Positions 1 to 64,000 of a stretch of 64,000 nucleotides of DNA are shown piece by piece. The DNA is taken from assembly GCF_000585395.1 (NCBI RefSeq), contig NZ_KK073875.1:2480017-2544016 (forward strand), written 5' to 3'. The notes below the pieces were generated by a model. It did not search any database, was not told the origin of the DNA, and saw only the letters and a list, made by a program, of their open reading frames with translations. Every line of letters starts with the position of its first letter. Position 1 is the first letter of the stretch. Made by a program: the position numbers and the translations under genes. The stretch is from Saccharibacillus sacchari DSM 19268. Its GTDB lineage: Bacteria > Bacillota > Bacilli > Paenibacillales > Paenibacillaceae.

Positions 1-76
1 TCAAGTCCGCTCGACTTGCATGTATTAGGCATGCCGCCAGCGTTCGTCCTGAGCCAGGATCAAACTCTCCATTAAG
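1..76 (-). rRNA. rrs: 16S rRNA gene, 5' end only
   Basis: The reverse complement reads through the universal 27F region (AGAGTTTGATCCTGGCTCAG at 49-68) and continues as GACGAACGCTGGCGGC followed by a CATGCAAGTCGAGCGGAC stretch, which is the start of a Paenibacillaceae-type 16S rRNA. Only the first ~76 nt lie in the window; the gene continues to the left. The mature 5' end is placed by analogy and could be off by a few bases. Confidence 0.97.
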
Positions 77-197
77 GTGGCGACCGAAGTCGCCGTTTAA
101 AAGAAAGCACGATGTGCTCGTTTAAAACGTTGGCGATTCTTGACGAATCAAGAATCTTATATTCTCACGATGATCTTCATCATCGCGACTCACTTAC

Positions 198-219
198 TGT
201 TCAGTTTTCAAGGAGCAAA
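198..219 (-). promoter_or_regulatory. boxA-like rRNA leader element
   Basis: On the minus strand the leader contains GCTCCTTGAAAACTGAACA, closely resembling the boxA-containing segment of Bacillus and Paenibacillus rRNA leaders, where NusB/NusE bind for rRNA antitermination. It lies about 125 nt upstream of the mature 16S end and downstream of both predicted promoters, as expected. Assignment is by sequence resemblance. Confidence 0.55.
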
Positions 220-272
220 CCGTGTTTCTCGTTTCTGCCGTCCAGCGTTTCGCTCGCAGCAGCAACTCTTAT

Positions 273-301
273 ATATTAGCACGTTCGTTTTCGTTTTGCA
301 A
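273..301 (-). promoter_or_regulatory. rRNA promoter P2 (sigma-A type)
   Basis: Minus-strand TTGCAA (296-301) and TAATAT (273-278) are separated by exactly 17 nt, giving a good sigma-A promoter that would start transcription near 265, about 190 nt before the 16S gene. Confidence 0.65.
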
Positions 302-411
302 GTCTTTTTTGAAATCTTTTTTTCAGCTTCGTTTGAAGCTTTCTTTTCGATCTCCTGTTGACTCGCTCACTTGTTCGAACCGCACCGGCGCTCTCTCAAG
401 GCCGTTCCTAG

Positions 412-440
412 AATATATCATGCGGGTATGCAGATAGCAA
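412..440 (-). promoter_or_regulatory. rRNA promoter P1 (sigma-A type)
   Basis: Minus-strand TTGCTA (435-440) and TATATT (412-417) are 17 nt apart. With the P2 promoter 110 nt downstream this forms the tandem arrangement usual for rRNA operons. The 77-513 gap holds these promoters, the leader and the terminator of the preceding gene; I see no coding sequence in it. Confidence 0.6.
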
Positions 441-470
441 GCATTTTTTTAATAAAAACCGCTTTTTCAT

Positions 471-502
471 AAAAAAAGGCCCCTGATTGCTCAGGAAGCC
501 TC
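471..502 (-). terminator. Rho-independent terminator after the HD-GYP gene
   Basis: On the minus strand the arms CCTGA and TCAGG, extended by AGGC and GCCT, enclose a GCAA loop and are followed by seven T residues (471-477). It sits just past the HD-GYP stop codon and insulates the rRNA promoters. Confidence 0.75.
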
Positions 503-513
503 ATTATAGGGCT

Positions 514-1605
514 TTATAACACTTCAAGGATGAATAATTTGCGTTCCTGAATCAAGTTGATGATCTCTCCATTAATAGAAACAATCGGCCTTGTCGGCTG
601 GTGAGCATCGGCATAAACGATCTCGCCCATCTTGCGGTTACTCAGCTTAACCCGAGTGCCGAGTGACAATTGCGTGGTGTGCTTGATCAAGGTACGTACA
701 ATCGCAGGGTCCAGCTTCCCGAAGGAATCCTGCTCCAATTGCTCGAGTACCAGGTAAGGCGACGTGGAGCCCTGATAGCGCCGATCAAGCGTCATCGCAT
801 GGAAGATGTCGGCTACGGCTACGATTTTCGCGTAGATGTGCAGTTTCTCTCCTGTTGATCCGAATGGGTATCCGCTACCGTCGACACGCTCATGATGCTG
901 CAAAGCTGCCAGCAGAACGCCTTCTTGCAATGCCGTTGCATTTTTCAGGATTTGATAGCCGTACGTTGTATGGTTGTTCATCTCTGCTTTTTCTTCCGGA
1001 CCGAGCTGATCGGGTTTATGCAGGATGTTCGGCGGAATTTTGACTTTGCCGATATCATGCAGCAGTCCGGCCAATGCGACTTGAATCCAGTTTTTCTGCG
1101 GAATATCGAGCCAGCGTGCAAGCATATATGAAGTCAGCGCACATAATACGGCGTGATGGTACACATAATCGTGCTTGTCCGGCATACGCGGAGTAAAGCC
1201 GAGAATACGGTATCCCTGAATCTGATCGATCAGTTTCTCCAGCTGTGCCCGCCATTGGAAAATCGGCATCTCCATGGCCAGTACAGAAGGAAATCCTGTT
1301 TTAATTAAAGCCACCAGTTGCTCGTATTCTTCGATAAAGCTTTGTTCCCTGCGACTAGGAACATTTCGGCCCGCTTCAATATTTTGAGTTGCGGAGGTCT
1401 TGCCATTTTGTTCTGAAGCTGTCTTCTCGCTGTCCCCTGCGACGCCCTGAAGCTCTACGTAGTCAATCATAAACGCTTGCAAAACCTCTAAATCTTTCGG
1501 GAGCAGTACTCTTCCTTTTTGAAAAAGTAGATTGCCTTTATCCGTATAAACATTGGCTACGATTCTTTTACCTGCTTCAAGCTCGCTCACGGGTGTACTC
1601 ACCAT
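514..1605 (-). CDS. HD-GYP domain phosphohydrolase (probable cyclic-di-GMP phosphodiesterase)
   Basis: A 363-residue cytosolic protein. The second half carries the HD-GYP hallmarks: HH in the segment YHHAVLCAL, the metal site LLHDIGK, then HHERVDGSGYP containing the GYP signature, so hydrolysis of cyclic-di-GMP (or a related cyclic dinucleotide) is the expected activity from family knowledge. The N-terminal ~90 residues (VSELEAGKRIVANVYTDKG) look like the small DUF3391-type domain often found before HD-GYP, followed by a low-complexity linker. There is no membrane segment. AGGAGG lies nine bases before the ATG. It follows gyrA in the same direction but has its own terminator and is separated from gyrA by gyrA's terminator. 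Confidence 0.85.
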   Translation of the reverse strand: MVSTPVSELEAGKRIVANVYTDKGNLLFQKGRVLLPKDLEVLQAFMIDYVELQGVAGDSEKTASEQNGKTSATQNIEAGRNVPSRREQSFIEEYEQLVALIKTGFPSVLAMEMPIFQWRAQLEKLIDQIQGYRILGFTPRMPDKHDYVYHHAVLCALTSYMLARWLDIPQKNWIQVALAGLLHDIGKVKIPPNILHKPDQLGPEEKAEMNNHTTYGYQILKNATALQEGVLLAALQHHERVDGSGYPFGSTGEKLHIYAKIVAVADIFHAMTLDRRYQGSTSPYLVLEQLEQDSFGKLDPAIVRTLIKHTTQLSLGTRVKLSNRKMGEIVYADAHQPTRPIVSINGEIINLIQERKLFILEVL

Positions 1606-1844
1606 GGCATTCCACCTCCTCTATTGCGGTCGTTCGGGTTTTCCGAATTGAATATTCGTCCTGACTACAGGCTTTTCCGCCTGCTGCGGATTCAGCGTGG
1701 CAGCCAGCAATATTCGTTTGCTTGTTGCCGTATACCGCTTGCTTACCAATTCGATTATATGCCGTGATACCAAGCGCAACAATACCAAAAATATCCGAAA
1801 TCGGTCTTACGCCCAATCTTTTATCAAAAAGGAGGTTTTTACAC

Positions 1845-1872
1845 AAAAAAGGAGGTTCCAAAGAACCTCCTT
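1845..1872 (-). terminator. gyrA terminator
   Basis: A perfect 10-bp stem (AAGGAGGTTC at 1849-1858, GAACCTCCTT at 1863-1872) with a four-base loop, followed on the minus strand by a T run. It lies 23 nt after the gyrA stop. The remaining ~230 nt up to the HD-GYP start shows no convincing gene. Confidence 0.85.
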
Positions 1873-1894
1873 CCTGCATTTTTAACGATATCAA

Positions 1895-4435
1895 TTATTC
1901 GGCGGACTCTTCATCGGTCTCAGGCGCGTTTTTCGTACCTTCATCCGAAGTCGTCGCTTCTGCTTGTCCTTCGACGAATTCGCCTTCAACCAATTCATCT
2001 TCATCGACTTCTTCGCTCTTATCGATCCGGCACACGGTCGCTACCGCTTCGTCTTCGCGAATATTGATCAATTTGACGCCTTGCGCATAACGACCCATCG
2101 AAGAAATGCCGTCCATGCTCGTACGAATCAGAGTGCCGCCATTTGTGATAATCATCAGATCCTCTTCCGATTTCACGACCTTCAAGCTGGCAACCGGTCC
2201 GTTTTTATCCGTGACGTTGATGGTTTTGATCCCTTTACCGCCACGGGTCTGAACCCGGTACTCGCTAATCGGCGTACGTTTACCATAACCTTTGCCGGTT
2301 ACGATCAGTACTTCGCGGTCAGGCTTCACGACGTCCATGCCGATTACGATATCCTCGTCTTCGAGCGCAATACCTTTGACGCCGGTAGCGCCTCGTCCCA
2401 TCGAACGAACATTGCTTTCTTTGAAACGAATCGACAGGCCCGAAGCCGTACCCATGATGATCTCCTGCTCGCCGTCCGTCAGCTTGGCTCCGATCAGCGA
2501 ATCGTCTTCGCGCAGCGTGATCGCGATCAGACCGCCTTTGCGGATGTTGCCATAATCGGTCAGCGGCGTCTTTTTCACGATGCCCCGGCAAGTCGCGAAG
2601 AACAGGAAGCGGTCTTCTTTGAACTCGTTTACCGGTATAACGGCATTGATGGATTCGCCTTGCTCGATCTGGATCAAGTTGATAACGGGCGTTCCCCGTG
2701 CCGTACGGCTGAGTTCCGGAATTTCGTAAGCTTTGATCCGGTATACTTTGCCGCGGTCCGTAAAGAACAGCAGGTGATTATGGGAGTTGGTTGCGAAAAG
2801 ATGCTCGACAAAGTCTTCGTCCTTCGTGCCCATGCCCATAACGCCGCGTCCACCGCGCTTCTGGCTGCGATAGGTGCTTGCAGGCAGACGCTTGATATAA
2901 CCGGTGTGGGAAATGGTGATGACCACTTCTTCCTGCGGAATCAAGTCTTCGTCCAGAATGCTGTCTTCGCCGATCGTGATCTCCGAACGACGTTCGTCCG
3001 CATAACGCTCCTTGATATCGTTCAGCTCGTCGCTAATGATTTGAAGCAGCAGCGCCTCGTCGGCGAGAATCGCTTTGTATTCACTGATTCTGGCCAGCAG
3101 CTCATTGTACTCGGCTTCGATCTTCTCGCGTTCCAGACCGGTCAGGCGTTGCAGACGCATATCGAGAATGGCCTGGGTCTGCTCCTGGCTCAGCGAGAAT
3201 CGCTCAGTCAGTTGTTCGCGCGCAGCATCAGCCGTTTGCGAACCGCGGATGATCGCGATCACCTCGTCCAGATGATCAAGCGCTTTGCGCAGACCTTCCA
3301 AAATATGAGCGCGGGCTTCGGCCTTTTTCAGGTCAAACTCGGTCCGGCGGCGTACGACTACTTTCTGGTGCTCCAGATAGTGGTACAGCACTTCTTTCAG
3401 ATTGAGGGTCTTCGGCTCGTTGTTCACGATCGCCAGCATGTTCACGCCGAACGTCGACTGCATCGCCGTATGACGGTACAAGTTGTTCAGCACGACGCTC
3501 GGGTTCACGTCGCGACGAAGCTCGACCACGATACGCATACCGTTACGGTCGGATTCATCGCGCAGATCGGTAATGCCGTCCAGACGCTTCTCACGTACCA
3601 GTTCAGCAATCTTTTCTACCAGACGGGCTTTATTGACCTGGTAAGGAATCTCCGTTACGATAATTCGCGCTTTGTTGCCGAATTCTTCGATCTCGGCTTT
3701 GGCGCGCATCGTGATCGAACCGCGGCCCGTCTGATACGCTTGGCGAATGCCCGAACGTCCCAGGATATATCCGGCAGTCGGGAAGTCGGGTCCTTGAATA
3801 TATTCCATCAAATCGAGCGGCGTGAGATCCGGGTCTTGGATCAGAGCCTGCACGCCATCGATGACTTCGCCCAGATTATGCGGGGGAATGTTCGTTGCCA
3901 TACCCACCGCGATCCCCGATACGCCGTTGACCAACAAGTTCGGATAACGGGCCGGCAGCACGACAGGTTCGCGTTCTTCTCCATCATAGTTATCTTGAAA
4001 ATCGATCGTTTCTTTGTTGATATCGCGCAGCATCTCCATAGCAAGCTTCGATAAACGAGCTTCCGTGTAACGCATTGCGGCCGCACCGTCACCGTCAACG
4101 GAACCGAAGTTGCCGTGACCATTAACAAGCATGTAGCGCATCGAAAAATCTTGCGCCATACGTACCATCGTTTCGTATACGGCAGAGTCACCGTGAGGGT
4201 GATACTTACCGATAACTTCGCCGACGATTCTCGCTGACTTTTTGTGGGGCTTATCCGGCGACATGCCCAGTTCCGACATTGCGTATAAGACGCGACGGTG
4301 AACCGGCTTCAATCCGTCCCGGACATCGGGCAGCGCGCGGCTGACGATAATACTCATTGCGTAGTCCATAAAGGATTCTTGCATCTCTACGCTTATATCC
4401 CGGTCTACGACCTGCGATTTTTGTTCTTCCGCCAT
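1895..4435 (-). CDS. gyrA: DNA gyrase subunit A
   Basis: The breakage-reunion subunit of gyrase (A2B2), which introduces negative supercoils. The 846-residue protein starts with a typical gyrase N-terminus; the catalytic tyrosine lies in [10 protein letters not shown], and the quinolone-resistance region reads [10 protein letters not shown], which carries the sensitive-type serine. A GyrA-box, [10 protein letters not shown], starts the six-bladed C-terminal pinwheel that wraps DNA. The last ~35 residues are strongly acidic ([12 protein letters not shown]), a regulatory tail common in Firmicutes. GGAGG is placed ahead of the ATG. The gene has its own promoter in the gyrB-gyrA gap. Confidence 0.98.
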
Positions 4436-4569
4436 GACGGCCTCCTTCTATCTTGGATACCACATCGGTACCTGCATAAGCATGAGGTTCATTCTTTTGA
4501 TTGTATTTGAAAATAAATCTTGAAAACACCTTCCAAATGCCCGAAATCCGGGGCTTCCACATCCTTATT

Positions 4570-4598
4570 ATTATACCATTAATCCAAACAAATGTCCG
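4570..4598 (-). promoter_or_regulatory. gyrA promoter candidate
   Basis: Minus-strand CGGACA (4593-4598) and a perfect TATAAT (4570-4575) are 17 nt apart, ~135 nt upstream of the gyrA ATG and downstream of the gyrB terminator. Confidence 0.6.
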
Positions 4599-4629
4599 TA
4601 TTTTATGGTGGAAAAGCGCCTTGAAACTA

Positions 4630-4662
4630 AAAAGAAAAGGCGAACCCGAAGCGGGCCGCCTC
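4630..4662 (-). terminator. gyrB terminator
   Basis: A GC-rich hairpin on the minus strand (AGGCGGCCCG and CGGGTTCGCCT arms) followed by TTTTCTTTTT, about 40 nt after the gyrB stop. Confidence 0.75.
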
Positions 4663-4701
4663 TTCTGAAAATCGTGCCCTTTCAGCGGAAACGAACTTTC
4701 G

Positions 4702-6696
<1,995 letters not shown>

Positions 6697-6802
6697 CTAC
6701 AGCGGGAAGGGCGGCGTATCCATGCGTTGACTGCGCTCGATATGAAAATTTCGCTTGGCTTGCAAGAGCAAATCCTCAGAATCGATTCAGTCGACGCAAT
6801 CG

Positions 6803-6842
6803 AAAAAGGAATCGCTATAAACCGGACGATCCGGCGTTATAG
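6803..6842 (-). terminator. Possible terminator at the end of remB
   Basis: CTATAA-CCGGA and TCCGG-TTATAG form a near-perfect hairpin (6815-6842) that includes the remB stop codon. On the minus strand it is followed by CCTTTTTCG. It would reduce readthrough into gyrB. The T run is short and offset. Confidence 0.5.
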
Positions 6843-7088
6843 GCCCGACACGAAAGACTTCGAACGCTTTTTGAGCGTTGCGGAAGAGATCGGCGAGTAA
6901 TAAACGACAGACTTGGTAACGACGATCGACTTGGCTTCCTCTTCGCCGATTGTTTCCACCACTTTGTTTTCTTTCGCGGCGTTGACAAACTGCTTGGAGA
7001 TGCGCGAAGACTTTTCGATCGAAACGTCGAAGATGGCGACCAGTTCCGAAGAACGGATGATTTTCTCGCCGCCGAGATGGATATACAT
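6837..7088 (-). CDS. remB: Extracellular matrix regulator RemB (DUF370)
   Basis: An 83-residue small cytosolic protein of the DUF370 family (MYIHLGGEKIIRSSELVAIFD). In Bacillus subtilis the orthologue YaaB/RemB takes part in control of biofilm matrix genes and is related to the DNA-binding RemA. Placement between recF and gyrB is conserved. AAGGAGG precedes the ATG. The specific role in this organism is by homology only. Confidence 0.9.
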   Translation of the reverse strand: MYIHLGGEKIIRSSELVAIFDVSIEKSSRISKQFVNAAKENKVVETIGEEEAKSIVVTKSVVYYSPISSATLKKRSKSFVSGL

Positions 7089-7117
7089 AAGAACTCGAAG
7101 CCTCCTTGAGAACGCCT

Positions 7118-8227
7118 TTAGGATTCGACATGCCCTTCGCTGACCTGATAAATATGTGCGCCCTGCAGCTTCTCCGCATGAATCGTTTCGATTCCCGTTG
7201 CGGTAATGAAAGTCTGCACCCGGCTCTGGAACGTCTCGATCAGCTGGGTCTGTCGGTACGGATCGAGTTCGGACAATACGTCGTCGAGCAGAAGGATCGG
7301 ATATTCGCCGATTTCTTCATGGATAAGTTCGATCTCTGCCAGTTTCAGCGAGAGCGCAGTCGTTCGCTGTTGACCTTGAGAACCGAAGTTATGCACCTCT
7401 TTTTCGTTGATGAAAAAGCTGAGGTCGTCCCGATGGGGCCCGGCAAGGGTCGTTCCCCGACGGATTTCCTGTTCGCGCACTTGTGATAATTTTATCATAA
7501 ATTGTTCCAATAAGACAGCTTCATCTTCCTCCTCGGCTTCGCCGAACGAAGGGACATAACGCAGAACGAGCTGTTCCTTGCCGCCAGTTATCCCCTTGTG
7601 GATATCTTCTGCCCAGACTTGGAGCTTGCGGATAAATCGCTTGCGGCGTCGCACGATATTAGCTCCGTGCTCGGCCAATTGTTCATTCCAAATTTCCATC
7701 ATGACCGGGTCCGGCGTTTTACCGTACGATTGCTTCAGCATGTTGTTGCGTTGCAGCAGAACTTTTTGATACTGCTGGAGGTGGAACAGATAACTCGGCT
7801 GAACCTGACCGATCTCCATATCGAGAAAACGCCGACGGATGCCCGGCGTGCCTTTGACGATCTCTAAATCTTCGGGAGCGAACATCACCGCGTTCAGCGT
7901 GCCGATAAAGTCGCTCAGCTTACGCTGCTCCAGGCCGTTGATCTTCGCTTTTTTTCCTTTGGGCGAAAGAGAGAGTTCGAGGTGGACGTTCCCGTATTTT
8001 TTCTCTACATGACAGCTTGCATAAGCGGCATCTTGGCCGAATGCGATCAGCTCGCGATCTTTGGACGTACGGTGCGATTTGGTCAGTGCGAGAACAAACA
8101 AGGACTCCAGCATATTCGTTTTCCCCTGGGCGTTCCGGCCGATCATCAGGTTCACGCTGCCGAAGTTTTCCAGTTTCAATTCGTCATAGTTGCGGTAATT
8201 TTTGAGTGCGATGTCTCTAACTTGCAC
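7118..8227 (-). CDS. recF: DNA replication and repair protein RecF
   Basis: An SMC-like ATPase that helps load RecA at gaps. The Walker A motif is GRNAQGKTNMLESL near residue 31, the ABC-type signature region reads FGSQGQQRTTALSLKLAE, and Walker B is ILLLDDVLSELD. At 369 residues it matches the family length. The start is a GTG at 8227 behind GGAGG. It sits 29 nt from remB in the dnaN-yaaA-recF-remB-gyrB block. Confidence 0.97.
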   Translation of the reverse strand: MQVRDIALKNYRNYDELKLENFGSVNLMIGRNAQGKTNMLESLFVLALTKSHRTSKDRELIAFGQDAAYASCHVEKKYGNVHLELSLSPKGKKAKINGLEQRKLSDFIGTLNAVMFAPEDLEIVKGTPGIRRRFLDMEIGQVQPSYLFHLQQYQKVLLQRNNMLKQSYGKTPDPVMMEIWNEQLAEHGANIVRRRKRFIRKLQVWAEDIHKGITGGKEQLVLRYVPSFGEAEEEDEAVLLEQFMIKLSQVREQEIRRGTTLAGPHRDDLSFFINEKEVHNFGSQGQQRTTALSLKLAEIELIHEEIGEYPILLLDDVLSELDPYRQTQLIETFQSRVQTFITATGIETIHAEKLQGAHIYQVSEGHVES

Positions 8228-8314
8228 GTGATTTCAATGCCTCCTGTGCGCCCGCCGCAAAATGAAGACGAGGCCGCATTTGCATCCTGCAAAGCCGCCC
8301 CGTCTGCTGTGGAT

Positions 8315-8323
8315 TGTGGATAA
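8315..8323 (-). promoter_or_regulatory. DnaA box in the yaaA-recF gap
   Basis: A perfect minus-strand TTATCCACA. It lies in the 156-nt gap between yaaA and recF, outside the two origin clusters, and may be a regulatory or titration site for DnaA. Confidence 0.6.
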
Positions 8324-8383
8324 CCCGCTTTTTGCGGATGGTGTACGCTGCTCGTATTTGCCGCCGCCAAGCGAGGAAAACCC

Positions 8384-8602
8384 TTAGGCTTCCCGGATGA
8401 CTTTGTAGGTGCCTTCGCCGTCGACTTCGACGGTATCGCCCGGATATAGTTTGCGGCCGCGGCGCTCTTCGCTTTCGCCGTTGACCTTGATCAAGCCTTC
8501 GGCGATCAGCATTTTGGCGCTGCCTCCGGTGGAGATGCAGTCGGCAAGTTTCAAAAAGGTATCCAGCTTGATGTATTCGGTTCGGATGGAGACTTCATTC
8601 AT
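8384..8602 (-). CDS. yaaA: S4-domain RNA-binding protein YaaA
   Basis: A 72-residue single S4 domain (FLKLADCISTGGSAKMLIAEGLIKVNGE), an RNA-binding fold. Its position between dnaN and recF is conserved in Firmicutes; its Bacillus homologue has been linked to ribosome assembly. No other domain is present. The 247-nt gap to dnaN is unusually large for this operon and is filled by a palindromic repeat. Confidence 0.92.
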   Translation of the reverse strand: MNEVSIRTEYIKLDTFLKLADCISTGGSAKMLIAEGLIKVNGESEERRGRKLYPGDTVEVDGEGTYKVIREA

Positions 8603-8629
8603 CGGTTTTATCTTCCTTTCGGGGGAGGT

Positions 8630-8826
8630 CCTGAGGAAAAGGCTCTGCGGCTGCGGGGAAGTTCCGTTACGATCGCTGTTTCCCTCGGGAAGAAGGATTG
8701 GATTTTAAAGTGGAATCTTCCCGAGGTCAAAGGCGATACATAGCATATGCTTCCGAAGTGCATTTCTTCGAAATGCTTCAGCTTCTTCACTGGAACTTCC
8801 CCTGCGCCTTCGGCCTTTTCTTCAGG
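8630..8826 (-). repeat. Palindromic intergenic repeat, family 1, copy A
   Basis: A ~197-nt imperfect palindrome between dnaN and yaaA. The outer arms start CCTGAGGAAAAGGC (8630) and end GCCTTTTCTTCAGG with GGAACTTCCCC just inside (8792-8826). The inner stem is CCTCGGGAAG (8683-8692) with CTTCCCGAGG (8717-8726). Family linkers are in reverse orientation: TCAAAGGCGATA after the inner stem (reverse complement TATCGCCTTTGA) and ACGATCGCTGTT before it. This copy carries an extra small hairpin (GCATTTCTTCGAAATGC, 8759-8775). It lies inside an operon and so would be transcribed. Confidence 0.8.
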
Positions 8827-8849
8827 ACTGGGTATCTGTATTTTAGAGA

Positions 8850-9992
8850 TCAGTTCGTCGTGCGGTAAGGCAGGATGATGTAGAGGCTGTTGCTCTCGTC
8901 GGTCGGTTCGATGATGATCGGGCTCATGACGCCGGTGAAGCGGATTGTCAGCTGTTCGCTTTCGATGACTTTTAGGACGTCGAGCATGTATTTGGAGTTG
9001 AATGACAGGCGAAGTTGTTCGCCTTCGAATTCGGCTAACTGAATTTCTTCTTGCACGCGGCCCAGTTCGGTCGAGCTGGACGAGATTTCGATGCCGCCTT
9101 GTTCCAACGTCTGCATGCGAACGATGTTCGTTTTTTCTTCGCGGGACAACAGGTAGGCGCGGTCGATCGACTCGCTCAGGTTTTTGGTGTCGAGCAGAAG
9201 TCTTGTTTTGTGGCTCGACGGAATGATTTTCGACGTGTCCGGGTACAGGCCGTCCAGGATGCGCGAGTAGAACAAGACGCGATCGACTTTGAACAGGACC
9301 TGGTTGTCGGCTACGACGATATCGACCAAAGTGTTTTGATCCGGAATGATTTTGCTCAGTTCGTTCAGCGTTTTGCCGGAAATGACGATGTTGTTGAACT
9401 CGAGCTCTTCTGCGCCTTCGAGTCGAACGGTACGCGTCGCCAGGCGGTGACGGTCGGTTGCGACGAATTTGAGCTGTCCTTCTTTCAAACTCCACATCAC
9501 GCCGGTCAGAATCGGAGTCGTCTCCTGGGTCGAAATGGAGAACACCGTTTGGCGGATCATATGACGCAGCAGATCGCCGGGTACGGAAAGCACGCGGTTT
9601 TCTTCAATGCTCGGCAGTACCGGGAATTCTTCAGGATCCAAACCTACGAGCTGAATATCGGTTGCGCCCGCACGGATAAAGGTCTGAAACCCGCTCCCTA
9701 CTTCCATCTCGATTTCCGAGGTTGGAAGTTTTTTGATGATTTCCACGAAAAACTTGGCCGGAAGCACGACGCTGCCCACTTTTTCTACGGTCACAACGGT
9801 TTTATTGCCTTCTTCTGCCGGAATGAAGGATTGGATCGAAATGTCCGTATCGCTCGCTGTTAACGTTACGCCGTGATAGGCCACGTCGAATTTGATCCCG
9901 CCGAGAATCGGAATCGTGGTTCGGCTGGAAATGGCTTTGGACACATGTTGAATAGCTTCGCTGAGGTGGGATTTGGAAATGCTGATTTTCAT
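8850..9992 (-). CDS. dnaN: DNA polymerase III sliding clamp (beta subunit)
   Basis: A 380-residue ring-forming clamp that tethers the replicative polymerase. It has the usual three-domain layout and N-terminus MKISISKSHLSEAIQHVSKAI; the C-terminal hydrophobic pocket region reads VMSPIIIEP followed by the terminal YIILPYRTTN. The start at 9992 is preceded by AGGAG. An in-frame extension further upstream runs through the origin unwinding region and is not credible. It follows dnaA. Confidence 0.98.
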   Translation of the reverse strand: MKISISKSHLSEAIQHVSKAISSRTTIPILGGIKFDVAYHGVTLTASDTDISIQSFIPAEEGNKTVVTVEKVGSVVLPAKFFVEIIKKLPTSEIEMEVGSGFQTFIRAGATDIQLVGLDPEEFPVLPSIEENRVLSVPGDLLRHMIRQTVFSISTQETTPILTGVMWSLKEGQLKFVATDRHRLATRTVRLEGAEELEFNNIVISGKTLNELSKIIPDQNTLVDIVVADNQVLFKVDRVLFYSRILDGLYPDTSKIIPSSHKTRLLLDTKNLSESIDRAYLLSREEKTNIVRMQTLEQGGIEISSSSTELGRVQEEIQLAEFEGEQLRLSFNSKYMLDVLKVIESEQLTIRFTGVMSPIIIEPTDESNSLYIILPYRTTN

Positions 9993-10005
9993 CTCGTCAC
10001 TCCTG

Positions 10006-10071
10006 TAATAGATAATATATTCTTTAAGATCTTTATAGTAAAAGTAGTAGGGGCACTGAATATGTGGATAA
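10006..10071 (+). promoter_or_regulatory. oriC: oriC unwinding region: AT-rich tract, DnaA-trio-like triplets, DnaA box
   Basis: Reading right to left, a perfect DnaA box (minus-strand TTATCCACA, 10063-10071) is followed by a short GC-rich step (GGGGC, 10050-10054) and then triplets that read 3'-GAT GAT GAA AAT GAT on the plus strand (10035-10050). Beyond them is an AT-only stretch (10006-10034). This order of box, GC step, trios and AT-rich DNA is that of the basal unwinding element described for B. subtilis. Function is inferred from the match. Confidence 0.65.
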
Positions 10072-10103
10072 ACTGAGAAAAGACCCGAAAAACATAACAA
10101 ACT

Positions 10104-10138
10104 AAGCCTATCCACATGTGTATAAGTTGTGCATAGGC
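10104..10138. promoter_or_regulatory. Hairpin carrying DnaA boxes after dnaA
   Basis: A 13-nt inverted repeat with one mismatch (AAGCCTATCCACA / TGTGCATAGGCTT) encloses a short loop. Three DnaA-box-like 9-mers fall within it: CTATCCACA (10108-10116), TTATACACA on the minus strand (10117-10125) and CTATGCACA on the minus strand (10128-10136). It lies 12 nt past the dnaA stop and may act as both origin element and partial terminator. Confidence 0.6.
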
Positions 10139-10149
10139 TTTTTGTTTAT

Positions 10150-11505
10150 TCAGGAAGGATTTTTTATTTTCTCAGTCAGGCTGTGGACAACTTTCGAGAG
10201 TTCTTGGTCCACTTTCAACGAGTGCGTGATCTTTTCATGCGCGTGAATGACCGTCGTATGGTCGCGTCCGCCGAATGCTTCGCCGATCTTGGGCAGCGAG
10301 TAGTCGGTCAGTTCGCGAGAGAGATACATGGCGACTTGGCGCGGGAAAGCAATGGCTTTCGTCCGTTTTCTCGCTTTAAAATCTTCCATTTTCAAATTAT
10401 AGTACTCGCCGACCCGCTGCTGGATGTCCTGGATCGTGATGATCCGCGGCCGGCTGGACGGAATAATGTCCTTCAGCGCTTCGGCTGCCAGATGGGCGGT
10501 CACGTCCTGATTGGTCAACGACGAATAAGCCACAACGCGAATCAGCGCGCCTTCAAGCTCGCGAATGTTGGTATCGATCTGATTCGCAATGTACATCATC
10601 GCTTCATTCGGCACGTCAAGCTTCTCCGCACGTGCTTTTTTCCGCAAAATCGCGATCCGCGTTTCCAAATCCGGCGGCTGGATGTCGGTAATCAATCCCC
10701 ATTCGAACCTCGAACGCAGACGTTCTTCCAGGGTCGGGATCTCCTTCGGAGGCCGGTCGCTGGAAATAATGATCTGTTTGCTCTCCTCATGCAGCGCATT
10801 GAACGTATGGAAGAACTCTTCTTGCGTCGACTCTTTTCCCGCAATGAACTGAATATCGTCGATCAGCAGAATATCGATATTGCGATACTTATTCCGGAAG
10901 CTTTCGCCGCGGTTGTCGCGGATCGAGTTGATGAACTCGTTCGTAAACTTCTCCGAAGAGATATAAACGACGCGGCTGCTCGGATTATGCTGCAAAATGT
11001 AGTGGCCGATCGCGTGCATCAAGTGTGTTTTTCCGAGCCCTACTCCCCCGTACAGAAACAAAGGGTTGTAGGCTTTTGCCGGCGCCTCGGCGACGGCGAG
11101 CGATGCCGCATGCGCGAAACGGTTACCCGAGCCGATGACGAACGTGTCGAACGTGTATTTGGGATTGAGCATATTGGCGTTCGCTTCGACGTTAACTTGA
11201 ACCGGAGCAGGCGGCGGAGTCGATTGTTTTTGAAGCGACTCTTCTTCGTGTCCGGGTTCTTCAATGACAAATTTAACCGTGACGCTGCGTCCGAGGACGT
11301 CAAAAGCGACCTGCGCCACCAGTTTGGTATATCGGCTTTCCAACCATTCCACGGCAAAAGTCGTCGGCGCCGATACGGTCAGCGCTCCGTTGGTGAGGTG
11401 AATGACCTGTGTGGCTTTGAACCAGGTATCGAAGCTGGGTTTGCTCAGCTTCGTTTGGATGATCGATAGAATTTGTTGCCACAATTGAGCGGTATGGCTG
11501 TCCAC
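10150..11505 (-). CDS. dnaA: Chromosomal replication initiator protein DnaA
   Basis: A 451-residue AAA+ initiator. Domain I occupies residues 1 to ~85 and a variable linker ([12 protein letters not shown]) follows. The AAA+ core has Walker [16 protein letters not shown] and Walker [15 protein letters not shown]. The C-terminal DNA-binding domain has the signature [15 protein letters not shown]. DnaA boxes lie on both sides of the gene, as in B. subtilis, so autoregulation is likely. The start is a GTG-free ATG preceded by AGGAG. Confidence 0.98.
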
Positions 11506-11716
11506 AAACTGTCACTCCTTTAAAAATCGTACGATGTGGCTTGAGCCGGAGCGTCCGCCGAGAGTTTTCGGGATTGCAGGTTGTCTTCAAACGACTCATT
11601 CGAATCTGATTCTTCACTTCCGCCGCCGCGCCCACTCAGGCCGGAAGCCGATCAAGAAGCGGAGCTCGCGAAACGAGGAGCGTAACGAAGACGAAACCCA
11701 GGGAAGCCGAGAGAGG

Positions 11717-12090
11717 TTATCCCCACGATCCATAATTATGGGAACAAAAAAAGAAGGATAAACAGGACTTGTTCACAACGTTATCCACAGACTGTTGATA
11801 ATATAGAGGCTAAAACCGAATATTCACACCGAAAAGTAATCTAATCATAGCAAAAGAAGCCGTTCATTTCAACGGTTCATGCTATTTTATCCACAAAACC
11901 AATACCTTGTGCATAAAACATATCCACACCACTAGATATTGTTCATAACGTGTTTAAAATTGACCTGTGAATAAAATAGCTCTCCAAAAATATACACAGG
12001 CCAAAAGGCAATACGGTGGAAAAGTGGGTTACGCAAAAACGTGTCTTTCGCAAGGTTGCCAGGTTGGGTGAAAAACGAGACTGTGGATAA
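11717..12090. promoter_or_regulatory. oriC: DnaA-box cluster upstream of dnaA
   Basis: Perfect TTATCCACA on the plus strand at 11781 and 11887 and on the minus strand at 12082. Minus-strand sites matching TTATNCACA lie at 11908 and 11966. Sites with one mismatch lie at 11717, 11820, 11920 and 11990. This density is typical of the dnaA-upstream half of a bipartite Bacillus-type origin. Confidence 0.85.
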
Positions 12091-12420
12091 CCTTGAGAAC
12101 ATCCAAAACCCGAATTCGAATCCCCGATTGCGAAAAACCCGAAGTTCGAGAGGGTGAAGGTCGAGGTGAAGGATCGAAAAAAGGACAACGCCGAAAAAGA
12201 GGGAGCAACGAATAATCACGATTTTCAAAAAGGGGAAGAGGAAGCAAATCATTCGGGCCCGCGAATAGGCCGAGCCGTTCTTGGATCGCCAGCGAATGTA
12301 TTCCGGCGCTGGCCGGCAATCGAGCGCAGTCCAGCGCGATCCGGCAGACTTCATTTGTTTAAAAGGCCGGAACGGCGCCATTTCCAGCCGGTTCAAACCA
12401 AGTTAGCAATACGAGGAATA

Positions 12421-12449
12421 TTGCTTGCGAAATTGCCTTTCCTTATATA
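12421..12449 (+). promoter_or_regulatory. rpmH upstream promoter candidate
   Basis: TTGCTT (12421-12426) and TATATA (12444-12449) separated by 17 nt. Confidence 0.45.
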
Positions 12450-12508
12450 TAAGCATTCCAAGCCTGTTTTTTTCGTTAAAAAAGAGGGAGGATTACGAAG
12501 AAGTTTAC

Positions 12509-12537
12509 TTGACTTTGCTGGAAACGCATGATTAAAT
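12509..12537 (+). promoter_or_regulatory. rpmH promoter
   Basis: TTGACT (12509-12514) and TTAAAT (12532-12537) are 17 nt apart, giving a start near 12545 and a ~95-nt leader for rpmH. Confidence 0.6.
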
Positions 12538-12639
12538 GATAAAAGGCATGTTCTGCGAGAAGAAGAACGAATGTGTGTAATTATATTGGTTTAGCATATT
12601 GCAAAACCTGTACTACCCGTAAAAGGAGGTGCTATTGTA

Positions 12640-12774
12640 ATGGGTCCTACTTTCAAACCTAACACCCGCAAGCGCAAAAAGGTGCACGGATTCCGTAAAA
12701 GAATGAGCACGAAAAACGGCCGCAAGGTGCTGGCTGCTCGTCGTCTCAAAGGCAGAAAAGTGCTGAGCGCGTAA
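12640..12774 (+). CDS. rpmH: 50S ribosomal protein L34
   Basis: A 44-residue, very basic protein with the L34 pattern ([20 protein letters not shown]). The N-terminus MGPTFKPN is of the Firmicute type. AAAAGGAGGT lies eight bases before the ATG. rpmH opens the conserved rpmH-rnpA-yidC-jag-mnmE series diverging from dnaA. Confidence 0.97.
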
Positions 12775-12791
12775 GCTTGGGCACATGAGCG

Positions 12792-12818
12792 AAGACCACC
12801 TGGAGGTGGTCTTTTTTC
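12792..12818 (+). terminator. Terminator or attenuator between rpmH and rnpA
   Basis: GACCACCT and AGGTGGTC form an 8-bp stem (12794-12811) followed by TTTTTT. It would make most transcripts end after rpmH, matching the much larger need for L34 than for RNase P protein. Confidence 0.85.
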
Positions 12819-12842
12819 TTAATAAAGGGGACGCGAGAAAAG

Positions 12843-13220
12843 GTGCAAAAAAAGCTACGATTACGGAACCGTGCCGAGTTTACCCGCGTATACCGTCACG
12901 GCAAGTCTTTCGCGAACCGGCAGCTGGTCCTGTATTGGTTTCACAAACGGGATGTCGATCAGTTTCGCATGGGCGTGTCGGTCAGTAAAAAGGTAGGCAA
13001 TGCGGTTGTCCGCAACCGGATACGCCGTTTAATGAAGGAAATCGTTAGGCATCATGCCGACGAAATCGCGGATCATGTCGATCTCGTGTTCATTATTCGA
13101 AAAGGCGCAGTCGACATGGATTACAAGGAGTTGGAGAAGAGCGTGCTGCACGTGCTTCGCAAATCCTTATTGCTCAAGCGTAAAGGTCGGCAAGACCGGC
13201 CGGGGGAGACCTCGAAGTGA
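12843..13220 (+). CDS. rnpA: Ribonuclease P protein component
   Basis: A 125-residue basic protein that assists RNase P RNA in 5' tRNA processing. The signature RNR motif is present in VSKKVGNAVVRNRIRRLMKE, and the N-terminus is KKLRLRNRAEFTRVYRHGKS. The start is GTG at 12843. The basic C-terminal tail (KRKGRQDRPGETSK) is not part of the conserved core. No yidD is found in the 129-nt gap to yidC. Confidence 0.95.
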   Translation: MQKKLRLRNRAEFTRVYRHGKSFANRQLVLYWFHKRDVDQFRMGVSVSKKVGNAVVRNRIRRLMKEIVRHHADEIADHVDLVFIIRKGAVDMDYKELEKSVLHVLRKSLLLKRKGRQDRPGETSK

Positions 13221-13349
13221 AGCGCTTTTTTGCGTTTCAAATGAAGGGCTAATTATGGTATGATTTTCACAACTGCAAGCGGTTTGCCCGATGCGGGAGG
13301 AAGTCCTGCGGGAGTGCAGGTACATGAAGGTTAAGAGAGGGGTTATCTA

Positions 13350-14237
13350 GTGTCTCATTTGTTCAAACGCAGAGGCAAGTGGGTGATGGTTATCGCCGCT
13401 GTTCTGCTGATTGCCGTCCTTGCGGGCTGTACGCCGGCCACAACGCTGCATACGACGGAAGACTTGAAAAACAGCGGCAGCTTCTGGCAGAGTAACGTCG
13501 TCTACTGGTTTGCGCTGGCGCTTGATTCGTTCGCGGAATGGTTCGGCGGCGAATACGGCCTGGCCGTCCTGCTGCTCGTACTCATCGTGCGTACGCTGAT
13601 CCTGCCACTGACAATCAAATCCGTCAAGAGCTCGAAAGCCATGCAGGCGATCCAACCGGAAATGCAGAAGCTGAGAGAACAATTCAAGGACGATCCGCAA
13701 CGCATGCAGCAGGAGCAAATGCGCCTGTTCCAAGAGAACAAGGTGAATCCGGCCGCAGGCTGTCTGCCTTTGATTATTCAGATGCCGATCTTTATCGCGC
13801 TGTATAATGCGATCATTTATAACAGTGACTTGGCGCAACATTCCTTCCTCTGGATGGAACTTGGCAAACCAGACATTCCGTTGACGTTGTTTGCGGCAGC
13901 TACGACGTTCTTGCAAACCTGGTTGATGATGCGTCAAAACCCGGCGCAACAACAAGGACCGATGAAGTTCATGTTGTTCGTTTATCCGGTACTGATCTTC
14001 TTCATGGGTTATCAATTCCCGTCCGCCCTCCCGCTCTACTGGGCAATGAGTAACGTATACACGATCGTGCAAAACTTCTTCCTGTACCGCAACAAAGATT
14101 CGAAAGCAGCAGCGGTTATCGCTCAACAAGGCGGAGCAAAGCCTGCTGGCAAAACTAGCACTTCCGGCGGCGGCGTAAGCTTGTCCAAAGGCGCGGGCCC
14201 GGTATCGAGCCGCAAAAAGAAAAAGAAAAAACGTTAA
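13350..14237 (+). CDS. yidC: Membrane protein insertase YidC/OxaA/SpoIIIJ family
   Basis: A 295-residue lipoprotein insertase that places membrane proteins in the bilayer alone or with SecYEG. A basic N-terminus and hydrophobic stretch end in the lipobox LAGC with Cys27. Transmembrane segments follow near YGLAVLLLVLIVRTLILPL, PLIIQMPIFIALYNAI, and the pair around residues 175-235. The C-terminus is rich in lysine (SSRKKKKKKR), as in YidC2-type proteins that contact ribosomes. The start is GTG behind GAGAGGGG. It is followed by jag, its usual partner. Confidence 0.95.
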   Translation: MSHLFKRRGKWVMVIAAVLLIAVLAGCTPATTLHTTEDLKNSGSFWQSNVVYWFALALDSFAEWFGGEYGLAVLLLVLIVRTLILPLTIKSVKSSKAMQAIQPEMQKLREQFKDDPQRMQQEQMRLFQENKVNPAAGCLPLIIQMPIFIALYNAIIYNSDLAQHSFLWMELGKPDIPLTLFAAATTFLQTWLMMRQNPAQQQGPMKFMLFVYPVLIFFMGYQFPSALPLYWAMSNVYTIVQNFFLYRNKDSKAAAVIAQQGGAKPAGKTSTSGGGVSLSKGAGPVSSRKKKKKKR

Positions 14238-14313
14238 GTTTACAAAGATCGAAGATAGCTGAATAACGAGCGTGTGCAAAAGACGAAGCGTAACATGAGG
14301 GGGCGCGGATTCG

Positions 14314-15171
14314 ATGACGAGCAAAGTGACGGCTGTAGGAAAAACGGTAGATGAAGCCATCTCGCTGGGACTTGGGCAGCTTGGCGTAACGAGGGATCAG
14401 GTTGAAGTGAATGTGCTGGAGCACCCTTCAAAAAAATTCCTTGGTTTGTTCGGTGGGCGCAATGCCAAAGTCGAGCTGTCATTGGTTCGTTCTGGCCGTG
14501 TTCCGACAGAGACGGAACCTCAGGTTGCTCCGATTGTCGAAGCCGAGGATAACCGGTCTGCAACTACTCGACTGGAGAGCCCGAATTCTGCGGCACCCGG
14601 TCCCATGAAAGCCGATGCTTCGGCGCCTACGGAATCCACTCCGAGACGCGAGCAGCCTAATCCGGTCGTGATTGCGCCGAATGAAGCCGACTTGTCCTCC
14701 GACGACGCAACAGGCGTTCGCCCGATGGAGCGTTATCATGAGGCGGCCGACTTCATTCGCGAGGTTGCCGGAGCCATGGGGCTCGATGTGGAGGTCGACG
14801 TCCGGAAAAATCGGGACGGCGGTCTGCTGGATATTTCGGGTCCCGAGTTGGGCATGCTGATCGGAAGACGGGGCCAGACGTTGGATGCTCTTCAACTACT
14901 TGCCGGCGTCGTCGCGAATAAAGGGTCCGATAAGTTTGTAAGACTGACGCTGGATGCGGAAAACTTCCGTCGTCGTCGAGCAAAAACGTTGGAAGACCTG
15001 GCTGATCGTTTGGCGGAACGCGTCGTTCGAACCCGTAAGGAAGTCGTGTTGGAACCGATGCCTCCGCAGGAGCGCAAGGTCATTCACGCCCGGTTGCAAA
15101 ACCATCCTGAAGTCGATACGGGAAGCCGTGGCGAAGAACCGAATCGCCGCGTCGTCATCACGCTCAAATAA
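14314..15171 (+). CDS. khpB: RNA-binding protein KhpB/Jag
   Basis: A 285-residue cytosolic protein. The Jag-N domain occupies residues 1-50 (KVTAVGKTVDEAISLGLGQLG), followed by a low-complexity spacer of ~80 residues, a KH domain (LGMLIGRRGQTLDALQLL) and a C-terminal R3H domain (MPPQERKVIHARLQNHPEV). Homologues bind RNA with KhpA and influence cell elongation. The R3H core RxxxH is intact. It is located directly after yidC. Confidence 0.93.
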   Translation: MTSKVTAVGKTVDEAISLGLGQLGVTRDQVEVNVLEHPSKKFLGLFGGRNAKVELSLVRSGRVPTETEPQVAPIVEAEDNRSATTRLESPNSAAPGPMKADASAPTESTPRREQPNPVVIAPNEADLSSDDATGVRPMERYHEAADFIREVAGAMGLDVEVDVRKNRDGGLLDISGPELGMLIGRRGQTLDALQLLAGVVANKGSDKFVRLTLDAENFRRRRAKTLEDLADRLAERVVRTRKEVVLEPMPPQERKVIHARLQNHPEVDTGSRGEEPNRRVVITLK

Positions 15172-15268
15172 CGGCGAGCATTCAGGTGAGCGCCCTCTTT
15201 GCCCATGCGGCGGAGAGGGCCTCTGCCGTTTGCGCGATAAGCCGCACTATTAAATTTGAAATTGAAAG

Positions 15269-15320
15269 AAACGGGGAATCGAAGCTTGCGGTCCATTGAC
15301 CGAAGCCTCCCGTTTTTTCT
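15269..15320 (+). terminator. Terminator after khpB
   Basis: An imperfect stem, with outer ACGGG and CCCGT and inner CGGTC and GACCG arms, followed by TTTTTTC. A second hairpin lies just upstream (GCCCTCT with AGAGGGC, 15188-15222) without a T run. Confidence 0.6.
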
Positions 15321-15368
15321 TGTATATAAGACAGGCAAAAGACAGGCTTGGAAAGAGAGGCATATGGG

Positions 15369-16745
15369 ATGATTAGCGATACAATTGCGGCTATTTCTAC
15401 AGCGGTGGGGGAAGGCGGGATTGCCGTGATCCGCGTCAGCGGGCCGGAAGCAGTCGGCGAAGTAAGCCGATTGTTCCGGGGCGCTACCCCGCTGACGGAA
15501 GTGCCAACGCATACCGTACATTACGGATTCATTATCGATCCGGAAACAAAAGAAAAAATGGAAGAAGTTCTGGTTACGCTCATGCTGGCACCCAAGTCGT
15601 TTACCACAGAGGATGTCGTGGAGATTAGCGCGCACGGCGGCGTCGTATCCGTTCGCCGAATCATGGAGCTGCTGCTCAAGCAGCGTATCCGCCTAGCGGA
15701 ACCGGGCGAGTTCACGAAGCGCGCCTTTTTGAACGGACGCATCGATCTGTCGCAGGCGGAAGGCGTGATCGATTTGATCCGTTCGAAGTCCGACAAAGCT
15801 TTTTCCGTCGCGTTCAAACAGGTCGAAGGCGATCTGTCCCGCCGGATTCAGGAACTGCGGCAGACATTGATCGAGACGTTGGCGCATATTGAGGTGAATA
15901 TCGATTATCCCGAGCATGACGTGGAATCAATGACTTCGCTGTTTATTCAAGAGAAATGCGGCTCGGTGCTGACGGAGATCGAACGCTTGCTCCACACGTC
16001 GAATCAGGGCAAAATCCTGCGCGAAGGCATCACCACCGCCATCGTCGGGCGTCCCAATGTCGGGAAATCTTCGCTGCTCAATGCACTGTCCGGTCAAAAC
16101 CGCGCGATCGTCACCGATATTCCCGGCACGACCCGCGACGTTATCGAGGAATTCATCACCATCAACAATATCCCGCTCAAGCTGCTCGATACCGCCGGTA
16201 TTCGCGAGACGCTGGACGTCGTTGAAAAAATCGGTGTCGAACGTTCCCGTACCGCGCTGAACGAAGCCGATCTGATCCTGCTCGTGCTGAACAACGGCGA
16301 CGAGTTAAACGAAGAAGAACAACAGTTGATGGAACAGATCAGCGGTCGTCAATCGATCGTGATCCTGAACAAAATGGATCTGCCGCAAAAAGTCGAAACG
16401 GAAAAAGTTCGTCAGTTCTACAAAGAAGAGCTGATTGTGCCGATGACCGTTAAAGAGGGAGAAGGCGTCGACCGACTCGAAGAAGCGATCTCTGCTCTAT
16501 TCTTCGCCGGTAAGATCGAAAGCGCCGACCTGACCTATGTATCCAACGTTCGCCATATCGCGCTGCTGCACCAAACGAAGCGCTCGTTAATTGATGCCAT
16601 CGAAGCAGCCGAAATGTTCGTCCCGATCGACATGATCCAGATCGATGTCCGCTTGGCTTGGGAACAACTCGGCGAGATCGTAGGTGACACCGCCCAAGAC
16701 TCGTTGATCGATCAGATTTTCTCGCAGTTCTGTCTGGGCAAGTAA
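15369..16745 (+). CDS. mnmE: tRNA uridine-5-carboxymethylaminomethyl modification GTPase MnmE
   Basis: A 458-residue GTPase that works with MnmG to modify U34 of tRNAs reading split codon boxes. The N-terminal folate-binding domain begins [17 protein letters not shown]; the G domain carries [14 protein letters not shown] (about residue 227), the DIPGTTRD loop, [10 protein letters not shown] and NKMD; the C-terminus ends in the conserved FCLGK with its catalytic-site cysteine. The start at 15369 gives exactly the family length. The gene is normally adjacent to mnmG; here a 335-nt gap with a palindromic repeat separates them. Confidence 0.97.
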
Positions 16746-16792
16746 CGTCGATCGACTATTCTATTCAGCCTCATATCGTCCCTATATAGATG

Positions 16793-16852
16793 AAGCAATT
16801 TTTCAGGACTCCTATCCTGAAGCTTCCCCAATCCTGTTATTGCTTTTAAAAA
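16793..16852 (+). terminator. Possible terminator after mnmE
   Basis: AAGCAAT and ATTGCTT form an outer stem around an inner TTCAGG/CCTGAA hairpin, followed by TTAAAA. The structure is present but the T run is poor. Confidence 0.35.
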
Positions 16853-16921
16853 GCGATGTTCAAACGAACAAAGCAGCCCTTTTCTTTTACAAAAACCAAA
16901 GCGAAGCCATTGAACGACCAA

Positions 16922-17032
16922 GCGCAGTATCCTGAAGAAGCGCAGCGCTCGCCTCTGTTTTCGGAATGCCCCCTTAGCCCTACTTCCAATCAGGCATTCC
17001 GAAAACAGCACGCGATCGTAAGGATACTGCGC
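16922..17032 (+). repeat. Palindromic intergenic repeat, family 1, copy F
   Basis: Outer arms GCGCAGTATCCT (16922-16933) and AGGATACTGCGC (17021-17032) pair perfectly. The inner stem CTGTTTTCGGAATGCC (16955-16970) with GGCATTCCGAAAACAG (16993-17008) is a perfect 16 bp. The 5' linker AAGAAGCGCAGCGCTCGCCT and 3' linker CACGCGATCGTA match the linkers of copies D and E, although both stems are unrelated to theirs. It fills most of the mnmE-mnmG gap (16746-17080). Confidence 0.85.
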
Positions 17033-17080
17033 GACGCGGAGTTCATACCCGGCGACGCCCCCACAATCAGGAGGATCAAC

Positions 17081-18967
17081 ATGACATACACAGGCGGAGA
17101 ATTCGACGTCATTGTCGTCGGCGCCGGACATGCCGGCGTCGAGTCGGCATTGGCCGCGGCCCGGATGGGCTGCAAAACATTGATGGTTACCATCAACCTC
17201 GACATGGTCGCGTTCATGCCCTGCAACCCGTCGATCGGCGGCCCGGCAAAAGGACACGTCGTGCGCGAAATTGATGCGCTCGGCGGCGAAATGGGACGCA
17301 ATATCGACAAGACCTTTATCCAGATGCGGATGCTGAACACGGGCAAAGGCCCGGCCGTTCACGCGCTGCGCGCGCAAGCGGACAAATTCTCGTATCAACA
17401 AACGATGAAAGAAACGATGGAAAAAGAACCGAACCTGACGATGCGCCAAGGCATGGTCGAAGAACTGATTGTCGAAGACGGTAAATGCGTAGGCGTTGTG
17501 ACTAAAACAGGCACGCGCTACATGGCCAAATCGGTTGTTATCACCACGGGCACTTACCTGCGCGGCAAGATTATCATGGGCGAGCTGACGTACGAGAGCG
17601 GCCCGAACAACCAACAGCCGTCCGTTCGCCTTTCGGAAAACCTACGCGAACTGGGCTTCCAACTGGTTCGTTTCAAAACCGGTACGCCTCCGCGCGTGCA
17701 CAAAGATACGATCGACTTCTCGAAAACGGAAATCCAACCGGGCGATGATAAACCGAAGTTCTTTTCCTATGAAACGAAAGGTTCGAGCAACGAGCAGCTG
17801 CCTTGCTGGCTGACCTATACGTCGCCGGAAACGCACCAGATCATCAACGACAACTTGCACCGCGCTCCGATGTTCTCGGGTCTCATCGAAGGTACGGGGC
17901 CGCGCTACTGTCCGTCTATTGAGGACAAAGTAGTGCGCTTCAGCGACAAATCGAAACACCAGATTTTCTTGGAGCCGGAAGGCAAAAATACGTCCGAGTA
18001 TTATGTACAAGGACTATCGACAAGCCTGCCGGAAGACGTACAGTTGAGTATGCTGCGCACGATCGCCGGTATGGAAAAAGTCGAAATCATGCGTAACGGT
18101 TATGCGATCGAATACGACGCTATGGTTCCGACGCAACTATGGCCGACGCTCGAAACAAAGCTGCTGCCAGGTCTGTTTACGGCCGGACAAATCAACGGAA
18201 CATCGGGCTATGAAGAAGCGGCGGGCCAAGGCATCATGGCGGGGATCAACGCGGCGCGCAAAGCGCAAGGCCGCGAAGGCGTCGTGCTGGATCGTTCGCA
18301 AGGCTACATCGGCGTTCTGATCGACGATCTCGTTACGAAAGGCACCAACGAACCGTACCGCCTGCTGACTTCGCGCGCGGAATATCGGTTGCTGCTCCGT
18401 CATGACAACGCCGATCTGCGTCTGACGCCTATCGGTCATGAGATCGGACTGATTGGTGACGAGCGTTACGACGTTTTCCTGGACAAAAAGGCCAAAGTCG
18501 AAGCGGAGATCAAACGTCTGGGCAAAGCGAAGGTTCATCCGGATCAAGTGAATCCGATGCTGGCGCGTCTGGACTCGGCAGCAATCAACAACGGCTCCGA
18601 TCTGCTGACGATTCTGCGTCGTCCGGAAGTCTCGTACGCCGATATTCAAGACATCGTCCCGACGGAGATCGAACTGGATGAAGAAATGAAGGAACAAGTC
18701 GAGATCCAAGTGAAGTATGCAGGTTACATCGAGAAGCAGCTTGCGCATGTGGAACGACTGAAAAAGATGGAACAGAAGAAGCTGCCTGAAGACCTGGCTT
18801 ACAATGAAGTTCGCGGCCTGGCCATGGAAGCGAAGCAAAAGCTTTCTTCGATTCGACCGCTGTCGATCGGACAAGCATCGCGCATTTCGGGCGTCACGCC
18901 CGCCGATATTTCGATTCTGCTCGTTTACCTGGAACAGTATAACCGGGTAGCGGCTGCACGGGGGTAA
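17081..18967 (+). CDS. mnmG: tRNA uridine-5-carboxymethylaminomethyl modification enzyme MnmG
   Basis: A 628-residue FAD/NADH-dependent partner of MnmE in wobble-uridine modification. The Rossmann FAD motif is [15 protein letters not shown] at the N-terminus; conserved GidA segments include [22 protein letters not shown] and [20 protein letters not shown]. The start at 17081 has AGGAGG eight bases upstream and gives the family length. An in-frame extension of 75 codons upstream passes through the palindromic repeat and is rejected. Confidence 0.97.
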
Positions 18968-18969
18968 GC

Positions 18970-19692
18970 ATGGACGATATTCAACAACGTTTTAGCGATC
19001 GATTGAAGGAAAAAGGCATTGAATTGAACGAGCAGCAGCTTGAGCAGTTCGAGACGTATTACAAGCTGTTGGTCGAGTGGAACGAGAAGATGAATCTCAC
19101 CGGCATTACCGATCGCGAACAGGTGTATGAAAAACACTTTTACGATTCGCTGACGCTAGCTTTTTACGTGGATATGAAAAAAGTAACCAGCCTCGCCGAT
19201 ATCGGTTCGGGCGCAGGCTTCCCGGGGGTACCGCTGAAGATTGCTTTCCCGCATCTGAAGCTGTGCATTATCGACTCGCTCAACAAACGCATCACGTTCC
19301 TCAAAGCGGTCTCGGACGGAATCGGGCTGAAAGGCGCCGAGTTCCTGCACGGCCGCGCCGAGGAGTGGGGACACAAGCGCGGCTACCGCGATTCGTTCGA
19401 CCTCGTTACCGCGCGTGCCGTGGCACGTCTTGCCGTGCTGAATGAATTTTGTTTGCCGTTTGTCAAAAAGGATGGCATCTTTGCCGCAATGAAAGGAACC
19501 GACCCTACGGAAGAAATTGCCGATTCGCAAAAGAGCCTGCGCGAGCTGCGCGGGGAAATCACGAATGTGGACGCGTTCCGGTTGCCGTTCGACGATTCGG
19601 ACCGTCATATCATCCGCGTGCTGAAATTTGCGATTACCCCTTACAAGTATCCGCGCACGCCGGGACTTCCGATGAAGAAACCCTTGGTATAA
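18970..19692 (+). CDS. rsmG: 16S rRNA (guanine-527 N7) methyltransferase RsmG
   Basis: A 240-residue SAM-dependent methyltransferase of 16S G527. The SAM-binding motif is LADIGSGAGFPGVPLKI; further conserved parts are LCIIDSLNKRITFLK and VTARAVARL. It starts two bases after the mnmG stop, so the two are co-transcribed and probably coupled. A parS site lies just downstream. Confidence 0.96.
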   Translation: MDDIQQRFSDRLKEKGIELNEQQLEQFETYYKLLVEWNEKMNLTGITDREQVYEKHFYDSLTLAFYVDMKKVTSLADIGSGAGFPGVPLKIAFPHLKLCIIDSLNKRITFLKAVSDGIGLKGAEFLHGRAEEWGHKRGYRDSFDLVTARAVARLAVLNEFCLPFVKKDGIFAAMKGTDPTEEIADSQKSLRELRGEITNVDAFRLPFDDSDRHIIRVLKFAITPYKYPRTPGLPMKKPLV

Positions 19693-19695
19693 TTG

Positions 19696-19711
19696 TGTTT
19701 CACGTGGAACA
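19696..19711. promoter_or_regulatory. parS: parS centromere site
   Basis: TGTTTCACGTGGAACA, whose reverse complement TGTTCCACGTGAAACA fits the consensus TGTTNCACGTGAAACA exactly. ParB is expected to load here. It lies between rsmG and noc, near the origin. Confidence 0.9.
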
Positions 19712-19742
19712 GACTTCGGCATGATCCACGGAATGTTCCAAA

Positions 19743-19769
19743 ACGTCGCCTTCGGGCGGCGTTTTTTTG
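19743..19769 (+). terminator. rsmG terminator
   Basis: CGTCGCC-TTCG-GGCGGCG hairpin followed by seven T residues. Confidence 0.85.
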
Positions 19770-20145
19770 TCCGAATCAAGCTCGAATCAGGATTGGACGA
19801 AAAGAATCCCAGGGGATTTCAGGATAGGATTCAGATGGGAAAAGTGATAAACTGAAGTTGTCTGCCTACAGACTTTTTTGAGTTTAACAAATAGAGAATC
19901 CTATTAAGTTTCCGTTAAAAAGGATGTCGATCGCACCTCGTGTCGGCGAGATCATTGTATGAAGTCCTGTTGCAAACGGTTGAAAGAACAGGTTTGGCAG
20001 ATGGCGGCTAAAGCGGAATATGACGGTTGTCCGAAGATGCGGGGGGAACGCAGCGGCACCGAAGCTTCACCGGTATCTTGCGAAATCGGGAGTTGAAATT
20101 TCTTGAGAAGAACGGCGTATGGCCGACTTCCCGGAATAGGTGGTC
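19770..20145. other. Gap before noc
   Basis: About 375 nt with no credible gene. It contains a small hairpin GTCTG-CCTA-CAGAC followed by TTTTTT (19860-19879), which could be a second weak terminator. I could not pick a clear noc promoter. Confidence 0.4.
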
Positions 20146-20979
20146 ATGTTCGGAATGAAAGAGCAATTTTCCAAATTATTCGGGCTGACGGAGCGTTCGG
20201 CCACAGACGAGGTCAAGCAGATTCCGGTAGGCGATATCGTCGGCAGTCCTTATCAGCCGCGAACGATCTTCGATGAAGAAAAGATCGAGGAGTTGTGCCA
20301 AACGATTCGAACGCACGGGATCATTCAACCGATCGTGGTTCGTCTTCGCGGCGGCAAACACGAGATTATCGCGGGTGAGCGTCGCTGGCGTGCGGTGCGT
20401 AAGTTGGGACTTCCCACGATACCCGCGATTGTCCGCGAGTTCAATGATTCGCAGACCGCTTCGATTGCGTTGATTGAGAACTTGCAGCGCGAAGGCCTGA
20501 CGGCTATCGAAGAAGCGATTGCTTACGAGAAGCTGATCGAGCTGCATCAATTGACGCAGGAAAGCCTGGCTCAACGGCTGGGCAAAAGCCAGTCGACGAT
20601 TGCCAATAAGCTTCGTCTGCTTCAGCTGCCGGAACCCGTAAAGTCGGCTCTGATGGAGCGCAAAATTACGGAGCGTCACGCGCGGGCTTTGTTATCGCTA
20701 GGCGGCGAAGAGCTTCAATTGCGCGTGCTCAAAGAAGTTGTCGAGAAAGAGCTGAACGTCAAACAGACGGAAGCGCGAGTTTCCTTTTACAAAGAAAAGG
20801 AAGCAGTAACGACCCAAAAGTCCAAGCGAGTCTCGTATACGAAAGACGTCCGGCTCGCACTGAATACGATTCGTCATTCCATCGATATGGTATCGGGTTC
20901 GGGGATGGATATTCAGACGACGGAAGCGGACCAGGGGGACCATTACGAGATCGTGATTCGGATTCCGAAGAAGTCCTGA
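20146..20979 (+). CDS. noc: Nucleoid occlusion protein Noc
   Basis: A ParB-family DNA-binding protein that prevents division over the chromosome. The ParB/Srx-like domain includes [18 protein letters not shown] and [13 protein letters not shown], then the helix-turn-helix region [24 protein letters not shown]. The N-terminus [11 protein letters not shown] is the amphipathic membrane-binding helix typical of Noc, which separates it from ParB. Starts at 20140 (GTG), 20146 or 20155 are possible; 20146 has AGGTGG close by and 20155 begins exactly at the helix. About 277 residues. Confidence 0.92.
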
Positions 20980-21013
20980 CGGAATCATCAAAAGCCAACC
21001 GAGGTGAATCCGA

Positions 21014-21775
21014 TTGTCCAAAATTATTGCAATTGCCAACCAAAAGGGCGGCGTCGGTAAAACAACGACTTCCGTGAACCTGAGCGCAGGCCTGGCCAAG
21101 CTGGGGAAGCGCGTACTGCTGATCGACATCGACCCGCAGGGGAATACGACAAGCGGCGTCGGAATCAACAAGGCTGATGTGGGGCATTGCATTTATGACA
21201 TTCTCATCAACGAAGTGCATCCGAAGGAAGTCATCGTGCCGACGCATATCGAAGGACTCGACGTCATTCCGGCGACGATCCAATTGGCAGGAGCCGAGAT
21301 CGAACTGGTGCCGGTCGTCACGCGGGAGCTTCGGCTGAAAAAGAACATCCACCTGGTCAAAAAAGACTACGATTATATCCTCATCGATTGTCCGCCTTCC
21401 CTCGGCATTCTGACGATCAATTCGCTAACGGCTGCCGACTCGGTCATCATTCCGATCCAATGCGAGTATTACGCCTTGGAAGGGTTGAGCCAACTGCTGA
21501 ACACGGTGCGCCTCGTACAGAAACATCTCAACACCGAGCTTCAGATCGAAGGCGTACTGCTGACGATGCTGGACGCGCGCACGAATCTCGGCATTCAGGT
21601 CATCGAAGAAGTGAAAAAATATTTTCAGGATAAAGTGTACGGGACGATTATTCCGCGCAATGTGCGTTTAAGCGAAGCACCTTCGCACGGCCAGACGATC
21701 ATGACCTACGATCCGCGTTCCAAGGGAGCCGAAGTCTATATGGAGCTGGCAAAGGAAGTGGTTATCGGTGAATAA
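21014..21775 (+). CDS. parA: Chromosome-partitioning ATPase ParA/Soj
   Basis: A 253-residue deviant Walker ATPase (KGGVGKTTTSVNLSAGLA at the N-terminus, switch LLIDIDPQGNTT, and DYILIDCPPSLG) that acts with ParB in origin segregation and modulates DnaA. The start is TTG at 21014 behind GAGGTGA. Its end overlaps parB by eight bases. Confidence 0.97.
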   Translation: MSKIIAIANQKGGVGKTTTSVNLSAGLAKLGKRVLLIDIDPQGNTTSGVGINKADVGHCIYDILINEVHPKEVIVPTHIEGLDVIPATIQLAGAEIELVPVVTRELRLKKNIHLVKKDYDYILIDCPPSLGILTINSLTAADSVIIPIQCEYYALEGLSQLLNTVRLVQKHLNTELQIEGVLLTMLDARTNLGIQVIEEVKKYFQDKVYGTIIPRNVRLSEAPSHGQTIMTYDPRSKGAEVYMELAKEVVIGE

Positions 21776-22622
21776 GAAATTGGGCAAAGGGCTCGGCAAA
21801 GGACTGGACGCCCTGATTCCTTCGTTATCGGTAGGGGAAAACGACAAGGTGGTCGATGTGCCTTTGAACCGGCTGCGCGCCAATCCGTACCAGCCCCGGC
21901 ACTCTTTTGACGAGGAAGGGTTGCGAGAGCTGGCCGAATCGATCCGCCAGCACGGCGTGATCCAACCGATTATCGTTCGAAGCGTGTTAAAAGGGTATGA
22001 GATCATCGCAGGCGAACGTCGAACGCGTGCGTCCGCTCTGGCAGGTCGAACCAATATTCCGGCTGTCGTTCGCGAGTTTACCGATCAGCAGGTGATGGAG
22101 ATTGCGTTGATCGAGAATGTTCAGCGCGAGAACCTCAATGCGATGGAAATTGCGGTAGCGTATCAGTCGCTGATGGACGAGTTCAAGATGACGCAGGAGG
22201 ACCTGTCCGTCAAAGTCGGAAAGTCCCGCTCGCATATCGCCAACTTTTTGCGCCTACTGACGCTTCCGGAGGAAGTAAAAGACTTTGTTTCACGTGGAAC
22301 GCTCTCGATGGGGCACGCCAAAGCGATCGTCGGATTGAAAAATCCTTCGATCCAGATCGAGCTGGCCGAGCAGGCGATCCGCGAAGGGTGGAGTGTTCGC
22401 GATCTTGAAGAGGCGGTTCAAGAAGCGGGAAACAAGGCGAAAAACAAAGCGAAAAATAAACTCAAAAGACGCGATCCCTACATTGAAAATGTCGAGGAGT
22501 CGTTGCGGGAGCATTTTAAAACGTCAGTCAAGATCAAACCGGGCAGTCAGGAAAAAGGCAAGATCGAATTGAGTTATTATAACCAGCAGGATTTGCAGCG
22601 TTTGCTTGACCTGCTTCAATAG
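21768..22622 (+). CDS. parB: Chromosome-partitioning CTPase ParB/Spo0J
   Basis: A 284-residue parS-binding clamp. N-terminal box LGKGLGKGLDALIP, CTP-binding domain with NPYQPRHSFDEEG and AGERRTRASALAG, helix-turn-helix MTQEDLSVKVGKSRSHIANFLRLL, and a C-terminal dimerisation domain. It starts with GTG overlapping parA. A Lys/Asn-rich linker (NKAKNKAKNKLKRR) precedes the C-domain. Its coding sequence contains a parS site, as in B. subtilis. Confidence 0.97.
   Translation: MNKKLGKGLGKGLDALIPSLSVGENDKVVDVPLNRLRANPYQPRHSFDEEGLRELAESIRQHGVIQPIIVRSVLKGYEIIAGERRTRASALAGRTNIPAVVREFTDQQVMEIALIENVQRENLNAMEIAVAYQSLMDEFKMTQEDLSVKVGKSRSHIANFLRLLTLPEEVKDFVSRGTLSMGHAKAIVGLKNPSIQIELAEQAIREGWSVRDLEEAVQEAGNKAKNKAKNKLKRRDPYIENVEESLREHFKTSVKIKPGSQEKGKIELSYYNQQDLQRLLDLLQ
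22286..22301. promoter_or_regulatory. parS: parS site inside parB
   Basis: TGTTTCACGTGGAACG, matching the parS consensus at 15 of 16 positions. B. subtilis also carries a parS inside spo0J. Confidence 0.85.
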
Positions 22623-22665
22623 AAGGTTCCGCGTCAGGCGGACGCGCACGGAAGGAGAACCGAGT

Positions 22666-23835
22666 ATGAACAGAGCAAGCGATAAGCCTGTCATTTATCT
22701 CGATCATGCCGCAACTTCCTGGCCGAAGCCCAATTCGGTGCTTGAAGCGATGCAGCATTCGATGCTGGAAGAAGCGGCCAATCCGGGCCGCGGCGGACAT
22801 CGTATGGCGATCGCCGCAGGTCGGGTGCTGATGCGGACGCGAATAGAGCTTGCTCGCCTGTTCGGAATTTCGAATCCGAGCGATATTGCCTTCATGCCCA
22901 ATACGACGGCTGCATTGAATCAAGCAATCAAAGGACTGCTGCGACAGGGGGATCATGTGATCGCGACGATGATCGAACATAATTCCGTTCGTCGTCCGTT
23001 GGAGTACATGCGTCAAGAGCACGGTGTTCAAGTCGATTACGTTCAGGTCGACGAGACGGGGAAGATTGACCTGCTGCAGCTAAAGTCGCTTTGTCGCGCC
23101 AACACCCGCCTGATCGTATGCAACCACAGTTCGAACTTGCTTGGTAACGTATTGCCGTTGACGGATATCGCTGAGCTTGCTCGCAGCCGGGGGGCTTTCT
23201 TCTTGGTGGATGCCGCTCAGAGTGCGGGAGTCATGGATATCGATGTTGGGGCTTCAGGAATCGATATGCTGGCTTTTCCCGGACATAAGGGACTACTAGG
23301 CCCGCAGGGAACAGGCGGGTTGTACATCCATCCTTCCATCGATCTTGTTCCCTTGATCCATGGAGGGACAGGAAGTCAGTCCGAAGAAGCCAATCAACCG
23401 TCCGTGCGTCCGGATCGATATGAGTCAGGTACACCGAATACCGTAGGTATTGCCGGATTGGGTGCGGGAGTTCGTTATGTTCGAAGTGAAGGGCCTGCTG
23501 CGATCGGTCGCCACGAATGGGAGTTGACGCAATCGCTGATGGAACAACTGTCCTCGTTAGAGGGACTTCGCTTGCTGGGTCCGCAATTGGGCGAACCGCG
23601 TACGGGCATCGTTTCTTTTACACTGAAAGGAATGGATTCGGCCGAGATTGCTTTCCGCTTGGATCGGGATTACGGCATCGCGGTCCGAGCCGGTTACCAT
23701 TGCACGCCGCTGGCGCATCATTCGGCCAACACGTCGATAAGCGGCGCGGTACGCAGCAGTTTCGGCTACACCACGACCCGGGCCGATATTGAAGCACTGA
23801 TTATCGCCATGCGGGACATTGCAGCTTCCGTGTAA
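22666..23835 (+). CDS. Class V aminotransferase / cysteine desulfurase-like protein
   Basis: A 389-residue PLP enzyme. The PLP lysine lies in MLAFPGHKGLLGPQGTGGLY, the cofactor-binding aspartate in FFLVDAAQSAGV, and a loop cysteine in RAGYHCTPLAHHS. The N-terminus IYLDHAATSWPKP is shared with NifS/SufS-type enzymes and the related group often found in Firmicutes without a defined partner. The start at 22666 is chosen for its GGAAGGAG. No iron-sulfur scaffold gene is nearby, so the sulfur acceptor is unknown. It follows parB by 43 nt. Confidence 0.85.
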   Translation: MNRASDKPVIYLDHAATSWPKPNSVLEAMQHSMLEEAANPGRGGHRMAIAAGRVLMRTRIELARLFGISNPSDIAFMPNTTAALNQAIKGLLRQGDHVIATMIEHNSVRRPLEYMRQEHGVQVDYVQVDETGKIDLLQLKSLCRANTRLIVCNHSSNLLGNVLPLTDIAELARSRGAFFLVDAAQSAGVMDIDVGASGIDMLAFPGHKGLLGPQGTGGLYIHPSIDLVPLIHGGTGSQSEEANQPSVRPDRYESGTPNTVGIAGLGAGVRYVRSEGPAAIGRHEWELTQSLMEQLSSLEGLRLLGPQLGEPRTGIVSFTLKGMDSAEIAFRLDRDYGIAVRAGYHCTPLAHHSANTSISGAVRSSFGYTTTRADIEALIIAMRDIAASV

Positions 23836-23913
23836 GGCGGCTCAAAATCGGGTAAATATCGAAAATGCACCCGAGCCTCGTACGTTGACCGCTTTTACGC
23901 ATTTCCAATACAT

Positions 23914-23975
23914 CGGCGCGCATGCAAGTGGCCGGGATCGTCGCTTGTCGATCCGTTTCGCTCGCATGCGCGCCG
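23914..23975. repeat. Long perfect-arm hairpin before the DUF4446 gene
   Basis: Twelve-base arms CGGCGCGCATGC and GCATGCGCGCCG pair perfectly, with an inner GGATCG/CGATCC stem (23935-23940, 23949-23954). No T run follows. It lies 32 nt upstream of the next start codon. It does not share the linkers of repeat family 1. Confidence 0.7.
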
Positions 23976-24007
23976 CAGATAAGCGACAGAAGGGAAAGAG
24001 TCGAAGC

Positions 24008-24514
24008 ATGACAGAATTGAATGAATTAGTTTCCGAGCAGATATTCGTAATAATGTCCCTCCTGGCAGTACTGGTGCTTATCCTTCTGATTATTGCGATT
24101 GTACAATCGGTCAAGCTGGGCCGACTGCGTAAGCGGTACGAACGCATGATGGCGGGTGCAGGAGTCGAAGACCTGGAATCGCTGCTGCTCAATTTGAAAA
24201 TGCAGACGGATTCCGTCGAAGACGAGCAGGAGAAACAGCGTCGTTCGCTCATGACGATCGAGCAGCGTCAGCGGATGTCGAAGTCGAAGCTCGGCATCAA
24301 GCGCTACAATGCATTTTCCGATCAAGGGAGCGACCTCAGTTTTTCCCTCGCGCTGTTGGATGATCTGGATAACGGTATCGTTCTGAGCGGTCTGCATAAC
24401 CGGGACAGCTCTTACGTATACGCCAAGCCGCTTGAACAGGGGACTTCGAAATACGCGTTGTCGCCGGAAGAAAAAGAAGCGGTTGAGCTGGCGCGCAAAG
24501 AGGGTCAAAAGTGA
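24008..24514 (+). CDS. DUF4446 family membrane-anchored protein
   Basis: A 168-residue protein with one N-terminal membrane helix (IFVIMSLLAVLVLILLIIAI), a coiled-coil stretch (GRLRKRYERMMAGAGVEDLESLL) and a compact domain with the family pattern GIKRYNAFSDQGSDLSFSLA and LHNRDSSYVYAKP. The function of DUF4446 is unknown to me. It is conserved next to parB in Paenibacillaceae and other Firmicutes. Its stop overlaps the next start. Confidence 0.88.
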   Translation: MTELNELVSEQIFVIMSLLAVLVLILLIIAIVQSVKLGRLRKRYERMMAGAGVEDLESLLLNLKMQTDSVEDEQEKQRRSLMTIEQRQRMSKSKLGIKRYNAFSDQGSDLSFSLALLDDLDNGIVLSGLHNRDSSYVYAKPLEQGTSKYALSPEEKEAVELARKEGQK

Positions 24515-24771
24515 TCGGCGCGCGCGTTATGGCATTCGACTCCTCCCAGCAGGCGCTTCGCGCCGAAATGTTGCTGGAAGAGCGGGGTATTGCGTTCGAC
24601 ATGATTCCGACCCCTGGAGCCATTACGGCGGGATGCGCGTTGAGCCTTTCTTTTTCGACGGAAGAACTTGGGCGTGTCATGGCGGTTGTGCAAGAAGAAC
24701 ATATCGAGATCCGCGGAATTTTCCGGGCTGGCGATTCTTCCGGCGAGGGCTCCTTCGAACAATTGGTCTGA
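24511..24771 (+). CDS. DUF3343 domain protein
   Basis: An 86-residue protein starting at a GTG that overlaps the preceding stop by four bases, so translation is coupled. Family features are the N-terminal AFDSSQQALRAEMLLEERGI and the central PTPGAITAGCALSLSF, the latter with a conserved cysteine. DUF3343 proteins are often linked to selenium or sulfur metabolism genes elsewhere. Here the cysteine desulfurase-like gene two genes upstream is the only hint of such a link. Confidence 0.82.
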   Translation: MIGARVMAFDSSQQALRAEMLLEERGIAFDMIPTPGAITAGCALSLSFSTEELGRVMAVVQEEHIEIRGIFRAGDSSGEGSFEQLV

Positions 24772-24907
24772 TTGACTATAACGAATACGAACGAGGTACC
24801 CGTGCCCGGGTCGCAATGTGTCTATCCCAGATGCTGATGCGATTCGGGCGTTGTGCCAGTATGCGGTCTCGACCGACTGAAACCCTGCAAAAGGAAGGAG
24901 TGTTAGC

Positions 24908-26029
24908 ATGTTTGAAGGATTTTTGAGTGCAGCAACGACGAGTACGGCTACAGACGGGACAGAGGGCGGCAGCGCACCGGAAGCACCGGCGGGTGATCCT
25001 TCTGAAACGGTCCAAGAGGCATTGTCGTTTACCGCAAAGCTTTGGGATCAGGTGACGGACCCCGCCATGTGGTGGGGAATTGCCGATACGGCGATTCGCA
25101 TTGTGCTGATTATCATTTTGGCGCAGATTGCGATTCGCATTGCCTACAAGGTGATCGATCGGGCCTTACTGAAACAGAAGCAGGATAGCGGAGAAAATAA
25201 ATTCCGCGTCAAGCCGCGCCGGTTCGTGACGATCGGCAAGCTGCTCAAAAATATGGTCGTGATCGTGCTTAACTTTATGATGTTGATGCTGATTATCTCC
25301 GAACTCGGCTATGATCTGGCTCCTCTGATTGCGGGTGCCGGTGTAATCGGCCTTGCGATAGGCTTCGGTGCGCAGAGTTTGGTCAAAGACGTTATTACCG
25401 GATTTTTCATCGTCTTTGAAGATCAATTCGCGGTAGGCGACGTTGTCCAGATTGCCACCTTCAAAGGCACGGTCGAAGTCATTGGCCTGCGAACAACGCG
25501 GCTGCGTAATTGGAACGGTGAAGTTTATGCGATTCCGAACGGAACGATCACGAACGTAACGAACTTCTCGTTGGCCGATGCCAAAGCCGTGATCGATATT
25601 CCGATGAGCGCTGACCGTGCCTTGGATGAAGCGACCCATCTGGTTGCCAACTCTTTGGAAAAGGTTAGCGATGAAAATGAAAAGGTATTGGGTACTCCGA
25701 AAATTCATGGCGTGCAAACGATGACGACCGGGGAGTATACGCTTCGCGTTACGGTAAGCTGCTCGCCTAACGCCCAGGCAGAGGTAGAAAGCCTGATCCG
25801 GGGCGAGGTGAAGCGGGCGATGGAGCGAAGCGATGCTTTGAAGCAGGCGCTGGCCGAAGAGGCCGAGCGCAAGGCTCAAGCGGCAGAAGAGGAACAAGCC
25901 CGTGAATCCGCTGCTGCGTCATCCGAGATCGCGGAGACGAAAACGGAAGGGCTGGGTAAACCGGAGTCGGAAAAAACCGATGCGGAGAAGACGCCGAATA
26001 CGGAGGACAAGCCGCATTCGGCAAAGTAA
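24908..26029 (+). CDS. Small-conductance mechanosensitive channel, MscS family
   Basis: A 373-residue membrane channel that opens on hypo-osmotic stress. Membrane helices lie near residues 59-85 and 115-135; the pore helix TM3 reads GAGVIGLAIGFGAQSLVKDVITGFF, and the beta domain begins FEDQFAVGDVVQI. The last ~75 residues form a charged Ala/Glu/Lys-rich tail (EERKAQAAEEEQ-like repeats) beyond the normal MscS core, probably a cytosolic coiled coil. It resembles B. subtilis YkuT by layout. Confidence 0.92.
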   Translation: MFEGFLSAATTSTATDGTEGGSAPEAPAGDPSETVQEALSFTAKLWDQVTDPAMWWGIADTAIRIVLIIILAQIAIRIAYKVIDRALLKQKQDSGENKFRVKPRRFVTIGKLLKNMVVIVLNFMMLMLIISELGYDLAPLIAGAGVIGLAIGFGAQSLVKDVITGFFIVFEDQFAVGDVVQIATFKGTVEVIGLRTTRLRNWNGEVYAIPNGTITNVTNFSLADAKAVIDIPMSADRALDEATHLVANSLEKVSDENEKVLGTPKIHGVQTMTTGEYTLRVTVSCSPNAQAEVESLIRGEVKRAMERSDALKQALAEEAERKAQAAEEEQARESAAASSEIAETKTEGLGKPESEKTDAEKTPNTEDKPHSAK

Positions 26030-26047
26030 GCGAAGGGGGTGGCCCGG

Positions 26048-26254
26048 TTGGAACGCAAAGTATTCGGCTTGGGAGACATCGTACAGATGAAAAAGCCGCA
26101 TCCGTGCGGCAGCAACGAAATGGAGATCATTCGCATGGGCATGGACATTCGGATCAAGTGCGTCGGCTGTCAGCATAGCGTGTTGATTCCACGCGTCAAG
26201 TTCGAGAAAAACATGAAAAAGGTGCTGAAGTCTGCGGCAGCGGACGAGCAATAA
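26048..26254 (+). CDS. DUF951 family protein
   Basis: A small basic protein of 68 residues with the DUF951 signature MKKPHPCGSNEMEIIRMGMDIRIKC followed by VGCQHSVLIPR. Three cysteines (PCG, IKC, GCQ) suggest possible metal binding. I choose the TTG at 26048 because AGGGGG lies the right distance upstream; a GTG at 26039 would overlap that site. It is a usual neighbour of mscS-like genes upstream of rpsF in Firmicutes. Function unknown. Confidence 0.85.
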   Translation: MERKVFGLGDIVQMKKPHPCGSNEMEIIRMGMDIRIKCVGCQHSVLIPRVKFEKNMKKVLKSAAADEQ

Positions 26255-26387
26255 GTAAAAGGCTTCGGGTTAGCGGCTTGTCTTCATTTACTGGGGACAA
26301 GCCGTCGATCTGATTCGAGATTAAAAGGCGTTCGGATCGAAGCTTCGTCGGAGTTCAGAAATATTTTTGAAAATACTGATAAAGCGC

Positions 26388-26416
26388 TTGATTTTTACTT
26401 GAGCCTGCTATATAAT
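26388..26416 (+). promoter_or_regulatory. tRNA-Ser promoter
   Basis: TTGATT (26388-26393), 17 nt, then TATAAT (26411-26416), 26 nt before the tRNA. Confidence 0.75.
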
Positions 26417-26441
26417 AAATTCTGTTGTGACACTTATTTAT

Positions 26442-26532
26442 GGAGAGGTACCCAAGAGGCCCAAGGGGGCTGACTCGAAATCAGTTAGGCGTGTCAAAGC
26501 GTGCGTGGGTTCGAATCCCACCCTCTCCGCCA
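26442..26532 (+). tRNA. tRNA-Ser (anticodon CGA)
   Basis: A 91-nt class II tRNA. Acceptor GGAGAGG pairs with CCTCTCC, CCA is encoded, and the T-loop GGTTCGAATCC is present. The anticodon loop in CTGA-CTCGAAA-TCAG gives CGA, reading UCG serine codons. The long variable arm (TAGGCGTGTCAAAGCGTGCG) confirms a serine-type tRNA. Confidence 0.96.
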
Positions 26533-26548
26533 TATTGTTACTCAGACT

Positions 26549-26570
26549 AACGACCGTGGGTCGTTTTTTT
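26549..26570 (+). terminator. tRNA-Ser terminator
   Basis: AACGACC and GGTCGTT arms with a three-base loop, then a run of T. Confidence 0.85.
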
Positions 26571-26594
26571 GTTTTGAAGGGCTGGAAATTTTTA

Positions 26595-26623
26595 TTGATG
26601 CCATAAGCAAAGTCTGATATAAT
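26595..26623 (+). promoter_or_regulatory. rpsF-ssb-rpsR promoter
   Basis: TTGATG (26595-26600), 17 nt, TATAAT (26618-26623), giving a ~70-nt leader before rpsF. Confidence 0.8.
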
Positions 26624-26627
26624 AATA

Positions 26628-26685
26628 CGGTCCGGGCTTAACGCCCGTTCCTTGCTCCCAACCCGATTGGGGGCCTTAGTCCAAG
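26628..26685 (+). promoter_or_regulatory. Possible S6:S18-binding leader of rpsF
   Basis: The leader folds into a GGGC-TTAAC-GCCC hairpin and a second stem CCCAA-CCCGA-TTGGG with an exposed CCG. Many bacteria carry an rpsF leader motif with CCG recognised by the S6-S18 complex for autoregulation. The position and the CCG fit, but I could not verify the full consensus. Confidence 0.35.
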
Positions 26686-26699
26686 AGGAGGTGAAATAT

Positions 26700-26990
26700 A
26701 TGCGTAACTATGAAGTGATGTACATCATTCGTCCAGACGTTGAACAAGAAGCGGTAGACGCCGCAATCAATAGATTCTCGGGCATCATCACTGACGGTAA
26801 CGGCGAAATTACCAAGCACGATGCTATGGGTAAGCGTCGCCTCGCGTATGAGATCAAGAAACATCGTGACGGATTCTACGTTCTGACTAACTTCACGGCT
26901 GAACCAGCTGTCGTTACAGAGCTTGAGCGCGTCATGAAGATTTCCGATGATGTCATCCGCTACCTGATTACCGCAGTACCAACGAAGTAA
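26700..26990 (+). CDS. rpsF: 30S ribosomal protein S6
   Basis: A 96-residue protein with the S6 fold pattern (MRNYEVMYIIRPDVEQEAVD and RRLAYEIKKHRDGFYVL). The start at 26700 follows AGAGGAGG; a longer in-frame start upstream runs through the leader and is rejected. S6 binds S18 on the 30S platform, and the two genes flank ssb here. Confidence 0.97.
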   Translation: MRNYEVMYIIRPDVEQEAVDAAINRFSGIITDGNGEITKHDAMGKRRLAYEIKKHRDGFYVLTNFTAEPAVVTELERVMKISDDVIRYLITAVPTK

Positions 26991-27023
26991 CAGTCGATCT
27001 AATCGGCAAAGGAGGGGACCGAG

Positions 27024-27581
27024 ATGTTGAACCGAGTCATTTTGATCGGCCGGCTGACACGTGACCCTGAGCTGCGGTACACGCCTGCGGGCGTAGCCGT
27101 AACCCAGTTTACGATTGCAGTCGACCGTCCGTTTACGAGCCAGGGTGGAGAACGCGAAGCGGACTTCATTCCGGTAGTCACCTGGCGCCAACTGGCTGAG
27201 ACTTGCGCAAACTATTTGCGCAAAGGACGCCTGACGGCGGTAGAAGGCCGTATTCAAGTACGGAACTACGACAATAATGAAGGAAAGCGTGTATACGTGA
27301 CCGAAGTTATTGCCGATAATGTCCGTTTCCTGGAATCGCCGAATCGCGAAGGCGGCGGCGGATCGGGCCGCGACGAGTCGTCCTCTTACGGAGGCGGCAA
27401 CAGTGGTGGCAATAGCAGCGGTGGCGGAAACCGTCCCGAACCATCTTACGGTGGTAACGGTGGCGGCGGAAATCGCGGCGGCGGTAGCCAAGCTCCTCGC
27501 GGAGGCGGCAGCAATAATCAGGATCCTTTTTCCGATGACGGAAGACCGATCGATATTTCGGATGATGACCTGCCATTCTAA
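27024..27581 (+). CDS. ssb: Single-stranded DNA-binding protein
   Basis: A 185-residue SSB. OB-fold at residues 1-110 ([23 protein letters not shown]), then a glycine/asparagine-rich flexible linker of ~60 residues ([13 protein letters not shown]), and the acidic protein-recruitment tip ending DDDLPF. It lies between rpsF and rpsR as in B. subtilis, where it is also SOS-inducible; I saw no LexA box here. Confidence 0.97.
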
Positions 27582-27602
27582 TTATAGAAAGGAATGAATC
27601 GA

Positions 27603-27878
27603 ATGAGCTTTAGACAACGTGATGCCGGAGACGGCGAAAGACGTCCTAGCGGCGGCCGTCGTGGTCGCAACAAGCGCCGTAAAGTGTGCTATTTCACTGT
27701 AAATAAAATCACTTTCATCGACTATAAAGATACGGACCTGCTTCGTAAATTTATCAGTGAGCGCGGCAAAATTTTGCCACGTCGCGTAACAGGCACAAGC
27801 GCGAAATACCAACGCATGCTGACTGTTGCAATCAAACGTTCGCGTCAGGTAGCCCTGCTGCCTTACACAACGGAATAG
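27603..27878 (+). CDS. rpsR: 30S ribosomal protein S18
   Basis: A 91-residue basic protein with the S18 core [20 protein letters not shown] and [20 protein letters not shown]. The N-terminal extension ([20 protein letters not shown]) precedes a KVCYFTVNK segment with a cysteine. AGAAAGG lies before the ATG at 27603. It closes the rpsF-ssb-rpsR operon. Confidence 0.96.
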
Positions 27879-27891
27879 TATAATTTCCCGA

Positions 27892-27927
27892 GAGACGATT
27901 GGCCTTTGGCCGGTCGTCTCTTTTTTT
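27892..27927 (+). terminator. rpsR terminator
   Basis: GAGACGA and TCGTCTC arms with an inner GGCC/GGCC pairing, followed by seven T. Confidence 0.9.
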
Positions 27928-28599
27928 GTTTTCGAAAAGAACGTTAACAGAGACAAAAAAAGCTGTACAAATATGAAAACGTTCTTATAATAGAAGGAAA
28001 ATAAAAAAACCTGGCGTGACAAAAAAGACTATCCTTTTGCCCGTGATATGCTAGAATGAAAAAACTCCCTATTTTAAAGGCAAATTCCTTCAAACTTCGA
28101 ATTCTCATTGTACATATTTGTTATCTAATCTCACATCAAAAGATAATCGTATTACATATTCTTTCCTAAAAGGTTTCGTTTGCATACAAGTCGACGTTTT
28201 TTTATACATGATAAAGAGATAAAATACACATTTGAGCTCGAAATGAAACTAAAAAAGGTTTTTTTTCTCAAAAAAAGTGTTGACGTGAGTATATTTTACA
28301 CGTATTATTTACATTAAATTTACCGCTGGTTCATTAAGCCGACGCTTTATTTCAGGTCATTGCGCGGTTTGAAATCGACCAAAGGTTAAATGCCAAGGTA
28401 CCAAATGCGTTTATGCATTTATACCGGAGATGGATGCATCCGATGTGTAAGCAGTTTACAAAAGCTGACGAAACACGCGAGGCTCAGCCATCCCAATGTC
28501 GATCGCCGTAAAGTTTGTTTGAAATAATCAGAACGCTCTGCGATTTCCGATTATTTTTATAGCTTTTGCTGCTTTTAAACTTCGATTAGGGGGATCTAC
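27928..28599 (+). other. Long AT-rich region upstream of the peptide transporter
   Basis: About 670 nt without a gene. The first 350 nt are very AT-rich. A strong promoter (TTGACG 28280-28285, 17 nt, TATTAT 28303-28308) would give a leader of ~285 nt. Near its end AATAATC (28523-28529) and GATTATT (28549-28555) form a stem followed by TTTTAT, a weak terminator-like structure 40 nt before the start codon. I recognised no known riboswitch or T-box. Confidence 0.45.
28280..28308 (+). promoter_or_regulatory. Promoter of the oligopeptide transporter operon
   Basis: TTGACG and TATTAT separated by exactly 17 nt in AT-rich DNA. Confidence 0.65.
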
Positions 28600-30369
28600 A
28601 TGAAAAAGAGACTGTCTTTGATGCTCGTGACGCTTATGGCTTTCGGTTCGATCTTGGCTGCTTGCGGCGGCGAGGAAGCTGCGCCTGCGGACGAGAGCGC
28701 AGTAACGACTCCTGCCGAAACCGGCGAGGAAGCAACGGAGGAAACTCCTGCTGAAAACGCGGAAGAAAGCGGTTCGGAAAGCGCAATCGGTTTGACGGAA
28801 GCGACCGACATGAGCATGAATCCGGCGCCTGCGCTGGCACGTACGGATTCGATGATTATCGGTACGGTAGCTCCTCAAGGCGTATTCAACCCTCTGTTCC
28901 ATCAAACCGCATACGACTTCGCGATCGACGACATTATTTTCCCTTCGCTGATCAAGGTTAAAGAAGACGGCACATACGAGAACGACATGGCTGATAAAAT
29001 CGATATTTCCGACGATAACTTGACTTACACGTTCCATATTCGCGACGATGCCAACTTCAGCGACGGCACGCCTGTTACGGCCAACGATTACCTCTTCGCC
29101 GCGAAAGTATTGATGGATGCGAGCTACGACGGCCAGTCCGATCCGCTGAGCTGGAACATTGTGGGCGCCAACGAATACAACGAAGGCACGTCTGCTGATA
29201 TTTCCGGTATCAAAGTCATCGACGACAAAACGGTCGAAGTCACGGTAAGCGATTATGATGCCATGACTCAAATCAACTTGGGCCTGATTCCGCCGATGTC
29301 CGAAGCTTACTACGGTGCCAATTACAAACAAGGCGACGTAAGCAGCATCAAGGAACTGAACAACAAACCTATGGGCGCAGGTCCTTACAAAATGACAAGC
29401 TATTCTGCAGGTCAAGAAGTGGACATGGAAGCCAACGAAAACTATTACGGCGGAGCGCCTAAAGTGAAGAGCTTGATCTTCAAAGTTACTACGGACCTGA
29501 CAAGCATCTCCACGCTGCAGTCCGGCGAGACCGATCTCGATAACGTGACCGTCAATGAAGATAACGTGGAAGAATTGCAAGCTTCCGGATTCCTCGATGT
29601 CGACATTCTGAAAAACAACGGTTACGGATACGTGGCGATGAACAACAACAATCCTTTGTTCACCGACGTTAAAGTGCGTCAGGCGCTGACTTACGGCCTG
29701 AACCGCGAAGAAGTCGTCGTAGCGGCTTACGGCCCTTACGCCGAAGTTATCAATATCCCGCAATCCGACGTATCATGGGCTTATACGGCCGAAAATATCG
29801 ATACGTACGACTATGATCCGGAAAAAGCGAAACAACTGCTGGAAGAAGCGGGCTGGGTCGAAGGCGCGGACGGCATTCGCGAAAAAGACGGCAAAAAATT
29901 CGAAATCAATTTCTCGGCAACAGCGGATAACCCTGTTATCGAAGCCTTGATTCCGATCATGACGGAAAACTATGAAGAACTCGGCATCAAACTCGTGACG
30001 GAGACGCTGGACTTCAACGCGATCATGGAGAAAAAGGACAGAGGCGATTATGACATGTTCTTCGCCGCTTGGGGCCTGACTCCGGATCCGGACACGACCG
30101 TATACATTACGGACGGCGCGCAAAACAATTCCGGTTATTCCAACCCTAAAGTAGACGAATTGTATGCTCAAGGCAAAAAAGAACTGGATCTCGAAAAACG
30201 CAAAGAAATTTACGCGCAAGCTTATCAGTTGATCAATGCTGACGCTCCTGAAATCCTGATGTACCAAAGAACGAACATGCTGGCGATCAACGGCAGACTC
30301 GACGGGTGGGATATCTCTCCTTACAAAGAGTATCAACACAGCTTGAGCCAAGTCGAAATCGCTCAGTAA
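28600..30369 (+). CDS. Oligopeptide/dipeptide ABC transporter substrate-binding lipoprotein
   Basis: A 589-residue extracellular solute-binding protein of the family 5 (OppA/DppE/AppA) type. The signal peptide ends in the lipobox LAAC with Cys22, followed by an acidic linker rich in Glu, Ala and Thr. Family features include YTFHIRDDANFSDGTPVTANDYLF, VRQALTYGLNRE and DMFFAAWGLTPDPD. It opens a five-gene operon with two permeases and two ATPases. The exact ligand cannot be told from sequence; short peptides are most likely. Confidence 0.92.
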   Translation: MKKRLSLMLVTLMAFGSILAACGGEEAAPADESAVTTPAETGEEATEETPAENAEESGSESAIGLTEATDMSMNPAPALARTDSMIIGTVAPQGVFNPLFHQTAYDFAIDDIIFPSLIKVKEDGTYENDMADKIDISDDNLTYTFHIRDDANFSDGTPVTANDYLFAAKVLMDASYDGQSDPLSWNIVGANEYNEGTSADISGIKVIDDKTVEVTVSDYDAMTQINLGLIPPMSEAYYGANYKQGDVSSIKELNNKPMGAGPYKMTSYSAGQEVDMEANENYYGGAPKVKSLIFKVTTDLTSISTLQSGETDLDNVTVNEDNVEELQASGFLDVDILKNNGYGYVAMNNNNPLFTDVKVRQALTYGLNREEVVVAAYGPYAEVINIPQSDVSWAYTAENIDTYDYDPEKAKQLLEEAGWVEGADGIREKDGKKFEINFSATADNPVIEALIPIMTENYEELGIKLVTETLDFNAIMEKKDRGDYDMFFAAWGLTPDPDTTVYITDGAQNNSGYSNPKVDELYAQGKKELDLEKRKEIYAQAYQLINADAPEILMYQRTNMLAINGRLDGWDISPYKEYQHSLSQVEIAQ

Positions 30370-30457
30370 CAGTCATCGCGCATAATAATTGGTCATCCGA
30401 TATGCTCAGCTCGAGAGAGCTGGGCATATCGATTTATATCCAGAAGGAGAAATGTAA

Positions 30458-31420
30458 ATGAGTCAGTATATCATCCGGCGGCTGCTGCAGATGATCCCGA
30501 CTTTGATCGGTATTTCGATCATTGTTTTTGCCATTTCCCAGATGGTGCCGGGAGATTATATCACCGCATCGCAAAATCCGAACATGACAGCCGAAAGAGC
30601 CGATCAGTTGCGGGCTATTTACGGTTTGGACAAGCCTCCCGCTCAGCAGTATTTCGTTTGGGTGAAAAATATGTTAACCGGTAATCTGGGCGACTCGTTC
30701 CAGCATAAGATGCCGGTTACCAGCGTAATCAATACTTATGTTTGGAATTCCTTTCTTATTGCGTTCGTGACGCTGATTTTGAGTTGGACCATTGCCGCTT
30801 TCGTCGGCGTTTTCTCTGCACAATTCCAGTATTCCTTTTTCGATAAGGTCGTCACATTGATCGTATTCCTGTTAATGTCGCTGCCTTCCTTCTTTATCGG
30901 ACTGCTCGTCATCAAATATTTCGCACTCGATTTGAAATTATTCCCGACCGGCGGCATGACGACGGCCGGGTTAAAAGTTAGCGGCTTTGAGCAGATCAAA
31001 GATATCGCGAAACATATGGTATTGCCCGTAGCCGTTATGACGGCGCTTAGTATCGGCGGCTTGACGCGTTATTTCCGTACCGGGATGTTGGAGGTTATCC
31101 GTCAGGACTACATCCGTACTGCCCGTGCTAAAGGTCTTAAAGAACGCACCGTCATTTTCAAGCATGCTTTCCGCAATGCCCTGCTTCCCGCCATCACTTT
31201 GCTGGGGCTTGAGCTGCCGGGGTTGTTCGGCGGCGCAATGATCCTGGAGCGCGTTTTCGCTTGGCCCGGGATCGGACAAGTTTACTTGGCGTCGCTGAAT
31301 ATGCGCGATTATCCGTTAATGCTCGGATTCACGATGTTTCTGGCAGTTCTGACGCTTCTCGGTAACCTGATATCCGACGTATTATATGGGGTTGCAGACC
31401 CGAGAATTCGCCTAAAGTAG
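30458..31420 (+). CDS. Oligopeptide ABC transporter permease (OppB/DppB type)
   Basis: A 320-residue inner-membrane permease with six predicted helices. The N-terminus YIIRRLLQMIPTLIGISIIVF is typical of OppB/DppB proteins. The coupling (EAA) loop reads YIRTARAKGLKERTVIFKHAFRNALLP. The start follows AGAAGGAG. It partners with the permease 13 nt downstream to form the channel. Confidence 0.95.
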   Translation: MSQYIIRRLLQMIPTLIGISIIVFAISQMVPGDYITASQNPNMTAERADQLRAIYGLDKPPAQQYFVWVKNMLTGNLGDSFQHKMPVTSVINTYVWNSFLIAFVTLILSWTIAAFVGVFSAQFQYSFFDKVVTLIVFLLMSLPSFFIGLLVIKYFALDLKLFPTGGMTTAGLKVSGFEQIKDIAKHMVLPVAVMTALSIGGLTRYFRTGMLEVIRQDYIRTARAKGLKERTVIFKHAFRNALLPAITLLGLELPGLFGGAMILERVFAWPGIGQVYLASLNMRDYPLMLGFTMFLAVLTLLGNLISDVLYGVADPRIRLK

Positions 31421-31433
31421 GAGGAGATGGATA

Positions 31434-32363
31434 GTGGAACAGCCGGTAAACCGAACTGAGCAGCTGCAAGAGCAGCTCAAAATTGTCAAAACCGAATCTC
31501 CTTGGAGAATCGCGCTTCGACGTTTCATGAAAAATCGCTTGGCCTTGATCGGCCTGATTATTTTGGTTCTTATGTTTTTGCTTTGCTTCATCGGTCCTAT
31601 ATTTTCTCCATATACGTTGAATGAAACGGATGTAACCAACAAAAACAGCCCTCCGGATTCGACGCATTGGTTAGGTACGGACAAGCTGGGTCGCGATATT
31701 TTGCTCAGAGTCATGCTGGCCGGTCGTATCTCGTTGACGGTGGGCCTCGTGGCGACGGCCATCTCCGTAGCCATCGGCGCCACGCTCGGCGCGGTTGCGG
31801 GATTCTATCGCAGATTTGCGGATACGCTGATCATGCGCATCGCGGACATATTTCTCGCTTTGCCTACGCTGCCGATCCTGATTACGCTCGGCGCGATCTT
31901 GTCCGACCTTAAAGTTGCGCCCAATCAACGGATTTATTACCTGATGTTTATTATTGGGGTGTTGGGCTGGGTCTCCTTGGCCCGTCTCGTGCGAGGCCAG
32001 ATTCTGACGCTTCGCGAACAGGAATTCATGCAGGCGACCGAAGCTTTGGGTTTGCGCGACAATCGCAAAATATTCCGTCACTTGATGCCGAATACGGTTC
32101 CGATCATCATTGTATCGGCCACGCTGGGCGTCGCGGGCGCGATTCTGCTCGAATCCGCGTTGAGCTTCCTCGGGCTCGGCGTTGTGCCGCCTACTCCTTC
32201 TTGGGGCAATATGATTACGGCGGCTAACAGTCTGATCGACTTCCGTAAACGCCCTTGGACCTGGATTCCGCCGGGGATGTGCATTCTGGTTACCGTAATG
32301 GCAATCAACTTGATCGGCGACGGTTTGCGCGACGCGCTCGACCCGAAAATGAAACACAGATAA
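31434..32363 (+). CDS. Oligopeptide ABC transporter permease (OppC/DppC type)
   Basis: A 309-residue permease beginning at GTG. Features are the N-terminal SPWRIALRRFMKNRLALIGLI, the periplasmic HWLGTDKLGRDILLRVMLAGRIS motif diagnostic for OppC/DppC, and the EAA loop EFMQATEALGLRDNRKIFRHLMPN. It lies 13 nt after the OppB-type gene. Confidence 0.95.
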   Translation: MEQPVNRTEQLQEQLKIVKTESPWRIALRRFMKNRLALIGLIILVLMFLLCFIGPIFSPYTLNETDVTNKNSPPDSTHWLGTDKLGRDILLRVMLAGRISLTVGLVATAISVAIGATLGAVAGFYRRFADTLIMRIADIFLALPTLPILITLGAILSDLKVAPNQRIYYLMFIIGVLGWVSLARLVRGQILTLREQEFMQATEALGLRDNRKIFRHLMPNTVPIIIVSATLGVAGAILLESALSFLGLGVVPPTPSWGNMITAANSLIDFRKRPWTWIPPGMCILVTVMAINLIGDGLRDALDPKMKHR

Positions 32364-32406
32364 GCCGGTATAAGGCCGTAAATAATCAAGAAGTAGGAGA
32401 GACGAA

Positions 32407-33393
32407 ATGGCAAAAGACTTAGTCGAATTCCGAAACCTCGAGACCCATTTTAAAACGTCCGCCGGTACGGTCAAAGCCGTAAACGACGTGAGCTTTTCCA
32501 TTCGCGAAGGCGAGACGCTGTGCGTCGTCGGCGAGTCCGGCTGCGGAAAAAGCGTAACGGCGATGTCCCTGATGCAATTGATCGAATCTCCTCCGGGAAA
32601 GATCGTCGGCGGCGAGATCATGTTCGAAGGCAAAGACCTGCTTAAGCTGAGCAAAAAAGAGATGAGCCGACTTCGCGGCAACGAGATCGCGATGATCTTC
32701 CAAGAACCGATGTCTTCGTTGAACCCGGTATTCACGATCGGCAAACAGATTACCGAGCCGCTGCTCTACCATCTCACCATGACGCAAAAAGAAGCCAAAG
32801 CCCGCGCGATCGAGCTGATCACGATGGTCGGCATTCCGCGTCCGGAAAAGATTTTCGACTCCTATCCGCACGAACTGAGCGGCGGCATGCGCCAGCGGAT
32901 CATGATCGCGATCGCGCTGAGCTGCAATCCAAAGCTGCTGATCGCGGATGAGCCGACCACTGCGCTCGACGTAACGATTCAGGCTCAGATCCTCGATCTG
33001 ATGCGCGACATCAAGACCAAGATGAACACCGCGATCATGATGATCACGCACGATCTGGGCGTTGTGGCCGAGATGGCGGATTTCGTTGTCGTCATGTACG
33101 CGGGTAAAGTCATCGAGGAAGCGCCGGTGCTTGAATTGTTCCGCGAACCGCGGCACCCGTATACGCAAGGTTTACTGAAAGCCAAACCGATCATCAACCA
33201 GCGTCAAGAACGACTCTATTCGATTCCGGGACAAGTTCCGAACCCGGTCGATCTCGGCGAAAACTGCCATTTCCACGACCGCTGCGAATTCTGCATGGAA
33301 ATCTGCAAAGTCAAAGCACCGCCGCTGCGTGCGCATATCGATGGGCATAAGACGGCGTGCTGGCTTTACGAAGAGGAGGGGAAAGCACAATGA
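32407..33393 (+). CDS. Oligopeptide ABC transporter ATPase (OppD/DppD type)
   Basis: A 328-residue ATPase: Walker [13 protein letters not shown], signature [15 protein letters not shown], Walker [14 protein letters not shown], and the C-terminal oligopeptide-ATPase domain with a cysteine cluster ([15 protein letters not shown]) that in related proteins can hold an iron-sulfur cluster. Its stop overlaps the next ATG by four bases. Confidence 0.96.
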
Positions 33394-34400
33394 GCGAATC
33401 GGCAGTCCAAGTGGACACCAGACACAGCGGCGGAACCGGCGAACCCCTCGTTCAAGTAGAGAACCTGAAAAAATACTTCCCGATTACAGGCGGAGTTTTC
33501 CAGCGTCGGGTCGGCGACGTGAAAGCCGTCGACGGCGTATCCTTCACGATCAATAAAGGCGAGTCGTTCGGCCTGGTCGGCGAGTCCGGCTGCGGGAAAA
33601 GCACCATCGGCCGTACGCTTCTTCGCCTGAACGACAAGACGGACGGAAGCGTGCATTTTGAAGGCCAAGATCTGCACAAGCTATCCAAATCCGAGCTGCG
33701 CAAAATGCGGACTAAGATGCAGATCGTGTTCCAAGACCCGTTCAGCTCGCTCAATCCCCGGATCAAAGTGGGCGAAGCGATCGGCGAGGCTCTGATCGAT
33801 CACGGCTTGGTCAGTCGAAAAGACGTTAAAGAACGCGTGATCGAAACGATGAAAATTTGCGGCTTGGCCGATTATCACTATGACCGTTTCCCGCACGAGT
33901 TCTCCGGCGGGCAGCGTCAACGGATCGGAATCGCGCGCGCGTTGATCATGAATCCGGAATTCATCGTCGCCGATGAACCGGTATCCGCGCTCGACGTATC
34001 GATTCAGGCTCAAATCATCAACTTGCTCAGCGATCTGCAAAGCGAGAAGCAGCTGACCTACCTGTTCATTTCTCACGATCTCAGCGTCGTCGAGCATTTG
34101 TGCAATCGGGTAGGCGTGATGTATCTCGGCACGATGATGGAGATGGCGCCGACGGACGAGCTCTTCAGCAATCCGCTGCATCCTTATACAAAAGCGCTCA
34201 TGTCGGCGATTCCGGTTCCGGACCCGACGTTGAAGCGCGAACGGATCGTGCTTCAAGGCGATATTCCGAGTCCGGCCAATCCGCCTTCCGGCTGCAAGTT
34301 CCATACCCGCTGCCCGATGGCTTCGGATATTTGCAAGGAGCAGGTTCCGGAGTACCGCAACGTAGGCAATGAACATTTCGTAGCTTGTCATTTTGCGTAA
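33390..34400 (+). CDS. Oligopeptide ABC transporter ATPase (OppF/DppF type)
   Basis: A 336-residue ATPase: Walker [16 protein letters not shown], signature FSGGQRQRIGIARAL, Walker B FIVADEPVSALDV, and C-terminal cysteines in CKFHTRCPMASDICK. The start at 33390 overlaps the preceding stop (ATGA) and has GGAGGGG upstream; longer in-frame starts within the previous gene are not needed. Last gene of the operon before a terminator. Confidence 0.96.
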   Translation: MSESAVQVDTRHSGGTGEPLVQVENLKKYFPITGGVFQRRVGDVKAVDGVSFTINKGESFGLVGESGCGKSTIGRTLLRLNDKTDGSVHFEGQDLHKLSKSELRKMRTKMQIVFQDPFSSLNPRIKVGEAIGEALIDHGLVSRKDVKERVIETMKICGLADYHYDRFPHEFSGGQRQRIGIARALIMNPEFIVADEPVSALDVSIQAQIINLLSDLQSEKQLTYLFISHDLSVVEHLCNRVGVMYLGTMMEMAPTDELFSNPLHPYTKALMSAIPVPDPTLKRERIVLQGDIPSPANPPSGCKFHTRCPMASDICKEQVPEYRNVGNEHFVACHFA

Positions 34401-34428
34401 AAGAATTCAGTGCTCTTATTTTCATAAA

Positions 34429-34467
34429 GTCGAGATCGAACAATACGTTCGAATCTCGGCTTTTTTC
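34429..34467 (+). terminator. Terminator of the peptide transporter operon
   Basis: GTCGAGAT...GAAC and GTTC...ATCTCGGC form a stem followed by TTTTTTCG, 28 nt after the last stop. Confidence 0.85.
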
Positions 34468-34650
34468 GTTTTGATCGTGATTTCGTTCTTGCTTATGGTG
34501 CATTTCGCATATAGATTGGTTACTTCTTTTATGAAAGAATCATGCGAAAAAAAGAAAATTCATAAAAAAGTTAAAATTTTTTTACTTTTTGCAGACTAAA
34601 ATCAATTTTCGTGCGTCTATAAGAGTAATGAACGAAAGGAGCGGATCGAT

Positions 34651-35598
34651 TTGAAGAACGGGGGCATTTGGAAAAAGAGCATATTGATCGTCATCGCCGT
34701 CTTATTGCTGCTGATTCCTCAACAATTGCTGGCCAGCCGTCCGAAAGTCGAAGCGGCGGCAGCCGTTCTGATCGATGCGCAGACGGGAGAAATACTGTGG
34801 CAAGCCGAAGGAGACCGGGTAGTGGCTGCTCCGGCAATGGCACAACTCATGACCGAGTGGCTGGTGCTGGATGCGGTGCGCGGCGGTCATGTGGACTGGG
34901 AAGATTCAGTGCGCGTCGGCGGCGATGAAAAGGTGGCTCAAGCATCGCTTAAGCCTAATTCCGGCAAAGGCGGAATTTCGTTGAGAGCCGATGATCAGAT
35001 TCCGTTGAATGAGCTGTTCATGGGGCTTGCCGTTTCGTCGTCGAATGAAGCGGAGCAGGCGCTGGCTCGATATACGGGCGGTTCGGAAGAGTCTTTTGCC
35101 TGGATGATGAACGAAAAGGCGCGCCGAATCGGCATGTCGTCATCGACATTGTTCAAGCCGGGCGATACCACCAAAGTTTCTGCACCTTCAACAGAAGGAA
35201 GTTTGCCGAACGGCAGTCGAATGACCGCCAAAGACGCAGCCGTATTATGCCGGGCTTTGATCGAAGAGCATCCTGAAGTGTTGCGGATGTCGTCGGTCAC
35301 GCAGACCGAGATTAGTTCGCGGGGCATTTATATGATGAATACCAACGCCATGCTGCCGGAATTTGCAGGGCCTCATGCTTATCGCGGAATGGATGGGCTT
35401 AAAGTTTACGGCTCGGAAAAAGAAGGGTACTCGGTGGCCGGTACGGCGCAGCGCGACGGACATCGATTGATTGTCGTCATTTTGGGAGCGGATAGCCAGC
35501 AGAAGAGTTTCCAGGCTGCCGGACGCCTGCTTGATTACGGATATGCGAGGTCGGGTTCGTTCGCGGAACGGGCGACTTCTTGGTTGAAGCTTGTATGA
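34651..35598 (+). CDS. D-alanyl-D-alanine carboxypeptidase-like protein lacking the SxxK motif
   Basis: A 315-residue exported protein with a signal segment (ILIVIAVLLLLIPQQLLA) and the S11 (DacA) fold: AAAVLIDAQTGEILWQAEGD, the SxN-like VSSSNEAEQALARY, and DGLKVYGSEKEGYSVAGTAQRDG. However, where active enzymes have PASMTKLMT this protein has PAMAQLMT, so both the nucleophilic serine and the general-base lysine are missing, and the KTG triad has become KVY. It is therefore probably not a working peptidase but may bind peptidoglycan or regulate one. The start is TTG behind AAAGGAG. It stands alone between two terminators. Confidence 0.85.
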   Translation: MKNGGIWKKSILIVIAVLLLLIPQQLLASRPKVEAAAAVLIDAQTGEILWQAEGDRVVAAPAMAQLMTEWLVLDAVRGGHVDWEDSVRVGGDEKVAQASLKPNSGKGGISLRADDQIPLNELFMGLAVSSSNEAEQALARYTGGSEESFAWMMNEKARRIGMSSSTLFKPGDTTKVSAPSTEGSLPNGSRMTAKDAAVLCRALIEEHPEVLRMSSVTQTEISSRGIYMMNTNAMLPEFAGPHAYRGMDGLKVYGSEKEGYSVAGTAQRDGHRLIVVILGADSQQKSFQAAGRLLDYGYARSGSFAERATSWLKLV

Positions 35599-35616
35599 TC
35601 GTGGAAAAATAAAAAC

Positions 35617-35648
35617 AGCGACCGATCATTCGGTCGCTATTTTTATTT
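35617..35648 (+). terminator. Terminator after the carboxypeptidase-like gene
   Basis: AGCGACCG and CGGTCGCT perfect 8-bp stem with a six-base loop, followed by ATTTTTATTTT. Confidence 0.9.
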
Positions 35649-35888
35649 TCCCGCTCATTGTTATTGCAGTAACGAATTTATTCGAACATAAACCTGTGTT
35701 TTGAACGTGGTCAATGGAATAGTTTAAGCTATAATAGAAATGAGGCTCACCGGATTGAATGTTCTATTTTCCGGGTGATGAACAGAAGAATGTCCGTCCG
35801 CCGACGTGTTTACCAATAGTGCGTTGCTTGAGTGCGAGCTTGCGCTTGCGATCGCGAAGACAACGTAATAAAGAAGGAGAAATCCGTT

Positions 35889-36320
35889 ATGAATATTGCT
35901 TTTTTCCTGCTTCCCAAGCATGAAGTTGCGTTCGTGACGCTCGATGCGACGCTTCGTCAGGTCATCGAACGCATGGAGCACCATCAGTACACCGCAATTC
36001 CGATTATCGATAAAGAAGGCCAATATGCCGGAACGGTGACCGAAGGGGATATCCTTTGGCATATGAAGCGCTCCGAAGGCCGCATTACTTTTGAGAACGC
36101 TTCACGTTTTATGCTCAAAGAACTTCCGCTTCGGATGAACAATAAACCCGTATCGATCGAATCGGACATGGCAGACCTGATCAACCTGTCCAAAATGCAA
36201 AACTTCGTGCCGGTCGTCGACGATCGGGGCCGTTTTATCGGAATCGTGCGCCGCAGCCAAATTATCGAATATTGCGCAGGCTTCGTTCCGAGGCAAAACG
36301 TGGAATCGCAAAGCACGTAA
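35889..36320 (+). CDS. CBS-domain pair protein
   Basis: A 143-residue protein made of two CBS modules (TLRQVIERMEHHQYTAIPIIDKEG and ADLINLSKMQNFVPVVDDRGRFIGIVRR), which normally bind adenosine nucleotides. No effector domain is attached. AAGAAGGAG precedes the ATG at 35889. It lies upstream of the yybS-gdpP cluster, which handles cyclic-di-AMP; a role as a nucleotide sensor is possible but unproven. Confidence 0.88.
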   Translation: MNIAFFLLPKHEVAFVTLDATLRQVIERMEHHQYTAIPIIDKEGQYAGTVTEGDILWHMKRSEGRITFENASRFMLKELPLRMNNKPVSIESDMADLINLSKMQNFVPVVDDRGRFIGIVRRSQIIEYCAGFVPRQNVESQST

Positions 36321-36406
36321 CGCGGAACTCGCTCGGTATCGGGCGCCGCTACGAATATGCTATAATGATTGTTAAACTTTCATATCCGCACAAGAGGTGA
36401 ATCTAC

Positions 36407-37336
36407 TTGAAATTGCGTTTGTCTTCGGCGATGTGGGCGATCTTGTACCTACTGGTCCTGCTGTCGCTGTTAACGCCGCTGTCCGCGATCACGCTGCTGG
36501 TTATGATCGTTCCGGTAGCCGTACTTTATGCCTCGTTGCGCGTAAACGTATTTTGGCTGCACATCGTGCCCGTATTGGCGATTCTCGGTATTCTATCCGG
36601 CTCATTGGCACCTGTTACGCTCATATTGGCCGGTTATTTTCTGATTGTCGGCATTGTGATGGGGCATCTGTACAAGAAACGCGCTCCTGCCCTTCAGACG
36701 ATCATGTACGGGATGGGCACATTGCTCGGTTTGCTGCTGGTTCTGCTTGCCGCAGGAAAATTCATTTTCGGCTTCAATTTGTCCGATTACGTGAGCGATT
36801 TCGTGCATCAGACGTTCGATCCGCTGTTGGTTGTCGCAGAAATGAGTCCGATGATCAGCAGCGATCAATGGAATCCGGATTTCATTTTCGCTTTGGCCAA
36901 CCAGACGGTCATGATGATTCCTCTGGGAATGGCCGTGAGTTCGTTCGTGCTGGCGGTCGTCACGCATGCCATCGTTCGTCCGACATTGTCTTCGATGGGC
37001 GTGGCCGTTCCCAAACTTCGTGCCGCCCACGAGTGGAAGCTTCCGCGCGCGCTGATTTTCTATTACTTCGTCGTGCTGATCGTGGACATGGTGACTTACG
37101 ATCAGGCAGACGGATTTTGGAAAATGGCTGCGGTCAACCTGCTTCCTTTGCTGCAATTCTGCTTTATCATTCAGGCGATCGGATTCTGGTTCTTTATCGG
37201 ACACGTCAAAAAATGGCATCGGGCGATCAGTGTCCTGATGGCGATCGTGACGGTCATTTTCCCACCCATGCGCATCATCGGGATTATCGACCTGGCCTTC
37301 CCGCTGCGTGAGTTCATTACAAGACCGAAACGATAG
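36407..37336 (+). CDS. yybS: DUF2232 membrane protein, YybS family
   Basis: A 309-residue integral membrane protein with about eight predicted helices and no soluble domain. The DUF2232 family is found directly before gdpP in Firmicutes, and some relatives resemble energy-coupling transporter S components. The start is TTG at 36407 behind AAGAGGTGA. It ends 12 nt before gdpP. Confidence 0.85.
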   Translation: MKLRLSSAMWAILYLLVLLSLLTPLSAITLLVMIVPVAVLYASLRVNVFWLHIVPVLAILGILSGSLAPVTLILAGYFLIVGIVMGHLYKKRAPALQTIMYGMGTLLGLLLVLLAAGKFIFGFNLSDYVSDFVHQTFDPLLVVAEMSPMISSDQWNPDFIFALANQTVMMIPLGMAVSSFVLAVVTHAIVRPTLSSMGVAVPKLRAAHEWKLPRALIFYYFVVLIVDMVTYDQADGFWKMAAVNLLPLLQFCFIIQAIGFWFFIGHVKKWHRAISVLMAIVTVIFPPMRIIGIIDLAFPLREFITRPKR

Positions 37337-37348
37337 GGTGAGGAAACC

Positions 37349-39340
37349 ATGCCAAACTTTTTGTTGAAACGCTGGTACGGTTACCGGACCGTTTGGGCGT
37401 TTCTTCTGCTGCTGACACTAACGGCATTTGTCACCGCGTATAACTGGCCGATCGGCTTGCTTGCGTTGTGTTTGGTTTTTGTCGTCATATTCGTCATGCT
37501 TCGGGCAGAGATGAAATTCAGGCGTGAATTGGCCGAATATACCACGACGCTCTCCTACCGCGTAAATAGCATTGAAGGCGAAATTACGAGTCGCTTGCCG
37601 TTCGGCTTGCTGCTGTATGATGCTGAGCGTACGATTGAGTGGCATAACCGCCAAGTCGCCCAGTTGTTTCAAACGGACAGCGTGGTCGGGCTTCCTCTGG
37701 TCGAACTGCTGCCCGGACTCCCTCCGCTGACCCGGGATAAAAAAGACGGATCCAAAGAACCGCTTAGTCTGGTACGGGCGGAAATCGAGGTCGGAACCGA
37801 AACCTACGATGTTCGCGTGTACCCGGAAGAACGATTGATCTATCTGCAAAAAATGACCGAAATGGCCGAGCTGCGCGAACGTTACGAAAAGGAAAGCTTG
37901 GCGCTCGGCATTCTGTTGTTCGATAACCTCGATGAAGCGTTTCAGGGGATGGACGATCAACAGCGTACATTGACGATTGCTCGCGCAACCAGCTTGATTA
38001 ACGGGTGGGCACGCCAGTATGATGTGTATTTGCGACGTCTGTCCAGCGAGCGTTACATGATGCTTCTGAATCAAGCGGCACTCGAAAAACTGGAAAATAG
38101 CCGCTTTGTTATTTTGGACGAAGTACGCGAAGCGACAAGCGATCTGAAAGTTCCGATGACGCTCAGCATAGGAGTGGCCTGCGGCAACGAAAAGATCGGC
38201 GAGCTGGGCGCTTTGGCGCAATCCAGTCTGGATATGGCGCTGGGACGCGGCGGGGATCAGGCCGCGGTCAAGGTCGGCCAGCGCCTGTCGTTCTACGGCG
38301 GTCGATCCAATGCGGTGGAGAAACGCACTCGCGTGAGGGCGCGCGTGATCGCCCATGCGCTTCGCGATCTGATGAAACGCAGCGATCGCGTACTGATCAT
38401 GGGGCATCAAAACCCGGACATGGACGTGATCGGCGCCGCAATCGGCATGCTTAAAGCTGCCGATCGGCTGGAGGTCGAAGCGAGCATCGTGCTGGATGGG
38501 GACAACCCGTCGATCAGCAAAATGATGGAGCGTATTCGCGCCGACTTAACCTTGGCCGACCGTTTCGTCGGCCCGGAAGAAGCATTGGCACAGATGACCG
38601 AACGGACGCTGCTTGTTGTGGTCGATACGCACAAGCAGTCGCTGACGATCGAACCCAAGCTGGTGCAAAAGGCGAAGCAAGTCGTGGTCATCGACCATCA
38701 TCGCCGCAGCGAGGAATTCATTAACGAAGCCGTCATCGTGTATTTGGAGCCGTATGCGTCTTCCGCCAGCGAATTGGTGACGGAGCTGCTTCAGTATATT
38801 CACGACAATATGACGTTAACTCCGTTGGAAGCCACGACATTGTTGGCCGGTATTACGATGGACACCAAACATTTTACGCTGCATACCGGTTCCCGCACGT
38901 TCGAAGCCGCAGGCTTCTTGCGCCGAAGCGGCGCGGATACGATTCTTGTTCAGCGCATGCTGAAGGAGGATTTGAGCGAGTACATCTCGAAAGCAGACAT
39001 TATCAAAAACGCTCGCGTCGTGATGGGCGGGGTCGCGATCGCCGTTACCGACGAGGGACGCCAGTTCCCGCAGCTGTTGATCGCGCAGGCGGCAGATACG
39101 CTGCTCAACATGACGGACGTGAACGCGTCGTTCGTCATCGGCAGTCGTCCTGACGGACTGACCGCCATAAGCGCCCGCTCGTTTGGCAAAATCAACGTGC
39201 AGGTCGTGATGGAACGCCTGGGCGGCGGCGGGCATTTGACCAACGCGGCGGTACAGCTTGATATTTCTCCGCGCGAGGCTGAGAAAAAGCTGATGGCCGT
39301 GCTTGAAGATATCGAAAAGGAAGAGGGGCTATTCGAATGA
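37349..39340 (+). CDS. gdpP: Cyclic-di-AMP phosphodiesterase GdpP
   Basis: A 663-residue membrane enzyme that hydrolyses c-di-AMP. Two helices (residues ~14-50), a degenerate PAS domain, a degenerate GGDEF domain ([12 protein letters not shown]), then the DHH domain with [16 protein letters not shown] (about residue 350) and VVIDHHRR (about 447), and DHHA1 with [12 protein letters not shown]. All DHH metal ligands that I can identify are present. Its stop overlaps the rplI start by four bases, the usual arrangement. Confidence 0.96.
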
Positions 39341-39780
39341 AAGTAATTTTTCTGAAAGACGTTAAAGGTCAAGGCAAAAAAGGCGACGTGAAGGAAGTAT
39401 CGGAAGGATACGCACAGAACTTCCTCTTTAAAAACGGAGTGGCAAAACCAGCGACCGACGGTAATGTAAAAACGCTTGAAAATCAGCATGCGGCAGAAGA
39501 AAAGCGCAAAGAGAACGAAAAGCAAGAAGCGGTAGACCTCGGCAAAAAGCTGGAAGAAGTTACGGTGCAAATCAAAGCCAAATCCGGCGAAGGCGGCCGT
39601 CTGTTCGGCGCAATCACAAGCAAGCAAATCGGCGAAGCGTTGTCCAAGCAGGGCTTCAAAGTCGACAAACGAAAAATCGAACTGGAAGAGCCGATCCGCA
39701 CGCTCGGCGTGACTCAAGTACCGGTCAAACTTCATAAGGACGTCAAAGCGACGCTCAAGGTTCAGGTTTCGGAGGAATAA
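39337..39780 (+). CDS. rplI: 50S ribosomal protein L9
   Basis: A 147-residue protein with the L9 N-terminal signature [31 protein letters not shown] split over its RNA-binding domain, a long connecting helix rich in Glu/Lys, and the C-terminal domain [16 protein letters not shown]. It overlaps gdpP and is one base from dnaB. Confidence 0.97.
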
Positions 39781-39781
39781 G

Positions 39782-41146
39782 ATGAGCGAGGATCTCTTTT
39801 TCGATCGGATTCCGCCGCAAAATCTGGAAGCGGAGCAGGCCGTGCTCGGCGCGGTGCTGCTTCAGGCCGAGGCACTCATCACCGTCATGGAAAAGATCAC
39901 GGCCGACGATTTCTACGACAAGTCGCACCAGATGATATTCGAGGCTATGGTCCAGCTCGGGGAAGAGAGTCAGCCGATCGATCTGGTGACGCTGACCTCG
40001 CTGCTCAAGGATAAAGGACAGCTGGAAGATCTCGGCGGGGTCAGTTACTTGGCCAAGCTCGCGCACGGTGTTCCGACAGCCGCCAACGTGGAGTATTATG
40101 CGCAGATGATCGAGGAAAAAGCGATGCTGCGCAGACTCATTCGCACCGCGACGCAAATCGTCAGCGAAGGTTATACCGGCGGCGAAGACGTCGGCGCGAT
40201 GCTGAGCGACGCGGAACGTAAAATTCTCGAAATTTCGAACCGCCGCTCAAGCGGCGGTTTTATCGCCATACGCGACGTATTGATGGAAGTATTCGACCGC
40301 ATCGAAATCCTTAGCCAAACAGCGGGCAACACCGGAACTACGGGCATCCCGTCGGGCTTCGTCGATCTGGACGGCATGACGGCCGGTTTCCAACGCAACG
40401 ACTTGATCATTTTGGCTGCGCGTCCTTCCGTCGGCAAGACCGCGTTTGCGCTGAACGTCGCGCAAAATGTCTCGGTTCGCGCCGGCGAAACGGTCGCCAT
40501 TTTCAGTCTGGAAATGTCGGCGGCGCAGCTCGTTCAGCGGATGATCTGTGCCGAAGCCAACCTGGACGCGAGCATCATGCGGACAGGCGAATTCAAAAAC
40601 GACGAAGACTGGACCAAGCTGACGATGGGGATCGCGTCCTTGTCGGAAGCCGAGATTTATATCGACGATACGCCGGGCATCACGGTAGCGGATATCCGCT
40701 CCAAATGCCGTCGACTTAAAAAGGAACGCGGACTCGGCATGATCGTCATCGACTACTTGCAGTTGATTCAAGGCCGCGGCAAAGCGGGCGAGAACCGTCA
40801 GCAGGAAGTCTCCGATATCTCGCGTACCTTGAAGCAGATTGCCCGGGAACTGGAAGTTCCGGTTATCGCGCTCTCCCAGCTCAGCCGGGGCGTCGAGCAG
40901 CGTCAGGACAAACGCCCGATGATGTCCGACCTTCGGGAATCCGGCTCGATCGAGCAGGATGCCGATATCGTCGCGTTCTTGTACCGGGACGATTACTACA
41001 ACGCCGATACGGAAAAAAAGAACATCATCGAGATCATCATCGCCAAACAGCGGAACGGGCCGGTAGGGACGGTCGAGCTGGTGTTCTTGAAGAACTTCAA
41101 CAAGTTCGTCAATTATGAGCGGGCGCATGATTCGTTCGCCGGGTAA
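39782..41146 (+). CDS. dnaC: Replicative DNA helicase DnaB/DnaC
   Basis: A 454-residue hexameric helicase (called DnaC in Bacillus, DnaB in E. coli). The N-terminal domain begins DRIPPQNLEAEQAVLGAVLL; the RecA-like domain has Walker A ARPSVGKTAFAL (about residue 212), Walker B GMIVIDYLQLI, and the arginine-finger region SQLSRGVEQRQDKRP. It forms an operon with gdpP and rplI. Confidence 0.97.
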   Translation: MSEDLFFDRIPPQNLEAEQAVLGAVLLQAEALITVMEKITADDFYDKSHQMIFEAMVQLGEESQPIDLVTLTSLLKDKGQLEDLGGVSYLAKLAHGVPTAANVEYYAQMIEEKAMLRRLIRTATQIVSEGYTGGEDVGAMLSDAERKILEISNRRSSGGFIAIRDVLMEVFDRIEILSQTAGNTGTTGIPSGFVDLDGMTAGFQRNDLIILAARPSVGKTAFALNVAQNVSVRAGETVAIFSLEMSAAQLVQRMICAEANLDASIMRTGEFKNDEDWTKLTMGIASLSEAEIYIDDTPGITVADIRSKCRRLKKERGLGMIVIDYLQLIQGRGKAGENRQQEVSDISRTLKQIARELEVPVIALSQLSRGVEQRQDKRPMMSDLRESGSIEQDADIVAFLYRDDYYNADTEKKNIIEIIIAKQRNGPVGTVELVFLKNFNKFVNYERAHDSFAG

Positions 41147-41189
41147 ACTCTACGGCCTCACGTTGTCCTCGAAAGTTACGTGTGCGGGG

Positions 41190-41322
41190 GAAGCGAGAAG
41201 ACTGCGAGAGAAATTCGTTCAAGACGCTGTCTCACTTGGAAAAGTCGATTGAAATTTTAAGTGGAAGTTTTCCAAGTTCAAAGGCGTATTTCACTGAATT
41301 TCTCTCTCCGTCTTCTCGCTTC
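41190..41322 (-). repeat. Palindromic intergenic repeat, family 1, copy B
   Basis: Outer arms GAAGCGAGAAGAC (41190) and GTCTTCTCGCTTC (41310-41322), extended inward by GAGAGAAATTC and GAATTTCTCTC, pair at about 25 of 27 positions. The inner stem ACTTGGAAAA with TTTTCCAAGT is perfect. Linker TTCAAAGGCGTA is the reverse complement of the family linker TACGCCTTTGAA, so this copy is inverted relative to C-F. It lies downstream of dnaC. Confidence 0.85.
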
Positions 41323-41401
41323 CAGCTACGTTGGACTTTGTCGACACTTTGAAACCATCGATAACCCGGCGGATTCAAAGTGGGGTAGGATAGGAAAAGG
41401 G

Positions 41402-41436
41402 AAAAGGCACCGGACATAAATCGTCCGGTGCCTTTT
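41402..41436. terminator. Bidirectional terminator between dnaC and the DUF2512 gene
   Basis: AAAAGGCACCGGAC (41402-41415) and GTCCGGTGCCTTTT (41423-41436) pair perfectly, with T runs on both strands, between two converging genes. Confidence 0.9.
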
Positions 41437-41510
41437 CGCTGTGCGTTAAAAAGTAAAACTTCCACTTTTAAAGACATCAAACTCCAAAGAGATCAACATC
41501 GTCTCCCTGC

Positions 41511-41945
41511 TTAACGCTGAGCGGGGAAACGAGCATGGCCGTTGTTATCTTTACGGCCGGGAATGCCGTCTTGGAGCAGCCAGATATGGAAAAAGAATTC
41601 GAAAATGCCGACGATGAACGCGATCACGAAAATATCGAAATACGAGATGTTCCAGCCGAGCATCGAAGAAGCGCCCCACAAAACAAGATACGTCAAGGCC
41701 GCATCGCCGATCGTGGCGGCGGTATTGCCGGCGGCAGGCAGAATCGTCATATCGCCAAGTACGTAAGCGACGGCGCCGAGTACCAGAGCAACGAGCAAAG
41801 CGCTCAGAAAGCTCGCGTCTCCGAACCACATCGTCAAGCCAACCACTACAACCGCGTTCGCCAACATTTTAACTACCAGCTTGATCATACTTTCCACCTT
41901 CTCCTCGCTGTATTTTTCATGCTGTATGTCCTTAAGGGAAGTCAT
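41511..41945 (-). CDS. DUF2512 (YndM-like) membrane protein
   Basis: A ~144-residue protein with four predicted membrane helices (LVVKMLANAVVVVGLTMWF, FLSALLVALVLGAVAYVLG, AALTYLVLWGASSMLGW, IFVIAFIVGIFEFFFHIWLL). DUF2512 proteins are common in spore-formers and their function is unknown to me. The start at 41945 has GGAGG 11 bases upstream; a TTG at 41963 is an alternative. It is one of the few genes oriented against replication here and is flanked by two palindromic repeats in opposite orientation. Confidence 0.8.
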   Translation of the reverse strand: MTSLKDIQHEKYSEEKVESMIKLVVKMLANAVVVVGLTMWFGDASFLSALLVALVLGAVAYVLGDMTILPAAGNTAATIGDAALTYLVLWGASSMLGWNISYFDIFVIAFIVGIFEFFFHIWLLQDGIPGRKDNNGHARFPAQR

Positions 41946-42053
41946 GCCTTGTTTAACCTCCAAATTCCAATTTTGAACCTTTTTTTGGAAATGAAAAAAC
42001 TCGCTCTTCTTCTCTTTTCTCCTTCCCGCTATTTAATGCCGAGGAAAACCCCA

Positions 42054-42164
42054 GCGGAGGGAAAGTTCTGTAGAGGAAGCCTTTGAAACCGGGGAAGTCC
42101 TTATCCAATCCAATTCAAATTCCCCGGTTGAGACAGCGCCCGACACAGAACTCTCCCGCAGCGC
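42054..42164 (+). repeat. Palindromic intergenic repeat, family 1, copy C (short form)
   Basis: Outer arms GCGGAGGGAAAGTTCTGT (42054-42071) and ACAGAACTCTCCCGCAGCGC (42145-42164). Inner stem AACCGGGGAA with TTCCCCGGTT is perfect. The 5' linker is shortened to AGAGGAAGCCTTTGA and the 3' linker reads GAGACAGCGCCCGAC. The rest of the 41946-42189 gap shows no gene. Confidence 0.8.
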
Positions 42165-42189
42165 CTCCCAACCTCCCCTCCACCTTCCT

Positions 42190-42233
42190 TTTTCCGAACA
42201 TTAAATTTACATCCTCACTGATTTGTTCGTTAT
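42190..42233 (+). promoter_or_regulatory. Inverted pair of PurBoxes (PurR operator) before purA
   Basis: TTTTCCGAACATT (42190-42202) fits the PurBox consensus AWWWCCGAACWWT except at its first base. The inverted partner ATTTGTTCGTTAT (42221-42233; reverse complement ATAACGAACAAAT) keeps the CGAAC core. The 18-nt spacing is close to the 16-17 nt known for B. subtilis PurR operators. The pair lies just upstream of the -35 element. Confidence 0.6.
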
Positions 42234-42237
42234 TTAT

Positions 42238-42266
42238 TTGACTTTGAAAAAACGGGCTGGTACACT
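42238..42266 (+). promoter_or_regulatory. purA promoter
   Basis: TTGACT (42238-42243), 17 nt, TACACT (42261-42266). The leader is ~195 nt. It contains complementary CGTCCG/CGGACG segments and a small GGTGC-AAAG-GCACC hairpin (42440-42453) just before the ribosome site; no known riboswitch was recognised. Confidence 0.55.
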
Positions 42267-42469
42267 ATTACTGCTGCGTTAAAGCAGCATAAGGAGCGTT
42301 TTTCCCTTTTTCACGGATTGCAACGAAGTACGAAAAAGCGCGAAAAGGCCGTCTCCGCTCGTCCGTTAGCACGCTTCTCTGTTGGTATTTTCCACTGACG
42401 AAATTCCTGCCGGGATAGAGGACGGACGACCAATACAAAGGTGCAAAGGCACCCACGGAGGAATGAAAA

Positions 42470-43756
42470 ATGTCAACAGTAGTTGTAGTGGGAACGCAGT
42501 GGGGAGACGAAGGAAAAGGCAAGATCACGGACTTTTTGGCAGAAGGTGCCGACGTTGTCGCTCGTTACCAAGGCGGTAACAACGCGGGCCACACCATTTT
42601 GATCGAAGAGAAAAAATACAAATTAACCATGATTCCGTCGGGCATTTTCTACACGGATAAAGCCTGCGTCATCGGTAACGGGATGGTCATCAACCCGAAA
42701 GCGCTGATCGAGGAAATCAATTATATTCACGATAACGACTTCACGACGAAAAACCTGTCCATCAGCGATCGCGCGCATATTATCATGCCTTACCACATGG
42801 TGCTGGACGCGTTGGAAGAAGAGCGCAAAGGCCCGAACAAGATCGGCACGACAGGCAAAGGCATCGGCCCTTGTTACATGGACAAAGCCGCTCGAATCGG
42901 TATCCGCATGGCGGATCTGATGGACGCGGAAGAGTTCGAATTGAAACTGCGCCATCTGGTGAAAGAAAAGAACCATATCATTGAACAAGTCTACGGCGGC
43001 GGAACGGTCGACGTGGAAGAAATTCTCAAAAACTATTTGGAATATGCCGAAATCCTGCGTCCTTACGTATGCGATACTTCGGTTGTCCTGAACGAATATA
43101 TCGATGAAGACAAAAAAGTATTGTTCGAAGGCGCGCAAGGCGTCATGCTCGATATCGACCAAGGCACGTATCCATTCGTGACTTCGTCCAACCCGTCCGC
43201 GGGCGGCGTATGCATCGGCTCGGGCGTAGGCCCGGCGCGGATCAACCAGGTTATCGGCGTAGCCAAAGCGTACACGACGCGTGTCGGCGACGGTCCTTTC
43301 CCGACTGAGCTGCACGACGCAATCGGTGATACGATTCGCGAAACCGGTCACGAGTACGGTACGGTTACAGGCCGTCCGCGCCGCGTAGGTTGGTTCGATA
43401 CTGTCGTTGTGCGCCACGCAAGACGCGTCAGCGGCATCACGGGTCTGTCCCTGAACTCGCTCGACGTGCTCACAGGCCTGGACACGGTCAAAATCTGCAC
43501 AGGCTACAAATTCCGCGGCGAGATCATTTCGCACTATCCGGCAAGCCTGAAGCAGCTGGCGGAATGCGAAGCGGTCTATGAAGAAATGCCAGGTTGGAGC
43601 GAGGATATCACGGGGGCGAAAACGCTGGACGACCTGCCGGAAACCACTCGTAATTACGTCAACCGCGTAAGCGAATTGACAGGCATTCCGATCGCGATCT
43701 TCTCCGTCGGTCGTAACCGCGAGCAAACAAATCCGGTCCTGCCGATCTACGTATAA
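42470..43756 (+). CDS. purA: Adenylosuccinate synthetase
   Basis: A 428-residue GTP-dependent enzyme joining aspartate to IMP, the first step from IMP to AMP. The N-terminal signature [18 protein letters not shown] holds the catalytic aspartate and P-loop; further motifs are [10 protein letters not shown], the catalytic histidine segment in [22 protein letters not shown], and the [10 protein letters not shown] loop. GGAGG precedes the ATG. It stands alone, with a likely PurR operator upstream. Confidence 0.98.
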
Positions 43757-43817
43757 AGCGGCAAGACAGGCTGCACGCTTGGATCGTCTTATGAAAAAAG
43801 TTGGTTAGAAACCTCCA

Positions 43818-43842
43818 AACCCGCGCCCGGCGCGGGTTTTTT
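43818..43842 (+). terminator. purA terminator
   Basis: AACCCGCGC and GCGCGGGTT perfect stem with a three-base loop, followed by TTTTTT. Confidence 0.9.
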
Positions 43843-43856
43843 GCTGTTTAGCAAAG

Positions 43857-43886
43857 TTGAACTATCGGCGCCGGCTGTGGTACAGT
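43857..43886 (+). promoter_or_regulatory. Promoter candidate for the M23 endopeptidase gene
   Basis: TTGAAC (43857-43862) and TACAGT (43881-43886) with 18 nt between them, ~100 nt before the start codon. Confidence 0.45.
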
Positions 43887-43985
43887 AGACAAAGGTTTTG
43901 AAAAGGTTAAAATTTTGACACTATTTGAGAGCAATGTTGAAGATGCGCAATAAATCAGTAAGCTTGCCATTTAAAGGAGAAGATC

Positions 43986-45647
43986 ATGAATAGTTCGAAC
44001 AATAAAGGCCAGGGCGAAGCGGCAGCTTCCGAGAAGTCGGAAATGCAGCAGGAAAGCAAAATCGTCGTGGTCGGGGGAAAATCGAAAAGGACTCGTCGCT
44101 GGGCAGCGGGGATCGTCGGCGGGGTTGTGCTCGCAGGCGGACTGACCTTCGGCGGATTCAAATACGTAGAAGCGAATACTTATACCTACTATACCGTTTA
44201 CTCGGGGGATACGGTGATCGGAACGATCGCCGACAAAAACGAACTCGACGAGCTGATCGACAACAAGCAGCAGGAGTTCTCCAAAAAGTACCCGGGAGCG
44301 GACATGAAGCTGTATACGGCAAGCATCCGCGCGGAAGAAATGCAGGGCTACAAAATCGTGCCCGATACCGAAGCGACGTTGGGCAAACTGGACGGCACGA
44401 TCAAAGCTTACGCTACCGGCGCGGAACTTGTCGTGAACGGCGAAGTGGTCGGAATCGTCAAAGACAAAGCCACGGCGAAAAAGCTGGTCGAAAAAGCGAA
44501 AAACTCCTATGTCGAAAAAGGTACGCAAACCGAAGGAGCCGCGACCAAAAAGCTGGCTTCCACAGGAAGTGCGGCTTCGAGCGACGGTTCGACGTCCAAG
44601 CTGAACTCCATCAAGATCAACGACAAGATCACGTACGCGGAGACCAAAACGTCGCCGACGCGCATTTTGAGCGAAGAAGAGGCCTACAAGCTTTTGACGA
44701 TCGGCAAAAAAGATCCGGTTACGTACACGGTTGTCGAAGGCGACAGCGTCAGCTCGATCGCGGCGAAGTTCGGCATCACGCAGGACGAGATCTACGCCAA
44801 TAATTCGGATATCAAAGAGTTCACGCTTCAGATCGGCGAAGTGCTGCGCATCACCCTGCCTGATCCGATGATGAACGTCACGACGGTCGAGTCCGTATCC
44901 GAACTGATCCCGACCGCTCCGGAAATGTTCATTCGCCATAACTCCGAGCTGGCCGCAGGCAAACGCATCGTCGCTTCCCAAGGCAAAAGCGGCTCCAAAC
45001 GCGTCGATTACCGCTTGACCAAAAAAAACGGCGAGATCGTGCGCGAAGAATGGATCGGCCAAGAAGTCGTTCGCCGTTCCGCTCCGATCATCATTATCAA
45101 AGGAACCAAAGTGATCGTCGAAGAAAAGCCGGTGGTTGAAGAGAAGGTAGAAGAAGTATCGACAGCTTCGGTTGAATCGACGGAAGAAAGCAGCGAATCT
45201 GCCGAGTCGTCTTCGGAGTCGTCCGCGTCCAGCTCGTCCGATGATTCCTCAAGCTCCAACCAAGAGGAAGTCACATCGAGCGGCAGCGGCTTCAGCTGGC
45301 CCGTCAGCGGCGCTTCGATCTCCAGCACCTTCGGAACCCGCTGGGGCAAACTGCACGCCGGCATCGATCTGACAGGCCCGTCTACCATCATGGCCTCCGC
45401 CCCGGGCACCGTCACCTACGCCGGACAAATGAACGGCTACGGCAACATCGTCATCATCAGTCACGGCGACGGCTACGAGACCCGCTACGGCCACTTGAGC
45501 AGCATCGGCGTCAGCAACGGCCAATCCGTCTCCCGCGGCCAATCGATCGGCGTCATGGGCAACACCGGCCGCTCGACAGGCACGCACCTGCACTTCGAGA
45601 TCCGTAAAAGCGGCTCCCCTCAGAATCCTTTGTCCTACTTGCCTTAA
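43986..45647 (+). CDS. M23 family peptidoglycan endopeptidase with LysM and G5-like domains
   Basis: A 553-residue cell-wall hydrolase. A single membrane anchor (RRWAAGIVGGVVLAGGLTFGG) is followed by an extracytoplasmic domain, a LysM (YTVVEGDSVSSIAAKFGI, about residue 247), a G5-like domain (KRVDYRLTKKNGEIVREEWI), a serine/glutamate-rich linker, and a C-terminal M23 zinc peptidase with metal ligands in KLHAGIDLTG (about 457) and GTHLHFEIRKSG (about 535). It cuts peptide cross-links in peptidoglycan. It lies immediately before walRK, whose regulon typically includes such hydrolases. Confidence 0.93.
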   Translation: MNSSNNKGQGEAAASEKSEMQQESKIVVVGGKSKRTRRWAAGIVGGVVLAGGLTFGGFKYVEANTYTYYTVYSGDTVIGTIADKNELDELIDNKQQEFSKKYPGADMKLYTASIRAEEMQGYKIVPDTEATLGKLDGTIKAYATGAELVVNGEVVGIVKDKATAKKLVEKAKNSYVEKGTQTEGAATKKLASTGSAASSDGSTSKLNSIKINDKITYAETKTSPTRILSEEEAYKLLTIGKKDPVTYTVVEGDSVSSIAAKFGITQDEIYANNSDIKEFTLQIGEVLRITLPDPMMNVTTVESVSELIPTAPEMFIRHNSELAAGKRIVASQGKSGSKRVDYRLTKKNGEIVREEWIGQEVVRRSAPIIIIKGTKVIVEEKPVVEEKVEEVSTASVESTEESSESAESSSESSASSSSDDSSSSNQEEVTSSGSGFSWPVSGASISSTFGTRWGKLHAGIDLTGPSTIMASAPGTVTYAGQMNGYGNIVIISHGDGYETRYGHLSSIGVSNGQSVSRGQSIGVMGNTGRSTGTHLHFEIRKSGSPQNPLSYLP

Positions 45648-45820
45648 CGACAAAGGACAAGCAGTAACACGCCGGATGCTAAGTAATCAATGTTGAGAGT
45701 GACTTTAAACCTCATGAGTGAGCGATGAAGAAAGGCCATGATCAACTCGAACGTGTTCAAGCTACTCGTCTTAATCAATTTAACGAAACTGTTCATATCC
45801 CTTGATCTTCTCTTCTTTTT

Positions 45821-45857
45821 AAAAAAAGCGCCGCCGGCATTCTCCGGCGGCGCCTTT
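45821..45857. terminator. Hairpin terminator after the M23 gene
   Basis: GCGCCGCCGG (45828-45837) and CCGGCGGCGC (45844-45853) form a perfect 10-bp stem. The T run is better on the minus strand (seven bases) than on the plus strand (TTTAT), so it may act both ways. The 45648-45820 stretch holds nothing I can support. Confidence 0.7.
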
Positions 45858-45888
45858 ATGTCTTGAATGTGCATTTCCGAAGGCACCA

Positions 45889-46015
45889 GGCGGAGGGAGA
45901 GTTTCAGTGTAGGAGCGCTAGCGTTCGCCTTTGCAGTTGGGAAGCTTCCTTCTAATTCTAATCAAAGCTTCCCAACTGCAACACGCGACCGAAACGAAAC
46001 TCTCCCGGAGCCGCC
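45889..46015 (+). repeat. Palindromic intergenic repeat, family 1, copy D
   Basis: Outer arms GGCGGAGGGAGAGTTTC (45889-45905) and GAAACTCTCCCGGAGCCGCC (45996-46015). Inner stem TTGCAGTTGGGAAGCTT with AAGCTTCCCAACTGCAA is a perfect 17 bp. Linkers TAGGAGCGCTAGCGTTCGCC and CACGCGACCGAAAC are close to those of copy E. It lies between the M23 gene and walR. Confidence 0.88.
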
Positions 46016-46138
46016 CCGCCTTCCCATCAGAAATGTATATTCAAGACGTCCCGCGCCCCCGGAACCTTTTCCGTCGGCGCTTTTTCCCGTCTCCTATGGT
46101 AAAATAACGAAGAATCAAAGCAGGGGGGCTGAAAGAAA

Positions 46139-46882
46139 ATGCAGGGTAAAATCCTGGTTGTCGACGATGAACAGCCGATTGCGGATATATTGAAATTCAA
46201 TCTCGAAAAAGAAGGCTACCAAGTCACCTGCGCGTTCGACGGCATTACCGCCGTCGAACTTGCGCTGAGCGAGCAGCCCGACCTGATCCTGCTGGATCTG
46301 ATGCTGCCGGGCAAAGACGGCATGGACGTGTGCCGCGAAGTCCGCGCCAAATTGGCCGTGCCGATCATCATGCTCACCGCCAAAGACGGCGAGATCGACA
46401 AAGTGCTCGGTCTTGAGCTGGGCGCGGACGATTACGTCACCAAGCCGTTCAGCACGCGCGAACTGCTGGCCCGGGTCAAAGCCCAGATGCGCAGGCACCA
46501 GCCGGGCGCGCCGTTGTACGCGGGGGCAGGCGGCCCGAGCATGGGGGCGGAAGCGCCGAAGCGTCAAGGACTGACGGTAGATGCTCTTTTTATCGATACG
46601 GATATGTATATGGTGTACAAGAACGGCGAGCAGCTTGATCTGACTCACCGCGAATATGAACTCGTTTACTACATGGCCAAGAATTCGGGCAAAGTCATGA
46701 CGCGCGAGCACCTGCTGCAAGCGGTCTGGGGCTTCGAATATTTCGGCGACGTGCGCACGGTCGACGTGACCATTCGGCGGCTGCGCGAAAAGATCGAAGA
46801 CGATCCGAGCAAACCGGAATATATCCTGACCCGGCGCGGACTCGGTTACATGATGCGTTCCAACAAGCCGGGAGGATTTTAA
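46139..46882 (+). CDS. walR: Response regulator WalR (YycF)
   Basis: A 247-residue OmpR-family regulator essential in many Firmicutes; it controls cell-wall hydrolase genes. The receiver domain has the acidic pair DDE, phospho-acceptor Asp53 in LLDLMLPG, and the TKPFS lysine. The winged-helix domain ends [27 protein letters not shown]. The interdomain linker ([19 protein letters not shown]) is Gly/Ala-rich and longer than usual. The stop is three bases before walK. Confidence 0.97.
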
Positions 46883-46885
46883 CGG

Positions 46886-48748
46886 ATGCTGCGCGGCGCT
46901 TCCTTTTTCCGTTCGGTCCAAGCCAAGCTGATTATCGTGTACATGCTGCTGATCGTGATCGCGATGCAGCTGATCGGCGTTTATTTCGTGAGTGCGATGA
47001 AGACGTCCCTGACGAACAACTTCACCAACGATCTCAAAGAACAAGCGGAGCTTTTATCCGTGCTGGCCGGGCAAAACTGGTCGGGCAGCGGAGAAGCCGC
47101 CGAAGACAAAGCGGCAAGCCTGCGCACGCTGGTCGACAACTTTTCCAGCATGAGCAGCGGCGAGATTCAAGTGCTCGACGTGAGCGGCCGGGTGCTGATT
47201 ACGTCGCTGTCCACGCATGCCGACCTGGTCAACAGCAAAAACACGCAGACCGTCGTCAGCCGCGCGCTGCAAGGGATCGACGATAACGAAGAGTATATTA
47301 TCGACGAAGACAATCTGCGCAAAAAGGTCGTCGCCAAACCCGTGTTCAGCGGCGGAAAAATCGTGGGCGCGATCTATATCGTGGCCTCGATGCAAAGTCT
47401 CTACGATACAATGCAGCGGATCAACAGCATCTTTATCTCCGGCGTGCTGATCGCGCTCGGCCTGACGGCCGTACTCGGCGTCATCTTGGCGCATACGGTC
47501 ACGCAGCCGATCAAAGAAATGACCAAGCGGGCGACGGCGGTCGCGGAAGGTCGTTTCCACGTGCGAATGCCCGTGTTCGGCAACGACGAGATCGGACAGC
47601 TCGGCGAAGCGTTCAACCATATGACGAGCCGTTTGCAAGGCGTATTATCGCTGAATGAAGAAGAAAAAGAAAAGCTGGCTTCGATCCTCACCAACATGAG
47701 CGACGGCGTGATCGCGGCGGACGAGTCCGGTTCGGTCATTTTGGTCAACCGGGTTGCCAGCGCCATGCTGGGAATGCGGGAAATGGACATCATCGGGCGA
47801 AGCATCTCGGAGCTGCTGGATCTGCCGGAAGAAGACGAAGAGCTGCCGTCCGCCGGACTGCGCAGCATCATCCTCGGCGGCAGCGGCGGCACTCCGGATT
47901 CGCCCGGCGCTCCCGACGGACTCGGCGAAATGACGATCAAAGCGACGCTCAGCCCGATTCACCGCCGCGAAAGCGGAACGGAAATCGGCGTCAGCGGCAC
48001 GATCGCGGTCTTGCAAGACATCACCGAGCAGGAACGATTGGATACGCTGCGCCGCGAATTCGTGGCGAACGTCTCGCACGAACTGCGCACGCCGCTGACC
48101 ACGATCAAAAGCTACACCGAAGCGCTGGAAGACGGGGCGCTCGACGATCGGGCTTTAGCGGGACGTTTTGTCGGCGTGATTCAAAACGAGACGGAGCGCA
48201 TGATTCGCCTCGTGACCGATCTGCTCCAACTGTCGCGCATGGATTCCCGGGAAACGCTCGTGCGGCGCAAGAAAGCGAACTTGTTCGAGCTGATCGAAGA
48301 AGTCGCCGAACGCTTTACGTTCCCGCTTCGGGACAAAGGGATCTCCGTATCGCTCAAAGCCTCGCCGCAGCTCGGTTCCGTCAACGTAGACCGCGACCAG
48401 ATCGATCAGGTTCTCGACAATGTCGTGTCCAACGCGATGAAGTACACGGCGGACGGAGGCAAAGTCACGCTGGACGCCTACCCGCTAGAAGACGGCAAAC
48501 GGTATGCGGTCGTGATCGCGGATACCGGCATCGGGATTCCGAAGGAAGAGCTGGGACGGATCTTCGAACGTTTTTACCGGGTAGACAAAGCGCGTTCCCG
48601 CGGCATGGGCGGCACGGGCCTCGGCCTGGCGATCGCGCGGGAGATCGTGGAAGCGCACGGCGGGGACATCGCGATCGAATCGGAGCTGGGACAAGGTACG
48701 CGTGTAACGTTCACCTTGCCTGCCCATATCGAAGGAGGCGGGGATTAA
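46886..48748 (+). CDS. walK: Sensor histidine kinase WalK (YycG)
   Basis: A 620-residue kinase: TM1 (residues ~14-34), an extracytoplasmic PAS-like sensor, TM2 (~182-205), HAMP ([19 protein letters not shown]), cytosolic PAS, then the H-box [11 protein letters not shown] with phospho-acceptor His about 398, N-box [10 protein letters not shown], and G-boxes [10 protein letters not shown] and [11 protein letters not shown] Gly/Pro/Ser-rich insert ([15 protein letters not shown]) interrupts the PAS region. Signals are thought to reflect lipid II or wall state. Confidence 0.97.
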
Positions 48749-48749
48749 C

Positions 48750-50048
48750 GTGAAAGAGCAGCTCAAAACGGCGGCACTCACGCTCCTCGTCGCCGTCAGT
48801 CTGGTGCAAAGTTATCTGTTGATCTATCGGCTGCCGGGTACAGGCTCAGTTGTCGTCTCGTCGGCGGGCTATGTCCGAACCGACGAGATGGGCGAGCAGC
48901 TGAACGTGGAAGATACGCTGTATCCGGACCGGATGATTATTCATATGGGCGAGGACAAGCATACGGTTTTTTATCCGAATTCGGCTTTTTACAAGCTGAT
49001 CTATGCACGGATTCAGGCCCGGGATTTCGCCGCTTTTCAAGCCCAACCGATCTCTAGCGAGGATTGGGAAAAAGTAGCGGCGAACAATCCCGGCATCGAG
49101 CTGTCGTTCGGAAGCGGGCTGCCGGTGCCTTTGCTGCAAAAAACGATGCGGCTGGCCGCCGACGCGACATTCGAGACGGCCGACATCGATCGCATCTGGA
49201 TTTATACCGGAGCCGGCGAGGAGAAGCCGAGAGCCTTTTTCTTCAGTTCGAACGGGCAGGATATCTACGAAGCGAAGCAGCTCGACCTGACGGTGCAGGA
49301 CGTGCTTCAGCATGTGGCGTTCGGCGAAGAATGGACCCCGTATACGCCGCTCAAAAACCATGCGTTGTACGTGCCGTCCAAGCCGATCGTGCTGGCGGAA
49401 GCGGTTCTGGAGACGGATGCGTTTACCAGCGACCAAATGCAGCGCAACCTGTTCGCCGATCCGGCCGTGACGCGCAATATCCATGAACAGGACGGTTCGG
49501 AGATTTACACGGACAGCAAGCGGAGCCTTCAGATCGAGGACGAAGGGCGCTGGATGACGTACACCGATCCGGCGGCGGTTCCGGCGATCCGGGCGGACGC
49601 CACCGAAAGCGTGCTATCCGCCGTCGACTTCATCAATCAACACGGAGGCTGGAACGGAACGTACCGGGCTGAACTGACCGCGGGCAGCGACGAAGATTCG
49701 AATGCGGATCTGAGCGTGCGTTTCCGGCAGTATTATGGTTCGTTACCGATCTTCGGCAGCGGGACGGTACGTTACGGGTATATGGATCTGCTGCTCCAGC
49801 AAGGCACGGTCTCGTTCTACGAACGCTCTCTGCTTGAGACGCCGCAAGTGGGCGATCAAGGGCCGCAGTATACGTTGTCCGGCGGTCGGGATCTGATCGA
49901 TCGGATCGTCAAAGTCGAAGAAGTGCATGGTTTGAAAGTGACGGATTTGTACCCGGCGTACACGCCACGCATGAACGGCGATACGCTGCGGCTGGTGCCG
50001 GGCTGGGTAGCGGTGCTGTCCGACGGCACGAACGCGACATTTAACTAA
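48750..50048 (+). CDS. walH: WalRK auxiliary membrane protein WalH (YycH)
   Basis: A 432-residue protein with one N-terminal membrane helix (AALTLLVAVSLVQSYLLIYRL) and a large extracytoplasmic part. YycH and YycI together bind WalK and restrain it in B. subtilis. The start is GTG at 48750, directly after walK. Sequence conservation in this family is low, so synteny carries much of the assignment. Confidence 0.9.
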   Translation: MKEQLKTAALTLLVAVSLVQSYLLIYRLPGTGSVVVSSAGYVRTDEMGEQLNVEDTLYPDRMIIHMGEDKHTVFYPNSAFYKLIYARIQARDFAAFQAQPISSEDWEKVAANNPGIELSFGSGLPVPLLQKTMRLAADATFETADIDRIWIYTGAGEEKPRAFFFSSNGQDIYEAKQLDLTVQDVLQHVAFGEEWTPYTPLKNHALYVPSKPIVLAEAVLETDAFTSDQMQRNLFADPAVTRNIHEQDGSEIYTDSKRSLQIEDEGRWMTYTDPAAVPAIRADATESVLSAVDFINQHGGWNGTYRAELTAGSDEDSNADLSVRFRQYYGSLPIFGSGTVRYGYMDLLLQQGTVSFYERSLLETPQVGDQGPQYTLSGGRDLIDRIVKVEEVHGLKVTDLYPAYTPRMNGDTLRLVPGWVAVLSDGTNATFN

Positions 50049-50085
50049 TCGGTCGTAGCCGGCCGGGCGAGAGGGGAGGCGGAAC

Positions 50086-50823
50086 ATGGATTGGGGAAGG
50101 GCTAAAAATGTCTTGATCTACGCGTTCCTACTGCTGAACCTGGTGCTCGGCTATCAGCTGTGGAGCGATTACCGCGAGCAGCAGGGCGCCAACTTGGGCT
50201 TCGATTCGCTCAGCGAAAGCACGCAGCGGGCGATGGAAAACAAAAATATTCAGGTGCTGACCTCCGTTCCGGCGGATACGCCGAGCCTGCCGAAAATCTC
50301 TTACCGATATACCGAGGAGCTTCCGGACGATCCGGTACAGCTTGCCATTCCGGCGGACAGCAAGCTCATTTTTACGCCCGGAGACCTGGTGTCGGCACTG
50401 AAAAACGAAATCCCGCAGATCGGAAATTATAGCTACGACGCTTTTGCGGACAGCAGCGAAGACGGGTCGTTCACGCTGCATCCGTTATTCGAAGGGCAGT
50501 GGCCGTTGTTTAACGCGGATCTGGAACTTTTTTATACCGACCAGAAGATTACGGCTTACCTCGGTTCCCCGGTACAGATTCAAGATGCCGGAGGCGAAAC
50601 GGAAGTGCTGCCCGCGCAAAAAGCACTCGGGACGCTGGTCGAAAATTATTTGCCGGACGGCTCGGTCGTCAAAGAGATCACGCTGGGCTTTTACGGGCAG
50701 ACCTTCGATTCGGAGACCCAGGTGGCTGCGCCGGTATGGCGGTTTACGGTTGAAAACGGCGATCCGTCTTCGTACAGCGTCTACTACGTGCAGGGAGCCA
50801 GCGGAGACGTCATCAGTCCCTGA
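50086..50823 (+). CDS. walI: WalRK auxiliary membrane protein WalI (YycI)
   Basis: A 245-residue protein with N-terminal membrane helix (NVLIYAFLLLNLVLGYQLW) and the YycI extracytoplasmic fold. It partners with WalH in modulating WalK. GGAGGCGG precedes the ATG. Position three in the walRKHIJ order. Confidence 0.92.
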   Translation: MDWGRAKNVLIYAFLLLNLVLGYQLWSDYREQQGANLGFDSLSESTQRAMENKNIQVLTSVPADTPSLPKISYRYTEELPDDPVQLAIPADSKLIFTPGDLVSALKNEIPQIGNYSYDAFADSSEDGSFTLHPLFEGQWPLFNADLELFYTDQKITAYLGSPVQIQDAGGETEVLPAQKALGTLVENYLPDGSVVKEITLGFYGQTFDSETQVAAPVWRFTVENGDPSSYSVYYVQGASGDVISP

Positions 50824-50855
50824 AGCAGCAAGAGCAGGAGAAAAGGAGATCAACA

Positions 50856-51677
50856 ATGAGTATGGGAATGCGTTTTACCGTGTTGTCGAGCGGATCGACG
50901 GGCAATGCGACCGTGATCGAGCTGGGCGGCACGACGATCTTGGTCGATGCGGGCCTCAGCGCCAGAAGAGTCGAAGAACTGCTGCGCGAACGCGAGGTGT
51001 CGCCGGAGCAACTGAGCGGCATTCTGGTCACGCACGAGCACACGGATCATATCAAAGGCGTCGGCGCGCTCGCGCGCAAGTACAAGATGCCGATCTACGC
51101 GAACGAAAAAACGTGGGAAGGCATGAAAAAGTACGTCGGTCAGATCGAGCCGGAGCAGCGCAAAATCCTGGAAACGGGATCGGCGATCGACTTCGGTTCG
51201 CTGAGAGCGGAATCGTTCGGCATCTCGCACGACGCGGCGGAGCCGGTCGGCTACACGTTCGACGACGGCATCCACAAGCTGAGCCTGGCGACCGATCTCG
51301 GCTACATGAGCGAAAAGGTCAAAGAAGCGATCTACGATTCCGACGTGCTGGTGCTCGAATCCAACCACGATATCGAGATGCTGCGCATGGGACGCTACCC
51401 GTGGAACATCAAACGGCGCATCCTCAGCGACATCGGCCATTTATCCAACAACGCGGCGGGCGAAGCGCTCAGCGAGCTGTTGAACGGCCGTTTGAAGCGC
51501 ACGTACCTGGCCCACCTCAGCCGCGACCATAACATGATGGATATCGCGAAAATGACGGTGCGCTGCTCGATGGAGGATTGCGGAATATTTTTCAAGGATA
51601 GCGAATTCGAACTGCGCGACACGTATTGGAACATGCCCACGCCGTGGGACGAGGTAGGCAGCAAAACGGGCGAATAA
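50856..51677 (+). CDS. walJ: Metallo-beta-lactamase-fold hydrolase WalJ (YycJ)
   Basis: A 273-residue cytosolic MBL-fold protein with metal-binding THEHTDHIKGV, preceded by FTVLSSGSTGNATVIELGG; the remaining ligand regions are FGISHDAAEP and THLS-type AHLSRDHN. Homologues act in DNA repair or nuclease-like roles and link to the Wal locus by synteny. AAAGGAG lies before the ATG. Confidence 0.93.
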   Translation: MSMGMRFTVLSSGSTGNATVIELGGTTILVDAGLSARRVEELLREREVSPEQLSGILVTHEHTDHIKGVGALARKYKMPIYANEKTWEGMKKYVGQIEPEQRKILETGSAIDFGSLRAESFGISHDAAEPVGYTFDDGIHKLSLATDLGYMSEKVKEAIYDSDVLVLESNHDIEMLRMGRYPWNIKRRILSDIGHLSNNAAGEALSELLNGRLKRTYLAHLSRDHNMMDIAKMTVRCSMEDCGIFFKDSEFELRDTYWNMPTPWDEVGSKTGE

Positions 51678-51784
51678 CGATCGGCAGAGCGCTTTGGAAA
51701 AGGCGTCGTTATGCCGATAATCGGTTTAATGGATAGCAGGCAGGAAAAGGGCAAAAAATGCGGCGCATACGGATGGAAGGGTGA

Positions 51785-53020
51785 ATGCACATGGGGCTGT
51801 TTGACGACGAATATTATGGCGGGAGCGGGAAAAGGCGCGGATTCAGCGAACGCAGTCCTCGCCGCGGCCGGAGACGTTCCGGTGGCTACGACGCTAACGG
51901 CCGCCGTTCTGGCGGTACGCGTGCGGTCGCTTTTAGCGCGATTCTCGCTTCGCTGCTTACGGCTCTGCTGCTCAGCGGCCTGTTCGCGGGCTTTGTCCTG
52001 CCGCGGATGAATACGACAGCCATCTCCGCAGGAGCCAATCCTTACGATCGCATCGTTCAGGCCGCCGCCGCCGTCCGGCCTGCGGTCGTCAGCATCGTGA
52101 GCCACCGCACTGCGGGCGACACGTCGCCGGACAGTGCGGCATTAGGTTCAGGCGTAATTTTTCAAAAAGAAGGCGGCAAAGCGTACGTCATCACCAATCA
52201 CCACGTCGTCGCGGGCGCGGAAGAACTGCAAGCCGTGCTGGTCGACGGAACAAGCCTGACCGCGAAGTTGGTCGGCTCCGACGTCATTACCGACGTGGCG
52301 GTTCTGGAGATCAGCAGCGCGAAAGTCGCCGCGATCGCGCAGATCGGCGATTCGGATACGCTGGATCTCGGCGAGACCGTAATCGCGCTCGGCAACCCGC
52401 TCGGTCTCGGCGATACGCTCACCTCCGGGATCGTGAGCTATCCGAAGCGCGTTATGCCCGTATCGCTGAACGAAGACGGCGTCTACGATTGGGAGCAGCA
52501 GGTCATTCAGACCGACGCCGCGATCAACGAAGGCAACAGCGGCGGAGCCCTGGTCGACCTCGACGGCCGGCTGATCGGCATCAACACCATGAAGATCGCC
52601 AGTACCGGCGTCGAAGGCATCGGCTTCGCCATCCCGATCAACCAGGTCATGAACACCGCCGAAGAGCTGCTGACCACCGGCAAAATCAGCCGACCTTATC
52701 TGGGCGTCTACTCCCTCGACCTGAACAACCCTTACGCCCCGATGGACGAGGACCAGGTCGAAGAACTGAAGCTGCCGAAAGAAGTCGAAAAAGGCGTCGT
52801 CGTCCTCGAATCCCTCGGCCCCGCCAAAGACGCCGGCATCCAGCTCAACGACGTGATCGTAGGCTTCGACAACCAATCGATCGACTCCACCCTTATGCTC
52901 CGCAAATACTTGTACGGCTACAAAAAGATCGGCGAAAAAATGACCATCAGCTACTACCGCGACGGCAAAAAACAATCCGCCACCGTGACCCTCGGCGAAC
53001 GCCCGGAAGCGACGCAGTGA
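51785..53020 (+). CDS. htrA: HtrA/DegP-like serine protease
   Basis: A 411-residue membrane-anchored S1C protease at the surface. A basic, Gly/Arg-rich N-terminus (SGKRRGFSERSPRRGRRRSG) precedes one membrane helix (FSAILASLLTALLLSGLFAGFVL). The catalytic triad lies in ITNHHVVAGAEE (His), TDVAVLEI (Asp) and NEGNSGGALVD (Ser, about residue 252). One C-terminal PDZ domain follows (GVVVLESLGPAKDAGIQLNDVI begins its ligand groove). It sits next to walJ as in other Firmicutes. Confidence 0.95.
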   Translation: MHMGLFDDEYYGGSGKRRGFSERSPRRGRRRSGGYDANGRRSGGTRAVAFSAILASLLTALLLSGLFAGFVLPRMNTTAISAGANPYDRIVQAAAAVRPAVVSIVSHRTAGDTSPDSAALGSGVIFQKEGGKAYVITNHHVVAGAEELQAVLVDGTSLTAKLVGSDVITDVAVLEISSAKVAAIAQIGDSDTLDLGETVIALGNPLGLGDTLTSGIVSYPKRVMPVSLNEDGVYDWEQQVIQTDAAINEGNSGGALVDLDGRLIGINTMKIASTGVEGIGFAIPINQVMNTAEELLTTGKISRPYLGVYSLDLNNPYAPMDEDQVEELKLPKEVEKGVVVLESLGPAKDAGIQLNDVIVGFDNQSIDSTLMLRKYLYGYKKIGEKMTISYYRDGKKQSATVTLGERPEATQ

Positions 53021-53185
53021 GCGCTGATGTACAGATGAGCGGCTTTTTGGAAAAAAGATCGATAAACGAGAAATAAATAAACATCGAAGAAGTCTTGATC
53101 GTCAGATAGAAACGTAGTTCTATAATAGAAGCAATGCATTTGCTTTTTTCCTTAACGAAAGATTTTGCAAGAGTAAAGGCTGCAC

Positions 53186-53312
53186 AGCGGCGGGAGAGTT
53201 TCAGCGTAGGAGCGTTAGCGATCGCCTTTGAATTCGGGAAACTTCCATATATAATTCATTCCAGTTTCCCGAGTTCAACACGCGACCGAAGCGAAACTCT
53301 CCCGCCGCCGCT
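53186..53312 (+). repeat. Palindromic intergenic repeat, family 1, copy E
   Basis: Outer arms AGCGGCGGGAGAGTTTC (53186-53202) and GAAACTCTCCCGCCGCCGCT (53293-53312). Inner stem GAATTCGGGAAACT with AGTTTCCCGAGTTC pairs at 13 of 14 with one G-U-type change. Linkers TAGGAGCGTTAGCGATCGCC and CACGCGACCGAAGC. It fills much of the htrA to CxxH/CxxC gap (53021-53350), which has no gene. Confidence 0.88.
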
Positions 53313-53350
53313 CAAGGCCGGTTTACCCCAAAAAGTCAGGAGTGTTCTTA

Positions 53351-53521
53351 TTGTACTGTGTCTGCAAGCAACATATCGAAACCGCGCTCGACGAATTTCT
53401 AAACGAATACGAAGACGCCGCGCCCGATCTCGTGAACCTCAAAGAAACCGAGTTCTCCGACTGGGACCCGCCGCTCAAATGCGCACACTGCGAAGAGCCG
53501 GCCGAAGTGCTCGTCGTTTAA
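53351..53521 (+). CDS. Small CxxH/CxxC protein
   Basis: A 56-residue protein starting at TTG (53351) behind AGGAG with eight bases of spacing. It begins YCVCKQHIE (CVCKQH gives the CxxH-type pair) and ends KCAHCEEPAEVLVV (CxxC). This is the pattern of the small Firmicute CxxH/CxxC family found next to htrA and rlmH in Bacillus. Paired cysteines suggest zinc binding. The function is unknown. It is easily missed because of its TTG start and small size. Confidence 0.85.
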   Translation: MYCVCKQHIETALDEFLNEYEDAAPDLVNLKETEFSDWDPPLKCAHCEEPAEVLVV

Positions 53522-53670
53522 TCCGGTTTTAGCGTTTCAACGTTCGCCAAGCTGTATTTTCCGTAATCCAAATCATATGACCGACGGACGGCCGCCCGCG
53601 CGCTCCGGCAATGCCGGAACTCGCGAGCGGTCTTTTCGGCCGACGGAACGAAAGGGAGCTTTAACCCACG

Positions 53671-54738
53671 ATGATCTTCCTTTTTAGCTATGGACTGACC
53701 GCCCTTGTTTTGCTCGGTTTTGTCGTCTCGTACATGCGCGACAAGCGCCGGATCCGCGTCGGGATGCTGCTGACGTTCGGGCTGCTGCTGCTGGCGTTCT
53801 CCCTGATGATCAGCGTGATCCGGATCGCCGACGACAATTCCGCCGTCCGGTATGCCGCCGCGTTCGGCGCGCTGGGCGCCGTCGTCCTGCTGCCGCTGCT
53901 CGTGGTCGGTACGGGAGCCGGACTGATCTACAACGCGCGCATTTTATGGAGAAAAGAAGGACTCAAGCCCAAAAACCTGCTGACGCTCGGTCTGGGTTTG
54001 CTGATCTTTGTGTTTTTGGGTCTGATGATCACGTCGCCGCTATGGACCACGGACGGAAAACTTGCGCTGCCGATCGCGGTCGTCTCGACGATTACGGCTT
54101 ATCTGGGCTTCGTTTTCCTCTGCTACCTCGTCTCGTCCGTGCTGTATAATTGGGTGCGCCCGCGCGTTCCGCGCGATTACATCGTCGTGCTCGGCGCGGG
54201 GCTCAAAGGCGACAAGGTCACGCCGCTGCTTGCCGGACGGCTGAATCGCGGCATTGCCTTTTACAAGAAACAAGAAGCCCTGCCTTACGTCCCGCCCAAG
54301 TTCGTCGTCTCCGGCGGCAAAGGCTCGGACGAGATGATCTCCGAAGCCGCCGCCATGCGCAACTATTTGCTGGAGCAGGGCATACCGGACGAGTGGATCA
54401 TTATGGAGGACCAGTCGGTGAACACGCTGCAAAACATGAAGTTTTCCAAAAAGATCATGGATGAGGAAAGCGGCAAAGGCCAGTATACGTGCGTGTTCGC
54501 GACTAACAACTTCCACCTGTTCCGGGCCGGCGTCTATGCGCGTCAAGCAGGGCTGCAGGCAGACGGGATCGGTTCGAAAACGGCCTTTTATTATCTGCCG
54601 AATGCGTTTATCCGCGAGTATATCGCTATTTTGACCATGTACCGCCGCTGGCATCTGTTTTTCATCGCGACGATCGTGTTGATGTATGCGGCTGCGGCCG
54701 GGCTGTTCTGGTGGGTAGAGCATACGGTGGACGTTTAA
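53671..54738 (+). CDS. YdcF/ElyC-type DUF218 membrane protein
   Basis: A 355-residue protein with about five N-terminal membrane helices (residues 1-165), then the DUF218 domain (DYIVVLGAGLKGDKVTPLLAGRL and KFVVSGGKGSDE, EDQSVNTLQNMKFS, FATNNFHLFRAGVYARQAG), then a final membrane segment at the C-terminus. ElyC/SanA/YdcF proteins are tied to envelope integrity; the domain binds nucleotide-like ligands in one structure. Substrate unknown here. GAAAGGGAG precedes the ATG. Confidence 0.88.
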   Translation: MIFLFSYGLTALVLLGFVVSYMRDKRRIRVGMLLTFGLLLLAFSLMISVIRIADDNSAVRYAAAFGALGAVVLLPLLVVGTGAGLIYNARILWRKEGLKPKNLLTLGLGLLIFVFLGLMITSPLWTTDGKLALPIAVVSTITAYLGFVFLCYLVSSVLYNWVRPRVPRDYIVVLGAGLKGDKVTPLLAGRLNRGIAFYKKQEALPYVPPKFVVSGGKGSDEMISEAAAMRNYLLEQGIPDEWIIMEDQSVNTLQNMKFSKKIMDEESGKGQYTCVFATNNFHLFRAGVYARQAGLQADGIGSKTAFYYLPNAFIREYIAILTMYRRWHLFFIATIVLMYAAAAGLFWWVEHTVDV

Positions 54739-54825
54739 TTTGCCGAAACAAGCGAATAGGTCGATTGTTGGAGCAAAAAGGAGTACACTAGATAGATAAG
54801 AAATTGTAGTGAGGTGAGCGAAAGC

Positions 54826-55305
54826 ATGGCAGAGGAAGAAGTAGTATTGACCCAAGAAGGATTCGACAAGCTCCAAGCGGAGCTCGACGACCTCAAATAC
54901 GTGAAACGCAAAGAGCTGGCGGCGCGCATCAAGCTTGCGATCAGCTACGGCGACTTGAAAGAAAACAGCGAGTACCATTCGGCCAAGGACGACCAAGGTT
55001 TCATGGAAACGCGCATTATGATCTTGGAGAAAATGCTGACCAAAGCACGGATCGTGGATACAAGCGACAGCGATTCCAGCGCGATCGGCGTCGGCTCGAA
55101 CGTGGTGTTGAAAGACATCGAGTTCGGCGACACGTTGGAGTATCAAGTGGTCGGACCTGCGGAAGCGGACGTGGCGAACGGGAAGATCTCGTACGAAAGC
55201 CCGCTGGGTAAAGCCCTGATGGGCAAAGCGGTCGGCGACAAGATCGACGTCGAAGCGCCGATGGGTATGATTCATTACGAGCTTTTGGAGATTAAAGCGT
55301 TGTAA
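54826..55305 (+). CDS. greA: Transcription elongation factor GreA
   Basis: A 159-residue factor that rescues backtracked RNA polymerase by stimulating transcript cleavage. The coiled-coil N-domain (VLTQEGFDKLQAELDDLKYVKR) carries the tip acidic residues near ENSEYHSAKDDQ; the C-domain contains the FKBP-like fold ending SPLGKALMGKAVGDKIDVEAP. The start at 54826 has GAGGTGAG upstream; an in-frame start four codons earlier is less well placed. Confidence 0.96.
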   Translation: MAEEEVVLTQEGFDKLQAELDDLKYVKRKELAARIKLAISYGDLKENSEYHSAKDDQGFMETRIMILEKMLTKARIVDTSDSDSSAIGVGSNVVLKDIEFGDTLEYQVVGPAEADVANGKISYESPLGKALMGKAVGDKIDVEAPMGMIHYELLEIKAL

Positions 55306-55327
55306 AGCGTGACGATGTACTATGGAA

Positions 55328-55371
55328 AAGACGGCACTGCCCCAGTGAGGGAGCGGCGGTCGTCTTTTTTG
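55328..55371 (+). terminator. greA terminator
   Basis: AAGACG and CGTCTT outer arms with GC-rich inner pairing, followed by TTTTTTG. Confidence 0.65.
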
Positions 55372-55413
55372 TTGGGCTGCTGGGCGGGGGCTAGCGTATA
55401 ATGGAAATAATCC

Positions 55414-55519
55414 AGTACCCTTTCAACTCTTAATCAGAGGATTACGTTTGGCTGAAACCCACACGCTTTAGGTGGATTTCAGACAGGCGTAACCTTACTT
55501 TTAACGTTGACAAGGTACT
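55414..55519 (+). repeat. Tandem hairpin repeat, family 2, unit 1
   Basis: A 106-nt unit. Outer arms AGTACCCTTTCAAC and GTTGACAAGGTACT (12 of 14 paired); middle stem TTACG/CGTAA within TTACGTTTG and CGTAACC; inner stem CTGAAACCCAC with GTGGATTTCAG. It abuts unit 2. A TATAAT at 55397-55402 (poor -35) would start transcription about where this unit begins. Confidence 0.8.
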
Positions 55520-55625
55520 AAGGGCTTGTCTCTCTTATATAGTAGGCTTACGTTTGTAGGAATCGCGCATGGTTGTAGTGCGAATCCTGCGGACGTAACC
55601 GTTCATTGGTTTGAGACAAGTCCTT
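55520..55625 (+). repeat. Tandem hairpin repeat, family 2, unit 2
   Basis: Also exactly 106 nt. Outer arms AAGGGCTTGTCTC and GAGACAAGTCCTT (12 of 13 paired); middle TTACGTTTG and CGTAACC at the same offsets as in unit 1; inner stem AGGAATCGC with GTGCGAATCCT. The stem sequences differ from unit 1 while pairing is kept. It ends 26 nt before the rlmH start. Confidence 0.8.
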
Positions 55626-55651
55626 ATCATGAGCGGTACACGGGAGGATTT

Positions 55652-56131
55652 ATGTTTATACAAATCATCGGAGTCGGCAAATTGAAAGAGAAGTATCTGG
55701 TGCAGGGCATCGCGGAGTACAGCAAGCGGCTGACGCCTTACATCAAGCTGCAAATCATCGAAGTGCCGGATGAGAAAGCGCCGGACAGCTTAAGCGATGC
55801 GGAAGTGAAGATTGTGAAGGATAAGGAAGGCGAGCGGATCCTGAGCCATATCAAGCCGGACGCCCACGTGATCGCGCTGGCTTTGGACGGGAAGATGTGG
55901 AGTTCGGAAGATCTGGCGTCAGAGTTAGATAAGCTCGGCACGTACGGCAACAGCCACGTGGTGTTCGTGATCGGCGGGAGTCATGGGATCGGGGACGAGG
56001 TTCTGAAGCGTGCGCAGCAGAAGCTGTGTTTTGGGAAAATGACGTTGCCACATCAGTTGATGAGGTTGGTGTTGGTGGAGCAGGTGTATCGGGCGGTGAA
56101 GATTAATAGGGGTGAACCGTATCACAAATAG
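55652..56131 (+). CDS. rlmH: 23S rRNA (pseudouridine-1915 N3) methyltransferase RlmH
   Basis: A 159-residue SPOUT methyltransferase ([23 protein letters not shown], and the knot motif [17 protein letters not shown]) ending in the conserved RGEPYHK. GGAGG precedes the ATG at 55652; in-frame starts further upstream cross the family 2 hairpins. In staphylococci its 3' end is the SCC integration site; here accessory DNA begins directly after the stop. Confidence 0.97.
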
Positions 56132-56145
56132 GGCGAAATTGGCTG

Positions 56146-56733
56146 CTATTTATTAGCGATTTTTACGGAAATTCTTTTGTTGAATCCATTGAAAATATCT
56201 TGTATTGAAGTGGCTCTTTTTTCAATGAATGTATTCTGACTTGCTACTTCTCTTCTAATACTGACCTGGTCTGTTAGATTTAAAGTCTCCAAATGCTGGA
56301 TAGCATTTTTTATTAATCCTTTGTGGTTTTGGGCTTCTTCAAGAAACTTATCTGGAATCCAGTATGGGTGAGGATGGGCAGAATTGTCTCTAGACGCTTT
56401 TAAACTCTTTAAATGTTCCGCCTGTTCATCGTTGTAGAAGCGGTGGTTCATCGCTTCTCCTAGATCTTGGAGGCTTTTCGTTGGGCTTGAATGACGTTTG
56501 TACGTACCTTCGGCTTTCTGGTTTGCCTGATATATTCTAGCGCAATATCCACTTAATTCATCGCGTAGCCTTTCAAGCTTTAAGATCCGCTTTTTTTTAT
56601 TTTTTATAACAGAAAGAGCTTGGATATCTTTCTTAATTTCATTAATTCTATCTTCGAAGTTTTCATCTAAACGCTTTAGTTGTGCAAGCGTCTTATTGAT
56701 CTCTTGCTTAACATCTTTGGTTCGTCCCATCAT
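56146..56733 (-). CDS. HEPN-like hypothetical protein
   Basis: A 195-residue, mostly helical cytosolic protein, which I do not recognise by name. The N-terminal ~80 residues are a charged coiled coil (RLDENFEDRINEIKKDIQAL). The second half has SLKASRDNSAHPHPYW, where Arg115 and His120 form an R-x4-H pair as in HEPN ribonucleases. The start at 56733 has AAGGAGG upstream. AT-rich composition unlike rlmH marks it as acquired. It ends 15 nt from the rlmH stop, convergently. Confidence 0.6.
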   Translation of the reverse strand: MMGRTKDVKQEINKTLAQLKRLDENFEDRINEIKKDIQALSVIKNKKKRILKLERLRDELSGYCARIYQANQKAEGTYKRHSSPTKSLQDLGEAMNHRFYNDEQAEHLKSLKASRDNSAHPHPYWIPDKFLEEAQNHKGLIKNAIQHLETLNLTDQVSIRREVASQNTFIEKRATSIQDIFNGFNKRISVKIANK

Positions 56734-56817
56734 GACTACCTCCTTATTACCTAATATATTATTGATTGTACTCTGCATTCGATTAATGTCACAAGTGTTC
56801 TGTATAAAGTATAGATT

Positions 56818-57823
56818 GGCACTTCACCACAACTTGTCCTTGACAGATTGACAGATGCAGGGTCGGTTTCGAGCCGAATCCGGTGCATAAAATGCGCCAT
56901 GTTTCAGTAGTCATGCGCTCGTCTTTTTAAGAGTTTCACTTTCGTATTCATACCTTCGAATGGTCCGTTCGACTCGGCAAAAAGAGCTGCTGAAAGAACG
57001 CCTTCTTTTTAGGATCGCATCGTTTTGGCCAGACGCTTCACCGCAGCAAACGTATGAAAAGAGAACCGACTTAGCTAAGCCTCTAGTCTTTGTTTAGCTA
57101 TAGATTGTGTTGGGCTTTTCAGCACATAACGGAAATGCTGCAAGGCTTGGTAACGAGCTTTCAAGGCCTCGTCTACCTGCAATGCTCGCGGACTTCTCTT
57201 CGTTCTTCGTCGGTCAGTCGTTCTGGCTTAACGGTCAATAGCCGAAGGGTATGCGGGATTTCTCTGCGTGGATTTCGCCCAAGTGCAGGCATTTTGCGCC
57301 TTTGCTTCATGGAATCCGTAAAGAATTGAATCAAGCGAAATCGATCGAGCACATGCACGGCCTGCGGACAAGCGTTTCGAATCGCCTTACTCATCGCGGG
57401 TGCAACATCGCTCACGACAATCTGAGCCTGCTTCGCCGTACTTTGCAGAAGTTCACGAATATCCATTTCTTATCATCCTTCGCACACGCCTAAGACCTGT
57501 TTGATGTCCAAATCCACCGTACATACATTGTAGGAATGACCCTTTCGCAGCGCAAAATTGTCTACACTGACCCGTCTTGGAGGTGGCCTTTGCGCTGAAG
57601 CTGAATCGGCATAAAACCAATGTTCTAGCGTGGTATAAGGAATGCGAAGTTGCCGGGAAACGGCCTGAATGAAACGACCGTGACAGAAGGAAACCGCTAG
57701 GCACCGAAACGCTTACGTGACGCGCCCCCGTTCGGGAATGTCGGGAGGTCCCGGGTAAAGGTGCAGTCAAAAGACCGGTAAAACCGTCTTTCGCTCGGCT
57801 CTTCCACAGTAGGGTAAAGTGGC
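56818..57823 (-). pseudogene. Degenerate ISL3-family insertion sequence
   Basis: The minus strand encodes recognisable ISL3 transposase pieces in several frames: VVSDVAPAMSKAIRNACPQ and AVHVLDRFRLIQFF (57173-57466), then, after a frameshift, LQVDEALKARYQALQHFRYV, and further on SNGPFEGMNTKVKLLKRRAH followed by an in-frame stop and NMAHFMHRIRL. Weak inverted ends (GGCACTTCACC at 56818; the complement of GGTAAAGTGGC ending 57823) suggest a ~1.0-kb element, shorter than intact members. It cannot make a working transposase. Confidence 0.8.
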
Positions 57824-57835
57824 TCAAAAAATGTT

Positions 57836-57863
57836 TTGATAACTTGAGAGGTTGATATATACT
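57836..57863 (+). promoter_or_regulatory. Promoter candidate for the ATPase-TOPRIM gene
   Basis: TTGATA (57836-57841) and TATACT (57858-57863) with 16 nt between, just outside the right end of the IS remnant. Confidence 0.5.
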
Positions 57864-57899
57864 CTAGACATTACAATATTAAATGGATGGAGTGTAGAA

Positions 57900-59915
57900 A
57901 TGTTACTCGGCGCATTGATCAAAGGTTATAAGTCCTACGAAAAGTCAATTTTTGTCCCAATAAGTAAGTCCGAAAACGAAAAATATTCAGTCTACATAGG
58001 TAACAATGGAGTAGGGAAAAGTGCAATATTAGAGGCACTCGATACATTTTTCAATGGAAGACAATGGAATTTAACTAGAGGTGCTACAAAAGATGAAGTT
58101 TATATTGCACCAGTTTTTTTGATTGAGAAGGATAAGTTTAGAGAGAGATTGTCAAACAGCAATTATTATGAACCTAATGAATTAGATAAAAACCGACAAG
58201 TAATACTTCCATTCATAGAACATATAAGTAATTATTTTTGGAATGTAGAACAGAATTTTAATTCTCTTGTACATAAGTGGCCACATATATTGAGCTTTTT
58301 TGATTTAAGGGAGAGTCTTAGAAATAAGTACGCCCAAGATAGATACCTATTGCTGATATTAGGAATACAATATACTAATAAAAATGTTTATTTTAGTGCC
58401 TTTAATGAGGACATCAACGGATACCTAGCACAAAAATATCCTAGTAGCGTTCCTAAGGAACTTCTAAATATATCGGAAAGCTCTAGAGAGGTAGTTTCTG
58501 ATTATTACTCATATGTATATCTGCCTGTTGAGCAAAGTGTTGAAGAAATATTAAAAGTAGAAGCTAAACAGATGCAGACATTGATGAACAAAGATGTTCT
58601 TGAGGAAATTGGTTCGGCTTTAACTAGTCGATTTGAAATAAACAGCAAAGAGAGAAGTTTTATAACCTTTTTAAATGATCACTTAAATGAGTTTATGAAG
58701 GGGATAAACGAATCTATCCATCAAATAGATAATAAATATAATTATGGAGCAGACCTTTTTATTAAAAAGAATTTGACCGTTTCAGATATTAGAGAAAAAA
58801 TTTTAGAAGCCTATTTCATGAAGAAATCTTTAAAATATGACAGAAAGGAAATTAGTCAGCTAAGTTCAGGAGAGCAAAGAAGAGCACTAATAGACATAGC
58901 TTATGCATTCCTATCGAATGACGGTGTTAGAGATCGAAATATTATTCTGGCAATTGACGAGCCAGAGGTGTCTTTAAGTATATCTAATTGCTACTCGCAA
59001 TTTGCGAGATTAGAAGAGTTGGCAAATAAGTATAACAATCAAATCCTAATAACGACACATTGGTACGGTTCATTACCCACAATAAACAAAGGATACTTAC
59101 ATCACATTCAAGAAGAGCAACAGCAGGTTGAAATTCGGCAGTTTAATTTCTTTAATTACCTCGAGGAAAGAAAAAAATTTCCTGACGATGTAGATTTAAA
59201 GAGTATGTTTGACCTTGCTTCAAGTATATTAAGTTATATAAAAGTGAATACATCATATTGGATTATCTGCGAAGGAAGCGACGATAAAATCTACCTAGAG
59301 ACAATTTTAGGGAATGAAAATCCCTATAAAATTTTACCTGTTGGTGGTATAGGAAATGTTGTAAAACTCTTCAACCTACTTTCTAGCCCAATTTCTAGCG
59401 ATAAAAAAGATTTCACTGGATTAAAGCAAAACGGAAGTAAAATACTATGCCTCATAGATACAGACGATCTAAAGTTAAATTTTATGCCTTCAGATAAGGA
59501 TAGTGCAATACAATTGCGTAGACTACAGGTATTAAGTGACCAGTCGAGGATAGATGTGGTCGATCCCGCACGTCCTGGTGATTACAATAAAACTGTTATG
59601 GAAGACTGCCTAGACCCGGCTTGTTATTACTTAGCAATCAAAAAAGTGATAACTGAAAAGGGAACTCAAGATTTAGTAGATTTGTTTGAGGATTTTGACT
59701 TCAATAATGAAATGGTAGTTTCTAATTTGAGATCATATAACTCTATAATTATACCCAAAAAGATTGAAGTTTTTAACCGTAAAAAAGAAATAGAAGACTT
59801 TTTAAAACAACACGATATTAAGTTTTTGGTTTCTAAAGCTTATTCTGAAATATGCGTACCTAGTCCTCGAGTCTCGCATAAATTGGAAGAAGTTTTAACT
59901 GATTTTTTTAAATAG
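57900..59915 (+). CDS. ABC-type ATPase with C-terminal TOPRIM domain (OLD/PARIS-like defence protein)
   Basis: A 671-residue protein. Walker A GNNGVGKS (residues 34-41), ABC signature LSSGEQRRALID (about 321), Walker B ILAIDEPEVSLS (Asp353), and H-loop TTHW. A TOPRIM-like module follows: the glutamate in WIICEGSDDKIYLE (Glu458) and the acidic cluster IDTDD (520-523). This ATPase plus TOPRIM order is that of OLD-family nucleases and of fused PARIS AriA-AriB proteins, both anti-phage systems. I cannot decide between them. The start at 57900 has GGAG upstream; longer in-frame starts overlap the promoter. AT-rich codon use. Confidence 0.75.
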   Translation: MLLGALIKGYKSYEKSIFVPISKSENEKYSVYIGNNGVGKSAILEALDTFFNGRQWNLTRGATKDEVYIAPVFLIEKDKFRERLSNSNYYEPNELDKNRQVILPFIEHISNYFWNVEQNFNSLVHKWPHILSFFDLRESLRNKYAQDRYLLLILGIQYTNKNVYFSAFNEDINGYLAQKYPSSVPKELLNISESSREVVSDYYSYVYLPVEQSVEEILKVEAKQMQTLMNKDVLEEIGSALTSRFEINSKERSFITFLNDHLNEFMKGINESIHQIDNKYNYGADLFIKKNLTVSDIREKILEAYFMKKSLKYDRKEISQLSSGEQRRALIDIAYAFLSNDGVRDRNIILAIDEPEVSLSISNCYSQFARLEELANKYNNQILITTHWYGSLPTINKGYLHHIQEEQQQVEIRQFNFFNYLEERKKFPDDVDLKSMFDLASSILSYIKVNTSYWIICEGSDDKIYLETILGNENPYKILPVGGIGNVVKLFNLLSSPISSDKKDFTGLKQNGSKILCLIDTDDLKLNFMPSDKDSAIQLRRLQVLSDQSRIDVVDPARPGDYNKTVMEDCLDPACYYLAIKKVITEKGTQDLVDLFEDFDFNNEMVVSNLRSYNSIIIPKKIEVFNRKKEIEDFLKQHDIKFLVSKAYSEICVPSPRVSHKLEEVLTDFFK

Positions 59916-59921
59916 TAAGAT

Positions 59922-59957
59922 AACGCGGACCACGAATCAACGCGGTCCTTTTAACGT
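59922..59957 (+). terminator. Weak terminator candidate
   Basis: GCGGACC and GGTCC-type arms around an eleven-base loop, followed by TTTTAA, just after the ATPase-TOPRIM stop. Confidence 0.4.
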
Positions 59958-60098
59958 ATGGAGACATAAAGATGTTTGTTTGTCATTAAGTTAATATACT
60001 AAACCGTATAAGAAGTAGGGTGAAGTTTATGTTACAATTGTCTTTAAATAGTATGCGCTTTTACGGTTGCTTTTACATTTTTGATTGGAGGAGATATT

Positions 60099-60716
60099 GT
60101 GGACCTCAAAAATATAAAAAGTATCGAGGATGTAATGAGCTTATTGGATCAAATGGGAATTCAAGAAATTTTTCAATATCGTTTGCATCTCGATACAGAA
60201 ACAGATCGAGGATGTGCTCTAATGACAGCAGCCTTTTTAGAAGAACAACTCAAAGGGCTTCTAGAAAAAACTTTAGTGCATGACTCTGAGGTGTTTAAAG
60301 ATTTATTTTCTGGTACAGGTGGCTTGGCAACCTTCTCTTCAAAAATAAATTTATGTTATTTAATGGGCTTGATTGCTCCTAGTGTCCAAAGAGATTTGCA
60401 TCTTATTCGAAAAATTAGAAATGAATTTGCACATTCAATGCAAATAATAGATTTTAACCATTCTTCTATAGCTTCACGATGCAGAGAACTCCAACATAAT
60501 GTTTTTCAGGACGAACTTGCTCCTAGAAAAGCATTTAACCGTGTTGCTTTTGGTATAGCAGGATTACTAAATGGGGCAAAGACTATGGCTGAAAAATTAG
60601 AGATGCATAAAGATATTAACTTCGGCTCTGAAGAATTTCAAAAAGGGCTAAAACCTGTAGCAGAAATAATGAAATTCTATAGTGATTTTAAGCAACAGCA
60701 AGAAAGTGAACAGTAG
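60099..60716 (+). CDS. MltR-family (HEPN-like) protein
   Basis: A 205-residue helical protein resembling the MltR (mannitol operon repressor) family: TETDRGCALMTAAFLEEQLKGLL and FSSKINLCYLMGLI, with the conserved IRKIRNEFAHS (Arg107, His112), the R-x4-H pattern of HEPN domains. No mannitol genes are nearby; such proteins also occur as stand-alone genes in defence islands. The start is GTG at 60099 behind GGAGG. It lies 183 nt after the ATPase-TOPRIM gene in the same direction. Confidence 0.65.
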   Translation: MDLKNIKSIEDVMSLLDQMGIQEIFQYRLHLDTETDRGCALMTAAFLEEQLKGLLEKTLVHDSEVFKDLFSGTGGLATFSSKINLCYLMGLIAPSVQRDLHLIRKIRNEFAHSMQIIDFNHSSIASRCRELQHNVFQDELAPRKAFNRVAFGIAGLLNGAKTMAEKLEMHKDINFGSEEFQKGLKPVAEIMKFYSDFKQQQESEQ

Positions 60717-60730
60717 ATTCAACTTTTATT

Positions 60731-61880
60731 TTAAAGCTTGATTGAAAAATGATGCTTTTTAAGTGATGAAATTTTATCAGACAAAAAGAAAGTCCCCTCT
60801 GCTGTTTTAACAGCAGAGGGGATCTCATTTAAAAAGTAGATTTGAGTTTTCTCATTGAACTTTAGCTCGATATGCTCTACCTTTTTCTTCTCATCCAACG
60901 TAATCCTTTTTACGATCAAGTGCAGTAACGTCTTCCGCTGCGGAAAAGGCGACAGTCTCAACAACTCCTCGAACCTTTCCATCAAGGAACGCACAAATTC
61001 GTAAGGAACCGGCTCTGACTGATCGTCTCGAACCGCCGCCTCCAGCTTCGATCTTCGCCTCAACTCCACATCCAGCTCCTCGTTCAGTTCTCTAAGCCGT
61101 TCACTGAAAAGCGCCCGATCAATCTCATCCATTTCGTACAGCTCAAGGTATTTTCGTTTCTTCTCCTCCAGCTTCTCAATGCGAGACTTTACAGCTATGA
61201 GTTCAGCCAGCGCCGGTTTGGACTGCTGAGTCCTTTGTTCGTTTACCCTCTGAACGATCGCCTTCAAAATCGAAGGGTTCTCGACGACGCTGCGAATCCG
61301 ATCCGTAACCGCCTGCTCTGCTTCCAGCTTGCGAACGCTGTTGGCGTGACAAACAGAACTACCCTGACTACGGAAACGGCTGCACGAGTAATACATACGA
61401 GTGACTTTGGTTCCGTCCTTCATCTTGTTGACCGTCCGGCTGGCGGTCATTGCCGCCCCGCATTCGGGGCAGCGGATGAGTCCGGTTAGCAGGTATTCGC
61501 CTTCGAAATGCTTCTAGGGCTTCTTCGATTTCTTACGCTGAAGAAATTTTACTTTCTCCTACAGTTCTTCGGAAATGATCGCCGGATGTAGCCCGTCCAC
61601 GATGATCTCGTTATCGCTCTGTCCCCTTCGCCATTTCTCGAACCAGTTCTCGTAGCGATTGTAACGGAGCTTTCCGACGAACATAGAATTAGTGACGATG
61701 TCCTCAATGGCCGTCGTGGAAAAAGGCTTTTTTCGCTTCGTTCGATGCCCTTCCTGATTCAGCTCGTTGGAGATCGACTTGAGTCCCCGACCTCCGGCGT
61801 ACGAGATTTGCTTCTTCCTCGACAATAACGACTTTCGTGTCGCGACTGTACGGGGTACCGTGTTCGTCGACGAATAATTG
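60731..61880 (-). pseudogene. Large serine recombinase, truncated and interrupted
   Basis: The minus strand carries the C-terminal parts of a large serine recombinase: HGTPYSRDTKVVIVEEEANLVR, then, after a frameshift near 61800, YAGGRGLKSISNELNQEGHR and the recombinase domain, then a zinc ribbon (IRCPECGAAMTA ... YYSCSRF ... CHA) and a coiled coil (AELIAVKSRIEKLEEKKRKY). Two in-frame TAG codons interrupt it (at 61559-61561 and about 61496). The N-terminal resolvase domain with the catalytic serine is absent. It is therefore inactive. Confidence 0.85.
60775..60821 (-). terminator. Strong terminator overlapping the recombinase 3' end
   Basis: CCCCTCTGCTGTT and AACAGCAGAGGGG (60794-60821) form a 13-bp stem. 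On the minus strand it is followed by ACTTTCTTTTTGTC. The hairpin lies within the last ~30 codons of the recombinase reading frame. On the plus strand there is no T run. Confidence 0.6.
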
Positions 61881-62137
61881 ACTGAATTTTCTGGAAAGTG
61901 TACAATAAAGGTAATTTCAAATGCGCATTATGCAATAGCATGCACCAGAACATCGCGAACTTCGAAAACGCGAAAATGTGTTCTGTAAGTTTGTTTCGTA
62001 CAGACTTTGATGGCCGGTTACTCAACCACAAGGAAGAGGCATGGTCTATTTAGACCATGCCTCTTTTATTGTTTCAAGAGCTAGACAAGCCGTTGTGATT
62101 TGTGGTTTGAAAAATCCAAATTGCAGGAGGAAAGAGA
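61881..62137. other. Gap between recombinase remnant and the GTPase cluster
   Basis: About 255 nt with no gene that I can support. It contains the terminator at 62034-62070. Where the recombinase similarity ends (about 61880) the upstream catalytic domain should follow but unrelated sequence takes its place, so this is a deletion or insertion junction. Confidence 0.5.
62034..62070 (+). terminator. Terminator in the island
   Basis: GAGGCATGGTCTA (62036-62048) and TAGACCATGCCTC (62051-62063) pair perfectly, followed by TTTTATTG. Confidence 0.85.
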
Positions 62138-62350
62138 TTGGATAGTTCAAAATCCGCAAAATTGAAGAATACGGGGCAGAGGGAATTTCAACTCACGAAT
62201 ATCGCTTCGACGACCACAGTATCATGCCCCTCTGAATCTGGTGAGTTATATCTTTTATCGTTGATTCTCCCTAAGACCAGTAATAACCTGCTGGCCTGTA
62301 ACGTGAAGTTGAAAAGCCCTGCCTTGATTGAAGAGAAGTGTTTTACATGA
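62138..62350 (+). pseudogene. Truncated paralogue of the downstream GTPase N-terminus
   Basis: A 70-codon frame starting at TTG behind AGGAGG. Residues 23-56 align without gaps to residues 23-56 of the GTPase at 62726 with 22 of 34 identical (for example YLL, LP-TSN, LLA-NV). The P-loop is destroyed: GPSGSGKS has become CPSESGEL, losing the essential lysine and serine. It stops after 70 residues. Its TGA overlaps the next ATG, and the ribosome site is intact, so it may still be translated as a small protein. Relic or functional leftover cannot be decided. Confidence 0.7.
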
Positions 62351-62535
62351 GCAAGTGGATTTTTAAGATATTACTCTTGATCTTAGTGCTTGGGTTGCTA
62401 CTTTTAGCTGGGCATCATGAGGTTATTACCATGAAGATTTTTATAACTAAAGTGCAACTATGGGCGGCTTTGGAATGGTTCCTAAGCATTTTAGCTTCAG
62501 GTCTCCTATGTTATTACATGGGTACAAGGAAATAG
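62347..62535 (+). CDS. Small two-helix membrane protein
   Basis: A 62-residue protein starting at ATG within an ATGA overlap with the preceding frame (an in-frame GTG at 62338 is an alternative start). Two hydrophobic helices (FKILLLILVLGLLLLAG and ALEWFLSILASGLLCYYMG) are joined by a short charged loop, with a basic end (TRK). I do not recognise a family. It lies between the truncated and the full GTPase. Confidence 0.5.
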   Translation: MSKWIFKILLLILVLGLLLLAGHHEVITMKIFITKVQLWAALEWFLSILASGLLCYYMGTRK

Positions 62536-62725
62536 GGTCCTAAAGCAAAAGGGTGAAGGATTTCCTTTCCACGTTTTAAGGATTCTATTAAAAATCCTTA
62601 GTAGAACAAGAGTAAGTAAATACTAGTTTACGCAACTTGTAACTCTCCCGACTAAAAGGAGGTATTGTTCACCACAGGCGAATTGAAACAGATTGAAAAC
62701 GTTTCGTAAGGAGGAATTTCAGTAA

Positions 62726-64000
62726 ATGGATAACATTACATCCAAGGACAAGATGAAACAGAGACGTTCTCGGTTTCGTATGCAAGAAAATGCTCCAACA
62801 ATCACAGTATCAGGCCCTTCGGGGTCTGGTAAGTCGTATCTGTTAACGGTGCTTCTCCCTGAGACCAGCAATAAACTTTTGGCCTGGAACGTAGGCATGA
62901 AGCAAACTACATTGATTAATACAAAATTGATGCTCGATAGTACAATGAACCAAGATGAAGCGGTCATTCGCGTTAAAATGAGGCCTTTCGACATCATGTT
63001 AATCAAACCAATTATGCATAAGATGATACTTGATGTCATATTTGAGAACAGGGATGAGTTAGATGGGCTGGAATTAGACGAGGATATAGTGTACAAGGTG
63101 CTGAATCCTCGGAATCGAGCCTATCACTTTGCTGAATTCGTCCAAAAACATAGCGATAAACAAGGGTGTCCAGATCAAAAGCTGCTCCTACAATTGCTAC
63201 AGCGTTTCTTTGAGGGCTTGATTCCAGAAATACAAGAAGCAGTTAAGGAAAAAGAGAAGGGCACCAAAACCGTCTATCCTAAGCCTAAAAAGAAGGAAAT
63301 TTACGAAATGGTCATTCAAGAGCGCTTGGGCGATAGTGAAGTTCAAGGTCTGGAGAGTGAAGTCTATACTTGGTTCATGCAACTCTATAGTTTTATTAAA
63401 GGGGAGATACTAAAAACGTGCGAATTTCTTGATTCAGAGCAGGTGTACGCGGTTGTTGAGGACCGGGTGGAAAGCGATTCGATCAAGAATCTTATTCAAG
63501 ACACCTACAATGTGGATAGCCCTTACTCGCTTATTATTGAAGAGTTGTCTTACTGCGTGCAACCATCTATACCCTTTGCAATGGCTTTTAAGGAAGCCTA
63601 TCGTGAGGATGCAAAGCTTGGGAAGGTGCTTAGACTCAATATTCTTGATACACCCGGTTTAACCCAAACGGGAGAGACGAAGGAAGACATGCAGGAAGTT
63701 CTGCAACAGGTAATGGGGCATCAATCTGACGCATACCTATTCCTTTGCAGTACGGATGAACGACCGACGGTATATGAAAACATGAAGGAACTTCTCATTA
63801 AGAGAAGGGAGAAATTTCAGGAAATACCGATTAAACTTCTTCGGACCAAGGTGGATTTGAACCTGTATGAACTGATGAAGAAGGATCACCTTATGGAGGT
63901 AGGCCGTCCTGAGTTTACGGATACTGAGGCATTCTTTTATGCTGAAAAAGCTTACGAAAAATTCACACAAGCTATCGATGCAGAGAACGTTGAATTGAGC
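62726..64000 (+). CDS. P-loop GTPase-like protein with a large insertion (3' end outside the window)
   Basis: An open frame of 425 codons that runs off the right edge without a stop. P-loop GPSGSGKS (residues 30-37), a G2-like threonine pair in KQTTLIN (61-62), G3 as DTPGLTQTG (308-311) and G4 as TKVD (374-377). Between G2 and G3 there are ~245 residues, mostly helical, where normal GTPases have about 20-40. This suggests a dynamin-like or conflict-system GTPase with an inserted domain, but I do not recognise the family. AAGGAGG lies 12 bases before the ATG. A truncated paralogue precedes it. Confidence 0.7.
   Translation, partial: MDNITSKDKMKQRRSRFRMQENAPTITVSGPSGSGKSYLLTVLLPETSNKLLAWNVGMKQTTLINTKLMLDSTMNQDEAVIRVKMRPFDIMLIKPIMHKMILDVIFENRDELDGLELDEDIVYKVLNPRNRAYHFAEFVQKHSDKQGCPDQKLLLQLLQRFFEGLIPEIQEAVKEKEKGTKTVYPKPKKKEIYEMVIQERLGDSEVQGLESEVYTWFMQLYSFIKGEILKTCEFLDSEQVYAVVEDRVESDSIKNLIQDTYNVDSPYSLIIEELSYCVQPSIPFAMAFKEAYREDAKLGKVLRLNILDTPGLTQTGETKEDMQEVLQQVMGHQSDAYLFLCSTDERPTVYENMKELLIKRREKFQEIPIKLLRTKVDLNLYELMKKDHLMEVGRPEFTDTEAFFYAEKAYEKFTQAIDAENVELS

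Follow-up and report, generated by a model that had tools for sequence, protein, structure and literature searches.

Dispersed palindromic repeats in the genome of Saccharibacillus sacchari DSM 19268 are, with high probability, mini-elements with IS1182-type ends whose insertion duplicates terminator hairpins and which carry a separate folded core found across the order. Young Saccharibacillus copies are MITEs that sit in rho-independent terminators and have one copy of the terminator hairpin on either side. The observed basis of this explanation comprises the element ends, the hairpin duplications, empty sites, and a partner insertion sequence (IS) that shares both the ends and the type of duplication. 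A first-pass annotation had recognised a repeat family with covarying stems, and this part holds, but a dispersal mechanism was absent from its interpretation. The dispersal in Saccharibacillus is thereby explained; the persistence and continued pairing of the core are not explained by dispersal.

The window, a stretch of 64,000 nt, is part of a complete 6,075,237-bp chromosome and contains dnaN, recF, mnmE, mnmG, a dnaB-like helicase gene, purA and walRK, several of these names being presumed from gene order. Because of this gene set, the window is probably the oriC region. All six palindromes were found where the first-pass annotation had placed them, and each folds strongly; as claimed there, their stem sequences differ while every copy keeps its pairing. 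A covariance model search matched all six window copies, of which only copy A is an independent match, since the 27 training rows included copies B, C, D, E and F and not A. Some details needed correction: the strand of copies A and C is minus, and several reported motifs were assigned to the wrong copies, as TTGCAGTTGGGAAG belongs to E rather than D, CTGTTTTCGGAATGCC and GCGCAGTATCC are located in B, and copy D does not contain TAGGAGCGYTAGCG.

We compared sites A–F in 15 further Saccharibacillus genomes (labelled G, with G000 the genome of the window), although some sites could not be located in some genomes. The sites are occupied in some genomes and empty in others, the outcome that a proposed search for empty sites had looked for. 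Copy A (8630–8826, minus strand; core match 8648–8809; fold and covariance model) lies, by Pfam matches of its neighbours, between dnaN and a gene that we take from its position to be yaaA, and includes an extra hairpin module at 8749–8779; its site is empty in G010 and G014, short in G012 and internally deleted in G002. Copy B (16922–17032, plus strand; model match 16915–17039), intergenic between mnmE and mnmG, is a subtype of its own (CGCCTCTG), and its site is occupied in eight genomes, this genome counted. Copy C (41163–41346, minus strand; core 41199–41313) is a short-linker subtype placed by the covariance model, with degenerate ends at 41163–41176 and 41335–41346. Related copies occupy site C in G015, G013, G008 and G003, those in G008 and G003 having an identical 26-nt hairpin on each side of the element, and the site is empty in G007 and G012. 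Copy D (42052–42164, plus strand), a short subtype matched by the covariance model between a DUF2512 gene and purA, is also present at its site in G015 and G014. Copy E (45859–46048, plus strand; core 45888–46013; degenerate TIRs 45859–45869 and 46038–46048) extends beyond the bounds first given, to 45828–46080, once its flanking hairpins are included. Reading of the flanks places a left terminator hairpin at 45828–45853 (plus strand) and a right one, a diverged copy followed by a T-run, at 46053–46080 (plus strand). Where this genome has a diverged hairpin copy on each side, G007, which lacks the element, has a single terminator hairpin. Copy F (53185–53310, plus strand; covariance model), 3' of an htrA-like gene, is found only in G000 and G015 among the ten genomes where its site was locatable.

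Young copies in sister species are MITEs of ~202 bp with ends TGTCGAGAAA; 31 of 59 elements measure 202 bp with boundaries set by script, the 59 being full-length copies in which both TIRs were located by text pattern in fetched loci. Matching flanks occur in 51 of these 59 copies, compared with 2 of 1,162 shuffled flank pairs. Exact flank repeats of ≥12 nt are found in 42 of the 59, 30 of them 20–29 nt long, and 28 of the 42 are perfect hairpins after trimming of ≤3 nt per end. In the top matches from G002 and G003, with flanks judged by eye, two hairpin copies bracket the element in 20/20 young copies, and the hairpin differs from site to site. No clear duplication was seen in 8/59 copies (L062, L083, L145, L188, L191, L207, L219 and L238), L238 having two similar hairpins nonetheless. 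The whole genome of the window contains 15 forward and 4 reverse exact occurrences of TGTCGAGAAAGTC, and most of its copies lack intact TIRs; the MITE origin of most own-genome copies thus rests on their shared core and arms.

The partner IS belongs to the IS1182 family. A PF13751 search of 16 genus genomes recovered a 1,568-bp IS with matching ends from three of them only: G002, G003 and G000, the last with two copies. The four copies (L241–L243 and L246), each 1,568 bp long, have inward-facing ends CAG[AG][AG]TGTCGAGAAAC, and the 15-nt sequence CAGGCTGTCGAGAAA is common to the right end of the MITE and the IS end. The hairpin is duplicated at 3/4 IS copies, and L241 has two different hairpins. 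The transposase region is read as two ORFs in all four copies, which tempers the case for an active IS. The two ORFs match NCBIfam NF033551 (IS1182 transposase) in two separate stretches; with a cut-off of 270 bits, ORF2 passes at 286.5 bits and ORF1 falls short at 212 bits. The IS also matches PF05598 and PF13751, both over cut-off. A text-pattern search did not find these ends at the other PF13751 matches, in G000 and G010. No PF13751 match was obtained in G015, G007, G013 or G014 despite the many element copies there, so these elements may be relics or may be moved by another transposase. A search with the 27-copy model (R1) did not find the core inside any of the four IS copies: the sole strong match at the IS loci (L243, 1179–1305) falls outside the IS, and the edge of the L242 IS gives a weak match of 12.8 bits (E 0.17). 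The interior is thus not derived from the IS, which makes the element MITE-like with a foreign core.

These observations suggest a route of dispersal. The element bears the ends of an IS1182-family IS, and, judged from these ends and the duplications, the transposase of that IS very likely acts on it in trans. The transposase would join the element to the base of a terminator hairpin and so duplicate the whole hairpin; a terminator would then be retained for both neighbouring genes, and the insertion would presumably be near-harmless, allowing copies to build up between genes. The core is separate from the IS ends and order-wide, its linkers conserved and its stems drifting while paired. The pairing is most likely kept because one strand needs to fold in single-stranded form, either as RNA or as ssDNA during copying.

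The family is abundant in the genus. The first-pass annotation had named an absence of further copies as the outcome that would speak against it, and many more were found both in this genome and in relatives. The 27-copy model gave at least 150 matches in the own genome, all listed ones with E ≤ 8.4e-11; 12 of the 87 matches of a second own-genome model search, including B and D, lie outside the list of 150, and the own-genome total is therefore at least 162. At E 0.01, R1 matched 26 of 39 genomes from the own genome, genus, family and order. Copy number within the genus ranges from 2 to at least 89 per genome with R1, the lowest counts, in distant species, being partly a product of the model, as G011 has 4 copies with R1 and 11 with the cross-genus model (R2). 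All 75 readable own-genome copies are intergenic according to a home-made gene caller, and their neighbouring genes are convergent in 26 cases, divergent in 3 and tandem in 45, with one not assignable. Closely spaced copies face outward: all 25 pairs <700 bp apart at the 56 loci read are arranged '-' then '+', as are 18/18 pairs <500 bp apart among the 150 matches listed, where the next pair, at 754 bp, is '++'. Of 87 own-genome copies, 58 have no terminator-like hairpin at either side; 26 have one at the 5' side alone, 1 has one at the 3' side alone, and 2 are flanked at both. Because hairpins flank young copies left and right, one flanking hairpin, mostly the 3' one, seems to have been lost after insertion.

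The core is an interior of ~125 nt composed of conserved linkers and covarying stems. In 86 distinct own-genome copies, 95.9% of cells are paired compared with 82.7% after shuffling, two-sided changes occupy 423 cells compared with 113 (0/500 shuffles as high), and sliding the partners by 1–3 columns lowers pairing to ≤57%. Changes on both sides affect 30 of 36 pairs in the own genome (18.8 when shuffled) and 33 of 36 across ten genera, where the covariation score is 0.749 versus 0.211 when shuffled. Each of these two alignments had been fitted to the model. In a MAFFT alignment with no structure fitted, 30/30 predicted pairs have two-sided changes; however, the cross-genus MAFFT alignment misplaces copy D, and the pair counts were therefore redone on the model-fitted alignment, which itself favours structure. 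The second outcome named as speaking against the family, a lack of covariation, likewise did not occur: the stems covary far more than shuffled controls in the own genome and across ten genera, and the slide control in the own genome agrees. Several unpaired linker columns have an entropy near 0 bits and many stem columns about 1 bit, and near-invariant linker columns persist across genera. This pattern indicates that the linkers are constrained in sequence and the stems mainly in pairing.

Beyond the genus, the core is more widely distributed than the IS1182 ends. With R2 at E 1e-6, it was detected in 159 of the 198 order genomes sampled, covering 30 of 43 genera, and many order genomes hold at least 17 copies. 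Of 149 genomes drawn separately from the phylum, only four matched, and all four belong to the same family (Paenibacillaceae). All 44 other-genus copies are intergenic, one overlapping a called gene by 13 nt, and their neighbour contexts are ++ in 22, -- in 10, +- in 9, -+ in 2 and ?+ in 1. By eye, the ends differ in other genera, for example GGTGAAAAA...TTTTTCACC in G019. Direct flank repeats of ≥12 nt occur in 1/43 other-genus loci (a tandem array) compared with 1/422 controls, and hairpin duplication was thus looked for and not found at those loci. It is the differing ends and the absence of hairpin duplication that set the range of the core apart from that of the IS1182 ends. Tentatively, the core might be an independent order-wide genomic parasite or module that folds in single-stranded form and survives in most order genomes by riding transposable ends that differ between genera, the IS1182 ends in Saccharibacillus leading to terminator targeting and hairpin duplication.

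The asymmetry of mismatches bears on the functional form of the core. On one strand, G.T mismatches outnumber A.C mismatches. The own-genome ratio is 67:14, a single column pair supplying 32 of the 67; the cross-genus alignment gives 48:3, and 41 other-genus copies counted without an alignment give 19:0. In 167 Saccharibacillus copies the raw ratio is 29:9 and the ratio per event 14:7, which is not significant (p=0.19). As a sign of a single-stranded form, this bias is suggestive only, because the copies were chosen by models that accept G-U pairs. The same bias, under the same caveat, speaks against a symmetric DNA cruciform as the form in which the core functions. We favour a single-strand role of one strand, as RNA or ssDNA.

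The element has partial counterparts among known systems. The first-pass annotation knew of no named family, and accordingly the elements in the window and at 14 other-genus loci have no Rfam 15 match at gathering score, so that a known riboswitch or RNA family was rejected for these loci. A permissive Rfam search at 3 loci returned only matches below gathering score, and we took these sub-threshold microRNA and sRNA matches as chance. A literature search found nothing on these elements in its top-ranked records. The closest parallel is IS1272/TnSha1, likewise with an IS1182-family transposase, which in the excerpts of PMC4923244 and PMC5678879 considered here targets terminator or other hairpins with no sequence consensus. 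In those excerpts, IS1272 deletes or replaces the hairpin and does not duplicate it, in contrast to the whole-hairpin duplication observed here; a possible route with the hairpin duplicated at both ends is drawn in steps 3b–6b of the legend to Fig. 13 of PMC5678879, and our elements correspond to those steps. Relative to that part of the model, they provide many natural examples in which a whole terminator hairpin is duplicated and one hairpin is left on each side. Bacterial MITEs, as characterised in part of PMC10969869, are likewise short, non-coding, intergenic and foldable, with TIRs and target duplications. Unlike them, the present elements combine conserved linkers with covarying stems in an interior common to an order, and the duplicated target is a terminator hairpin, mostly of 20–29 nt, instead of the 7–9 bp of one example in that part of PMC10969869. 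Pneumococcal BOX, RUP and SPRITE repeats, as described there in brief, are similar by description in being intergenic, one of them terminator-like. MITEs are a known kind; what is new here is that a whole hairpin is duplicated and that a covarying core is shared across an order. A structured repeat in 159/198 genomes also lets conservation of a MITE interior over an order be tested.

A different source of mobility and a host function for the core were both considered. REP and REPIN sequences with their RAYTs also form many structured extragenic copies that persist for long periods, and Pseudomonas REPs start with GTAGGAGCG, a similar motif, at the hairpin foot. Their high copy number, structure and extragenic position resemble those of our elements, and movement by a RAYT (Y1) transposase could be considered on these grounds; it is highly improbable, as the TIRs and hairpin duplications indicate a DDE transposase, the stem sequences vary, and a Y1 transposase match was absent from the own genome and obtained in just one of the 15 other genus genomes. 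With PF01797 in 1/16 genus genomes and absent from the own genome, we rejected a RAYT/REPIN origin in Saccharibacillus. An unlikely reading, but one with more to recommend it, makes the core a regulatory RNA module retained by the host near gene ends, with mobility secondary. The intergenic position of the 75 own-genome and 44 other-genus copies, the rarity of divergent contexts (3/75 and 2/44), the excess of 5'-only over 3'-only hairpins (26 against 1 of 87 copies) and the occupation of site B in eight genomes would all fit such a module. However, copy number varies within the genus from 2 to at least 89 (R1, the lows being partly model-made), sites are variably empty, and in own-genome copies with the 5'-hairpin layout the mRNA of the adjacent gene would contain the strand opposite to the one that the G.T bias favours.

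Pairing might alternatively be maintained by mutation, with hairpin-templated repair or template switching transferring changes between the arms; any long palindrome in these genomes would then remain palindromic. We regard this as rather doubtful as the whole cause, and several observations do point towards it: two-arm changes per pair rise about linearly with 0–5 loop differences (0.009, 0.025, 0.054, 0.083, 0.089 and 0.105), and at site E two inner-stem pairs differ between G000 and G015 with both still paired, one by transversion. Near-invariant unpaired linkers, also seen across genera, are nevertheless not expected from a purely mutational process. In addition, 55 closest-copy comparisons covering 660 stem pairs gave 23 one-arm and 15 two-arm differences; pairing was kept in 9 of the 15, and all 9 are transitions passable through G-U. 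We lean towards single-strand selection with perhaps some templated change. The duplicated terminators make selection and mutation in palindrome pairing separable by test, because they supply hairpin pairs presumably identical at birth. Such pairs show two-arm divergence in L172, L180, L193 and L234, in keeping with templated change, but terminators are themselves under selection for pairing, and one-arm differences separate the duplicates in L154, L211, L240, L213 and L123.

Closely neighbouring copies of the MITE-like family follow a single order in the Saccharibacillus sacchari genome, with a '-' copy followed by a '+' copy in all 25 of the 25 neighbouring pairs less than 700 bp apart in the own-genome loci read. 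The 5' ends of such nearby copies are directed towards each other, as at loci L006, L012, L074 and L081, and a single terminator often lies between the two copies. At site D of the sister genome G014 (locus L105), a second family copy was seen by eye in addition to the D-site copy, and it is flanked on each side by a diverged copy of another terminator hairpin.

Other elements are found within the copies, at their sites or elsewhere in the window. By eye, copy B of G015 (site B, locus L086, copy at 317-547) is interrupted by a distinct MITE-like insert with the ends GTACCTTGTCAAC...GTTGACAAGGTAC, of which a full or partial copy was also recognized in G003 (L103) and in G013 (L106), in both genomes at site F. 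A separate GCTTCCGAAGTGCATTTCTTCGAAATGC-like hairpin module varies in its presence among same-site copies of sister species. At site A it is present in S. sacchari (copy A, window 8749-8779) and absent in G015, and at site F a related module is present in G015 and none is found in S. sacchari; the loci concerned also include L101 (562-725), L008, L018, L022, L025, L027 and L031. Two additional perfect palindromes in the window, at 60793-60822 (14-bp arms, 2-nt loop) and 62034-62065 (15-bp arms, 2-nt loop), did not match the covariance model of the family core.

The IS1182-family insertion sequence reads as two ORFs that meet at an A-run in all four copies (L241, L242, L243 and L246), and a programmed frameshift may possibly join them.
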